Assembly: GCA_004524545.1 (NCBI GenBank)
Contig: SDNX01000010.1
Location: forward strand, 1-43,292
Source: Promethearchaeota archaeon
GTDB lineage: Archaea; Asgardarchaeota; Lokiarchaeia; Sigyniarchaeales; Promethearchaeaceae
Reading direction: 5' to 3'
DNA length: 43,292 bases
Shown here: one piece after another, positions 1 through 43,292 of the stretch
Numbering within the stretch: position 1 is the stretch's first letter
How the letters are laid out: each line of letters opens with the position of its first letter
Notes under the pieces: model-generated
What the model was told of the DNA's origin: nothing
The model's input: only the letters and a program-made list of their open reading frames with translations
Database searches by the model: none
Position numbers and translations under genes: made by a program

Positions 1-12
1 AGGCAAACATTG

Positions 13-903
13 ATGACGAAAGACTCAGAGAAAGATCTCTTTACAAAAACATTATGGGAGATTATTAAAAGAGAGTCAAGCTTAGTAAATACTCATTATG
101 TGTTTTTTGAGGAATTATGGGAAGCTAGTTTCAAGGAAATAAATCCTACCCCTCATACGATGCGTCGATTTAAGGTATCAGAAGAAAGATTTAATGAATC
201 CACTCAAGGGAAAATTGAACTATTAGCAAACCTTGAGATCGCATTGATTGATGGCTACTATCTCATCAAAGATATAGTTTCTACAATTTTTAATAACTAT
301 TTCCGCAGTTCCAGAGAATTTGCTAAAGATTTTCACAGAAAGTTAAGAGATCCGATTCGGTACATGACAGCGGAAAAATTTATCGGATCATTATTACAAT
401 TTATATCTGGAGAACAGGACTTAATTGATAAAAAGTTCATTGTTGTTGCTTTAAATAAGCCGATGATGAAATTAAAAGGGCTTAGTGATACAAAAATCAT
501 CAAAAAATTGGAATCCAATGGATTTTCAATCAGCTTACATCAACTTCAAATTATCATGTATGACCTTGAGGATCATGGAGTAATCGAGAAAATTCGAATC
601 CGGAAAAAAGATGAAGAGGTATATGGAGAAGGGACTTATTATTATAAGTGGATCATGGATTTTGACTTACCAACGGAAGCTAAAAGTCTCTATAACAAAA
701 AAATAGCCAAGATAGTCGATTGGTCAATTCAACTATGGAGGTCATTGTACAATATTCGTGAATTACACTTAGAGATCCCCCCCGATTATCCTATCCGTGA
801 TTTTCTAGTGGCAACATTACAAAAAGCAGCAATTCAAGGATTCAAATCCACCTGGTGGGTAATAAAAAATATTAAGAAATATTATGAAATGCAATTAACC
901 TAA
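13..903 (+). CDS. Winged-helix domain protein, function unknown
   Basis: I do not recognise a named family. The predicted protein is about 296 aa if the ATG at 13 is the start; a TTG lies directly before it and the frame is open to the window edge, so the gene may begin further upstream. The central part (about residues 135-205) alternates helices and a short hairpin in the manner of a winged helix-turn-helix, with the segments LSDTKIIKKLES, LHQLQIIMYDLEDHGVI and a beta wing ending in YYYKWIM. The N-terminal third is helical and charged; the C-terminus is helical and rich in tryptophan. No signal peptide or membrane segment is visible. It could be a DNA-binding regulator, but no effector domain is clear. 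It converges on the flavoprotein gene that follows. Confidence 0.6.
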   Translation: MTKDSEKDLFTKTLWEIIKRESSLVNTHYVFFEELWEASFKEINPTPHTMRRFKVSEERFNESTQGKIELLANLEIALIDGYYLIKDIVSTIFNNYFRSSREFAKDFHRKLRDPIRYMTAEKFIGSLLQFISGEQDLIDKKFIVVALNKPMMKLKGLSDTKIIKKLESNGFSISLHQLQIIMYDLEDHGVIEKIRIRKKDEEVYGEGTYYYKWIMDFDLPTEAKSLYNKKIAKIVDWSIQLWRSLYNIRELHLEIPPDYPIRDFLVATLQKAAIQGFKSTWWVIKNIKKYYEMQLT

Positions 904-939
904 GATCTCTTCAAAACATTACTTTAAACCATAACTTGA

Positions 940-2295
940 TTATTTTAATTCCTTTCGGGCTTGATTTGCTGCTACTAACAGGGGATCCCAAACTGGAGAA
1001 AATGCGGGTTGATACCCTAAATCTAGTTTCTGTAAATCTTCAATTTTCATCTCTGCAGCAAGAGCAGTTGCGAGAACATCTATCTTTTTCGCTCCTATTT
1101 GAGAAGGAGATGTTATTTCTCCTCCGAGTAATTTATGGCTATTTACGTCATACACAAGCAACACGGACATTTTTTCTCCAAAATTACCACTGATATTAGG
1201 ATAATAATGCGCTACTTCATTCGTTTTAATAAAAGTAGTACCAACTTCATATCCCATTTGTTCTCCTTGTTCTTTAGTTATTCCAGTTCTTCCACAATAC
1301 AAATCAAACACCTTCCATAAAGAAGTACCAACTATACCAGGGAATGAATCAACGTTTTTTCCATCCGATGCTATCATCTGACCTGCAATCCTACCTTGTT
1401 TGTTTGCTGCAGGAGCCAACGGAAGAAATATTTTTTTCTTGAGGATGTTATGAAAGCTTACAACACAATCTCCAGCCGCATACACGTTGTCAATATTTGT
1501 GCGCATGAATTCGTCCACAATAATCGCCCCCTTTTCCATTTCAAGGGGAGTGCCTTCAAAGATACTGGTATTAGGTACAACTCCGATCGATACTTGAACG
1601 AATTCCGTGGTTATAGATTCGTCTTTTAGGTTAACTTTAAGATGCTCTTCATCAATTTTCTCTATGTTCTTGACATATTGACTTAAGATTATGCGAATAT
1701 TCTGTTTTTCTAACTCAGCACGGATAAAATCTTGACTTTCAGATGTATAAATTAAGCGAGGTCCAATAAGAGTAAGATCTTCGACACCGAGGTCTTTATA
1801 TGCCTCGACCATTTCCAGACCAATATATCCAGAACCGATTAAGACTCCAGATTTGAACTTTTTCTCTTTAACCACACTTTTTATTCGATCCGCATCTGGA
1901 ATAGTGTGAATATAAAACAGATTTGGATGTTCAATCACCATCCTTTTGGGTTCTGCACCAGTAGTTATCACGAGATAATCATAATTGTCCTCAAAATCTT
2001 TATTCTTCTTCAAATCTAGAACTTTTACTAATTTTTTCGTAAAATCTACTGAAATGACCTTATGAAACAACTTAACGGAAATATTTCGTGTATTTTGCAA
2101 TATCGATGGGGTAAGAGTCATAAGCTTGTCTCTACTCTCTACAACACCAGATATATAATAAGGAAGCCCACAGCTACCATAGGAGACATACTCACCCATT
2201 TCATAAACAATTAAGTCCCAATCCGGATGGGTTTTTCTTACTGCACTTGCAGCCGATAAACCCGCAGGATTTCCACCAATTACAATTAACTTCAT
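940..2295 (-). CDS. CoA-disulfide reductase / NADH oxidase-type flavoprotein
   Basis: FAD- and NAD(P)H-dependent oxidoreductase of the pyridine nucleotide-disulfide family, about 451 aa, the usual length of the CoA-disulfide reductase/Nox group. The first Rossmann motif IGGNPAGLSAAS is near the N-terminus (GGN where relatives often have GGV or GGG), the redox cysteine sits in SYGSCGLPYY around residue 42, the NAD(P)H motif is LIGSGYIGLEMVE and the second FAD motif is VYAAGDCV. A C-terminal dimerisation domain is present. Members reduce CoA disulfide, polysulfide or oxygen; the sequence does not decide which. The start is set by GAGGAT placed 5 nt before the ATG at 2295; a TTG two codons upstream is less likely. 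It would act in the cytosol in thiol or oxygen defence. Confidence 0.88.
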   Translation of the reverse strand: MKLIVIGGNPAGLSAASAVRKTHPDWDLIVYEMGEYVSYGSCGLPYYISGVVESRDKLMTLTPSILQNTRNISVKLFHKVISVDFTKKLVKVLDLKKNKDFEDNYDYLVITTGAEPKRMVIEHPNLFYIHTIPDADRIKSVVKEKKFKSGVLIGSGYIGLEMVEAYKDLGVEDLTLIGPRLIYTSESQDFIRAELEKQNIRIILSQYVKNIEKIDEEHLKVNLKDESITTEFVQVSIGVVPNTSIFEGTPLEMEKGAIIVDEFMRTNIDNVYAAGDCVVSFHNILKKKIFLPLAPAANKQGRIAGQMIASDGKNVDSFPGIVGTSLWKVFDLYCGRTGITKEQGEQMGYEVGTTFIKTNEVAHYYPNISGNFGEKMSVLLVYDVNSHKLLGGEITSPSQIGAKKIDVLATALAAEMKIEDLQKLDLGYQPAFSPVWDPLLVAANQARKELK

Positions 2296-2368
2296 TTTCA
2301 ATCCTCACTAATAAGAGAAAAATACGTTTGGATTATTGATAAACCTATAGAGAAGAAAGAGGGATTAT

Positions 2369-2728
2369 TTAACTTTCAATGGTTAAATCCATTCTGAGAG
2401 TCGTGGTGTGCGATTTCAGAATCGTATATTCAATATTATGGCTTTGATTTTTTAGTAATTTTTCACATCCATCAATAAAGGCAACAATAAAGAAAAATTC
2501 AATCCTTAAACCTGCTGGTGCTTCATAAATCGTGATTTGATAGCTCGGCATGGAATCAGTTTGTATATTCATCAATAAAGTTCTAAATTCGGAATCCTCT
2601 TTGGGACGGTAAACTAATTTGATGGATTTAATGCGATCCTTCAATATCGGGCGAAGGAAAAATTTAATGTTATTACTAATCGGATTATTTTGAAATTGAC
2701 AATATACAGTCAAATGTAGAGGATCCAT
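2369..2728 (-). CDS. Hypothetical protein, 119 aa, beta-rich
   Basis: Not recognised. The 119-aa product has no membrane segment, no signal peptide and no metal-binding cysteine cluster. Alternating hydrophobic stretches (LHLTVYCQF, SIKLVYR, YQITIYEA, LRIEFFFIVAF, TLRMDLTI) suggest a small beta-sandwich or a ferredoxin-like fold. It lies on the minus strand between the CBS protein (65 nt away) and the flavoprotein (73 nt away), so it could be cotranscribed with either. The product composition looks like that of a real protein, and nothing longer competes on the opposite strand. Confidence 0.55.
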   Translation of the reverse strand: MDPLHLTVYCQFQNNPISNNIKFFLRPILKDRIKSIKLVYRPKEDSEFRTLLMNIQTDSMPSYQITIYEAPAGLRIEFFFIVAFIDGCEKLLKNQSHNIEYTILKSHTTTLRMDLTIES

Positions 2729-2793
2729 TACATTAGTATTGTAAAAAATGGTAAATAAAATTTTATTCAGCTATTAACATCCAGCGCTTAAAC

Positions 2794-3648
2794 TTAGAAA
2801 AGCTTGATCCATTTGCTTATATCAAATTCTTCTTTTGGTCTGTGATCATAAGAGTCGGAATTGAGTAAAGTCTTATAATGTTCACCAAAAGTTTCCACAA
2901 ATGCATATAATCTACGTCGTAATTCTATGTTGTTATGGGTTACTACCAGGATTCCGGTGATTTTTTCTCTAGGTTCAAACAATACGGAATATGAGTCTTT
3001 TTCCAATATTCTCATTTTCCCACTTGCATTAATGACCTCGTTTGTTATTTTATTTATAGAAGCGAGTGCTCCTCCATAAATTTCCACTAAATCGTCATTA
3101 ATTTCACGTGTTAAATTGTCCATAAATTTGTGTTTGGCTATTATTATGCTTGTATCATTATCTAACACAAGCAGCATAATAGGTTTTCCAGAGCGGAAGA
3201 ATCGATTGTTCCAAAGCAAAATATCTCGAGTGCTTATTATTCCTGTAGGAATACCATGCTTTCCCAGTACCAATCGCTTATAACCCCGTTCATTCATTAA
3301 TCGGATTGCGATATCTATTGAAGTGTTTTGATCAACAATTTCCACGGGTGACTTCATGATGTTTTTTAACGGGCTCGCGAAAATCTCATGTGGCTGGTTT
3401 TTTGATTTGTGTAAGAATTCAATTACATCGGTGTGAGAAATAATGTAGTAGCATTGTGTCTCGGGATTATTAATCACTACAGCAGATACGCGATTTTTAA
3501 ACATTAGTTCAACTAAGTCTCCAAAATTTGCTGTAGAAGGCAACATTAAAACGTATTTTGTCATTAAATCCCGCGTTGATGGCATAGAGACAGAATTTGA
3601 GCTCATAAACCTATTATCAATTACTCTACTGAAAACCTTTTTGTTCAT
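2794..3648 (-). CDS. Tandem CBS-domain protein with a longin/roadblock-like C-terminus
   Basis: About 284 aa from the ATG at 3648; a longer frame exists upstream but would overlap the divergent methyltransferase start. Two CBS domains occupy about residues 25-145: the first carries VSAVVINNP and the second contains YKRLVLGKHGIPTGIIST, typical adenosine-ligand pockets. The last half, from PIMLLVLDNDTSIIIAKH through GGALASINKITNEVI to GILVVTHNN and a final amphipathic helix, has the strand-helix-strand order of the longin/roadblock-like modules common in Asgard proteins; this part is my reading of the fold, not a database match. Such proteins usually sense adenylate charge and may act with small GTPases. 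Only 37 nt separate it from the divergent methyltransferase. Confidence 0.72.
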   Translation of the reverse strand: MNKKVFSRVIDNRFMSSNSVSMPSTRDLMTKYVLMLPSTANFGDLVELMFKNRVSAVVINNPETQCYYIISHTDVIEFLHKSKNQPHEIFASPLKNIMKSPVEIVDQNTSIDIAIRLMNERGYKRLVLGKHGIPTGIISTRDILLWNNRFFRSGKPIMLLVLDNDTSIIIAKHKFMDNLTREINDDLVEIYGGALASINKITNEVINASGKMRILEKDSYSVLFEPREKITGILVVTHNNIELRRRLYAFVETFGEHYKTLLNSDSYDHRPKEEFDISKWIKLF

Positions 3649-3685
3649 CACACCAAAAAGTATAACCAAAGTTAAGGTGTAATTG

Positions 3686-4387
3686 ATGGAAAATCCCGAA
3701 GACAGACAAAAGGAAAGAATCACTTACGAAAACGAGTATGACAAGCATATTGCTGATTTAAAAATCAAAATTATCTATAAATTCCTTGTAGACGCGAAAG
3801 TTCTCGATGTAGGATGCGGAGAAACGGAAACAGTTTACAGAAGAGTTGGTCGAGTTATGAAGAAATATGTGGGAATTGATAAAGACTTAGAAGAGACCCC
3901 AAAAGGGGATAATTTTGAATATTGCATTAATACTCTAGAGGATTATAAACCCAGTAGTAAATTTGATGTTGTTTTGCTTTTTGGAACCATTGAAGAAGCT
4001 TTAGATGAAAATCAACATCTTCTACTAGCACGAGACTTTCTGAAGAAGGGGGGCAACATGTTTATTTCTATTCCTAACCCTTGGAGTCTTAATCGGATTA
4101 TGGGAGCGTGTAATGGATACATAGAAGATCCCCAGACACCAGATATACATGACATTCGACAAGGTCACCGAAGGCTTTTAACTATTGAACAACTTGCCTC
4201 AACTTGTGAAAAAAATGGGCTACAAGTAGTAAATTATTGGGCAGTAGGGTTCAAACCTGTGCCAATGAGGGAAATGCCTATGCTAAAGAAATATTGGCAC
4301 CAATTTGACAATATGATGTTACAAGGAAAGAAATATAATGTAGATCAATTTTGTGCAGGTTGGTTGCTTCAAGCTACTCCAAAATAA
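3686..4387 (+). CDS. Class I SAM-dependent methyltransferase
   Basis: About 233 aa. Motif I is VLDVGCG at residues 39-45, followed by an acidic strand end (VGIDKD) and a post-motif strand FDVVLLFGTIEEALD, all typical of the Rossmann-like SAM-binding fold; SIPNPWSLNRIM is the motif often seen in UbiE/glycan-type methyltransferases. The substrate cannot be read from the sequence. The ATG at 3686 is preferred to the TTG directly before it; AAGGTG lies about 8 nt upstream and resembles an archaeal ribosome binding site. It is divergent from the CBS gene and convergent with the SIS gene 13 nt downstream. The short spacer towards the CBS gene contains CACACC and GGTGT as a possible small inverted repeat. 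Confidence 0.8.
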   Translation: MENPEDRQKERITYENEYDKHIADLKIKIIYKFLVDAKVLDVGCGETETVYRRVGRVMKKYVGIDKDLEETPKGDNFEYCINTLEDYKPSSKFDVVLLFGTIEEALDENQHLLLARDFLKKGGNMFISIPNPWSLNRIMGACNGYIEDPQTPDIHDIRQGHRRLLTIEQLASTCEKNGLQVVNYWAVGFKPVPMREMPMLKKYWHQFDNMMLQGKKYNVDQFCAGWLLQATPK

Positions 4388-4400
4388 ATGTTTCATTTTC

Positions 4401-5477
4401 TTATACTTTCGATACCTTTGTCAACCATTTTGGTTTGTCAGGATTTATTCCTTTTTTCAGCGCTAATTCCACCGTTAACATTTGAGCTGGTACAATTCCT
4501 ACAAGAGGTTGGAAAAATTCGTGTGTGTGTGGTACACGAATACCACAATCGACATCATCCATCTTATCAGTTGAGAATAAACTTGTCACGGTAGCACCTT
4601 GATTTTTTATTTTCTTCAGTAACTTCAAGATTGAGGTCCTCCGATGACCTTCATTAGGAATAATTGCTAGAATCCATGAGTTTTCATCAGCGAGTGTAAT
4701 AGGACCATGTGGGAATTCCGCAGTCGAGAAGGCATGAGAAAACATTCGAGCACCCTCAATAAATTTAAGGGATATTTCTAATGCACTACCATAATCAGGA
4801 CCAGAACCAATCACAAAATTTACTGGAGAAATCTTGAAATCTGGGATGAGGGTGCGTATTTGCTTTCTAAATCCTTGGAGAGATTCCTTTATGATATTAG
4901 GAATTCCCATAAGTTCTTTCATTATTACTATATAGGCATCCTCATTTATGCTTTTTTTCATATAAGCTAATTCAATGGCCAACTTACTTAATAGGGCAAG
5001 AGTATTTGTGTATGTCTTAGTAGCTAAAAGTCCTCTTTCTTTTGTTGTTTTCATTTCAAGTAAGGTATCTGAAATCCCAGCTAAAGGACTCTCTTTGTAA
5101 TTAGTTAATGCTGCAGTAAGAGCACCTTTAGATTTTGCAACATTTAGCGATTCTACAGTCATTTCGGATTCACCCGACTGACTTATCCCGATTACTAGAT
5201 CTTTTTTGTTTAGAATAGAGCCAACTAAGTGAGGAAATTCCGGGGAGACTTCAGCAAATGCTTTTACTTTGGAAAGTTGGTTCAGAATATACGATGACAC
5301 TATCCCAGCGTGGTAAGAAGTTCCATCTCCCACTAGATGGATCAGTTTGATCTTGTTTTCTATTATCTTTCTGGCTAATTCTTGGATATTTTCCTTTGGT
5401 TTTAATGCTCTTTGAAGCATTTCAGGAATTTGCCAAATTTCTTCCAGTGTAATTGACCCCTGATCATGTTGAACCAT
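4401..5477 (-). CDS. Two-SIS-domain protein related to the GlmS isomerase half
   Basis: A 358-aa protein built from two SIS sugar-phosphate domains without the glutaminase domain of GlmS. The first SIS has VGDGTSYHAG and ISQSGESEMT, the second VIGSGPDYGSALEISLKF followed by STAEFPHGPITL, all close to the sugar-binding loops of the GlmS isomerase domain. Stand-alone proteins of this layout include archaeal glucosamine-6-phosphate deaminases (GlmD type) and fructosamine deglycases, so an amino-sugar phosphate isomerase/deaminase is the best guess. No hydrophobic targeting sequence is seen; it would be cytosolic. The start ATG at 5477 has no clear ribosome binding site. Confidence 0.8.
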   Translation of the reverse strand: MVQHDQGSITLEEIWQIPEMLQRALKPKENIQELARKIIENKIKLIHLVGDGTSYHAGIVSSYILNQLSKVKAFAEVSPEFPHLVGSILNKKDLVIGISQSGESEMTVESLNVAKSKGALTAALTNYKESPLAGISDTLLEMKTTKERGLLATKTYTNTLALLSKLAIELAYMKKSINEDAYIVIMKELMGIPNIIKESLQGFRKQIRTLIPDFKISPVNFVIGSGPDYGSALEISLKFIEGARMFSHAFSTAEFPHGPITLADENSWILAIIPNEGHRRTSILKLLKKIKNQGATVTSLFSTDKMDDVDCGIRVPHTHEFFQPLVGIVPAQMLTVELALKKGINPDKPKWLTKVSKV

Positions 5478-5570
5478 ATGGACGTGATTGTTAGGGGATT
5501 TTGAAAAACTGTCGATTTTGAGATAATTATCCTACCAGATTTTCTGCAAAGTAGGGAGAGAAAAAATCGT

Positions 5571-5582
5571 GAATCGTGATTC
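5571..5582. promoter_or_regulatory. Small inverted repeat in the divergent spacer before ornithine aminotransferase
   Basis: GAATC-GT-GATTC is an inverted repeat, and it overlaps a tandem repeat of ATCGTGA just upstream (from 5567). It lies between the divergent SIS and aminotransferase genes, where an operator could sit. There is no independent support for binding. Confidence 0.22.
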
Positions 5583-5690
5583 ATTTATTCAAAGAAACAT
5601 TGAATATTTTGAGATTTTGGGGTAAAAAAGTTGTTTTCGGGGCACAATGGTTTTAATTCAAAATCATTATTTGTTCCTTTGATCGATAAA

Positions 5691-6938
5691 ATGCCAAGTT
5701 CTAAAGACTATATCGAAATGGATCATGAATATGGTGCCCATAATTATCATCCAATTCCCGTGGTGATTTCCAAAGCTAAAGGTGTATGGGTTTGGGATCC
5801 TGAAGGGAAGAAATATTTGGATTGTTTGAGTGCGTATAGTTCACATAACATGGGTCATATGCATCCTGAAGTAATAGAAGCTGCGAAAAAGCAATTAGAG
5901 AAAGTAACCCTTACTTCACGTGCATTTCACAATGACCAAATGGGTCCTTTCTTAAAACAAGTCTGTGAACTTGTTGGAACCCATCTGAACTTAGATTCCA
6001 GCAAGCCGATGGTTCTACCGATGAATTCTGGCGCGGAAGCTGTTGAAACAGGGTTGAAAGTTGCCCGAGCTTGGGGGTATATCAAAAAAGGAATCCCTAA
6101 AGATAAAGCTCATATAATTTGCTGTGAAGGCAATTTTCATGGACGTACGATTACCATATGTGGAATTAGTTCTGATCCAGTGACTCGTCATCAATTTGGC
6201 CCTTTCACTCCGGGCTTTTCGATGATTCCGTATGGGGACGAGAACGCATTAGAGACTGAAATTCATAATATTGGAGCTGAGAACATTGCAGCTTTCTTAT
6301 TGGAACCCATTCAAGGAGAGGCTGGAGTTAAAGTGCCACCAAAAGGATATCTAAAGAAAGTACGTCAAATTTGTACAAAGTATAATATTCTGATGATTAC
6401 GGATGAAATCCAAACAGGCTTATGCCGAACAGGGAAAATGTTTGCAGTAGATCATGAAGAAGTTAAACCAGATATGTTCCTATTAGGCAAAGCTCTTGGG
6501 GGAGGAGTATACCCTGTCTCAGCCGTTGTGACAAGAGAAAATGTCATTGGACCTGATGTAATTCCACCAGGCACCCACGGAAGTACTTTTGGAGGAAATC
6601 CACTCGCTGCTGCCATTGGAATGAAAGCCCTAGAAGTGATGGTTCGCGATAAGTTGGATGAAAAAGCTCAAGAAATAGGGACATATTTCATGGATGGTTT
6701 GAAGGCAATTGCGGAACATAAAACTAAATTACCAGTTATAGATATTCGAGGAAAGGGATTACTTATTGCGATTGAATTTGATGGTAATGCGAGACCTTTA
6801 GTAGAACAGTTGATGAATAACGGAATTCTAGCAAAGGATACGCACTCAACAACGATCCGTTTCGCCCCTCCGTTAGTAATAACAAAGGAAGAAGTAGAGT
6901 GGGCATTAAAAATAATCAAAAAAGTATTTACTGAGTAA
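5691..6938 (+). CDS. rocD: Ornithine aminotransferase (class III, PLP)
   Basis: Transfers the delta-amino group of ornithine to 2-oxoglutarate, giving glutamate-5-semialdehyde and glutamate. Family hallmarks: GAHNYHPIPVV near the N-terminus, SAYSSHNMGHMHPEV, the PLP-phosphate loop MNSGAEAVETGLK, the ITDEIQTGLCRTG aspartate motif, the PLP lysine in LLGKALGGGVYPVSAV, and GTHGSTFGGNPLAAA. From the ATG at 5691 the product is about 415 aa, normal for the family. A TTG at 5631 in the same frame would add 20 residues that do not look like the family, although GGGG precedes it, so the start is not certain. It converges with carbamate kinase (16 nt) and lies near a carbamoyltransferase, consistent with an ornithine/citrulline catabolic block. 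Confidence 0.9.
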   Translation: MPSSKDYIEMDHEYGAHNYHPIPVVISKAKGVWVWDPEGKKYLDCLSAYSSHNMGHMHPEVIEAAKKQLEKVTLTSRAFHNDQMGPFLKQVCELVGTHLNLDSSKPMVLPMNSGAEAVETGLKVARAWGYIKKGIPKDKAHIICCEGNFHGRTITICGISSDPVTRHQFGPFTPGFSMIPYGDENALETEIHNIGAENIAAFLLEPIQGEAGVKVPPKGYLKKVRQICTKYNILMITDEIQTGLCRTGKMFAVDHEEVKPDMFLLGKALGGGVYPVSAVVTRENVIGPDVIPPGTHGSTFGGNPLAAAIGMKALEVMVRDKLDEKAQEIGTYFMDGLKAIAEHKTKLPVIDIRGKGLLIAIEFDGNARPLVEQLMNNGILAKDTHSTTIRFAPPLVITKEEVEWALKIIKKVFTE

Positions 6939-6954
6939 TTTTTTACTTATTTTC

Positions 6955-7917
6955 TTATTTCTTGTAGATTTTTGTCCCTGCTTTTCCATCCAAGGCATCT
7001 TGGATTTTTTCAATTGATGTGATTATTGCCCGTTCTCCATCTTTTTCCAAGAAATTAATTGCAGCTTGCACTTTAGGACCCATCGAGCCAGCAGGAAATT
7101 GCCCCTCGTTCATATATTTTTTTGCTTCATTAATTGACATTTCATCTAAATAGCGCTGGTTGGGTTTTTTATAATTAATGGCAACTTTTTCCTCATCCGT
7201 TGCAATTAGAAGAATATGGGCACCCACTTGCTCCCCGAGTTTTGCGCTTGCTAAGTCTTTATCAATGACAGCTTCCACCCCTCGTAAGCGTTCTCCCAAT
7301 TGCATATCCCGATCTAGGTCAAAAACCTTTTCTTTTACCACCGGAATCCCCCCACCTCCACAGGCTATGACGATGAAGTTCATTTCTAATAATTTCTTTA
7401 TTTCACGATATTGATAGATTTTTAGAGGTTTTGGAGATGCAACTACTCTTCTCCATCCCTTTGATGTTTTTACATATCCTTCTTTCGGTTCATCATATGC
7501 AGGTCCTATTGGTTTTGTAGGATTTTGAAATGCTGGATCGCTTTGACTGACTTTAACATAAGTTAAGACGGTTAGGAAATGCTTTTTTTCTTCAGAAGGT
7601 GCCTTCTCATCCTCAAGTTTCATCAATTCATTATCAAGCGTGCTTTCAATCATAAAACCAATTTGTCCTTGTGTGAGTGCTACTAATACTTCTAAAGGCA
7701 TCTCAACAATTTCATCTGATACACAGGTTTCTTGCTGTAGCAAGAGTGTACCGACTTGGGGCCCATTTCCATGGGTTATTACGATGTTATATTTTTGAGA
7801 CAGCAATGCGATTTGTTTCATTGGAATTTGTAAATTTCGAAACTGTTCATCTGCAGTCCCTTTTTGCCCCATTTTAATGAGCGCGTTTCCACCTAATGCA
7901 ATTACAATTGTTTTCAT
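6955..7917 (-). CDS. arcC: Carbamate kinase
   Basis: A 320-aa amino-acid-kinase-fold enzyme making ATP from carbamoyl phosphate and ADP. The N-terminal IALGGNAL and HGNGPQVG motifs, the VVASPKP segment after the lid region, the nucleotide-site glycine run IACGGGGIPV, and MGPKVQAA near the C-terminus are all characteristic. The start ATG is preceded by GGAGGA at a normal distance. It faces the ornithine aminotransferase gene and sits 2.2 kb from a carbamoyltransferase on the same strand; together they would make the energy-yielding end of the arginine deiminase route. No arginine deiminase is in the window. In other archaea the enzyme can also run toward carbamoyl phosphate. Confidence 0.95.
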   Translation of the reverse strand: MKTIVIALGGNALIKMGQKGTADEQFRNLQIPMKQIALLSQKYNIVITHGNGPQVGTLLLQQETCVSDEIVEMPLEVLVALTQGQIGFMIESTLDNELMKLEDEKAPSEEKKHFLTVLTYVKVSQSDPAFQNPTKPIGPAYDEPKEGYVKTSKGWRRVVASPKPLKIYQYREIKKLLEMNFIVIACGGGGIPVVKEKVFDLDRDMQLGERLRGVEAVIDKDLASAKLGEQVGAHILLIATDEEKVAINYKKPNQRYLDEMSINEAKKYMNEGQFPAGSMGPKVQAAINFLEKDGERAIITSIEKIQDALDGKAGTKIYKK

Positions 7918-8017
7918 TTAGAGTCCTCCAAGGTGTGAATGGAGAGTGAAAATAATACTAGAGAAAATCGGAATTTAAAAGTTATGAATTCCCAGTAAAG
8001 AGGGAAAATTCGATTGG

Positions 8018-8632
8018 TTAGAAATCTTCTATTAATACAGCTCTAACAGGGCTTCCTTCTGCTTTTATTTTCAAAGGTAATCCAATAAAGAAATATTCTC
8101 CCGATTTAATATCATGCAAATTTAGTGACTCATATACCAATATTCTGTTTTGAAGAAACATTGTATGTATATCGCTTGGTCCAATCGTGAAGTGATCAAT
8201 TCCAATCGCTTTAATTTGCATTTTTACAAGGTATTTAGCAGCATTCAAATCAGGACAAACAGAATCGGGACGAAAATTCCGTTCATTCGTTGTGGAACTT
8301 CTAGTCTTGAATAATATTATATCATCTTTTTCTATATTTTGTGCCTTAAGTTGTACTGGAGAAATAGATTTTCCATATTCGACATGAGTGAAATCCACAA
8401 CCTTGCACTTCCCTAAGCATTGATGTAGTGGTAAGGAATCAATTCCAATGCCGTTCTCAGATATATGCAATGGGGTATCTAAGTGAGATCCTGTATGAGA
8501 TCCCATTGAAAACTTCGTGAGATTCCATCCATCAGTCACAAAATTTTTAATTTGGTGAATATCAACACCTGGATCTCCAGGATAGACTTCTATGTCTTTT
8601 TCTAACAATACCGTAATATCATAAATCTTCAT
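8018..8632 (-). CDS. kynB: Kynurenine formamidase / cyclase-family metal hydrolase
   Basis: A 204-aa member of the cyclase family (Pfam cyclase type). The metal-binding signature HTGSHLDTPLH is near residue 47, after YPGDPG, which is typical of bacterial-type kynurenine formamidase; a second conserved block is AIGIDHFTIGPSD, followed by ESLNLHDI. N-formylkynurenine would be hydrolysed to kynurenine and formate. Because the family includes several amidases and isatin hydrolases, the substrate rests on context: a kynureninase gene is 13 kb away. No tryptophan dioxygenase is seen here. No ribosome binding site is evident, and a leaderless transcript is possible. Confidence 0.72.
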   Translation of the reverse strand: MKIYDITVLLEKDIEVYPGDPGVDIHQIKNFVTDGWNLTKFSMGSHTGSHLDTPLHISENGIGIDSLPLHQCLGKCKVVDFTHVEYGKSISPVQLKAQNIEKDDIILFKTRSSTTNERNFRPDSVCPDLNAAKYLVKMQIKAIGIDHFTIGPSDIHTMFLQNRILVYESLNLHDIKSGEYFFIGLPLKIKAEGSPVRAVLIEDF

Positions 8633-8693
8633 TAATCATAATTGAATGCAGAAAAGAATTAAAACTTATTAAGAAAAAGAATGATACCGAAAT

Positions 8694-10118
8694 ATGGATA
8701 TTGCAGCTAATGGTGAAACTCCCGATTTAAAAACGGAATCGGGGAATAATTATCGATTACAGAAATTTTATTATCTAATCATTAAAATCCCGTTCACATT
8801 GATGCCAGGAGTATTTAGTATGATCTATGTATACTTTTTCTGGGATTACCTGAATATGAGTCAGACTTTATTCAATATTGGAATGATTGTGTACGGTATT
8901 TTTAATGCCTTAAATGACCCTCTTTTGGGACAGTGGAGTGATAGGGTAAATGTGAATAAATGGGGGAGTCGCCGTTTAATCTTCATCAAGTACGGCGGTC
9001 CTATCTGGGCTATATTGTTCTTTGTCATGTGGATTCCTTGGAGCTTTGATAATTCAACGATAATTTTTATCCATTTCATCATAACTATGGTGTTTTATGA
9101 TAATTTCCTCACAGTGGTCATATTGGTATGGGATGCATTGCTACCAGAAATTGCGAAAAGTCATGAGGACCGGATCAAAATATTCTTCTTAGGTGGATTA
9201 GTGGGTACTATTGGAGGTATACCTGTTTTATTTGCCCTAAGCATTTTTAAGGCAGGATTGATGGGTTTCCGAATTTTTACAGGTGTAATTGCAATAGTAA
9301 GTGCTGTAATTTTTTATATCTCCGCCAGTAAACTCAGAGAACGACCTGAGTTGCATCAAGAAAAGAATATTCCAGGATTATTTAGATCACTTAAGCAATG
9401 TCTAAGTTCCAAATCCTTTGTAACTTTCACTCTTTATCGATTTTTCCGCGTAATTAACGACACGATGTCTTTCAGTTTCATGTTCGTTTACGCTTTACTA
9501 TTTCCATCGGGATTTGAAACGATTCTTGTGATTGTTTATGCAATCGGAGGGATCATTGGGCAATGGTTTTACCTTAAACTATCGGAGAAACGCCCTATAC
9601 ATTCAATGATAATGGTAGGAGGGATAATTCAAATCTCGATATCAGTTATTGCATTTCTGATAAGTCTTATCCAAGGTACTGAAATTTTCTGGTATGTTTT
9701 ACTGTTTATTAGTATCCTCATGGGAGGATACAGTGTATTTGTTAATCCCTACTTATTATTAGTAGCCGACGAAGATGAGATGAAGTTTAAAACCCGGCGG
9801 GAAGGAATGTTTCTCGGTACCAATGCAATTTTCAATAAAATTGCTGAAAGTATGGGACCGATTTTAGCCGTAGCCGTTCTAACATATTTCGGGTATTTAC
9901 AAAACGTAGAAAATTATATCCCAACCGAGACCACGCTTTTCGGTATCAAAATCCTTTTGTTTATTGTGCCTTCTATCATGACTATTCTGGGTTTGATTGC
10001 ATTGATGTTTTACCCGATTAAGGGAGATAATTTGAAAAAATTGAAAGAGGATATCGAGGCAACTCATAAAGAGAAAAAGAAGGAATATTTGAATCCGAAT
10101 ATTCGAAAGGAAACTTAA
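8694..10118 (+). CDS. MFS transporter of the glycoside-pentoside-hexuronide (GPH) type
   Basis: A 474-aa polytopic membrane protein with about 12 hydrophobic helices and a charged cytosolic tail rich in lysine and glutamate. The loop NDPLLGQWSDR after the second helix is the MFS signature as found in GPH cation symporters (LacS/MelB relatives), and a second-half segment FVNPYLLLVADEDEMK fits the same group. The family moves sugars or sugar acids with Na+ or H+; some members carry other solutes, so the cargo is unknown. It is divergent from the kynurenine formamidase gene (61 nt) and convergent with the carbamoyltransferase (17 nt). Confidence 0.82.
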   Translation: MDIAANGETPDLKTESGNNYRLQKFYYLIIKIPFTLMPGVFSMIYVYFFWDYLNMSQTLFNIGMIVYGIFNALNDPLLGQWSDRVNVNKWGSRRLIFIKYGGPIWAILFFVMWIPWSFDNSTIIFIHFIITMVFYDNFLTVVILVWDALLPEIAKSHEDRIKIFFLGGLVGTIGGIPVLFALSIFKAGLMGFRIFTGVIAIVSAVIFYISASKLRERPELHQEKNIPGLFRSLKQCLSSKSFVTFTLYRFFRVINDTMSFSFMFVYALLFPSGFETILVIVYAIGGIIGQWFYLKLSEKRPIHSMIMVGGIIQISISVIAFLISLIQGTEIFWYVLLFISILMGGYSVFVNPYLLLVADEDEMKFKTRREGMFLGTNAIFNKIAESMGPILAVAVLTYFGYLQNVENYIPTETTLFGIKILLFIVPSIMTILGLIALMFYPIKGDNLKKLKEDIEATHKEKKKEYLNPNIRKET

Positions 10119-10135
10119 TAGAAAGAAATGAGAAT

Positions 10136-11068
10136 TTAGAATTTGTTAAGCAAGAATAGAATTATTGCCTTCTGAGCATGTAATCGGTTTTCGGCTTGGT
10201 CGAATACTATAGACTGTGGACCATCAATTACTTCGGCAGTTTGCTCATACCCTCGCATTGCTGGCAAACAATTCATGAATATCGCGTCGGGTTTTGCAGC
10301 TGACATTACTTTTGGATTTACTTGGAAAGGCATGAATACCTTCTTACGTGCTTCTTCTTGCTCAGCAGGGATTCCATAACTCATCCAGGAGTCAGTATAA
10401 AGCACATCAGAATTTTTAGCTGCTTCTAATGCATCATGCACTACTCTAATTTTTGCACCAGATTTCTTTGAGAGTTCTGCAATCTCATCTAGAACTTCTT
10501 GTTCTGGTGAGTATTCTGCTCCCTCAGGACATGCAACATCCATTTCCATTCCAAAAATTGCAGCAATTCTCATTAAGTCATAGGTTACGTTATTATATGC
10601 ATCACCATAATAAGAGATTTTGAGACCAGTCAATTTGCCTTTTTTCTCTTGGATAGCTTGAAAATCACACAACATTTGACATGGATGAGCAAAATCATCT
10701 AGCATATTGATAATAGGAACATCGGAGTATTTTGCCAATTCTAAAATATCTTGTCGTTTGAATACACGAGCCCCGATGATATCTACATATCGTGCGGCAC
10801 AGCGTACGGTGTCTGCGATGTTCTCTTTCTTTCCCAGTGGAGAGTCTTTTATAGAATAAAATATCGCATGTCCGCCGAGTTGACTTAATCCCGTTTCGAA
10901 GGATACCCGGGTTCTTAACGAAGGCTTTTCAAAGATCATGAGCATCGTTTTATGCTGCATGGTTGAGTTAAACTTTTCAGGATTCTCTTTCATCTCAATT
11001 GCTTTTTGGATGATGAGAGCACATTCTTCCTTTGTAAAATCAGAAATTTTTGTAAGATGTCGAACCAT
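10136..11068 (-). CDS. argF: Carbamoyltransferase, ornithine-type, with altered substrate motifs
   Basis: About 310 aa, matching ornithine carbamoyltransferase in length. Carbamoyl-phosphate site: SLRTR at residues 50-54 (usual STRTR) and HPCQ at 128-131. Substrate side: SYG at 230-232 where ornithine enzymes have SMG, and NCLP at 266-269 where HCLP is standard; FDQAENRLHAQKA closes the protein as in the family. With carbamate kinase and ornithine aminotransferase nearby, phosphorolysis of citrulline to ornithine and carbamoyl phosphate is the likeliest role, but the changed residues leave room for another amine or ureido compound. The ATG at 11068 is preferred to a GTG three codons upstream. 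The gene symbol is for the family, not proof of substrate. Confidence 0.82.
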   Translation of the reverse strand: MVRHLTKISDFTKEECALIIQKAIEMKENPEKFNSTMQHKTMLMIFEKPSLRTRVSFETGLSQLGGHAIFYSIKDSPLGKKENIADTVRCAARYVDIIGARVFKRQDILELAKYSDVPIINMLDDFAHPCQMLCDFQAIQEKKGKLTGLKISYYGDAYNNVTYDLMRIAAIFGMEMDVACPEGAEYSPEQEVLDEIAELSKKSGAKIRVVHDALEAAKNSDVLYTDSWMSYGIPAEQEEARKKVFMPFQVNPKVMSAAKPDAIFMNCLPAMRGYEQTAEVIDGPQSIVFDQAENRLHAQKAIILFLLNKF

Positions 11069-11170
11069 AACTATCACATGGAGTTTTCCTTCGATATCAT
11101 GATGACATCTATAAAAAATCTACGCTTGCAGTGTGAATTTTTTTGGGGTAACATCTTGAATAACAAATTA

Positions 11171-11737
11171 ATGGATATTACACACTATTTTGATATCATG
11201 CTGATTGAAAAATCTCGATTAGATCCAATACAGGAAAATGCTCGAAAACTTCAACATACCATAGAAGCGTGGAGAAAAGATGAAATCTCTGAAGATGTAT
11301 TTATGAAAAAGACTAAAGTGGTGTGTTCCCAACAGAAAAATTTTCAACTTCAAGTTCAATGCCGGGAACATATGGTTCATATTGATGAACCCCAACTTAA
11401 TGGTGGGGACGACACAGCAATTACTCCTGTAGAAATGTTACTTTGTGCCTATGCGAGTTGTTTGGAAGTAAGTTGGATTGTATACGCATCAGTTTTTGAT
11501 GCAAAGGTTGACTCAATAACTGTGGAAATCGAAGGGGAGATGGACAGAAGATATATTTTAGGGAAAAAGGAATATCCAGCACGTTACAATAAAATCGATG
11601 TGGTATTTAACATAAAATCAGAAGAATCAATGAAAAAATTGAACCACATTTTAGAGCGAGTTCAAAAAACCTGTGGTGTCGGGGGATCTCTTCACCCCGA
11701 CATTGAAAAAACATTCTCGATCCGTTTGATTGATTGA
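11171..11737 (+). CDS. OsmC/Ohr-family protein
   Basis: OsmC-fold protein with the two family cysteines: one in the central helix MLLCAYASCLEV and one in VQKTCGVGGSL. The body (KTKVVCSQQ to FSIRLID) is about 130 aa, the normal core size; from the ATG at 11171 there is an N-terminal extension of some 45 helical residues. The frame stays open upstream to 11006 but that would overlap the divergent carbamoyltransferase, and ATGs at 11078, 11102 and 11198 are alternatives. Relatives detoxify organic hydroperoxides or act in sulfur/thiol metabolism. It converges with the FAD subunit gene 7 nt away. Confidence 0.75.
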   Translation: MDITHYFDIMLIEKSRLDPIQENARKLQHTIEAWRKDEISEDVFMKKTKVVCSQQKNFQLQVQCREHMVHIDEPQLNGGDDTAITPVEMLLCAYASCLEVSWIVYASVFDAKVDSITVEIEGEMDRRYILGKKEYPARYNKIDVVFNIKSEESMKKLNHILERVQKTCGVGGSLHPDIEKTFSIRLID

Positions 11738-11744
11738 GTTTGTA

Positions 11745-12911
11745 CTATTTTAATTTCTCAACGGAACCAAAATCACGATACAGACTAAATTCTTCAAGTA
11801 ACTCTTTATCCTCATTTGAAGTTTTTTCTTGGACTAATCGTGATAAAACTTCTCCCAGTCCTGGACCAAGCATGAAACCCTGGCCACACATTCCGATTGC
11901 ATTAATGTATCCCTCTATTTCCCTCACAGGTCCAATAATTGCATTTCCATCAGGTGTCATAGGATACAAGCCTCGCCATTGCCTTCTTACTTTAATATTA
12001 GCCAGTCTAGGCATTAAATCGATCATTCTTTTTGAGATCTGAGGGAGAAAAGAACTGGTTTCTTCGCGATTTGTTCCCTTGATACTGGGGGAAGGGGTTA
12101 GACAGAAAATAATTCTTCCAAATTTATTCTGGTAGAAGTAATAATTTTTTGAGTTACCAAATATCGGATCTGTTGCCGGTTGGATATCTACTACCATGGG
12201 TTTCAAAAAGTATTTCACGGGTTCTGTAATCCCCGCCTCATGGGAATCTGGTTCAACAGGAACATCTATCCCTACCATTTGTGCGACTTCTTTGGCGTGA
12301 CCACCTGCCGCGTTGATTACATATGGGGCAAGGTATTCATCTTTGTTAGTTTTTACACCCACAACGCGATGACAATCCATCAGGATTTCCGTTACTTTCT
12401 CTTTGAATTGGTATTCAGCACCATTTTCTATCGAATTATCATAAAATGCATGGAGACTTCGTAATGGTGAAGCATTGCCATCTTCGGGACTAAATGTACC
12501 TCCACGTAGACCATGTGCATTAATTCCGGGAATTAAGTCTTTTATTTTTTCCGCATCAACGAAATCAATGTTCAAACCGTACGATTTTTGGAGAGCTGCA
12601 GTTTCACGAAGCAACAGTTCATGTTCAGGTGTACGTGCAACAAAAGAATACCCTCCTGACATCCAATAAATATCATCCCCGAATTTTTCCTCCCATGAAG
12701 AGAAAATTTCTATTGATCTTTGACAAACGTGGATTTTGCTTTTATGCGAGTGAGTTGCACGTATTCCTCCTATAGCATGTTTGTTATCTCCTTGAGCTAC
12801 TGAAGCGAGCTTATCTATTACTAGGGTTTTTACGCCTGCCCTTGCAAGAGCCATTGCAGTAGGAGTTCCTACGCTTCCTGCACCTATTATAATCACATCA
12901 TAAGAACTCAT
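11745..12911 (-). CDS. DAO-type FAD oxidoreductase, beta subunit of an amino-acid dehydrogenase
   Basis: A 388-aa flavoprotein of the D-amino-acid oxidase/sarcosine oxidase-beta group. The N-terminal dinucleotide motif is IIGAGSVGTPTAMALA; later GGIRATHSH resembles the flavin-binding loop of SoxB/HcnC/PDH-beta proteins, and the C-terminal part has MTPDGNAIIGP and CGQGFMLGPGLGEVLS, also typical. Its start overlaps the end of the fused subunit gene by 4 nt (ATGA) and has GGAGGGG at a good distance, so the two subunits are translationally coupled. By analogy with the archaeal dye-linked L-proline dehydrogenase and with HcnABC and sarcosine oxidase, this subunit would oxidise an amino acid or N-methyl amine and pass electrons to the fused subunit. 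Confidence 0.85.
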   Translation of the reverse strand: MSSYDVIIIGAGSVGTPTAMALARAGVKTLVIDKLASVAQGDNKHAIGGIRATHSHKSKIHVCQRSIEIFSSWEEKFGDDIYWMSGGYSFVARTPEHELLLRETAALQKSYGLNIDFVDAEKIKDLIPGINAHGLRGGTFSPEDGNASPLRSLHAFYDNSIENGAEYQFKEKVTEILMDCHRVVGVKTNKDEYLAPYVINAAGGHAKEVAQMVGIDVPVEPDSHEAGITEPVKYFLKPMVVDIQPATDPIFGNSKNYYFYQNKFGRIIFCLTPSPSIKGTNREETSSFLPQISKRMIDLMPRLANIKVRRQWRGLYPMTPDGNAIIGPVREIEGYINAIGMCGQGFMLGPGLGEVLSRLVQEKTSNEDKELLEEFSLYRDFGSVEKLK

Positions 12912-15001
12912 TTCTTCCCCTCCTTTTTCACACCAGCAAAAGACCCAAGAGGAACTTCCATAGCAAGAGGACGCATTGTATTCCCCGTTATGTCTTCTTC
13001 AGGAATACCTTCTTCTCTAAATATGCGCATTAGAATCGGTAAGCACGTCTTTCCTTGACACGCGCCCATCCCTAACTTCGTTATTCCTTTAAGTTCATTA
13101 ACATCCCGTACCCCTTTACGAATCCATTTTCGAACTTCTGCCGAAGTGACTCTCTCGCAACGACAGACAATTATATCATCATCAAGGGGTTCAGAGGAAT
13201 ATTGATCAATTTCTTCAATTTTGATATCTTTTTCAGGTTCAAATTTCACAGCTGTTGCGTGTTTTGCTAGATTGGAGGGTAATTGAACCGTAATAAGCTG
13301 AGTTTTTGGATATTGCTTCAAAATTCGAGAGAATAAAACCACATAGGTCCCTATATCTCCTTCTTCACTCGTTACAATCACTTTGGAACCTCGTTCAATT
13401 TTGTTTTCAGTAAGTTCCAGAGGAAAGGTTACATGAGGATTTTTTACATCCCTTCGATAGTCAACTAGCGTTATTGCAAGCCCAGGGCAAACAGCCACGC
13501 AATTCCCGCACCCTATGCAGTCTTTCGAACCTTGGAAGTATGGAAGTTGATTAATAAGATCATTGACTGTATGTATTTGTTCTTGTGGGCATACGGTTGT
13601 GCATGGATTGCATGGGATCTCCTGCGTACAGTGAAAAATCGGAAATACATCTTCTTCCAGATCTGAACAGGCAAATTGAGTTGGCGCTGCAGGGTGTGCT
13701 TTCATGATTGCTGCTTTTTGTTCAAGCACTACTAAATCATCACACGTCGAGATATCCATTCCCATAAAATTTAACATTTTAATGGCTTCAATTCGACCTG
13801 TGAATATCGCTGCAGATGCTTCCGCTATCTCTTGAGCGTCACCACAGATCCATACATTATAACCATATTGTTTTGCTTTATGGTAGAATTCATCCACAGA
13901 ATTTAATCCTACTGCAATGAGGATTGTATCACAGCTAAATGTTCGTTGAGTGCCCTCAATTAATTTCCAGTTATCATCAATTTTCCCAATAGTAACCGAG
14001 TTTACTTCATCATTACCATTAGCCGAAATAATTGTGTGACGAGTAAGAATTGGAACCCCTAAACGTCGTAATTTCTCTTCGTGAACACTATAACCGCCAC
14101 ATCTCGGAAGCGCTTCAATTAAACCAACTACTTCAATTCCCGCTTGAATTGCATGGTATCCTGCAATTAGACCAACATTACCTCCTCCAACAATAAAAAC
14201 TTTCTTTGCCGGCTTTATGAGGTCGCGGTTAACTAGAGTTTGAAAAGCACCAGCCCCGTAAACTCCAGGTAATGTATTACCCGGAAAGATTAAGGATTTC
14301 TCCCGTGCTCCCGTCGCAACCAGTAAATGTTTTGGTTTGATTAATATGTATTGATCGTGATCCTTAGTTACTCCAACAAAACCATCGCTGAATATCCCCA
14401 CTGCTGTTGTATTTAACCAGAGAGTAACTGAGGATAACTCTCGAACTTGATTACCAAGGATTTCTGCAATATCTATGCCACGTTTTCCAGCATACACATC
14501 TTGCTGGGATCCAAAGAACTTGTGGGTTTGTAGGACCAGTTTCCCTCCAGTACGGTCTTTATCGTCAATAAGTAATATCTCTACTCCTTTTTCCCCTAGT
14601 GTTTTAGCAGCTGAGAGTCCTGATGGACCCGCACCAATTATGAGCGTATTAACTTCCTTAATTTGGATTTCTTCAAGTTCTTTAGGGGAATCGTCTGCTG
14701 GGAGTTCAGGATACCCCTCACAACTGTCAATTTTCATATCTGGTTTTAATGGGATCATACAGGACTTCATGGGTTGACCGTTTACTAACACCGTGCATTG
14801 AGAGCATTGTCCCATTGCACAGAAGATCCCTTGGGGAGATTTGTCCTTATGATGATGCCCGAATATTTTAATACCATTTAAAAAGAGATTGGAAGAAATC
14901 ACAATTCCTTCATACCCCTTGAGAGGGGTTCCATTAAATGTAAAATCGACTTGCTTCCTTTGGGGAATAGGAAGGATAGGGTGTTCATTTATACTGTTCA
15001 T
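12908..15001 (-). CDS. Fused 2Fe-2S / FAD / 2x[4Fe-4S] / BFD dehydrogenase subunit
   Basis: A 697-aa fusion of parts that are separate subunits in many organisms. Residues 1-105: HcnA-like 2Fe-2S domain with Cys61, 66, 69 and 81. Residues 115-420: pyridine nucleotide-disulfide-type flavoprotein with IIGAGPSGLSAAKTL at 121 and a second Rossmann motif IVGGGNVGLIAG at 270. Residues 455-510: two ferredoxin motifs, Cys458-464-467-471 and Cys495-498-501-505, each ending in CP. Residues 605-665: BFD-like 2Fe-2S domain with Cys613, 615, 648 and 653. Four iron-sulfur clusters plus FAD would link the DAO subunit to NAD(P) or ferredoxin. It lies 20 nt after the AOR gene and overlaps the DAO gene by 4 nt: a three-gene operon. 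Confidence 0.87.
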   Translation of the reverse strand: MNSINEHPILPIPQRKQVDFTFNGTPLKGYEGIVISSNLFLNGIKIFGHHHKDKSPQGIFCAMGQCSQCTVLVNGQPMKSCMIPLKPDMKIDSCEGYPELPADDSPKELEEIQIKEVNTLIIGAGPSGLSAAKTLGEKGVEILLIDDKDRTGGKLVLQTHKFFGSQQDVYAGKRGIDIAEILGNQVRELSSVTLWLNTTAVGIFSDGFVGVTKDHDQYILIKPKHLLVATGAREKSLIFPGNTLPGVYGAGAFQTLVNRDLIKPAKKVFIVGGGNVGLIAGYHAIQAGIEVVGLIEALPRCGGYSVHEEKLRRLGVPILTRHTIISANGNDEVNSVTIGKIDDNWKLIEGTQRTFSCDTILIAVGLNSVDEFYHKAKQYGYNVWICGDAQEIAEASAAIFTGRIEAIKMLNFMGMDISTCDDLVVLEQKAAIMKAHPAAPTQFACSDLEEDVFPIFHCTQEIPCNPCTTVCPQEQIHTVNDLINQLPYFQGSKDCIGCGNCVAVCPGLAITLVDYRRDVKNPHVTFPLELTENKIERGSKVIVTSEEGDIGTYVVLFSRILKQYPKTQLITVQLPSNLAKHATAVKFEPEKDIKIEEIDQYSSEPLDDDIIVCRCERVTSAEVRKWIRKGVRDVNELKGITKLGMGACQGKTCLPILMRIFREEGIPEEDITGNTMRPLAMEVPLGSFAGVKKEGKK

Positions 15002-15021
15002 TTTGGTTTGGATGCATCCGT

Positions 15022-17205
15022 TTATTGGTGGGGTTCAATTGTCTTCAATATATCTTCGAAATCAATACCAAGTGCCTTTACTTTTTCGATGGTAGGACAT
15101 CCTTTCTGGTTCCAACCACGTTTTTCATACACGATATTTTGAAGTTTCGTATATTGAGATTCTCGATAATCCCGCAAAATCTTCATTTTTTCTTCGGTAG
15201 TTTTTCCTTCTGGATCTACTCCAAGAAGTTCTTTTAATTGTCCATCATATCTTTCCAATCGACTTTCATATTCCAATTTGGTAACAGGACCCATTCCGCG
15301 ATAGGGAAAATTCGAGTCATCTTCACGTAACCCATGACCTAATCGAACGTTGAATATCCGTTGGAAATTGTACACGACTTCACTTCGTTTCACTATGTCT
15401 TCAGGAGTTGTTGGAATTCCAGTAATACCAGTTGCATAATTTGCATAGAACTGAACATGTTTCGGGATCCGTGCCCGATAGAGTTCTCCTTTCTCATCTT
15501 TAATAGGATTATCTTTATTATCAGGTGGTTGCACATCATTCCAAGGTAATTTGCATAATCCATTAAGTCCAAACCATGTACGGAAGAATGGGAACCAACA
15601 AAGTGCATTAGCTTTATCTTCAAATGTTGGAATGGATTTTCGAACCATATCCTCGAAGATCAACCATGCTTCGTCATGTTGAGGACCTTTAAGCGCAAAT
15701 CCATACCCACCTTGTTGTGCAATAGACTCTTTTGTCATGTATTCAGAAACCTCTAAACCCTTATGCTCCATTCCAATGTCTTGGAGGAATTGTGGGTCAC
15801 CCCCATGCTCTTCAGCGAAGATTTTCTTCATTTGTTTGATACCTTTTCCAACAATGACACCAAATCCCTCTCCTCGTGCCATCTGATGGACAACCTCCAT
15901 TGCATTTTCAGCTTGACCAAAACTGAGGTCCAATCCACCAGTAATTTCTTTGTTTAAAATTCCCGCTTCATAACATTCCATCACAAAAGCAATTCCAGTT
16001 CCAACCGAAATTGTATCTAAACCGTAAGTATCGCAGTAAAAATTAACTTCCAGAATCCATTTTGGTTCCCAGACACCCCAATTGCTTCCACAGCCTGCTA
16101 TAGTTTCGTATTCTGGACCGTCGATTGGCACGATTTGTCCTTTTAAGGGCCCCGTTAGAAGAGTGTGATTAGGGGAAAAGTGAGAACAAGCGATTGTGCA
16201 ACCTGTCCAACACCCCGAAAGGCCACGTTCATCAGTCATAATTTTCTTCCAAACATCCCAGCTATACGGATACTCCCCTTGCTCTTCAGTCCAATTTGGA
16301 TGAGCCCCATAACGATAATTTTCAGTTGGAAGAAGATCATACTCATTCATTATAATGGGTAAATGTCCGGTTCCTATTTTCCGCATTTGATTCTGTTTAT
16401 CATCATTCGCAATAATTTCAGTGTTGTGTTCTCTACCCGAATCACGTGCAACATCTTTATTAATAGAACCGACGTCTCTCTCAGGTTTTTTAGGAGATAA
16501 ACAGACTAATGCAGCAATATTCTTATCTTTGAAAACTGTACCTATACCCCCACGTCCTGCTTGCTTGTAACTTGCCCACTCTCGAGGGCGTAGATACCAG
16601 CTAAAGTTTAGCATCCCCCAATTAGTATGTTTAGCACCTAAACCAGAGGAAACGACCGATACTCTATATTTATCAGCCGGAGTGTCTTCAGGTGCGTATT
16701 TTGCAGTGAGTAATTGTGTGAGTTCATGAGCGTATTCAGGTACATTCTCAGCAGTTTCAATTCGTATGACATTTTCTTCCCCGTCAACTGAGATTATAAC
16801 TTCTTTTTCTGCCTTTCCTTGGATTTCAATCGCATCAAACCCAGAAAATTTTAGAAAAGGTCCAAAATAACCCCCAACGTTTGAATCAATAATTGCTCCT
16901 GTCAGTGGGGATACAGTTGTTACTATCGATTTCCCGCTTCCCGGGATAAAATTCGTTCCACTCAAAGGTCCTGATGCAATGCATATTTCATTTTCAGGAT
17001 CATTCCATTTCACAATTTTTTCCTTAGGTAACGAATTCCACATAAGCCAAAGATCGAAACCCTTTCCACCAATGAACTTTTCTTTCATTCCTTCAGTAAC
17101 AGGTTTAAGTTTAATTTCATTAGTGGTGAGATTAACATATAAAGTGCGGTTATTGTAGCCGCCAACAAGTTTTCCGCTTTCATATTTCAATTCAGAGAGA
17201 ATCAC
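15022..17205 (-). CDS. Aldehyde:ferredoxin oxidoreductase family (tungstopterin) enzyme
   Basis: AOR-family enzyme of about 727 aa, longer than the usual 600-640. The N-terminal domain has LYVNLTTNEI, GGKGF and TGAIIDSNVGGYFGPFLK, which bind the pterin; YKQAGRGGIGTVFKDKN is also typical. The cluster ligands are three cysteines in GCWTGCTIACSH (about 332, 336, 340) and a fourth in GLNGLCKLPW (about 551). Spacing of the first three is CX3CX3C, not CX2CX3C as in the Pyrococcus enzyme. The reaction would be oxidation of an aldehyde to an acid with reduction of ferredoxin. The AAGGAG at 17218-17213 fits the GTG at 17205; the GTG at 17214 lies inside it. First gene of the operon with the fused dehydrogenase. 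Confidence 0.9.
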   Translation of the reverse strand: MILSELKYESGKLVGGYNNRTLYVNLTTNEIKLKPVTEGMKEKFIGGKGFDLWLMWNSLPKEKIVKWNDPENEICIASGPLSGTNFIPGSGKSIVTTVSPLTGAIIDSNVGGYFGPFLKFSGFDAIEIQGKAEKEVIISVDGEENVIRIETAENVPEYAHELTQLLTAKYAPEDTPADKYRVSVVSSGLGAKHTNWGMLNFSWYLRPREWASYKQAGRGGIGTVFKDKNIAALVCLSPKKPERDVGSINKDVARDSGREHNTEIIANDDKQNQMRKIGTGHLPIIMNEYDLLPTENYRYGAHPNWTEEQGEYPYSWDVWKKIMTDERGLSGCWTGCTIACSHFSPNHTLLTGPLKGQIVPIDGPEYETIAGCGSNWGVWEPKWILEVNFYCDTYGLDTISVGTGIAFVMECYEAGILNKEITGGLDLSFGQAENAMEVVHQMARGEGFGVIVGKGIKQMKKIFAEEHGGDPQFLQDIGMEHKGLEVSEYMTKESIAQQGGYGFALKGPQHDEAWLIFEDMVRKSIPTFEDKANALCWFPFFRTWFGLNGLCKLPWNDVQPPDNKDNPIKDEKGELYRARIPKHVQFYANYATGITGIPTTPEDIVKRSEVVYNFQRIFNVRLGHGLREDDSNFPYRGMGPVTKLEYESRLERYDGQLKELLGVDPEGKTTEEKMKILRDYRESQYTKLQNIVYEKRGWNQKGCPTIEKVKALGIDFEDILKTIEPHQ

Positions 17206-17253
17206 ACTATCCACTCCTTACTGCAAAACTAAGATAAATCATAGTTGAATCGG

Positions 17254-17264
17254 AATAAATAAAA
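17254..17264 (-). promoter_or_regulatory. TATA-like box for the AOR operon
   Basis: On the minus strand this reads TTTTATTTATT. It is about 25 nt before a start point near 17233, which would leave a short leader containing the AAGGAG site. The rest of the spacer (17206-17489) holds no gene I can support; on the plus strand it also has a TTATAAAA at about 17390 and a run of nine T at about 17424-17432. Confidence 0.4.
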
Positions 17265-17453
17265 GCTTTTTGTAGATATTTCTATAAGTGAGTAGTAAGA
17301 AAAAGGGAAATACAGTATATTCCCAATCGTTTCCCATAGTAAAAGAGCTGATTTATCGATGAAACTTCAATTCGAACGAAGATTTTGTTATAAAATGAAA
17401 ATATGAGAGAGAGATTAGAGGAGTTTTTTTTTCAATTTGAGAATTGCATTTAA

Positions 17454-17462
17454 TTTTATATT
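17454..17462 (+). promoter_or_regulatory. TATA-like box before the small GTPase
   Basis: TTTTATATT, about 28 nt before the GTPase start region at 17490. No ribosome binding site follows, so a leaderless or near-leaderless message is plausible. Confidence 0.35.
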
Positions 17463-17489
17463 GAAATTAACAAAACTGAAATTAAAAGA

Positions 17490-18064
17490 ATGAATTTGTT
17501 AAAAATGCCCAAAATCATATACAAATTATTACTCATTGGTAATCCAGGGTCGGGAAAAACTGGTTTGATAAACGCATACATTCAAGGAACTTATAAAAGG
17601 GAATATATTTCAGGTTTGGGGATTGATTTTACTCTAAAATTGAAAAAATGCCCAATGGTACCTCGGTTACACTGCATATGCATGACTCTATAATTTCATT
17701 TGAAAAATTTCATAAGTATCCAAATTTTTTATTTCAAGCTTTATCAAATACTAGTTTAGTCCTTTTATGCTATGATTTGAATAACTCTGAAGCTTTACAA
17801 AACATTCGTGAATGGATTCAACTGATTAGGTCAACTCCTAAAAGTAAAGGTAATATATGTTTAGTTGGGTGTAAGTCAGATCTTCCACTGAGTGTAGATC
17901 TCACCCTTGCGAAAGATATTACTGAAACCTATAATCTTGAATTTCACGAAATAACCTCCGCCAAGGAAATGAAAAATGTGAATTATTTATTCCAACATTG
18001 CGCTGACTGGTGTTATCGACGAGCAGAAATTAGTCAAATCAATAGTGAAAAAGAAAAGAAATAA
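17490..18064 (+). pseudogene. Ras-like small GTPase, split by a one-base frameshift
   Basis: Two adjoining frames make one Ras-superfamily GTPase of about 191 aa if one base is added to the A6 run at 17643-17648. The first part has the P-loop GNPGSGKT (G1) and GLGIDFTLKLK (switch I region); the second continues with the strand-turn-strand MPNGTSVTLHMHDS, LVLLCYDLNNSEAL, GCKSD (G4, usual NKxD) and EITSAKE (G5). The G3 motif DTAGQ is degenerate (HDSII), so GTP hydrolysis may be changed even if the frame is whole. ATGs at 17490 and 17505 are both possible starts. It may be a true gene with a sequencing error, a decaying gene, or a frameshifted one. It converges with the cPGS-like gene 7 nt downstream. 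Confidence 0.75.
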
Positions 18065-18071
18065 AAGAAAA

Positions 18072-19421
18072 TTACTTCTTCAAGTGTTTTTCAATGAATT
18101 TATCTAGTAAGTCTTCAATTGTAACTGAATCACCAAATTGCTCGATGTCGTAGTAGGTTCGAAAGATTGGCTTGTTTACTTTAACTAATTTCGCTAAGTC
18201 AATTGGGCTGCCGTCAATAATGATGTCTGCATCAATGTTATTCAGTGTAGTTTCCATATCCCGGATTTGCTCGTCATTATATCCCATTGCTGGCACGATT
18301 TCGGTAATCTGAGGAAATTCTTTGAACACTTTAGCCATTGTCCCAACTACGTGTGGTTTAGGATCTACAATTATACAATTATTCTCCTTAGCGGCAACGT
18401 ATCCTGCTCCAGTAGCCATATTACCGTGAGTTAAGGTTGGACCATCCTCCACAACAACTGCACGTTTGCCTTTTACCTCTTCAGGTTTATCAATAGTCAC
18501 AACGGAATTTGTATAAATTCTGACTGCATCAGGATTTAGTTCATCCAAATTCTTCTCGACAAATTTTACATCCTCAGGCTTTGCACTATTCATTTTGTTG
18601 ATTACATAGGCACTAGCGGTTCGAGCGTTTACCTCACCAGGGTGAAACTTATTCTCGTGACCAGGACGCAAAGGATCAACCACAACGAATTGTAGGTCAG
18701 GAATATAGAAGGAAATTTCGTTGTTTCCCCCATCAAACACAATCACATCCGCTTCTTTTTCCGCTTCACGAACTATTTTTTCGTAATCAACTCCACTGTA
18801 AATAACAAGACCTTGCTCAATGTAGGGTTCGTATTCTTCACGTTCTTCTATAGTGCATTTATACTTATCTAAGTCTTCATAAGTTGAAAATCGCATAACT
18901 TCTTGTTCAATTAAATCCCCATATGGCATAGGTTCTCGGATAGCAACTACTTTATATCCTTTTGAAACTAAATACCGATAGGTTGCACGAGATACTTGAG
19001 ATTTACCACATCCGGTTCGTACTGCAACTATGGAAACTACAGGTTTTGTGGATTTAATCATTGAGTGTTTTGGAGAAATCAATCTATAATTTGCCCCAGC
19101 TGCGAGAGCTCGAGAGCCTTTATGCATTAATTCATCATGGGATACATCGGAATAGGCGAAAACGACTTCATCTGCGTTATATTTCTTTATTGTCTCTATT
19201 AATCGATATTCTGGTACCATAGGTATCCCTTTAGGATATTGGGTTCCTGCAAGTTTAGGAGGATACTTTCGTTCCTCTTCCTCAGTCGTCCCAACATTCT
19301 GTTCGCTTGCGTAGGTGAACGCTACAACTTCATAGTCCTCGTTTTTTCGAAAATATGTATTATATAGATGAAAATCGAATCCTAATGCCCCGATAATCAC
19401 GACACGTATCTTTTTACTCAT
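18072..19421 (-). CDS. cpgS: Cyclic 2,3-diphosphoglycerate synthetase-like protein
   Basis: About 449 aa, matching the cyclic 2,3-diphosphoglycerate synthetase (cPGS) family, which forms the intramolecular phosphoanhydride of 2,3-diphosphoglycerate with ATP. Residues 1-120 form a Rossmann-like domain (VVIIGALGFDFHLYNTYFR); a P-loop NTPase domain follows with VRTGCGKSQVSR near residue 131; DVIVFDGGNNE and VVDPLRPGHE are further family blocks. The ATG at 19421 is chosen because GAGGAGTGAT lies 7 nt upstream. cPGS was described in thermophilic methanogens, but homologues are spread wider and their product is often untested, so the exact reaction here is not certain. Confidence 0.8.
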   Translation of the reverse strand: MSKKIRVVIIGALGFDFHLYNTYFRKNEDYEVVAFTYASEQNVGTTEEEERKYPPKLAGTQYPKGIPMVPEYRLIETIKKYNADEVVFAYSDVSHDELMHKGSRALAAGANYRLISPKHSMIKSTKPVVSIVAVRTGCGKSQVSRATYRYLVSKGYKVVAIREPMPYGDLIEQEVMRFSTYEDLDKYKCTIEEREEYEPYIEQGLVIYSGVDYEKIVREAEKEADVIVFDGGNNEISFYIPDLQFVVVDPLRPGHENKFHPGEVNARTASAYVINKMNSAKPEDVKFVEKNLDELNPDAVRIYTNSVVTIDKPEEVKGKRAVVVEDGPTLTHGNMATGAGYVAAKENNCIIVDPKPHVVGTMAKVFKEFPQITEIVPAMGYNDEQIRDMETTLNNIDADIIIDGSPIDLAKLVKVNKPIFRTYYDIEQFGDSVTIEDLLDKFIEKHLKK

Positions 19422-19597
19422 GTTATAATCACTCCTCACTTAAAATTAGAGTTTGGTTAAAGTAGATTAGAAATAGATATAAAATTTATGTTTCGGGTTT
19501 ATTCATGGATGTTAGAGCAGAACCCATAAATTTGGGAGCATTTTTGGAAATTCACTATATTTACCCAGCGAACATTAGCTAAAATATAGGAGATTCT

Positions 19598-19690
19598 ATG
19601 AATTATGTGGAAGAAAGATTAGCTTTATTCCGCATAAGAACAATTAACGGAGCAGAATTGATCTGGGATTTGGTCATTGATCAATCCTAA
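19598..19690 (+). CDS. Possible 30-aa small protein
   Basis: A short frame, MNYVEERLALFRIRTINGAE to a TAA ending one base before the DUF1801 stop codon on the other strand. AGGAGA lies 5 nt before the ATG. Its composition is protein-like, but at this length chance is a real alternative and no family is recognised. Confidence 0.2.
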   Translation: MNYVEERLALFRIRTINGAELIWDLVIDQS

Positions 19691-20023
19691 TTATTTCGAT
19701 ACCAATTGTATGAATTTCACAATTTTTTCTTTATCAATTTCTTCCAAAGAATGGATTTTGATATGTCTCATCGTTTTTCCGGTTCCTTCTAGTAGTTTGA
19801 TCTCCTCTTCAGTCAAGTTTTTTACTTCAAACCCAAGGTTCACTTGTTCCTTGAACGATCCTATATAGATTTTGTGTCCACAATATACAGGGGTCCCCCA
19901 TTTCATTTCTTCGTTAGTATTCGGTAGCGTGTTCAAAATAATCTCCCGTAATTTCCAACAGATTTCTTTTTGGGGAGAAGGTTGTTTCTCAATATAATCT
20001 TCTACTTTCTCATCCATATTCAT
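19691..20023 (-). CDS. DUF1801-family protein
   Basis: About 110 aa from the ATG at 20023. The sequence follows the DUF1801 pattern: an N-terminal helix MDEKVEDYIEKQPSPQKEI, a second helix ending in LNTLPNTNEEMKWGTPVY, a strand pair KIYIGSF, and a C-terminal block of GTGKTMRHIKIHSLEEID. The family is small, cytosolic and of unknown function, common in bacteria. The frame is open upstream to 20113, but the upstream residues do not look like the family. A degenerate second copy lies 1.9 kb away at 21780-21890, on the far side of the membrane protein gene. Confidence 0.75.
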   Translation of the reverse strand: MNMDEKVEDYIEKQPSPQKEICWKLREIILNTLPNTNEEMKWGTPVYCGHKIYIGSFKEQVNLGFEVKNLTEEEIKLLEGTGKTMRHIKIHSLEEIDKEKIVKFIQLVSK

Positions 20024-20266
20024 AAGTTGTAGAATCGAATATAATTGGTTTACGGGCGTCTTATGGTTTTGAATTAAGCAGTGAAGAGAGGAGACAAAAT
20101 ATCTTTTTCTCAAACCCAGCCCATGTTAATGGAATCAGACGCGTACTTGAGTAATGTCTCATGAAAAAAACGAATTTTTAGTGGATTTACGGATCGAACG
20201 GAGAAAACCGCACAGTACTTTAAGAAAAAATGCTAAATTTTAGCGATTAGCTCAGATAAAAGACGA

Positions 20267-21688
20267 TTATTCTTGTTTTTCTTCCTCTTGACTTTCTTCT
20301 TCTTGCATCTCCTTTGCTTTTTGGTTATGTTGTTTTCTATCTTGGAATTTTTTCTTTATTCGGTCTCCTAATGCACTCACTTTATCTTTATGGAATATAT
20401 TTTTTATACGATGCCCCACTGCACTCACTTTATCTCCTGGAAATCTAGTTTTTATTCGACGCCCCACTGCTCCTACTGAATCTCCTAAAACTTTCAATCC
20501 GTGGGAAAAACTATATTTGTTTGTTACAAAATCTCGAAATGTTTCGGAAAATCGTAATAAAATAAAACATATTAAAAAAAGTAACATTGATAGGATTGCC
20601 GATAGTCGGTGTATAGCTAAGGGAATCCCAATATCTATTAATGGTCCATAAGGGCTAGAAAATGGAAGTTGAGGATCGATAAATAGAGATAACAACACCA
20701 AAGAATACCCTAAAGTAATCCCGATGGTCATAATAACTAACGCGAACTCACCAAATATCTTCTTCGAGTATTCTGAGATCAGCACCCGTTGTTGGAAAAA
20801 TACTCGACGCTTCTTGTCTTTACTGTCCAAACGAGTTGTCTCTATGTTGTTAATGATTCGAATTTTAGATTGAATATAGTACAATGCAGTGAATACAAAA
20901 AAAATAATTTCGATGATTAGAGTGGTTTCTCCATTCCCAAAAGATTGGTCTATAGACGTTGATAGATCATAAGCGATGGAAAAATTAAACAAACCCATAA
21001 TAGTGATGAAATTTGTTGAAGTTTTATTAAGAGTTGCAGTCCAACTAAAAATTAAAATCGTCAGTGAACAAATAATTCCTAATACTGCTACAATCATCGC
21101 ATTCACAGTTCCAAAATTCACATACATAACATAACCAGATAAACCAAGAGTTCCAAAGGCAGCTATTCGAATAATCCATCCCATGAAGATGTGATTTTCT
21201 GATTTTCCATATACAAGGATTTTCCCTGAAAGGCTTGTAAATAAATAAACTACTATAAAAAATGTGGATAGGACAGCGATGAAAATCCAGATCAGAATAA
21301 AGAATGACCTTATAATTTGGATAAGCATACTTGTAAAATTCAGATTTAATAGTACCGCAAGAAGAACTCCTCCTAAAATTCCTACATAAATAATGATCCA
21401 TTGAAAAGTATAATTTTTCCAAATAGCAGATAGTAAACTAAAGAGCATCATTGCAACAGCGATAAAAAATCCGATAATAATCAAATTTTCTAACAAATCA
21501 TCTGTCATCCAGGAAATGTTTTGGAAATTAAGAATCAATGCCGTAATGTTAACACCTAAAACCAAAAATAATATAGAACTAAAGGGCAGATTTTTCTTTT
21601 GAAATAAAATACGAAATCCGCTCAAAAATTTGTCATTAATGTAAGATTTTAACGCACGTTCAATATAACTAGGTTCTTTATCGACCAT
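20267..21688 (-). CDS. Polytopic membrane protein with three-fold repeat tail
   Basis: Not a family I recognise. A 473-aa protein with roughly ten hydrophobic helices between residues 30 and 390, a charged loop near residues 275-300 (TTRLDSKDKKRR), and a cytosolic tail of about 85 residues. The tail has three consecutive 16-residue repeats (residues 402-449) and ends in a glutamate/glutamine-rich stretch. Transport or membrane-organising roles are possible but unsupported. It stands alone on the minus strand, divergent from kynureninase, with a DUF1801 gene after it and a DUF1801 relic before it. Confidence 0.65.
   Translation of the reverse strand: MVDKEPSYIERALKSYINDKFLSGFRILFQKKNLPFSSILFLVLGVNITALILNFQNISWMTDDLLENLIIIGFFIAVAMMLFSLLSAIWKNYTFQWIIIYVGILGGVLLAVLLNLNFTSMLIQIIRSFFILIWIFIAVLSTFFIVVYLFTSLSGKILVYGKSENHIFMGWIIRIAAFGTLGLSGYVMYVNFGTVNAMIVAVLGIICSLTILIFSWTATLNKTSTNFITIMGLFNFSIAYDLSTSIDQSFGNGETTLIIEIIFFVFTALYYIQSKIRIINNIETTRLDSKDKKRRVFFQQRVLISEYSKKIFGEFALVIMTIGITLGYSLVLLSLFIDPQLPFSSPYGPLIDIGIPLAIHRLSAILSMLLFLICFILLRFSETFRDFVTNKYSFSHGLKVLGDSVGAVGRRIKTRFPGDKVSAVGHRIKNIFHKDKVSALGDRIKKKFQDRKQHNQKAKEMQEEESQEEEKQE
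20342..20485 (-). repeat. Three tandem 48-bp coding repeats (16 aa each)
   Basis: Within the membrane protein tail the units read GDSVGAVGRRIKTRFP, GDKVSAVGHRIKNIFH and KDKVSALGDRIKKKFQ. The period is exactly 16 codons with no gaps. Each unit would make an amphipathic helix with a conserved core V-x-A-(V/L)-G-x-R-I-K and a basic face. Confidence 0.85.
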
Positions 21689-21779
21689 GCTATTTTATTG
21701 GTACAATTCCTATTAAAATCAATCGTGAAAGTATCATGTTGTACAGTTTTTTTTTAATGGAACTGTGAATAGACCGCTT

Positions 21780-21890
21780 ATCCTTAGGACAAAATACCTA
21801 TTTCATTTCTTCATAAGTATCCGGTAAAGTGTTCTAAATGAAATTGAAAAAACACTTCATTAGAGTATTGAGCAATAAAATCAATACTTT
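21780..21890 (-). pseudogene. Relic of a second DUF1801 gene
   Basis: On the minus strand one frame reads NTLPDTYEEMK, flanked by stop codons, then VFCPKD; another frame just before it gives SIDFIAQYSNEV, which resembles the N-terminal helix of DUF1801 proteins. At DNA level, 21800-21839 matches 19900-19939 in the intact DUF1801 gene at 34 of 40 positions without gaps, by hand alignment. Frame breaks and a short deletion after the EEMK block show that it is not functional. The outer limits are approximate. Confidence 0.55.
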
Positions 21891-21896
21891 TTATTT
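21887..21896 (+). promoter_or_regulatory. TATA-like box before kynureninase
   Basis: CTTTTTATTT, centred about 26 nt before the GTG at 21918. This spacing would place the transcript start at or next to that GTG. Confidence 0.35.
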
Positions 21897-21917
21897 CATA
21901 ACATAGAAGGTTAAAGT

Positions 21918-23210
21918 GTGAAGGAAATACCAAAATTTTCAAAAAGATATGGAGTTAAGATGGATCGTAACGATCCATTGAGCAAATTCCGTAACCAATT
22001 CAATTTAATTCAAAAAACCATCTATATGGATGGAAATTCATTAGGATTAATGCCCAAGAGTTCAGAATTATATATTCAAAGAATAGTAAATGAATGGAAG
22101 ACCATTGGTATTGATGGATGGTTAGAAGGAAAAATCCCATGGTTTTTTTTCGCAGAACATATGGGAAAGAAAATAGCCCCAATTGTAGGAGCGAATCCTT
22201 CAGAAGTTATTATGACAGGGACCACCACGCTCAATCTTCACACTCTAGTAAACACATTCTACCGTCCTGATGATAAGAGAACAAAAATTTTAGCAGATGA
22301 ACTGAATTTTCCGACTGATATTTATGCACTAAAAGGACAAATTCGGATGCATGGATTGGATCCCAATAATGAATTAACTCTTGTTCCAAGCGAAGATGGG
22401 CTTACTCTTAATGAAAGTACAATAATAGAAATGATGCGAGATGATGTAGCAGTTATTATGCTACCATCCGTACTATACAGGAGCGGTCAATTACTGGATA
22501 TGCAAAGATTAACTAAAGCAGCACATGAAAAAGAAATTTTTATAGGATTTGATTGTTCCCATTCAGTAGGGGCTGTTCCCCATGAATTTGATAAATGGGA
22601 GGTAGATTTTGCATTTTGGTGTGGCTACAAATATTTGAATGGAGGACCTGGCGCGCCAGGATTTCTTTATGTGAATGAAAAACATTTTAGAGAAACTACA
22701 AACCTAATAGGATGGTTCGGATACGTCAAAGAGAAGCAATTTGACATGTCTTTAAATTTTGAAAAAGCATCTAATGCTGGGGGATGGCAAATATCCTCCC
22801 CAGGAATTATCGCATCGGGGGGTGTTGAAGGTGGATTGGAGGTAATATTGAATGCCGGTATCCAGCAAATTAGAGAAAAATCCCTAAAATTAACTAATTA
22901 TTTGATTGAACTTGCAGACTATTATCTAAAAGAATCCCCCTACAATGTCCGAATAGGTACCCCAAGAGAACCGGATCGAAGAAGTGGTCACATTGCCTTA
23001 ATCCGAGAGAAAAATGCCTATCAGATCTGTAAAGCTTTAAAAAAACACAATATCATTCCAGATTTCAGACCCCCAAATATAATTCGAATTGCCCCGATTG
23101 CACTGTACAATACCTACCAGGACGTTTGGCATGTAGTTCAAACTATAAGAAAAATCATCGATACTAAAGAATATCTGGAGATTTCTGAAGAACGCACGTT
23201 TATATCTTAG
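21918..23210 (+). CDS. kynU: Kynureninase
   Basis: PLP enzyme cleaving kynurenine to anthranilate and alanine, or 3-hydroxykynurenine to 3-hydroxyanthranilate. The 430-aa length and motifs fit: DPLSKFRNQF, IYMDGNSLGLMPK, the active-site region GFDCSHSVGAVPHEFDKWEVD, the PLP lysine in WCGYKYLNGGPGAPGF, and near the C-terminus RSGHIAL and FRPPNIIRIAPIALYNTYQD. The GTG at 21918 is preferred because the residues before DPL (KRYGVKMD) match the family; an ATG at 21960 with GGAG 5 nt upstream is an alternative. It stands alone, 24 nt before the convergent isocitrate dehydrogenase. A formamidase homologue is at 8018-8632. Either tryptophan breakdown or de novo NAD synthesis could use it. Confidence 0.92.
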   Translation: MKEIPKFSKRYGVKMDRNDPLSKFRNQFNLIQKTIYMDGNSLGLMPKSSELYIQRIVNEWKTIGIDGWLEGKIPWFFFAEHMGKKIAPIVGANPSEVIMTGTTTLNLHTLVNTFYRPDDKRTKILADELNFPTDIYALKGQIRMHGLDPNNELTLVPSEDGLTLNESTIIEMMRDDVAVIMLPSVLYRSGQLLDMQRLTKAAHEKEIFIGFDCSHSVGAVPHEFDKWEVDFAFWCGYKYLNGGPGAPGFLYVNEKHFRETTNLIGWFGYVKEKQFDMSLNFEKASNAGGWQISSPGIIASGGVEGGLEVILNAGIQQIREKSLKLTNYLIELADYYLKESPYNVRIGTPREPDRRSGHIALIREKNAYQICKALKKHNIIPDFRPPNIIRIAPIALYNTYQDVWHVVQTIRKIIDTKEYLEISEERTFIS

Positions 23211-23234
23211 AGAAAAAAAGTAGAAAAAATAGTT

Positions 23235-24446
23235 TTACTGATAGCTTTGGTATTTCTCTTCAAGTTTAGGATCGGTGATCGTGTCCATTATGTACTTGGC
23301 ATAGACGCTTCCTGTCACACCAGTGTCTCTGCCAGTTATCTTCACTTTGCGCTCATATTGTGCACAAATTTCCAACGCCATCTCAAGTTTCTTAGCTTTT
23401 TCAGAATATCCAATGTGATTCAATAGTAACGCAGCAGCTTTGATGATACTAGAAGGATCAGCATATTTTCCTCGACCTTCGGCTATCATCTTGTCTGCTG
23501 TACCATGAATGGCCTCAAACATGGCATAATTCTTCCCAATATTTGCACTACCAGCTGTTCCAACGCCACCCTGGATCTGTCCGGCTTGATCAGTCAAAAT
23601 ATCACCATATAAGTTCGGAGCAATGATGACCCGGAAGTGCTTTTGTCTTGCAGGATCAATGAGTTTCGCAGTCATAATGTCGACATACCAATCATCCCAT
23701 TCAATTTCAGGGTATTCATTTGCAATCCTTGCTGCAATGTTCAAAAACATACCATCGGTAGTTTTTATCACATTTGCTTTTGTAACTATAGAAACCCTGT
23801 TAATGTGATTCTTCTTAGCGTAATCAAAACCTGCTCGAATTATACGCTCTGAGCCTTGTTTAGTAACTGCTGTAAAATCTAGTGATAGATCTTCATTAAC
23901 GATTAAACCTTTACTACCTAAGACATATGCTCCTTCTGTATTCTCCCTAAAAAACATCCAATCAATCCCGAGATGAGGTACTCGCACAGGACGGACGTTT
24001 GCAAATAAATCTAGATACCTACGCATCGCGACATTTGCACTCTCGATATTTGGCCACGGATCTCCCTTACGGGGTGTCATTGTGGGACCTTTTAAAATCA
24101 CATGACACTTCTTAATTTCAGCAAGAACATCATCAGGAATTGCTTTCATCACCTTAACGCGATTCTCAATTGTTAAACCTTCGATATCTCGGAGTTCTAT
24201 TGCTCCAGATTTAATCTCATCTTTTAAAAGAAATTCTAATATAGATTTAGCATTTTTCGTGATTTCGGGACCAATTCCATCACCAGGAACAATTCCCACT
24301 ATGACTTTCTTTAGATTACTAAAATCCATGAAATTAGCTTCTTTTTTCATCAATTCAATCCGATCTAGCTGTTCCATAACTAATTTCGCGATATGTTCAC
24401 GAGCTTTTTGAATTGTCTGATAAATTTCGTATTTCGTATTTTCCAT
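23235..24446 (-). CDS. icd: Isocitrate dehydrogenase (beta-decarboxylating dehydrogenase family)
   Basis: Oxidises isocitrate to 2-oxoglutarate, or carboxylates in reverse. The 403-aa protein has GIVPGDGIGPEI, the substrate helix ESANVAMRRYLDLFANVRPV (serine, asparagine and arginines of the isocitrate site), the metal-site region APNLYGDILTDQAG and AMFEAIHGTADKM. The residues after HGTA (DKM) match neither the usual NADP pattern (PKY) nor the usual NAD pattern (PDI), so the cofactor is unclear. About 45 extra N-terminal residues form a charged helix; an ATG just before DFSNLKK would remove most of it. It follows aclA on the same strand after a 265-nt spacer which contains T-rich stretches and no gene that I can support. 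Confidence 0.88.
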   Translation of the reverse strand: MENTKYEIYQTIQKAREHIAKLVMEQLDRIELMKKEANFMDFSNLKKVIVGIVPGDGIGPEITKNAKSILEFLLKDEIKSGAIELRDIEGLTIENRVKVMKAIPDDVLAEIKKCHVILKGPTMTPRKGDPWPNIESANVAMRRYLDLFANVRPVRVPHLGIDWMFFRENTEGAYVLGSKGLIVNEDLSLDFTAVTKQGSERIIRAGFDYAKKNHINRVSIVTKANVIKTTDGMFLNIAARIANEYPEIEWDDWYVDIMTAKLIDPARQKHFRVIIAPNLYGDILTDQAGQIQGGVGTAGSANIGKNYAMFEAIHGTADKMIAEGRGKYADPSSIIKAAALLLNHIGYSEKAKKLEMALEICAQYERKVKITGRDTGVTGSVYAKYIMDTITDPKLEEKYQSYQ

Positions 24447-24711
24447 TTTAGATGTACCATTCCAAATTCATTTTGGGGGGTATGTGAGTAAATTTTTCAA
24501 CGGTTAAAAATCAAAACATTCTGGGAAATTTGTAGGTAGAGTGAAAAATGTGAATTAGAATAAGTGAAATATATGAAGTGCCATTTTTCCTACCAAAATG
24601 TAGCATATTATGAAGGAAAATATAGAAAATCTGGAAAAATCTGGCAATCAAAACATAATTCGAGAGTTTTTATAATGAAGATAATGAAAGAAAAATAAAA
24701 CAAAATTATTT

Positions 24712-26547
24712 TTAGTCTGAAAATAAAATTTCGTCCCAAGGTTGACGATAAAGGGAACTCCGCTGCCTTTTTTGGTCAAATATGTGACCCATCATACCGA
24801 TTGAACGACCTAAAACAAACAAACCATTTAAAGTTTCACTGAGAATTACATCTTCAATTTCTTCGGGTGTGAATTCTAAGTTTTCCAACATATCCAAGAA
24901 TGCAATGCCGATACATCCATCTACGTTTAATATAAGGTTATTTCTCTTTGAAGTGGTTAAAATTTCAACCTCTAAAGCGAAATCCAAATGAGGATGTTTC
25001 TCAAAATTTTTAATTACGAATTCTTTTAAGAGTGTAACTCGCACATCCGGGTTCTGAAGAGATTTAATCCTATGACCAATTCCAGGGATATTGATCTTCA
25101 CTTCATTTTTCATGTAAGTAATGAATTCTTTAGGCTGCATTTTTTTAAGAAGTGCTTCTCGGAAATATTTTGCGGCATCTGAGATGGCTCCTCCAAATCG
25201 AGGACCAATAGTGAGAATTCCACTTGCGAGAGAAGACATTAAATCCTTCCCTGCTCTGGAGGTTATTATGGAGTTATGAGCCCCAGAAACTGCTGGACCA
25301 TGGTCAGCGGTCAACTTCACAACCATCTCGATGAATTGCTGAGCAAATTCTGGCAATTCACGTTTAAACCAAAGTAACCCGATGACATAACCAATAGATT
25401 TGTTTTCCTCAATGATTTTATCCAAACCAATTTTGTGAAATCTCGGAACATCTCCACGATCATCCGAAATCGTTACAACCACATCAGTTGGGCGTCGGAT
25501 TAATCCTTGTTTTACTGCATCACTGTAATCTATCGGAATTTTAGGGGGTTCAAAGTCTTCCGCTGGTTTTAATGTACCTTTTTTCACTAAAGATTCATAT
25601 GTTTCTTTGATTTTTACATCAAAATCATCATATGATTCGGGAACAATTGCACCTGCTTCTTTGAGTGCAGTGTTTTTCGCTTCTGCAGTTTCTTTGGAAG
25701 ATCCTGCCATTGCTCCTGCATGACCGAATTGTAATCCTTTCGGAAGAATTCGTGCAGCAGTTCCAGTCACCCACATAACTAATGGTTTGGTAATTCTCTT
25801 GGATTTCAATGCATCGACAATGTTATATTCGTCAGTCCCTCCAATTTCCCCTAGACAAACTATCATTTTGATAGCAGGATTTTGTTCATATCTCATAACA
25901 TGATCCATTAATGAAGATCCAGGGTATCTATCTCCACCAATTGCAATCCCTTCGTAAATCCCATCAGTATTTTGAGAGACCATGAAATACATTTCATTAC
26001 TCATACCTCCAGACTTAGATACGAATCCCACCGAACCCGGACGATACAGTTTACTTAACTCGATATTTTCCAAAGTTCCAGCAGCATTTCCGATCTTGAA
26101 TGCTCCCGCTACTAAGCCACCGACGGTCGCAGGTCCAATTATAAATTTCTTATTTTTTTCTGCGGATTGGATTAATAGTCGTGCTTGTCTTTCTGGAACA
26201 CCTTCTGCAATAATCACAACAGTTCTGATGGTTTTAGATTCAAGAGCTTCCATACTTGTTTCGAATGCAGAACGGAAAGATGCGAAATTGATCAGCACAT
26301 CAGCAGTCGGATGTTTATAGGTAGCGTACTCAAGGGTTTTATAAATCGGAATAACTATTTCTGTAGCGCCATAAAATACTTTATGATATGCCACTGCTGA
26401 AGTTTGAGTTGGTTGAATAATTGCAGCAACACTTGGAGTATCTCGTTTTGAAATAAAATCAAAATCCAACATTCTTTGAACTGCAGCTGCCTGTAGTCCG
26501 TAAATTATTGCCTGAGTCTGTCTATCAAATAATTCGTAGTCTTTCAT
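24712..26547 (-). CDS. aclA: ATP-citrate lyase, large subunit (SCS-alpha-like plus citrate synthase-like)
   Basis: This 611-aa subunit cleaves citrate with CoA and ATP to acetyl-CoA and oxaloacetate, together with the ATP-grasp subunit. The N-terminal 330 residues are succinyl-CoA-synthetase-alpha-like, with SKSGGMSNEM and the phosphorylated histidine in QFGHAGAMAGSS (His276). The C-terminal part is the citrate-synthase-like citryl-CoA lyase module: DHGPAVSGAHNSIITSRAGK, SGILTIGPRFGGA, IPGIGHRIKSL, EILTTSKRNNLILNVDG and LFVLGRSIGMMGHIFDQKR. From memory these blocks are nearly the same in human ACLY. Its ATG overlaps the aclB stop by 4 nt with GAGGAGGGT upstream. Naming follows Chlorobium; in plant nomenclature this is ACLB. 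Confidence 0.96.
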   Translation of the reverse strand: MKDYELFDRQTQAIIYGLQAAAVQRMLDFDFISKRDTPSVAAIIQPTQTSAVAYHKVFYGATEIVIPIYKTLEYATYKHPTADVLINFASFRSAFETSMEALESKTIRTVVIIAEGVPERQARLLIQSAEKNKKFIIGPATVGGLVAGAFKIGNAAGTLENIELSKLYRPGSVGFVSKSGGMSNEMYFMVSQNTDGIYEGIAIGGDRYPGSSLMDHVMRYEQNPAIKMIVCLGEIGGTDEYNIVDALKSKRITKPLVMWVTGTAARILPKGLQFGHAGAMAGSSKETAEAKNTALKEAGAIVPESYDDFDVKIKETYESLVKKGTLKPAEDFEPPKIPIDYSDAVKQGLIRRPTDVVVTISDDRGDVPRFHKIGLDKIIEENKSIGYVIGLLWFKRELPEFAQQFIEMVVKLTADHGPAVSGAHNSIITSRAGKDLMSSLASGILTIGPRFGGAISDAAKYFREALLKKMQPKEFITYMKNEVKINIPGIGHRIKSLQNPDVRVTLLKEFVIKNFEKHPHLDFALEVEILTTSKRNNLILNVDGCIGIAFLDMLENLEFTPEEIEDVILSETLNGLFVLGRSIGMMGHIFDQKRQRSSLYRQPWDEILFSD

Positions 26548-27824
26548 TTTTTACCCTCCTCTTTTTGAATTAGGGAAACTATGTGAGTCATGTGTGAGTA
26601 CCTATCAAAGACTTTTATCGGGACGCCAGTTTTGATTCCAATTTCACGCATAAGATCAAGTCCCGCTTTTTCATTTGGACCACCTCGTCGCACATAAATT
26701 TTCACATTTGCTTTTTTAAGTTTTTCAGCCGACTTAGTGATTGCATTGGTTATTCCAATAAAAGTAGCTCTAACATCTGTGAAATTAGCGATACCTCCTC
26801 CAATAAGCAAATATTTGTACTTTCCTTTTTGGGCAGGATATTTACACATCAAATCGATCAATGTTTGAGCATAAATCTCTGTGTGTTCCATTGTTGGGTT
26901 ACCTGAATATTCACCATAATTGCCCAATTCAGCACCATAACCAAGGTCTGCAACGGTGTCGGTATATATCACAGATGCTCCACCACCAGCAACCATGGTC
27001 CAGATTCGCCCCTTTGGATTTAGTATGCGTAGTTTCAAAGAAGCACCTGTTTTCTCGTCTAATTTTTGGATCATTTCTTCTTCGTCAGTAAATTCTTGAC
27101 CGAATCCAGCTGGAAATTCGATTTCTTTGCCCCATGTATCAGCATGAAGGAAGGCTGCTGTGTCATCTAATCTGGCTTTCACATCTAAAGGAACGATTTG
27201 GTTATCTTCAGTTATCGCAAATGGATTTAATTCCAGAAAAGTGAAATCTTGTTCCACAAATACTTGATAGAGACCTTTAATAAATGGAACTATGATATCT
27301 CCAATTTTACCAAGTTTAGGAAGGTTTACTTTTAAATTAAAGGAGGCAATATCGGTTCCGAAAGGAATTTCTATGTGAGTTACTTTATCCCAATTCTCCT
27401 CAATGAAAATTCCCCCTTCTAAGGAGAAATGGATTGTGTCCCCATCTCGATCGGTAGTAAAAGAAACATAATATTCCTTTTCATGAGGAATAAAAGGTTC
27501 GACTAACATTCGTTCGAGTTTGCCCTTCAGGTTCCCGATTTCACAAAAATTATCGAGTTTCTCAATGCAAAACTCTTTCATTTCATCGCAACCTGCGTCG
27601 AGTAAAATAAGGTTTGCCTTACCACGTTTTCCAAATAGTTGATCTGGTTTAGCCACTACCTTTTCTTCTTTTACCCAGGAGTTCTCCTCAATGATTTTAT
27701 CAATATCAGTATCGCAATCTATAACGACTAACTTATTGTGATATTTCCATTCAGGGTAATATTTCGGAAGCTCTGAAGCAATTATTTTTTTCGCTGCAGC
27801 TTCATAAATCGATTTACTGGCCAT
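26544..27824 (-). CDS. aclB: ATP-citrate lyase, ATP-grasp subunit
   Basis: The 426-aa ATP-grasp/SCS-beta-like subunit, which binds ATP and citrate. Visible: KPDQLFGKRGKANL (nucleotide site), EPFIPHEKEYYVSF, FLELNPFAI, LDVKARLDDTA (metal-binding aspartate region), then the citrate-binding domain with NPKGRIWTMVAGGGASVIY, LGNYGEYSGNP, LLIGGGIANFTDV and YVRRGGPNEKAGL. Length and motifs agree with the plant small subunit (ACLA) and with the N-terminal half of animal ACLY. It precedes aclA with an ATGA overlap, the same order as in green sulfur bacteria. The leader AGAGTGTAAAAAATG closely matches that of the citrate synthase gene at 39253. Confidence 0.96.
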   Translation of the reverse strand: MASKSIYEAAAKKIIASELPKYYPEWKYHNKLVVIDCDTDIDKIIEENSWVKEEKVVAKPDQLFGKRGKANLILLDAGCDEMKEFCIEKLDNFCEIGNLKGKLERMLVEPFIPHEKEYYVSFTTDRDGDTIHFSLEGGIFIEENWDKVTHIEIPFGTDIASFNLKVNLPKLGKIGDIIVPFIKGLYQVFVEQDFTFLELNPFAITEDNQIVPLDVKARLDDTAAFLHADTWGKEIEFPAGFGQEFTDEEEMIQKLDEKTGASLKLRILNPKGRIWTMVAGGGASVIYTDTVADLGYGAELGNYGEYSGNPTMEHTEIYAQTLIDLMCKYPAQKGKYKYLLIGGGIANFTDVRATFIGITNAITKSAEKLKKANVKIYVRRGGPNEKAGLDLMREIGIKTGVPIKVFDRYSHMTHIVSLIQKEEGKK

Positions 27825-28016
27825 TTTTTACACTCTAAGCTCACTGGAGTAATGTGAAAATCAATGGATTATCTAACTTAAATCTATCTGCAGTGTCGTA
27901 TTGGGAACCTAATCCCACTTTTTTCTATGAACGAATCAAAAATAAGCCCAAAATTTGGAAAAAGCTGGCGGAAATGCCCGTAAAAGAGATTATTTCATAT
28001 AATATGTGAGATTTTT

Positions 28017-28489
28017 CTACTCAACTTCTAACTTATCTGGCATATTCAAATCTTGTTCCGCCATTCGAATTCCTTGAAGGATTTGCTCTTTTGCAAACAA
28101 TTCTTCGGTATAGCTCAGAAGAGTGTAAAAAAAAGCCAAAATATTAACTCCGACAATCCAGAATTTAACAATCCTCTTGTAAATTAGTTCAGTCTTTGCA
28201 GTTATGCGATATTCTAACGAATTTTGAGTTTTCCACAATTCTGAGCTACGTAATACTTCTCCTTGTAATAAAGGGCTTGTATAATCATCTTGTTCTAGTA
28301 ATGAAACAATTAAAAAAACCCGATCTCAGGTTTAAAGTCTTGAGTTTTCATGTACCCCATAAGCTTCCGTGTAAAAGTGACACATTCCTCACTCATGTCT
28401 TTTGCATTTTTATAATTGTAATATCCAAGAGACCTCATTTTAGAGGTTCCACAATCTAAGAAAATATATCGTAGAAGTGTTTTTAGCAT
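28017..28489 (-). pseudogene. Small membrane protein gene split by a one-base frameshift
   Basis: Two short frames join into one protein of about 157 aa if one T is added to the T7 run (plus-strand A7 at 28312-28318). The first 59 residues begin MLKTLLRYIFLDCGTSKM and end KTQDFKPEIGFF; the rest continues LIVSLLEQDDYTSPLLQ, then one membrane segment IVGVNILAFFYTLLSY and a charged end with QGIRMAEQDLNMPDKLEVE. The family is not recognised. The gene lies on the same strand between sucD and aclB and has the protein-like composition of a real gene on both sides of the break. Sequencing error and recent decay are both possible. Confidence 0.5.
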
Positions 28490-28531
28490 ATCAGACTCCG
28501 ACGAAAATGAATAAAAAACAAAATTAAGATA

Positions 28532-29401
28532 TTATTGATCTTGTTGAATTTTTTGAATTAACTTCGGAATATCCCATGGAGTATCACCGATGAGTGCCCC
28601 TGCTTCTCTCAACGCATTGATTTTCCCTATAGCAGTTCCAACATCACCCGATATGATTGCACCAGCATGACCCATCCTTTTTCCTTCAGGAGCGCTTTTT
28701 CCTGCGATATAAGCTACAACGGGTTTCTTCCCGTAAGCTTTCAAGAATGCAGCGGTTTCCTCCTCTTCAGATCCTCCGATTTCTCCAATTAAAACTATTA
28801 TTTTAGTTTGGGGGTCTTCGTTGTAATACTTTGCAGCATCTACCATAGTGGTTCCACGAATGGGATCTCCCCCGATTCCCACATAAGCTCGAACTCCGAT
28901 CCCTGCATTTCCTATAGCTTTTGTAATCTCATAAGACAAAGTTCCGGATTTTGCAATCACTGAAACCCCTCCATAGTGACACATATTACCCGGCATAATT
29001 CCCAGTTTGATCTTATCCGGTACCATCATTCCAGGACAATTTGGACCGACAAGGTGAACATCGTGTTCCTTTGCTAACTCTACAAGCCGAAGCATGTCAA
29101 AAACAGGTACATTTTCCGTTATGATACATGTCAAGTGAATATTTGCCTTAATAGATTCGCGAACGGCACCATACACGAACCGAGCAGGAACGAAAACAAT
29201 GCTCGTATCACAACTAGTTGCATCCTTAGCTTCTTGAACAGTGTTAAAGACGGAGATTCCATGTACTTCTTGTCCTCCTTTCTTAGGAGTGACACCCGCT
29301 ACAATGTTGGTCCCATATTCTTTCATTAATTTTGCATGGAAAGACCCTTGTCCACCTGTTATTCCCTGAACTACTACCTTGGATTTTTCACTGATATACA
29401 C
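28532..29401 (-). CDS. sucD: Succinyl-CoA synthetase alpha subunit
   Basis: The 289-aa CoA-binding subunit, which forms the phosphohistidine intermediate when interconverting succinyl-CoA and succinate with nucleotide phosphorylation. Motifs: VQGITGGQGSFHAKLM at the CoA-binding Rossmann domain, VGPNCPGMMVPD, VIAKSGTLSYEI, and the active histidine in GKRMGHAGAI. It starts with GTG at 29401, which shares one base with the sucC TAG (TAGTG), and GGAGG lies 10 nt before it within sucC. It is part of the minus arm of the TCA cluster. The nucleotide preference (ADP or GDP) cannot be read. Confidence 0.95.
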   Translation of the reverse strand: MYISEKSKVVVQGITGGQGSFHAKLMKEYGTNIVAGVTPKKGGQEVHGISVFNTVQEAKDATSCDTSIVFVPARFVYGAVRESIKANIHLTCIITENVPVFDMLRLVELAKEHDVHLVGPNCPGMMVPDKIKLGIMPGNMCHYGGVSVIAKSGTLSYEITKAIGNAGIGVRAYVGIGGDPIRGTTMVDAAKYYNEDPQTKIIVLIGEIGGSEEEETAAFLKAYGKKPVVAYIAGKSAPEGKRMGHAGAIISGDVGTAIGKINALREAGALIGDTPWDIPKLIQKIQQDQ

Positions 29402-30531
29402 TACTTTTTAACCTCCAAAATTTCTTTAAGTTTATTTACTGCTTCCAACACATCTGCATATGCATCCATTCCGGCGTTATGGAGTAGTTCGACACCTTCT
29501 TTTTCTTTCGTTCCGGTCAATCGAATCACCATAGGAGGATGTTCAGCAAAAATTTTTAACGCTTCAATAACAGCTTCTGCTACAACATCACATCGAGTAA
29601 TTCCGCCATAAATATTTATCAAAACGCCTTTTGGGTTCATTTTAAACAAAAGTTCTAAAGCTTTGAATACTCTTTCTTTGGACGCTCCTCCACCCACATC
29701 AAGGAAGTTTGCAGGTTTTAGATTTAGGTCAGTTAACACATCCAATAATGCAAGAGTTAATCCTGCACCGTTTGCTAGAATTCCAACTTCTCCATCCAAT
29801 TCTACAAAAGAAAATCCTGCTTCTTTAGCAATCTTTTCAAGTTCGGATAGTTTTTTCTGCTGCAATATTTTCGTATCAGGTTGGCGGAAATCGGCATCTT
29901 CATCCAAGATCATTTTCCCATCTACTGCGAATAAGCCTTCTTCAGCTAAAACAAGAGGATTTACTTCCACAAGCGTTGCTTCTGACATATGGGCAATATC
30001 CCATAAGGTGTGGAAAAACTTTTTTGCAGTTTCATACTCGCTTTCTGGTAAATTGAGAAATTTCACAACTTGGTCGACTTTATCATCAGTGAGTCCATGA
30101 TTAAGGTCAAAAGGAATCTTTAAGATTTTCTCAGGAGTGTTCTTTGCGACAGTTTCGATTTCCACACCACCTTCTGCACTTGCAATAACAAAAAACTGTC
30201 TGCTGGATGTATCCAAGGCAACGCTCACATAATATTCATGCTTGATATTTACTAAACTCTCAATTAAGATTGCTTTAACTCTGAAACCAGCAATTTCTCG
30301 TTGAAAGAACTCAGTGCAAAGAGATTTTGCTTCTTCGCGAGAATGTGCAATCTTTATCAATCCCGCTTTTCCTCTTCCTCCAATTGCAATTTGAGACTTC
30401 ACTATTGCCGGAAAAGAAAATTGTGCAAGCATTGTATCGATATTTTCAGGTTTTTCAATGAGAATACTGGCTACTAATGGGAGACCGTATTTTCGAAAAA
30501 CTTGCTTCGATTCATACTCTAACAATCGCAT
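29401..30531 (-). CDS. sucC: Succinyl-CoA synthetase beta subunit
   Basis: A 376-aa ATP-grasp subunit, the family's normal length. Visible: LLEYESKQVFRKYGLP at the start, KSQIAIGGRGKAGLIK, EVNPLVLAEEG and FAVDGKMILDEDA at the metal/nucleotide site, LANGAGLTLALLD, and in the C-terminal domain FLDVGGGASKERV and NIYGGITRCDVVA. The ATG at 30531 is chosen because the usual N-terminus MRLLEYESK begins there; six further codons exist upstream. It is the first gene of the minus arm, divergent from korA. It looks cytosolic. Confidence 0.95.
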   Translation of the reverse strand: MRLLEYESKQVFRKYGLPLVASILIEKPENIDTMLAQFSFPAIVKSQIAIGGRGKAGLIKIAHSREEAKSLCTEFFQREIAGFRVKAILIESLVNIKHEYYVSVALDTSSRQFFVIASAEGGVEIETVAKNTPEKILKIPFDLNHGLTDDKVDQVVKFLNLPESEYETAKKFFHTLWDIAHMSEATLVEVNPLVLAEEGLFAVDGKMILDEDADFRQPDTKILQQKKLSELEKIAKEAGFSFVELDGEVGILANGAGLTLALLDVLTDLNLKPANFLDVGGGASKERVFKALELLFKMNPKGVLINIYGGITRCDVVAEAVIEALKIFAEHPPMVIRLTGTKEKEGVELLHNAGMDAYADVLEAVNKLKEILEVKK

Positions 30532-30635
30532 AGTTTGAAGTCTTCGCAAAGGTTCTAAAAGTTTTTCCTAATCATCATTATCTCAATAAATTATAGGAAT
30601 ATGGTTTTATTAGTGGGAGAAACAACAATTGGTTA
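30532..30635. promoter_or_regulatory. Divergent promoter spacer of the TCA cluster
   Basis: A spacer of 104 nt separates sucC (minus) from korA (plus), so both arms of the cluster likely start here. An A+T-rich stretch AATAAATTATAGG at about 30584-30596 could give a TATA box for korA. There is no clear ribosome binding site before the korA ATG. I see no strong operator-like palindrome. Confidence 0.4.
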
Positions 30636-32357
30636 ATGACGAGATCTGTAAATTTGGCAATCAGTGGTCAAGCAGGTCAAGGTATAGCCACCGTTGAATC
30701 ACTATTAACAAAAGCACTTAAGAGATCTGGATTGAATGTGTTCGCATCACGCGAGTATATGAGTAGAGTCCGGGGAGGAATTAATTCTACAGCAATTAGA
30801 GTATCTTCTCAACCCGTGCATGCATTCGAAGATAGAATTGATATTCTTATTCCATTAAGTGATGAAGCAATTCCTCATCTACAGCATAGAATGACCAATA
30901 ACACCTTAGTAATTGGAGAAAAAGCTTTTCTAAGTATGGATTTATTGCTTTCATTCATTTCAATAGAAGTCCCGTTTACAGAACTTGCGAAGGAAATCGG
31001 GAGTATATTATATTCTAATATAATTGCACTTGGTGTAATTTCCTCCATATTCAAAGTTGAAAGACAAATTTTGCATGATCTTATAGAATTCACATTTCTT
31101 AAGAAAGGAGACAAAGTAATTCAACCTAATAAGAGTGCAATCAATAAGGGGTATGAAATCGGTGCAGAACTTGAGGACAAATATGAAATCCTCAAAAAAT
31201 TTTATATGAACAAGAATCCCGAGATAAAAAATGATTTAATCTTGGACGGTACAGAGTCGATAGCCTTAGGTGCAATTGCGGGTGGGGTTCAATATGAATG
31301 CTTCTATCCTATGGCGCCTTCAACTGGAATCGGAACTTTTCTAGCACAACAAGCATCAAAGTTTGGATTAATTGTAGACATGAGTGAGGATGAGATTAGT
31401 GTTATAAATAAAGCATTGGGAGCATCCTATGCAGGAGCTCGCTCACTCGTAACTACATCTGGTGGAGGGTTCTCCCTAATGACTGAAGCCATAAGTCTTG
31501 CAGGAATGCTAGAATTACCTATTGTCGTGGTTGTAGGGCAACGTCCTGGTCCTGCGACGGGGATGCCCACTAGAACAACTCAAGAAGATTTACGATTAGT
31601 GCTCCATGCAGGTGCAGGATTCTTCCCTAGAATCATATTTGCACCGGGATGTATTGAAGATTCGTTCTATCTCACTCAAAAAGCGTTTGATCTTGCCCAA
31701 AAGTATCAAGTTCCTGTTTTTATTTTGACCGATCAATACCTTGTGGATTCCTATTACAATTTACCCTTTCTAAATCTTGATTCCTTAAAGAATGAAAAAT
31801 TCATTGTAAAAACTGATAAGGATTATCAGCGATTTAAATTCACAAAATCTGGAATATCTCCAAGAGGAATACCTGGATACGGCGAAGGTTTGGTTGCGGC
31901 GGATTCCCACACTCATACAGAGGCGGGAATGATATCTGAAGACCCCGAAATTCGAGAAAAGTCTGTGGAAAAGCGATTGAAAAAGCTGAAACTAATAAAA
32001 GATGCTTCTATCCCACCAGAATTCATTGGAGATGCGAATAAAATAAAATATCAGATTGTTAGCTGGGGGAGTACATATTATATCATAAAGGAAGCATTAG
32101 ATAAAATAAACCGAAGTGATATTGGATTCCTTCATTTCAGTCAAGTATATCCAATCCATGAATCAACGAAGGATTACTTAAAAAAAGCGAAAATTAACAT
32201 AATGGTGGAACAAAATCCTACGGGTCAGTTTGCGAACCTCATTGAAAACGAGATCCATATACAGATTGATAAAAAAATTCTCAAATACAGTGGGTATACA
32301 CTATCTGTGGAGGATATAGTCGCTCAGATAACAGATGCAATTAATGGAGGGAATTAA
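30636..32357 (+). CDS. korA: 2-oxoacid:ferredoxin oxidoreductase, fused gamma-alpha subunit (2-oxoglutarate type)
   Basis: A 573-aa fusion. Residues 1-190 are the gamma domain (ISGQAGQGIATVESLLTKAL, then EYMSRVRGGINSTAIRVS); residues 205-573 are the alpha domain with the pyrimidine-domain motif YPMAPSTGIG (usual YPITPST), the TTSGGGFSLM loop and GPATGMPTRTTQEDL. This gamma-alpha fusion is the usual layout of two-subunit archaeal and Kor-type enzymes. The reaction is oxidative decarboxylation of 2-oxoglutarate to succinyl-CoA with ferredoxin, or the reverse. The specificity is inferred from the neighbours sucCD, sdhAB and icd; other 2-oxoacids cannot be excluded. No ferredoxin (delta) subunit gene is nearby. 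Confidence 0.9.
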   Translation: MTRSVNLAISGQAGQGIATVESLLTKALKRSGLNVFASREYMSRVRGGINSTAIRVSSQPVHAFEDRIDILIPLSDEAIPHLQHRMTNNTLVIGEKAFLSMDLLLSFISIEVPFTELAKEIGSILYSNIIALGVISSIFKVERQILHDLIEFTFLKKGDKVIQPNKSAINKGYEIGAELEDKYEILKKFYMNKNPEIKNDLILDGTESIALGAIAGGVQYECFYPMAPSTGIGTFLAQQASKFGLIVDMSEDEISVINKALGASYAGARSLVTTSGGGFSLMTEAISLAGMLELPIVVVVGQRPGPATGMPTRTTQEDLRLVLHAGAGFFPRIIFAPGCIEDSFYLTQKAFDLAQKYQVPVFILTDQYLVDSYYNLPFLNLDSLKNEKFIVKTDKDYQRFKFTKSGISPRGIPGYGEGLVAADSHTHTEAGMISEDPEIREKSVEKRLKKLKLIKDASIPPEFIGDANKIKYQIVSWGSTYYIIKEALDKINRSDIGFLHFSQVYPIHESTKDYLKKAKINIMVEQNPTGQFANLIENEIHIQIDKKILKYSGYTLSVEDIVAQITDAINGGN

Positions 32358-32358
32358 T

Positions 32359-33213
32359 ATGAGTGATAATTTTGATAAAGATGTAAAGATCCATTGGTGT
32401 CCAGGTTGCGGGAATTACAGCGCACTTCGTATCGTAAAAGAGTCCTTAACTGAGCTTAAATTCGAACCAAAGGATATTGTGATTGTGAGCGGGATTGGTC
32501 AAGCGGGTAAGTTTCCCCACTTCATGACAGCGAATTTTTACAATGGTTTACATGGTAGATACCTTTCAACGGCATTAGGCGTTAAAGCAGCCAATCCTAA
32601 TTTGGAAGTAATAGCTATCTCGGGAGATGGATGCACATTGAGCGAAGGGGGTAACCATTTTCTTCATACTATTCGATATAATCCTAATATCACTAACCTC
32701 ATAAGCAATAATTCAGTGTACGGCCTCACCAAAGGACAGGCTTCACCAACGAGTATGTTAGGATTTAAAACAAAAGTCCAAACATTTGGTGTTATCAATG
32801 AACCATTCAATTCACCTGCAGTAGCAATTTCGCTTAATGCATCATTTGTAGCTCGCGCATTTGTGGGAGATATCGAAGAAACAAAAAATATTCTAAAGCA
32901 AGCCATCCAGCACAAAGGTTATGCGTTAATAGATATGTTAAGTCCCTGTGTTTCTTTCAATAAAGTTAACACATTCAAATGGTATAAAGAAAATAGTTAT
33001 TATTTAGAGGATTCTCATAATCCTCTTGATCAAAGTGAAGCAATGAAAGTAGCACTAAACTTGAGAAAATTAGCATTAGGTGTAATTTATAAAAATCCGA
33101 GTAGACCCACCTACGAGGAAAATATCCAAATTTATAATTCAGATTCTCGTCCATTATTTGCACGAGATTTAGATAAAAATAAATTAGAAAAATTAGTAAA
33201 TACATTTCGATAA
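32359..33213 (+). CDS. korB: 2-oxoacid:ferredoxin oxidoreductase, beta subunit (2-oxoglutarate type)
   Basis: The 284-aa thiamine-diphosphate and [4Fe-4S] subunit. WCPGCGN near residue 12 gives two cluster cysteines; the TPP motif starts at [17 protein letters not shown] and ends at [17 protein letters not shown], and the last block is typical of Kor enzymes. Another conserved cysteine is in MLSPCVSF. The start ATG at 32359 lies one base after the korA stop and has GGAGG 8 nt upstream. The following sdhA begins 11 nt downstream, so korAB-sdhAB form one transcription unit. It takes part in the 2-oxoglutarate/succinyl-CoA step of the cycle. Confidence 0.92.
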
Positions 33214-33224
33214 AGGAAGCAAAA

Positions 33225-34937
33225 ATGCGAATAGAAAAATTTGACGCAGTAGTAGTTGGAGCTGGGTTGTCTGGTCTCCGAGCTGGATTGGAATTATCCA
33301 GAGAATGGAATGTGGGTGTAATTAGTAAAGTATATCCCGTTCGATCCCATTCAGGTGCTGCACAAGGGGGAATTAATGCAGCGCTTGGAAATAGACCTGA
33401 TGGTAAGGAGGACACCCCAAAAATTCATGCCTACGATACAGTTTACGGAAGCGATTATCTGGCTGATCAAGATGTAGTTATGTACATGACGGAGGAAGCT
33501 CCTAGGATAGTTGTAGAATTTGAATCTATGGGTACTCCATTTTCTAGATTAGAATCTGGTCTGATAGCGCAGAGACCATTTGGAGGTGCTGGTTTTCCAC
33601 GCACATGTTACGCAGGAGATCGCACTGGACATGCATTGCTACACACCTTATTTGAACAATGCGTCAGACAAGGGGTGAAATTCTATAACGAATATTTTCT
33701 TGTAGATTTGTTCAAAGCAGATGGTCAGATCGCGGGATTGATCGCATTGGATATAAAAACTGGTGAATTTGTATCATTCCGCGCTCCAAATGTGATCTTA
33801 GCAACTGGAGGATTCGGGCGAGTATATAAGGAATCTACGAATGCCCTTATTAACACAGGTGACGGAAACGGTGCTGCATATCGTGTGGGTGTTCCTATGC
33901 AAGATATGGAATTTGTACAAATTCATCCTACGACGCTATACGGATCTAACATTTTAATTTCTGAAGGTGCTCGAGGTGAAGGAGGTCTGCTCTACAATTC
34001 AAAAGGGGAGCGTTTTATGCAGAAATATGCTCCTAAGGCAATGGAACTCGCACCACGAGACATTGTAGCTCGGTCTATCCAAACGGAAATTTTAGAAGGT
34101 CGTGGGTTTGAGGATGCGTATGTCCATTTGGATTTAACTCATCTTGGAAAAAATCGCATCATGGAGAGATTACCCGGAATACGAGAAATTAGCATGTATT
34201 TTGCAGGAGTTGACCCTATTGAAAAACCTATCCCGATTCTGCCCGGTCAACACTACAGTATGGGCGGTATAGGTACAAAATACAATGGAGATTACGGTGA
34301 AACAGAGTTACCAGGTCTATTTGCTATTGGAGAATGCTCATGTTTATCTGTTCATGGAGCGAACCGTTTAGGGGGTAATTCACTTTTAGAAACTTCCGTG
34401 TTTGGAAGATACATTGGTCGAACTCTCTTGAAAAAAGGGAAATCAATTTCAGCATCAGAAGATAGTATCCAGAAGGCAGAAATGGCTGCTCTTTACATTA
34501 TTGAAGAGTTATTAGATAAGTGGAACTCAAATACTGGAAAAAAACCTAATGAAATTAAAGAAAAGATGGGTGAAACTATGAACAGATACTTGTCCGTCTA
34601 TCGCAATCAACCCGATATGGAAAAAGCTTTGAAGATTATCGAAGGTCTTCAACTAGATTTCAAGGATATAAATATTCCCACAACAGAGAGAAAATTAAAT
34701 TGGGGGTTGATTCGTGCTTTAGAACTCCGAAACATGATGGATATTGCAGAAGCCACTGTTAGAGGCGCGATTTGGAGGAAAGAAAGCAGAGGAGCACATT
34801 GGAGAACCGATTATCCTACGAGGAATGATAAGGAGTATCAAGTTCACACAATGATCTATCCGGGTGAAAAAGGTATGGAAATCAAGACTAAACCCGTGAA
34901 ATTAGGTATTTTTGAAACAAAGGAGAGGAAATACTGA
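33225..34937 (+). CDS. sdhA: Succinate dehydrogenase / fumarate reductase flavoprotein subunit
   Basis: A 570-aa flavoprotein. [16 protein letters not shown] binds [18 protein letters not shown] carries the histidine (His42) that binds FAD covalently in the family; [29 protein letters not shown]-like [22 protein letters not shown] and [12 protein letters not shown] are the active-site blocks. The C-terminal helix region [18 protein letters not shown] is also standard. The start ATG has AAGGAAG upstream. Its stop overlaps the sdhB start by one base (TGATG). The direction, succinate oxidation or fumarate reduction, cannot be told from the sequence; the partner acceptor depends on sdhB and any anchor encoded elsewhere. 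Confidence 0.95.
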
Positions 34938-35701
34938 TGAAGGAAACTCAGAAATTTTTGGTCTATCGTAATTCGGGAGAAGGGATTATTCGATATGAGG
35001 GCTATGAAGTTCCACTAAAACCAGGATATACTATTTTAGATGCGTTGTTTTATATCCAAGATCATTTTGATTCAACCTTTGCATTCAGATATTCTTGTAG
35101 GGGAGCAATTTGTGGATCTTGCGGGATAACTGTAGACAAAATCCCTGATTTAGCATGTAAAACTCAAATCTCTGCAGTAAAGACCAAAAGGAATCCTATT
35201 GGTCTGCCTGAATTTCACTTTGGAGAACATCCAAACTGGGATAAAGAGAATGAAATTTTGATAGAACCTTTACCTAACATGCCCGTTTTGAAAGACTTAG
35301 TTGTAAATATGGATAATTTCTGGAAATTCTATGTAGAAGTGCAACCATACTTCACACGGGATTATAATGATGTTGCTCCTGAAAGTAAGCAAAGTCCAGA
35401 AGAAATGAATGCAATTGAACGATTAGTTTACTGTATTGCGTGCGGATTATGTTGGGCGTGCCCTGTAAATGCTACAAATCCACATTATCTGGGTCCCATG
35501 CAACTTGCCAAAGCTGATAGATTCCTTCGGGATTCACGTATTTCAGATGAACATGAAAAAGAAATATTAGAAAGAGTACTGAAGGATGACGGAGTCCTTG
35601 CATGTGAGAAATATTTTGTCTGCAATCGGGTTTGTCCTCGTGGAGTGATGCCCGGCACTGCAATAAATGATATTCGAAAAAAAATGGAAGAGAGAAAGTA
35701 A
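34937..35701 (+). CDS. sdhB: Succinate dehydrogenase / fumarate reductase iron-sulfur subunit
   Basis: A 254-aa subunit with an N-terminal plant-type 2Fe-2S domain (YSCRGAICGSCGI plus a later cysteine in DLACKTQ) and a C-terminal double-cluster domain. The first motif there reads CIACGLCWACPV, i.e. CX2CX2CX2CP, one residue shorter than the common CX2CX2CX3CP; the second is LACEKYFVCNRVCPRG (CX5CX3CP), as usual. About 15-20 extra residues around VQPYFTRDYNDVAPESKQ link the domains. GGAGAGG lies before the start. No gene for a cytochrome b or other membrane anchor follows on this strand; the next gene is a 7-TM protein on the opposite strand. Confidence 0.93.
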   Translation: MKETQKFLVYRNSGEGIIRYEGYEVPLKPGYTILDALFYIQDHFDSTFAFRYSCRGAICGSCGITVDKIPDLACKTQISAVKTKRNPIGLPEFHFGEHPNWDKENEILIEPLPNMPVLKDLVVNMDNFWKFYVEVQPYFTRDYNDVAPESKQSPEEMNAIERLVYCIACGLCWACPVNATNPHYLGPMQLAKADRFLRDSRISDEHEKEILERVLKDDGVLACEKYFVCNRVCPRGVMPGTAINDIRKKMEERK

Positions 35702-35724
35702 CTCTCTTCGTTTAATTTTCAACT

Positions 35725-36510
35725 TTATGTGCGTCTTTTCATTAATTCAGGACTAACATATCCACTATACATGAAGAACGCAGCAATTGCTCCAAAAATC
35801 CATCCAAATGCTATGGATATTGCTTCATTTTTTAGAAGAGCAATTTCAGTCATTAAAAATACCTCATGGGTTATAAATGAAAGAACTGCTAGTAACATAA
35901 AAATCCCAGTCACACCCAGATCTCCAAGAGCTTTGTGTATAATTGGATCTTGGTCTGATGCTCTTCCCATAACCTTTCGAAGTTTAAATGCATTTACCGA
36001 GTATACTATGTAAATCACAATAGAGCATATAATATGTGCTACGAAGGGAATGAGCGACACATCTGCCAGGATTTCTGCAAAGAGAAATGGTCCTAAGAAA
36101 TACACAAAAAGTAAAATAGGGATTACAGCAAGTTGGATTATGGATAGAGTAATATAAAGTCCTTTTTTTATTTGTTCTCCATAAATTTCCTTCGCAAAAG
36201 CCAAAAGGAAGTAATTGCTTAAAGCATTTAGGGAAAAACTAAGATAGCTACCTAAATTCACAAATTCATAAGCTTCTATGATTACGTATTCAAATCCAAA
36301 TAATTCATTTGTAAACAAGAAACCCCCATCGATTAAGGCTGCAAAAGCTAAGCAGAATGCCACAATTTCCATATACAGTAAAGTTTTCGTATCCTCATTC
36401 TTTTTCAATCTCTTACGTTTAGCTAAGAAACCAAAAATGACAAACGCAAAAAAAGCAGACAGGAGTGAGCCAAAAAGTTGAATCCATTGAGTAGGACGTT
36501 CATCAAACAT
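35725..36510 (-). CDS. Seven-transmembrane protein, function unknown
   Basis: A 261-aa integral membrane protein with seven hydrophobic helices at roughly residues 10-30, 44-66, 84-106, 117-140, 146-172, 198-220 and 231-252. Short polar loops and a basic loop after helix 1 (LAKRKRLKKNED) suggest an N-out, C-in topology by the positive-inside rule. There is no kinase, lysine-retinal or heme-histidine pattern that I can name. The ATG has the near-perfect archaeal site GAGGTGAT 5 nt upstream, which supports expression. It interrupts the plus arm of the TCA cluster between sdhB and fumC on the opposite strand. It could resemble the sensor 7TM modules found before histidine kinases, but this is only shape. 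Confidence 0.65.
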   Translation of the reverse strand: MFDERPTQWIQLFGSLLSAFFAFVIFGFLAKRKRLKKNEDTKTLLYMEIVAFCLAFAALIDGGFLFTNELFGFEYVIIEAYEFVNLGSYLSFSLNALSNYFLLAFAKEIYGEQIKKGLYITLSIIQLAVIPILLFVYFLGPFLFAEILADVSLIPFVAHIICSIVIYIVYSVNAFKLRKVMGRASDQDPIIHKALGDLGVTGIFMLLAVLSFITHEVFLMTEIALLKNEAISIAFGWIFGAIAAFFMYSGYVSPELMKRRT

Positions 36511-36639
36511 AATATCACCTCATGTAATGGAAAAATAGATGGTTTTATTTTTTAATAAACTTATTGGGCTTATACACAAATGGAACACGATGGATAATAA
36601 GAAAGAATCAAAAACCTTATTTTTTCGTGAGCTGAATGC

Positions 36640-36648
36640 AATATACTA
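36640..36648 (+). promoter_or_regulatory. TATA-like box before fumarase
   Basis: AATATACTA is centred about 27 nt before the fumC ATG at 36671. This spacing predicts a leaderless transcript, in keeping with the lack of a ribosome binding site. Confidence 0.4.
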
Positions 36649-36670
36649 TTCCACTGGATAGTGATTCATA

Positions 36671-38059
36671 ATGGAATTTCGTACCGAAAAAGATGTATTA
36701 GGAGAAGTAAAAGTACCCGTGGATGCTTATTGGGGGGCCAATACGCAACGTGCAATCGAAAACTTCAATATCAGCGGCAAGCGATTTCCTACTGTTTTTA
36801 TTCTTTCCTTGGCGGAATTAAAAAAAGCATGCGTACAGGCAAATCGAGAACTAAAACTCATTAAAGAGGGAGATTATGAAGCAATTCTGGCAGCAATAGA
36901 TGAGATTATACTCGAAAAAAAACTTCTTGATCAATTTCCTGTTGATGTTTTCCAATCAGGGAGTGGAACCCAAACAAATATGAATATGAATGAAGTTTTA
37001 GCTAATCGTGCAAATGAAATTTTGGGTCATCTCTTAGGAAAAAAGTACCCAGTTCATCCTAATGACCATATAAATATGGGTCAATCTTCAAACGACGTAA
37101 TTCCAAGCGCTATGCATATTTCTACGATACATTTACTGAAAGAGAAACTCATTCCTGCTTTAGATACAATTACAAGTTTTCTTGGAAAAAAAATACGCGA
37201 ATTTGAAGGTATTATTAAAGTTGGACGCACTCATCTTCAAGATGCAGTTCCTATTCCCTTAGTAATGGAATTTGATGTATATAGGACTCAACTTCAAAGA
37301 GCTAAAGCAGAGATTAAGCGTGTTTTGAATGATTTATCATATATTCCAATCGGTGGTACTGCTGTGGGAACAGGTCTAAATACTCACGGCGAATTTGCGA
37401 GTCTCGTTGTAGCGAATTTAACTAAAATCACGGAAGTTGCTTTTAAAATAAAATCCACAAAAGCTGAGGATATTGCTTCCCATAATACCTTGGTGCAAGT
37501 AAGTTCTCGATTACGTTCTATTGCTCTATCCGCCTTCAAAATGGCAAATGATATACGATGGATGGGTAGTGGTCCACGAGCAGGATTATCAGAACTAATA
37601 CTCCCTCAAAATGAGCCTGGTTCATCAATCATGCCAGGAAAAATCAACCCTACACAATCTGAAATGCTAATTCAAGTCGCAATTCAAGTAATTGGAAATG
37701 ATGCAACAATAACTCAAGCAGAAGCTCATGGGAGTATATTAGATTTGAACGTTTGTAAACCCTTAATGATTTACAATCTTTTGGAGTCAATTGAACTCTT
37801 ATCAAATGGGATCACATCTTTTGCAGAAAATTGCTTGAGTGACCTAAAAGTCAATGAAAAACACATCAATTCACAATTAGACTCACTATTGATGACAATC
37901 ACAAGATTAACACCCATTATTGGATATGACAAATGTGCCCAAATTGCACAAAAAGCGTATCGTGAAGGAAAAACAATTAAAGAAGTTATTTTAGAGGAAA
38001 AAATCAAAATAAAAGGAAATTTAGATGAATTATTGGATCCGAAAAATATGGTAGGATGA
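36671..38059 (+). CDS. fumC: Fumarate hydratase, class II
   Basis: A 462-aa oxygen-stable class II fumarase interconverting fumarate and malate. The N-terminus FRTEKDVLGEVKVPVDAYWG, the block SGSGTQTNMNMNEVLANRA, HPNDHINMGQSSNDVIPSA, KVGRTHLQDAVPIP, and the fumarase/aspartase signature GSSIMPGKINPTQ are all present. The C-terminal domain has the usual YDKCAQIAQKAY and EGKTIKEV. It is followed 6 nt later by the FMN enzyme, so both are probably on one message. Confidence 0.95.
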   Translation: MEFRTEKDVLGEVKVPVDAYWGANTQRAIENFNISGKRFPTVFILSLAELKKACVQANRELKLIKEGDYEAILAAIDEIILEKKLLDQFPVDVFQSGSGTQTNMNMNEVLANRANEILGHLLGKKYPVHPNDHINMGQSSNDVIPSAMHISTIHLLKEKLIPALDTITSFLGKKIREFEGIIKVGRTHLQDAVPIPLVMEFDVYRTQLQRAKAEIKRVLNDLSYIPIGGTAVGTGLNTHGEFASLVVANLTKITEVAFKIKSTKAEDIASHNTLVQVSSRLRSIALSAFKMANDIRWMGSGPRAGLSELILPQNEPGSSIMPGKINPTQSEMLIQVAIQVIGNDATITQAEAHGSILDLNVCKPLMIYNLLESIELLSNGITSFAENCLSDLKVNEKHINSQLDSLLMTITRLTPIIGYDKCAQIAQKAYREGKTIKEVILEEKIKIKGNLDELLDPKNMVG

Positions 38060-38065
38060 AAACAA

Positions 38066-39124
38066 ATGTCAAATGAAAAGCTCACTTTAGAAGATGTTCG
38101 TGATCAAGCGAAGGTAAAATTGAAAGGAATTTGTGGAGTGTACAAGATCTGTGATGGAGATCCAAGCCGTCTTTGTCAAAGACATTCATATGGAGGACCT
38201 CTTGGAATCGGAGGTATAGGAAGCGGAGCCTCCTTTACTAACAATGTTCTTGCATTGAAAAAAATCAAGTTGAAAATGCGCTTGGTAGGAGAAACATTCG
38301 AACCCGATACATCTTATTCATTTTTTGGGAATGAACTTTCAATGCCTATTATGGCAGCAAGTACTGCAGGAGTCACTAGTTTCGGTGGAGATGGGGTGAT
38401 AACTGAAGAAGAGTTTTGTAAAGCGGTTGTTCTTGGTTGCAAGGATGCTGGTACAATCGGGTGGCGAGGCCATAGTTGGAACTACTCGTTAGAAACACCT
38501 CATGGTCTTAACGCAATAAATGATGCAAATGGATTTGGGGTCAAAATTTGCAAACCGATAGAACAAGAAAAAATTATTCAATACTACAAAAAAGCAGAGG
38601 AAATTGGTGCAATCGCAGTTGGAGTGGATATAGATGGTGCCGGATCGGTCGCAATGCCTAAGAATGGTAAACCTGTGTATCGTAAAAGTCCTGAAGATAT
38701 ACGAGATTTAGTCAAAGCAACGTCTCTCCCAGTTATCATCAAAGGAGTAATGACAGTTGAAGACGCCCAAATTGCGATGAATGCTGGTGCTGCAGCAATT
38801 GTTGTCTCTAATCATGGGGGGAGAGTGCTTGATTTTACTCCGGGAACTGCAGATGTCTTACCTAAAATTGCTGATGCAGTTAAAGGAAAAATCAAAATTA
38901 TTGTGGACGGAGGAGTGAGAACGGGCTATGATGTCCTTAAAATGCTTGCGTTAGGGGCAGAAAGCGTCCTTATCGGACGGGATATAATCCGAGCTGCAGT
39001 TGGTGCAGGAAAATTGGGTGTAAAGCTTCAGATGGAACATTTAATGATTACTCTGAAAAAAGCAATGTTAATGACCAATTGCAAAAATCTGAAAGAAATT
39101 ACTTCCGAAGTAATGGAAACGTAA
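38066..39124 (+). CDS. FMN-dependent alpha-hydroxyacid dehydrogenase family protein
   Basis: A 352-aa TIM-barrel flavoenzyme of the glycolate oxidase/lactate dehydrogenase family. The FMN lysine lies in VIIKGVMTVEDA; the catalytic histidine and substrate arginine in VVSNHGGRVLDF; the FMN-phosphate loop in VDGGVRTGYDVLKMLALGA and LIGRD. The N-terminus has cysteines at about 23, 29 and 37 and GIGGIGSGASFTNN, a pattern I associate with the poorly characterised anaerobe (clostridial) branch. The substrate is unknown. It is 6 nt after fumC and before citrate synthase, where malate dehydrogenase would be expected, so malate is a candidate substrate by position only. Confidence 0.82.
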   Translation: MSNEKLTLEDVRDQAKVKLKGICGVYKICDGDPSRLCQRHSYGGPLGIGGIGSGASFTNNVLALKKIKLKMRLVGETFEPDTSYSFFGNELSMPIMAASTAGVTSFGGDGVITEEEFCKAVVLGCKDAGTIGWRGHSWNYSLETPHGLNAINDANGFGVKICKPIEQEKIIQYYKKAEEIGAIAVGVDIDGAGSVAMPKNGKPVYRKSPEDIRDLVKATSLPVIIKGVMTVEDAQIAMNAGAAAIVVSNHGGRVLDFTPGTADVLPKIADAVKGKIKIIVDGGVRTGYDVLKMLALGAESVLIGRDIIRAAVGAGKLGVKLQMEHLMITLKKAMLMTNCKNLKEITSEVMET

Positions 39125-39145
39125 TTTTCATACGCAATATATTCA

Positions 39146-39160
39146 TTTTTTTGCCTTTTT
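39146..39160 (+). terminator. Oligo-T termination region after the fumC unit
   Basis: A T7 run and then a T5 run follow the FMN gene stop within 40 nt, with no strong hairpin. Archaeal RNA polymerase stops at such tracts. A TATA-like box follows, which supports a break between the two transcription units. Confidence 0.45.
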
Positions 39161-39188
39161 CTACCAATTCTCGTTGAAATGATAATGA

Positions 39189-39198
39189 TTTATAAAAA
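39189..39198 (+). promoter_or_regulatory. TATA box for citrate synthase-aconitase
   Basis: TTTATAAAAA is the best match to an archaeal TATA box in the window. A start near 39220 would give a leader of about 30 nt ending in AGAGTGTAAGAAATG. Confidence 0.55.
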
Positions 39199-39252
39199 AT
39201 AGGATTAAATTTCTTCACGTTTTTTCTAATCTACGAATAGAGAGTGTAAGAA

Positions 39253-40530
39253 ATGTCAAAATTACCAAAAGATACGCAATATTCCAATGTAGTTTTAGAA
39301 GATTATGAAGAACCATCAGCAGAGCTCTGCTTGCGATGTATGAATAGGACGTTCAAAGGGCTTGTGGGAGTCTATGTTGATGAAAGCAAAATTACAAAAA
39401 TCGATGGAGAGAATGGAAAATTATTCTATCGGGGATATTCATTAGAGGAGTTGGTGGAGAATTCAACCTTTGAAGAAGTAGCTTATCTTCTTATTCATGG
39501 GCTCTTACCTACAAAAACTGAATATGAGGAATTTTGTAAAATACTCGTCAGTGAACGAGATATCCCAGATCCTATATTAACCATCTTAAAAAGTTATCCT
39601 AGGAATACTACTCGCATTGAATTATTAAGAACATCTGTCTCTGCACTAGCATTATATGATCCAGATGATTACGATTACTCCGAAGAAGCAAATATTAGAA
39701 AAGGATTACGAATTATCGCTAAAATTCCAACGATTTTAGCGTTCTCTCATAGAATCCAAGAGAATTTACCTATAGTTGAACCAGATCTCACTGGAGAATT
39801 AAGCCATGCTGGTAATTATTACTATATGATGACGGGTAACAAACCCACGAAAGAATTCGCGGATGTATTTGATAAAATTCTTATTTGTCATGCAGATCAT
39901 TCAATCAATTCATCGACTTTCTCTTGTAGAGTTACTGTATCTACATTATCAGATATTTATTCAGGAGTAACCAGCGCAATTGGAACATTACGAGGTCCAT
40001 TACATGGAGGAGCTAATGAACGTGTGGTAAAAATGCTTCTCGAAGAAATAAAAACAAAAGATAATGTAATACCTTACATTAAGAAGAAACTCGAAAACAA
40101 CGAAAAAATAATGGGAATGGGTCATAGAGTTTATAAAACTTGGGATCCAAGAGCAAAAATCCTCAGAAAATTTTCGAAAGATCTTTGGGAGAAGGAAGAA
40201 GCAGGAGTACTTGATAAAATCCCTGATCGAGAACACGAGGAACATAAAGACAAGATTGACAATTTATTCGAAATGACGGATATGATAGCAAATTATATCA
40301 TTAAAGAGAAAAAAGGAAAAATCTATCCTAATGTAGATTTATACTCTGCAGGGTTATTGCATGTCATGGGGAGTCCCACTCCGCTATTTACACCTCTCTT
40401 TGCAGCAGCTCGTTCAGTCGGGTGGGTCGCACAAGCTATAGAACAATTAGCTGATAATAAGCTCAGTCGACCTCGATTACGGTATGTTGGTGAGTTGAAG
40501 AAGAAGTACTTAAAAATAGGGGGACGCTAG
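39253..40530 (+). CDS. gltA: Citrate synthase
   Basis: Condenses oxaloacetate and acetyl-CoA. The 425-aa protein shows LRGPLHGGANE (histidine), GMGHRVYKTWDPRA (histidine) and YPNVDLYSAG (catalytic aspartate). It is about 40-50 aa longer than typical archaeal enzymes: the N-terminal 30 residues are extra (with CLRCMNRTF) and a charged stretch near KIPDREHEEHKDK enlarges the helical region before the aspartate motif. The start ATG has no strong ribosome binding site. It is followed by aconitase after 5 nt. It coexists with ATP-citrate lyase, which does the reverse. Confidence 0.94.
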   Translation: MSKLPKDTQYSNVVLEDYEEPSAELCLRCMNRTFKGLVGVYVDESKITKIDGENGKLFYRGYSLEELVENSTFEEVAYLLIHGLLPTKTEYEEFCKILVSERDIPDPILTILKSYPRNTTRIELLRTSVSALALYDPDDYDYSEEANIRKGLRIIAKIPTILAFSHRIQENLPIVEPDLTGELSHAGNYYYMMTGNKPTKEFADVFDKILICHADHSINSSTFSCRVTVSTLSDIYSGVTSAIGTLRGPLHGGANERVVKMLLEEIKTKDNVIPYIKKKLENNEKIMGMGHRVYKTWDPRAKILRKFSKDLWEKEEAGVLDKIPDREHEEHKDKIDNLFEMTDMIANYIIKEKKGKIYPNVDLYSAGLLHVMGSPTPLFTPLFAAARSVGWVAQAIEQLADNKLSRPRLRYVGELKKKYLKIGGR

Positions 40531-40535
40531 AAAAA

Positions 40536-43202
40536 ATGAACACAATGGATACAATCCACTCAAAAACCATAGAGAAATTGCCCACAAGCATGGGCAATGT
40601 TAAAATTTTCAACATTAAGAAACTTGAGGAGCAAGGTTTAGGAAAAATAAGTAAGCTCCCCTATTCTCATCGAGTGTTACTAGAAAACATCCTTCGGAAT
40701 CTGGATGGAAAATTAGTCACTAAAGAACATTTGATGGCTATGTGTGAATGGGACTGTAAAAGCGATACTCCTTCCGAAATTGCATATATACCGTCTCGAG
40801 TTTTACTTCAAGATTTTACCGGAGTCCCAGCTGTAGTAGATTTAGCAGCTTTGCGTTCTGCTATGAAACGCGCGGGAAAAAACCCAGCGGATATTAATCC
40901 TTTGAACCCAGTCGATCTAATTATCGATCACTCGATTCAAGTGGATTTCGCGGACTCCAAAGATGCCCTAGAGAAAAATGAAGCTAAGGAAATGGAGCGA
41001 AATCGAGAACGCTATGTGCTCTTGAAATGGGCTCAAGAGCAATTAGAAAACTTTCGAGCCATCCCGCCCAGCCAAGGAATTTGCCATCAAGTGAATTTGG
41101 AATATTTGGGAAAAGTGGTTCACAAACGAGTGGTTAATGGTGAGGAATTAGCGTTCCCAGATACGTTAGTCGGGACGGATTCACACACCACAATGATTGA
41201 TTGTTTAGGTATCGCGGGTTGGGGTGTAGGTGGAATCGAAGCGGAAGCAGTTATGCTCGGACAACCCTATTATATGAATATTCCCAAAGTTATCGGTGTG
41301 AAAATGGTTGGAAAACCGAAAGAAGGAATAACTGCAACAGATATTGTTCTAGTTATTACCCAAAAACTCCGTGAACAAGGTGTGGTTGATAAATTCGTAG
41401 AATTCTACGGACCTGGCTTGAAAGAGCTATCCCTCCCTGATCGAGCTACTATTGCCAATATGGCGCCAGAATGCGGTTCGACGATGAATTTTTTCCCTGT
41501 GACCGAAGAGACACTTAGATATCTTATATCTAGCGGTCGAGATGCAAAATATGTAGAATTCATTGAGACTTACTTAAAGCATGTTGGTCTGTTTTACACG
41601 GACGAAGCTCCCACTCCCGACTACAGTGAGATTTTGGAATTTGATCTTTCTGAAGTTGAACCTAGTTTATCAGGTCCAAAACGACCACAAGACCGAATTA
41701 AACTGAAAGACATGAAAATAGCTTTTCATGAAACCATGAAAACTTATCTGAAAAAAGCGGATGAGTTGGATAAAATTTCGGATGGAACCACATTAGATAA
41801 TGGGTCAATTGTAATTGGAGCAATTACATCTTGCACAAACACCTCAAATCCCTCTGTGATGATAGGTGCGGGATTATTAGCACGGAACGCCATCCAGAAA
41901 GGCTTGAAAGTACAACCCTTTGTAAAAACATCTTTCGCTCCGGGTTCCCGAGTAGTTGCAGATTATATGAAAGATTCCGGATTAATGAATTATTTAGAGC
42001 AATTAGGCTTTTACTTAGTTGGATTCGGATGCACATCTTGTATTGGAAACAGCGGTCCATTAGATCCAAAAATAGTGAGGGAAATTCGTGAGAGAAACCT
42101 GGCAACTGCTTCAGTCTGTAGTGGTAATCGGAATTTTGAGGGGAGAATTAGTCCTTATGCTCGAACAAACTATTTGGCATCCCCTCCTTTGGTGGTTGCA
42201 TTCTCTATTGCGGGTACTGTGGCTATTGATTTAGAAAATGAACCCTTAGGAACATCTTTGGATGGAAGTCCCGTATTTTTAAAAGATATTTGGCCGGATA
42301 CCAAAGAAATTGAGGAAATACAAACTAAGTATGTTACACCCGAATTATACAAAAAAGAATACGGAAGCATCACCGGAAATGATCTCTGGAATAATCTGCA
42401 AGTACCAACTGATAAAGTATTTCAATGGGAAGAAGATTCCACGTATATCCGAGAACCCCCATTCTTTGTAGATTTTCCCACAGAGACCCCTCCATTGCAA
42501 AATATAAATAATGCTCGAGTTTTAGCACTAGTTGGAGATAGCGTAACGACAGACCATATTTCTCCTGCAGGTGCAATTCCGAAAGATATGCCAGCAGCGG
42601 ATTACTTAATCTCACATGGTGTAAAACCCGAAGATTTCAATTCCTTTGGTTCAAGAAGAGGAAATCATGAAGTTATGATGCGTGGAACATTTGGAAATAT
42701 TCGGATACGTAATTTACTGGTGAATAAAGAAGGAGGATGGACGGTATATCATCCAACTGGTGAGGAAATGCCAATCTACACTGCAGCAATGAAATATATT
42801 GAAAATGCGACCCCATTAGTTGTATTAGCAGGAAATGACTACGGAATGGGTTCATCTCGTGATTGGGCTGCAAAAGGTACTTGGTTACTGGGAGTTAAAG
42901 CTGTAATTGCAACATCATATGAACGAATTCATCGAAGTAACTTAGTTGGTATGGGTGTCCTTCCTTTAGAATTCAGAAAAGGAGAAAGTGCACAATCCCT
43001 AGGGTTGGATGGAACAGAAACTATCTCAATTTCCGGAATCGATACTGTGAAACCCTTGTCTGAAATTGATGTTAAGGCAAAAAAAGGGGATAAGATCATC
43101 AATTTCAAAGTTTTGGTTCGATTGGACAGCCTTGTAGATGTCGAGTACTATCAGAATGGCGGAATCTTACATACTGTTCTTAGAAATATATTAAAAAAAT
43201 AG
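40536..43202 (+). CDS. acnA: Aconitate hydratase (AcnA/IRP type)
   Basis: An 888-aa [4Fe-4S] enzyme interconverting citrate and isocitrate, normal length for AcnA/IRP1. LLENILRNLDG, RVLLQDFTGVPAVVDLAA, LVGTDSHTTMIDCLG and GWGVGGIEAEAVMLGQP open the protein. Cluster cysteines are in ITSCTNTSNP and in FGCTSCIGNSGPLD. The C-terminal swivel domain has DSVTTDHISPAGAI, FGSRRGNHEVMMRGTFGNIR, YGMGSSRDWAAKG and SYERIHRSNLVGMGVLPLEF. It is read with citrate synthase, whose stop lies 5 nt upstream, and ends the plus arm of the cluster. Confidence 0.96.
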   Translation: MNTMDTIHSKTIEKLPTSMGNVKIFNIKKLEEQGLGKISKLPYSHRVLLENILRNLDGKLVTKEHLMAMCEWDCKSDTPSEIAYIPSRVLLQDFTGVPAVVDLAALRSAMKRAGKNPADINPLNPVDLIIDHSIQVDFADSKDALEKNEAKEMERNRERYVLLKWAQEQLENFRAIPPSQGICHQVNLEYLGKVVHKRVVNGEELAFPDTLVGTDSHTTMIDCLGIAGWGVGGIEAEAVMLGQPYYMNIPKVIGVKMVGKPKEGITATDIVLVITQKLREQGVVDKFVEFYGPGLKELSLPDRATIANMAPECGSTMNFFPVTEETLRYLISSGRDAKYVEFIETYLKHVGLFYTDEAPTPDYSEILEFDLSEVEPSLSGPKRPQDRIKLKDMKIAFHETMKTYLKKADELDKISDGTTLDNGSIVIGAITSCTNTSNPSVMIGAGLLARNAIQKGLKVQPFVKTSFAPGSRVVADYMKDSGLMNYLEQLGFYLVGFGCTSCIGNSGPLDPKIVREIRERNLATASVCSGNRNFEGRISPYARTNYLASPPLVVAFSIAGTVAIDLENEPLGTSLDGSPVFLKDIWPDTKEIEEIQTKYVTPELYKKEYGSITGNDLWNNLQVPTDKVFQWEEDSTYIREPPFFVDFPTETPPLQNINNARVLALVGDSVTTDHISPAGAIPKDMPAADYLISHGVKPEDFNSFGSRRGNHEVMMRGTFGNIRIRNLLVNKEGGWTVYHPTGEEMPIYTAAMKYIENATPLVVLAGNDYGMGSSRDWAAKGTWLLGVKAVIATSYERIHRSNLVGMGVLPLEFRKGESAQSLGLDGTETISISGIDTVKPLSEIDVKAKKGDKIINFKVLVRLDSLVDVEYYQNGGILHTVLRNILKK

Positions 43203-43213
43203 GAAATTAAAAA

Positions 43214-43292
43214 TTATTTTTTTCTTAGATTCTTTTTTATTATAACACCGATTGTAACCACCGCAATTAGACCAATTATGAGTATTGAATAC
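43214..43292 (-). CDS. C-terminal membrane anchor of a gene running off the window
   Basis: On the minus strand the last 25 codons read YSILIIGLIAVVTIGVIIKK followed by NLRKK and a TAA. A single hydrophobic helix followed by a short basic tail is typical of a surface protein with a C-terminal anchor. Only this end is visible. Chance cannot be ruled out at this length, but the pattern is strong and the gene direction (convergent with aconitase) is sensible. Confidence 0.5.
   Translation of the reverse strand, partial: YSILIIGLIAVVTIGVIIKKNLRKK

Follow-up and report, generated by a model that had tools for sequence, protein, structure and literature searches.

The present analysis describes a near-complete TCA cycle encoded in a single cluster at 23235-43202 of a lokiarchaeal contig. 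The patterns detected are best explained, with a probability that we put at roughly 0.6, by an anaerobic two-way or branched TCA hub that handles amino-acid-derived 2-oxoglutarate and C4 acids, is neither respiratory nor CO2-fixing, and is laid out as two divergent units. The window, meaning the whole 43,292-nt stretch of DNA analysed, is the complete contig C22 of genome G000 (2.55 Mb, 76% complete), whose kin are Lokiarchaeota and whose family includes Harpocratesius repetitus FW102 and one Prometheoarchaeum sp. With relatives of this kind, a Heimdallarchaeal origin was rejected. Every gene named in the original prediction was found in this interval as a full-length open reading frame, in two divergent arms as proposed, but two genes had been missed: one at 38066-39124 for an FMN-dependent 2-hydroxyacid dehydrogenase and one at 35725-36510 for a membrane protein. 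The minus-strand arm reads sucC-sucD-aclA-aclB-icd and the plus-strand arm korA-korB-sdhA-sdhB-fumC-FMN dehydrogenase-gltA-acnA; they meet at 30549/30636, with start codons separated by 86 bp. The features are as follows.

23235..24446, minus strand: icd, isocitrate dehydrogenase (NAD-type isocitrate dehydrogenase/homoisocitrate dehydrogenase family; Pfam Iso_dh 1.2e-63)
24712..26547, minus strand: ATP-citrate lyase (ACL), CoA-ligase and citrate-synthase-like subunit, 611 aa (Ligase_CoA and Citrate_synt domains)
26544..27824, minus strand: ACL, ATP-grasp and citrate-binding subunit, 426 aa (Citrate_bind 3.2e-75, Citrate_synth_N 2.5e-63)
27825..28531, no strand: 707-bp gap from sucD to aclA, short open reading frames only
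28532..29401, minus strand: sucD, succinate-CoA ligase alpha (NF004230, 375 bits, above the cut-off of 336)
29401..30549, minus strand: sucC, succinate-CoA ligase beta (NF001913, 385 bits, above the cut-off of 370)
30550..30635, no strand: divergent intergenic region between the arms, read from the sequence
30636..32357, plus strand: korA, 2-oxoacid:ferredoxin oxidoreductase (KOR) alpha, a gamma-alpha fusion (TIGR03710, 591 bits, above cut-off)
32335..33213, plus strand: korB, KOR beta (TIGR02177, 333 bits, above cut-off)
33225..34937, plus strand: sdhA/frdA, flavoprotein (TIGR01812, 748 bits, above cut-off)
34937..35701, plus strand: sdhB/frdB, iron-sulfur subunit (TIGR00384, 203 bits, above cut-off)
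35725..36510, minus strand: membrane protein, 261 aa, six hydrophobic segments, no Pfam match
36671..38059, plus strand: fumC, class II fumarase (TIGR00979 the best family at 570 bits, below the cut-off of 665)
38066..39124, plus strand: FMN-dependent L-2-hydroxyacid dehydrogenase, candidate malate-oxidising enzyme (FMN_dh 1.1e-60)
39253..40530, plus strand: gltA, citrate synthase, type II (TIGR01800, 420 bits against a cut-off of 421)
40536..43202, plus strand: acnA, aconitase (TIGR01341, 1302 bits, above cut-off)

The grouping is unusually complete, as had been suggested, and covers the oxidative-cycle activities of citrate synthase, aconitase, isocitrate dehydrogenase, 2-oxoglutarate oxidation, succinate-CoA ligase, and fumarase; the icd product has isocitrate dehydrogenases as its top PDB matches and carries the substrate motif SANVAMRR. 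The description of the cluster as the whole cycle stands except for malate dehydrogenase, no LDH/MDH-family gene (PF02866) being present in the window or found in the 76% complete genome. A simple pattern search found no TATA-like octamer in 30550..30635; one TATA-like match suggests that gltA and acnA may have a promoter of their own.

A chimeric contig, named beforehand as the finding that would undo the claim, is ruled out by an even GC content (32–41% across the contig) and by synteny with an independent 303-kb contig from a genome of the same genus (G086), in which the same gene order is kept at 66–83% identity through the cluster and past icd. Comparison of gene order with other Asgard genomes, as had been proposed, showed that the cluster recurs in Lokiarchaeal relatives, the same order being found in G111, G127, G135, and G146, spread over one or two contigs. 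Because the layout is shared by independent assemblies from two Lokiarchaeal families, it reflects neither chance nor chimerism. In ACL trees the cluster of this genus groups with another Lokiarchaeal family, which suggests transfer of the cluster between families as a block. In G086, sucD and aclA lie about 150 bp apart; the longer gap of G000 possibly holds a decayed minus-strand gene at about 28017-28489. The 261-aa membrane protein is an unlikely anchor for SdhAB since its gene is convergent with sdhB and is missing from that site in G086, where fumC and sdhB are only 24 bp apart.

The co-occurrence of ACL and citrate synthase was borne out, and the catalytic motifs of both are intact, so that both look functional as judged from their sequences. 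For citrate synthase the conserved motifs are ADHSINSST, PLHGGAN, GHRVYKTWDPRAK, and NVDLYSAG. Both predicted ACL subunits are present, with the correction that the larger reading frame encodes the CoA-ligase/citrate-synthase-like subunit and 26544-27824 the ATP-grasp/citrate-binding one. This combination, with the catalytic His and Asp, is that of the archaeal/eukaryotic-type enzyme. The large subunit retains QFGHAG, SGAHN, GIGHRIKS, and LNVDGCIG and matches the Methanosaeta concilii ACL (6hxi_B) at 794 bits, human ACLY at 723 bits, and the Chlorobium ACL at 417 bits, and the small subunit matches 6hxi_A at 411 bits. Among relatives, G086 keeps every gene of the cluster but gltA, which argues that citrate synthase is dispensable and counts against the proposed hub, and G108 and G109 keep the cluster without ACL. 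Many Asgard genomes have an acn-aclA-aclB-icd operon without citrate synthase, pointing to a place for ACL in a branch between citrate and 2-oxoglutarate. Mutual avoidance of ACL and citrate synthase was rejected, as their presence across genomes was not significantly associated. The ACL reaction is thermodynamically near neutral and in Desulfobacter postgatei operates toward citrate formation (PMC12743299).

In the proposed hub, KOR and succinate-CoA ligase would convert 2-oxoglutarate to succinate, giving reduced ferredoxin and ATP, and fumarase would pass malate to the FMN dehydrogenase, the most likely source of oxaloacetate. Citrate synthase would join oxaloacetate and acetyl-CoA irreversibly into citrate, while a near-equilibrium ACL with isocitrate dehydrogenase could move carbon between citrate and 2-oxoglutarate in either direction. 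The ATP-wasting cycle between the two citrate enzymes about which a warning was originally given may still be a risk. With gltA in one transcription unit and the ACL genes in another on the opposite strand, separate control is possible, and expression could choose which enzyme acts. An amino-acid setting is indicated by the window neighbours, which include ornithine carbamoyltransferase, carbamate kinase, ornithine transaminase, and kynureninase. The membrane electron transport that was to be looked for in the same genome was not detected: cytochrome oxidase (COX1) was absent in all 12 genomes tested, the complex I 49-kDa subunit was not found in G000 or its cluster-bearing Lokiarchaeal relatives, and no SdhC/D anchor (Sdh_cyt) was found in G000, nor any membrane segment in SdhB. 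Such absences are weak for a 76% complete genome alone, but they are the same in more complete Lokiarchaeal relatives. Family models do not separate succinate dehydrogenase from fumarate reductase for SdhAB; with no anchor detected it could be a fumarate reductase, splitting the oxidative cycle into two branches.

Oxidation of malate is the step for which context has to speak. Classical LDH/MDH-family enzymes were rejected for this role, none having been found in G000 and matches in Lokiarchaeal relatives having the LDH-type glutamine wherever the motif was readable. The FMN enzyme may make oxaloacetate from malate, as its gene lies downstream of fumC and just upstream of gltA in 11 of the 11 Lokiarchaeal-order genomes with both, a placement also seen in three other Asgard families. 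It has the TIM-barrel fold and the catalytic Lys, His, Arg, and Asp of PF01070 (invariant Lys226, His250, Arg253, and Asp188), and its AF2 model resembles alpha-hydroxyacid oxidases; the N-terminal half is too divergent to be aligned reliably with Tyr24 and Tyr129 of glycolate oxidase. Cysteines were noted at positions 23, 29, 37, and 118, three in the N-terminal half being invariant, and for this reason an iron-sulfur centre is possible. We tentatively suggest, at odds clearly below even, that this is a previously unrecognised flavin L-malate dehydrogenase, possibly with iron-sulfur and using a non-NAD acceptor, which completes the TCA cycle in the many Asgard archaea that do not have the classical one. 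No report of an FMN malate dehydrogenase was found in the open-access literature searched, which does not prove that there is none.

A competing account, somewhat less than an even bet, concerns the malate step only and does not exclude the overall readings: an Ldh_2 (PF02615) enzyme encoded on another contig oxidises malate and the FMN enzyme, beside the TCA genes, has another role, e.g. on lactate or another 2-hydroxyacid. Such genes are widespread, occurring in 130 of 228 Asgard genomes, and G000 has one at C146:239-1267; the idea that there is no other malate-oxidising candidate therefore had to be rejected. Nor was the FMN enzyme anticorrelated with LDH/MDH or Ldh_2 genes; its presence across the phylum is positively associated with that of Ldh_2, and in family f12 its gene sits in unrelated surroundings. 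However, genes of the Ldh_2 and LDH/MDH families are both missing from G108 (92% complete) and G123, two genomes that do encode the FMN enzyme and citrate synthase. The Ldh_2 protein of G000 has L-sulfolactate dehydrogenase as its top NCBIfam match, far under cut-off, and the FMN gene holds its position beside fumC and gltA.

Among readings of the cluster as a whole, a reversible cycle, as originally raised, is possible given KOR and ACL. These marks of the reductive cycle are indeed present, together with isocitrate dehydrogenase, fumarase, and succinate-CoA ligase, and would fit an autotrophic Arnon-Buchanan cycle in which ACL cleaves citrate, KOR and isocitrate dehydrogenase fix CO2, SdhAB (with no anchor detected) acts as fumarate reductase, and citrate synthase has an accessory role. 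The acn-aclAB-icd operons without citrate synthase in many Asgard genomes would fit as well, as would pyruvate:ferredoxin oxidoreductase, which had been put forward for checking and was found as a predicted PorA/PorB-like pair, both genes on contig C48. We consider autotrophy of this kind unlikely, however, since acetyl-CoA synthase (CdhC) is encoded in G000 and offers a CO2-fixing route already at hand, the irreversible citrate synthase is retained within the cluster, and the remaining window genes serve amino-acid breakdown. An incomplete, branched and never cyclic pathway, its genes co-located for regulation, would oxidise 2-oxoglutarate to succinate and, from the other side, reduce aspartate or oxaloacetate to succinate by way of malate, fumarate, and a soluble fumarate reductase. 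It would account for the anaerobic amino-acid setting and for the fact that neither an oxidase nor a quinone-linked anchor nor the 49-kDa subunit of complex I was detected, yet it appears improbable with aconitase and citrate synthase both kept beside the branch and an FMN dehydrogenase adjoining fumC that suggests malate oxidation. By far the least credible is a eukaryote-like role for ACL in supplying citrate-derived acetyl-CoA for isoprenoid synthesis: the sequence is near human and Methanosaeta ACL, but there is no compartment from which to export, pyruvate:ferredoxin oxidoreductase and acetyl-CoA synthase share the cytoplasm, and the ACL genes are linked to those for icd and aconitase.

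No closer relatives of eukaryotes are known than the Asgard archaea, and lokiarchaeal central carbon metabolism has so far been argued mainly from scattered genes. With both citrate enzymes in a conserved, near-complete TCA block, there is now a definite model to be tested as to the direction of the cycle, what determines that direction, and the malate oxidiser. Should the FMN enzyme prove to be a malate dehydrogenase, an apparently missing step would be filled in many Asgard genomes, and because the block appears to have moved between Lokiarchaeal families, an entire pathway may be gained at once. We found no report of the full Lokiarchaeal TCA cluster in the open-access literature searched, which is not proof of absence.

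Green sulfur bacteria have citrate synthase besides ACL. Chlorobaculum tepidum and other members of that group share with the Lokiarchaeal cluster ACL and a ferredoxin-linked KOR, but they are phototrophs, whereas the Lokiarchaeon is non-phototrophic and has acetyl-CoA synthase, an archaeal-type ACL, and its genes in one cluster. In these bacteria citrate is still cleaved when acetate is present (PMC12743299). The oxidative TCA cycle of Desulfobacter postgatei, also an anaerobe using ACL and KOR, is a precedent for ACL producing citrate and ATP (PMC12743299, PMC9768450); it respires sulfate, whereas the Lokiarchaeon has no respiratory chain that was found and has citrate synthase in addition. 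Desulfobacterium N47 combines a reversible TCA cycle with KOR and the Wood-Ljungdahl pathway (PMC12137691), but with citrate synthase only, where the Lokiarchaeon has ACL as well. The ACL of Methanothrix (Methanosaeta) concilii is of the same two-subunit archaeal type and is the closest solved structure, but its host is a methanogen, and the Lokiarchaeal enzyme sits in a full TCA cluster. Lastly, the FMN enzyme has its fold and catalytic Lys, His, and Arg in common with the glycolate oxidase/L-lactate dehydrogenase family (PF01070) and differs from it in the divergent N-terminal half, the three invariant cysteines, and the TCA genes that are its neighbours.

The window is an entire contig of 43,292 bp, belonging to a genome of 2.55 Mb that is 76% complete, and its 20-kb TCA region is made up of two divergent units with 86 bp between their starts:

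29401-30549, minus strand, sucC, first from the centre outward
28532-29401, minus strand, sucD, second
26544-27824, minus strand, citrate-binding subunit of ATP-citrate lyase (ACL), third
24712-26547, minus strand, citrate-synthase-like subunit of ACL, fourth
23235-24446, minus strand, icd, outermost
Plus strand, in order: korA, korB, sdhA, sdhB, fumC, FMN-dependent 2-hydroxyacid dehydrogenase (38066-39124), gltA, acnA
35725-36510, strand opposite to the korA-acnA unit, 6-TM protein

The original prediction of a near-complete TCA cycle in one cluster, with both citrate synthase and ACL, listed the correct genes but left out the FMN gene and the 6-TM protein. Between sucD and aclA (28017-28489) there were two short minus-strand ORFs resembling remnants of a decayed gene.

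The two ACL subunits belong to the archaeal/eukaryotic type; among solved structures the large one matches best to that of Methanosaeta concilii (794 bits), then human ACLY (723) and Chlorobium (417). The phosphohistidine and lyase motifs of ACL are kept, citrate synthase has all catalytic motifs, and isocitrate dehydrogenase has the isocitrate-binding pattern. Citrate cleavage is near neutral by ACL (5.6 kJ/mol) and strongly endergonic via citrate synthase (37.4 kJ/mol), and in Desulfobacter postgatei ACL is run toward citrate (PMC12743299). Given these near-neutral energetics and this precedent, direction of flux in this organism is not readable from genes alone; placement of the two citrate enzymes in different units would permit their separate control.

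Relatives with names were Lokiarchaeota. The congeneric genome G086 has the complete cluster minus gltA and the 6-TM gene. In family f3, two genomes (G111 and G146) have the same divergent arms, each spread over two contigs, although the G146 stretches that were read did not show sdhAB, and two others (G127 and G135) have both arms on a single contig with korB a fragment of 80–84 residues; the 2-oxoacid:ferredoxin oxidoreductase step seems to be decaying in the latter pair. These fragments (contig stretches L218:7728-7967 in G135 and L221:12615-12866 in G127) adjoin intact sdhAB, with other ORFs inserted. Genomes G108 and G109 have the korA-to-acnA arm without ACL, the former with sucC-sucD adjoining and the latter on a short contig. 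Among 228 Asgard genomes, ACL occurred in 59 and citrate synthase in 53; 15 had both, and the two were not significantly associated. Elsewhere in Asgard genomes ACL is often in an acn-aclA-aclB-icd operon with aconitase of a different type. G135 and G146 contain a tandem citrate synthase pair (L153:9603-12235, L154:5992-8664; approximately 67% and 74% identity to that of the window), and G135 has a thiamine-pyrophosphate enzyme with a fused N-terminal rubredoxin domain between sdhB and fumC (L153:16028-17815).

A tree built from the two ACL subunits places the window and G086 with f3, apart from G087 and G091 of their own family (f1), and a constraint keeping that family together was rejected (p-AU 0.0027). 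The window's citrate synthase was likewise nested within f3, with family mate G092 outside, and icd neighbours common to the window and f3 are orf18072, aldehyde ferredoxin oxidoreductase (AFOR), an Fe-S oxidoreductase and an amino-acid oxidase. This pattern is read most simply as an interfamily transfer of the block; an alternative explanation could be replacement of ACL in the remainder of f1.

The TCA cycle most likely serves oxygen-free handling of amino-acid-derived carbon, because acetyl-CoA synthase and PorAB-like genes are encoded in the genome, respiratory components were undetected, and amino-acid breakdown genes are nearby. Neither this 76% complete genome nor more complete Lokiarchaeal relatives gave a detectable cytochrome oxidase, complex I 49-kDa subunit or SdhC/D, except for a PF00346 match in G087. 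The window's left half encodes ornithine carbamoyltransferase, carbamate kinase and ornithine transaminase, and kynureninase (21918-23210) adjoins icd; the cycle would process carbon from such sources without oxygen. Ornithine carbamoyltransferase, carbamate kinase and ornithine transaminase are grouped at 5631-11077 with a PF04199 kynurenine-formamidase-like cyclase and a GPH-type transporter, a neighbourhood for arginine/ornithine and perhaps also tryptophan breakdown. At 11745-17214, AFOR is followed by a sarcosine-oxidase-alpha-like Fe-S/FAD oxidoreductase and a DAO-type amino-acid oxidase, in an order kept beside icd in other Lokiarchaea. A small Ras-family GTPase-like ORF (17648-18064) matches the Ras model over the model's C-terminal portion only. 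A 455-aa protein with a P-loop-like GCGKS motif (18072-19439), adjoining icd and AFOR in several Lokiarchaea, had no match in Pfam or NCBIfam; it is possibly a cyclic 2,3-diphosphoglycerate synthetase.

As for malate oxidation, the 76% complete source genome yielded no LDH/MDH-family gene, and matches in Lokiarchaeal relatives had the LDH-type glutamine wherever the specificity motif was readable. The FMN gene follows fumC in nearly all Lokiarchaeal contigs examined. In all 11 genomes of the order having both the FMN gene and gltA, as well as in four genomes from three other Asgard families, it lies upstream of gltA in the same orientation, at a distance of no more than about 3 kb. Its product is predicted to have a glycolate-oxidase fold (AF2 pLDDT 84, pTM 0.87, with the model poor at N-terminal residues 25–53), best PDB matches being hydroxyacid oxidases (TM approximately 0.75); catalytic Lys226, His250, Arg253 and Asp188 and four cysteines are invariant. 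The gene context suggests malate as a candidate substrate. A rival for the step is the Ldh_2 enzyme, whose gene is present in 130 of 228 genomes including this one, but in G108, which carries the FMN gene along with citrate synthase, no Ldh_2, LDH/MDH or malic enzyme was found. In family f12 (L172, L183, L184) the FMN gene has no TCA neighbours and the genomes lack citrate synthase and ACL, so the dehydrogenase may have a different role there. The FMN enzyme is the point of greatest interest in a cluster that is genuine, conserved and fuller than usual, and that varies on known TCA arrangements.

Follow-up and report, generated by a model that had tools for sequence, protein, structure and literature searches.

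A 43,292-nt stretch of Lokiarchaeal DNA (the window) contains a cluster of citric acid cycle genes in the order KorA, KorB, SdhA, SdhB, a membrane ORF on the other strand, FumC, FMN_dh, citrate synthase (CS) and aconitase (Acn), and raises the question of how malate is oxidised in this organism. A sequence-only reading of the window had observed that malate dehydrogenase was the only cycle step without a gene, and had proposed from gene position that the FMN-dependent alpha-hydroxyacid dehydrogenase encoded between fumarase and citrate synthase (FMN_dh) oxidises malate. Here, we show that this enzyme belongs to the FMN_dh family and has a TIM-barrel fold, and that its clade is associated with citric acid cycle genes, both statistically and in several lineages. 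With malate as the inferred substrate, FMN_dh is a good candidate for a type of malate dehydrogenase that has so far been overlooked; it is not the sole malate dehydrogenase candidate in this organism.

The source genome is Lokiarchaeal and comprises 2.55 Mb in 154 contigs (76% complete); G001 (JAFGBS01) is a relative of the same genus. The features of the window are collected in Table 1. FMN_dh is separated by 128 nt from the citrate synthase gene, which is followed by aconitase. Upstream of the cycle cluster, SucCD-like genes are also found on the other strand, with the genes for AclA/AclB. The presence of ATP-citrate lyase and citrate synthase in one cluster region provides genes for both directions of citrate turnover. 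The hydrophobic ORF between sdhB and fumC matches no Pfam or NCBIfam family, and is missing from the equivalent site in G001 and in another relative, G030.

Table 1. Genes of the window and codons of signature residues in FMN_dh
Feature	Position	Strand	Remarks
AclA/AclB-type ATP-citrate lyase subunits	24712-27824	-	
KorA-KorB, two-subunit 2-oxoacid:ferredoxin oxidoreductase	30636..33213	+	Profile confirms KorA
SdhA, succinate dehydrogenase/fumarate reductase flavoprotein	33225..34937	+	Profile
SdhB, succinate dehydrogenase/fumarate reductase iron-sulfur subunit	34937..35701	+	Profile
Hydrophobic ORF, 261 aa	35725-36510	-	
fumC, class-II fumarase/aspartase family	36671..38059	+	fumC_II 570 bits, aspA 462; neither curated cut-off reached
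FMN-dependent alpha-hydroxyacid dehydrogenase-family protein, 352 aa; proposed acceptor-linked malate dehydrogenase	38066..39124	+	
Cys23 codon, first Cys of N-terminal Cys motif (Cys23, Cys29, Cys37)	38132..38134	+	Clade-invariant
Tyr26 codon; aligns with canonical substrate-binding Tyr	38141..38143	+	
Cys29 codon	38150..38152	+	
Cys37 codon	38174..38176	+	
Cys118 codon, clade-specific	38417..38419	+	66/66 clade, 2/52 outside
Arg134 codon, clade-specific, candidate second-carboxylate ligand	38465..38467	+	66/66 clade, 0/52 outside
Lys226 codon, flavin-site Lys	38741..38743	+	
His250 to Arg253 codons, catalytic base and substrate-carboxylate Arg	38813..38824	+	
Citrate synthase	39253..40530	+	Profile; adjoins FMN_dh in relatives too
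Aconitase AcnA	40536..43202	+	Profile

The FMN_dh protein and its signature residues

The FMN_dh ORF is intact, starts with ATG and begins after a gap of 6 nt from the fumC stop. Its product scored 206 bits against the Pfam FMN_dh profile (PF01070; cut-off 24.9) and retains the catalytic motifs IIKG (K226) and SNHGGR (H250 and R253), bearing out the earlier description of an FMN hydroxyacid dehydrogenase with intact His, Arg and Lys directly behind fumC. Conservation rules out a chance or degenerate ORF, as close orthologues are 63–75% identical over the full length. The sequence-only reading had named a lactate- or isopentenyl-diphosphate (IPP)-type active site as evidence that would tell against it. 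These identities were rejected, the scores falling far under the equivalog/exception cut-offs for LldD (132 vs 550) and L-lactate oxidase (113 vs 645) and under that for type-2 IPP isomerase (TIGR02151; 58 vs 281 bits). Pre-mycofactocin synthase MftD (TIGR03966; 127 vs 471 bits) was rejected likewise, and the profile search gave no match to the malate dehydrogenase Mqo (PF06039). A literature search returned nothing that identifies a gene of the FMN_dh clade or the malate dehydrogenase gene of Desulfobacter.

Canonical members of PF01070 (glycolate oxidase/HAO1, LldD, flavocytochrome b2 and mandelate dehydrogenase/oxidase) share with the window protein the TIM barrel, the flavin-site Lys, the His-x-x-Arg motif and the Asp. 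Sequence alignment to solved FMN hydroxyacid enzymes was good for the C-terminal half only. The structure model, which was built from a deeper alignment than a first model (pLDDT 78), is a TIM barrel with a pLDDT of 91.3, which Foldseek matched best to entries for HAO and mandelate oxidase (TM 0.73–0.79). When the protein was aligned to LldD and two further canonical enzymes, Lys226, His250, Arg253 and Tyr26 fell on their canonical counterparts, whereas equivalents of glycolate-oxidase Tyr129 and Arg164 are missing (the aligned positions are V/Y/T and V/C/F, in a loop of uncertain alignment) and the long LldD loop is deleted. The window protein adds an N-terminal Cys stretch and Arg134, and its clade differs further from the canonical members in its cycle-gene operons and, in bacteria, its rubredoxin-like fusions.

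A scan of 84,980 species genomes for relatives of FMN_dh, and a tree of 78 proteins built by a quick method, delimited a clade (branch SH-aLRT 93) made up of Loki-, Hod-, Sif- and Heimdall-type Asgard archaea, Desulfobacteraceae and one Spirochaetia MAG. The proteins L120, L128 and L152 were absent from the ORF calls; L120 and L128 were examined by hand, and the bacterium L120 was assigned to the clade by signature residues, outside the tree. Thirteen residues are common to all 66 distinct clade members: Cys23, Tyr26, Cys29, Cys37, Cys118, Arg134, Tyr140, Lys163, Asp188 (which pairs with the His), Ser194, Lys226, His250 and Arg253.

The sister group in the tree consists of ‘alpha-hydroxy-acid oxidizing proteins’ of 335–340 aa from Clostridia, Nitrospirota and Desulfovibrionales, which are 43–48% identical and have the N-terminal Cys region and the core in common with the clade. 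The two differ in their cysteines: the outside group carries C-x2-C-x2-C-x4-C, whereas the clade keeps three of these Cys (Cys23, Cys29 and Cys37) and gains Cys118. Position 26 is Cys in 50 of the 52 sequences outside the clade, and Arg134 is found in none of them.

By strand assignment and sequence alignment, Arg134 would lie where an early strand of the barrel ends; in canonical members, this region lines the flavin and substrate site. The proposal to model the active site for a second carboxylate-binding residue therefore yields a candidate, placed by strand and alignment: an arginine fixed at this site throughout the clade would suit the binding of a second carboxylate on the substrate, and Arg134 may be its ligand.

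The C-x2-C-x2-C-x4-C spacing resembles iron-sulfur ferredoxin motifs. It is shared by approximately 50 relatives from Clostridia, Nitrospirota and Desulfovibrionales (L121–L171), suggesting an iron-sulfur cluster in these proteins; we know of no description of such a cluster in this FMN_dh family. Three of the outside relatives (L151, L165 and L166) have Tat-like signals.

Gene neighbourhoods in Lokiarchaea and beyond

Full-length FMN_dh was present in 15 of 59 genomes, including the source genome, and two or three more copies were cut by contig ends; the full-length copies of the other genomes share 64–75% identity with the window protein. In all 14 of the other Lokiarchaeal genomes with a full-length copy, fumC lies immediately upstream in the same orientation. 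Gene order is KorB-SdhA-SdhB-FumC-FMN_dh-CS-Acn in G030, FumC-FMN_dh-CS-CS-Acn in G037 and KorA-KorB-SdhA-SdhB-FumC-FMN_dh-Acn in G001. FumC itself was found in 28 of the 59 genomes. In the corresponding two-by-two table, where G042 was scored as having FumC on the basis of a fragment at the edge of a contig, 17 genomes have both genes, one has FMN_dh only, 12 have FumC only and 29 have neither (Fisher 2.6e-6; because the genomes are related, this p-value overstates independence).

Citrate synthase was detectable in only three of the 14 genomes, and so a full cycle is not the only context in which FMN_dh occurs. The pairing with fumC holds even in Lokiarchaeal genomes without citrate synthase, which favours malate as the substrate. 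In the closest relative, G001 (locus L065; 91% complete), aconitase follows FMN_dh without an intervening citrate synthase, and no citrate synthase was detected elsewhere in the genome.

Outside Lokiarchaea the partners vary within the cycle. KorA-KorB-FMN_dh occurs in Hodarchaea, in Desulfocicer and in eight of eight Desulfobacter-like genomes examined, FMN_dh-CS-Acn in one Heimdall MAG and FMN_dh-CS-Icd in Sifarchaeum, and in Desulfobacula citrate synthase lies close to FMN_dh. The distant bacterium L120 has the order SdhA-SdhB-FumC-FMN_dh, the first three proteins being only 36–51% identical. Overall, a cycle gene lies within three ORFs of FMN_dh at 20 of 25 clade loci, against one of 52 outside the clade; the remaining five clade loci have no cycle gene nearby. 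In the family of Desulfobacter latus, an FMN_dh orthologue was present in 41 of 59 sampled genomes. The Spirochaetia MAG Bin_56_1 (L108) encodes an Asgard-type FMN_dh that lacks the rubredoxin-like domain of the other bacterial clade members, reflecting either recent transfer or mis-binning.

Malate dehydrogenase candidates in FMN_dh genomes

The view that malate dehydrogenase was the only cycle step without a gene holds within the window and fails for the genome. A full-length Ldh_2 gene (PF02615, malate/lactate-type; 388 aa) lies on contig G000:C146:149-1315, and the best solved relatives of its product were deposited as malate dehydrogenase (3i0p and 1v9n). Contig C146 begins with 35 bases that, once reverse-complemented, match the window's first 35 bases exactly, which places Ldh_2 at about -1279 to -113 in window coordinates, on the + strand and approximately 0.1 kb beyond the left end. 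In the sister genome G001, Ldh_2 comes after the gene orthologous to the first ORF of the window; this synteny and the perfect 35-bp overlap of the ends exclude a contaminant contig as the source. The step looked empty because the window ends approximately 0.1 kb short of Ldh_2, and the argument from an only missing step therefore does not apply to this organism.

The suggested search for NAD- or quinone-type malate dehydrogenases thus recovered Ldh_2, whilst neither an Ldh_1 malate dehydrogenase, malic enzyme nor Mqo was found in the 76% complete source genome, and Mqo was absent from all 24 genomes searched. Of the paired observations that the sequence-only reading had set against itself, a canonical mdh elsewhere in the genome together with no malate activity of FMN_dh, the first exists in the form of this Ldh_2-type gene. 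In this organism, an Ldh_2-type NAD(P) malate dehydrogenase probably coexists with FMN_dh. Ldh_2 is present in 49 of 59 relatives and is far commoner in the order than FMN_dh. Many Lokiarchaeal relatives (G010, G026, G034, G050, G051 and others) have a pair of closely spaced Ldh_2 genes, a hint that their substrates differ.

Other genomes offer FMN_dh as the sole candidate. Leaving out the source genome, 12 of 23 FMN_dh genomes, some of them incomplete, gave no match to the three families searched, Ldh_1_C, Ldh_2 and Mqo (those of L103, L104, L105, L108, L109, L110, L111, L113, L114, L118, L119 and L120); for MAGs, such absences may reflect assembly gaps. The 12 include two isolates, Desulfocicer vacuolatum DSM 3385 and Desulfobacter latus AcRS2, and a Lokiarchaeal MAG (L103) in which a 793-kb contig contains the complete operon. 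A modified citric acid cycle is reported as the route of acetate oxidation in Desulfobacter species (PMC2702500, PMC9768450), which therefore need a malate oxidation activity.

Proposed function and electron transfer

Our data are consistent with a model, which we favour with somewhat better than even confidence, where FMN_dh is a divergent FMN-dependent 2-hydroxyacid dehydrogenase that takes (S)-malate from the neighbouring fumarase and oxidises it to the oxaloacetate used by citrate synthase. What we infer here extends to the substrate, the roles of Arg134 and the cysteines, the acceptor and the direction of the reaction. Three observations make malate the best fit: in Lokiarchaea and L120 no fixed partner is closer than fumarase, citrate synthase recurs as a downstream partner, and genomes without conventional malate dehydrogenases exist. 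Against malate stand the Ldh_2 gene of the same genome and the missing equivalents of Tyr129 and Arg164. The putative malate role first read from gene position is therefore strengthened by the recurrent pairing with fumC, korAB and citrate synthase and by the 12 genomes, and tempered by the coexisting Ldh_2.

The KorAB partner makes 2-hydroxyglutarate the main rival substrate. An L-2-hydroxyglutarate dehydrogenase would recycle 2-hydroxyglutarate, which malate dehydrogenase forms as a by-product, to 2-oxoglutarate, on which the adjoining KorAB acts. Such a repair role would account for the coexistence with Ldh_2 and for the tight KorA-KorB-FMN_dh runs of Hodarchaea, Desulfocicer and Desulfobacter, and 2-hydroxyglutarate is likewise a dicarboxylate, so that Arg134 fits. 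However, this leaves unexplained the fumC partner in Lokiarchaea and L120, often without an adjoining KorAB, as well as the citrate synthase partner in other lineages, and 12 genomes would then have no malate dehydrogenase from any of the families searched; we consider it unlikely. Equally unlikely, in our estimation, is a 2-hydroxyacid dehydrogenase of general or lactate type, supplying 2-oxoacids to KorAB or central metabolism and placed among cycle genes through co-regulation only. The superfamily is that of lactate, glycolate and mandelate oxidases, and two-subunit KorAB enzymes can accept a range of 2-oxoacids; yet the protein scores far under the equivalog thresholds of LldD, L-lactate oxidase and MftD, the clade-specific Arg replaces small residues, and the fixed fumC pairing is hard to account for.

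A slightly more doubtful reading is that Ldh_2 carries all malate flux and that the FMN protein catalyses a different flavin reaction (for example redox-sensing or isomerase-like), co-transcribed by chance. The Ldh_2 gene, 38 kb away in the same genome and with best matches annotated as malate dehydrogenase, is in keeping with this, as are the altered active site and Cys motif of the FMN protein. The Lys, His, Arg and carboxylate-binding Tyr are nevertheless invariant in 66 of 66 clade members, FMN_dh genomes exist in which no conventional malate dehydrogenase was found, and an isomerase-like role sits poorly with a type-2 IPP isomerase score about a fifth of the cut-off.

In the proposed malate oxidation, His250 would take the hydroxyl proton from malate and hydride would pass from malate to FMN. 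The C1 carboxylate would be held by Arg253 (with Tyr26), and the C4 carboxylate may be held by Arg134. An iron protein would then reoxidise the reduced FMN in one-electron steps, namely the fused rubredoxin-like domain in Desulfobacteraceae and a separate carrier in Asgard archaea. The malate step would thus be NAD-independent and thermodynamically biased towards oxaloacetate. In these respects the proposed enzyme would resemble Mqo, which belongs to an unrelated FAD protein family; Ldh_2 and Ldh_1 (PF02866) share the presumed overall reaction and differ in having unrelated folds and nicotinamide cofactors. In the source organism, the coexisting Ldh_2-type enzyme could serve the reverse direction, and two enzymes, one NAD(P)-linked and one iron-linked, for the two directions of the malate step is one possible reading.

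If the malate model is correct, FMN_dh fills the malate dehydrogenase gap in acetate-oxidising sulfate reducers and several Asgard archaea, and the last oxidation of the cycle can use an iron-linked flavin enzyme rather than NAD or quinone enzymes. The direction of the Asgard cycle would also be constrained, as the step would favour oxaloacetate despite the ATP-citrate lyase and ferredoxin-linked KorAB of the cluster, and a function would be gained for a large protein group annotated just as ‘alpha-hydroxy-acid oxidizing protein’.

The acceptor is suggested by relatives. Every Desulfobacteraceae clade member examined, and L120, has an N-terminal CxxC...CxxC domain that Pfam calls rubredoxin/rubrerythrin-like (E 3.6e-15 in L120; 1.4e-5 in L118, under the curated cut-off); the window protein and all Asgard clade members lack it. 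By analogy with these fusions, reduced FMN would pass single electrons to an iron centre, and the acceptor-dependent, one-way malate oxidation envisaged by the sequence-only reading would fit them. The malate/oxaloacetate couple lies near -0.17 V and rubredoxins near 0 V, and so oxaloacetate formation would be the favoured direction. A true rubredoxin domain (E about 1e-14) is present in more distant FMN_dh proteins of ANME-2/Methanoperedens and Methanomassiliicoccales, including the fusions L128:826-2082, L172:7728-8957 and L174:391-1620. The L128 fusion is directly downstream of an aspartase/fumarase-family gene, and the L172 fusion is near an aconitase gene on the other strand.
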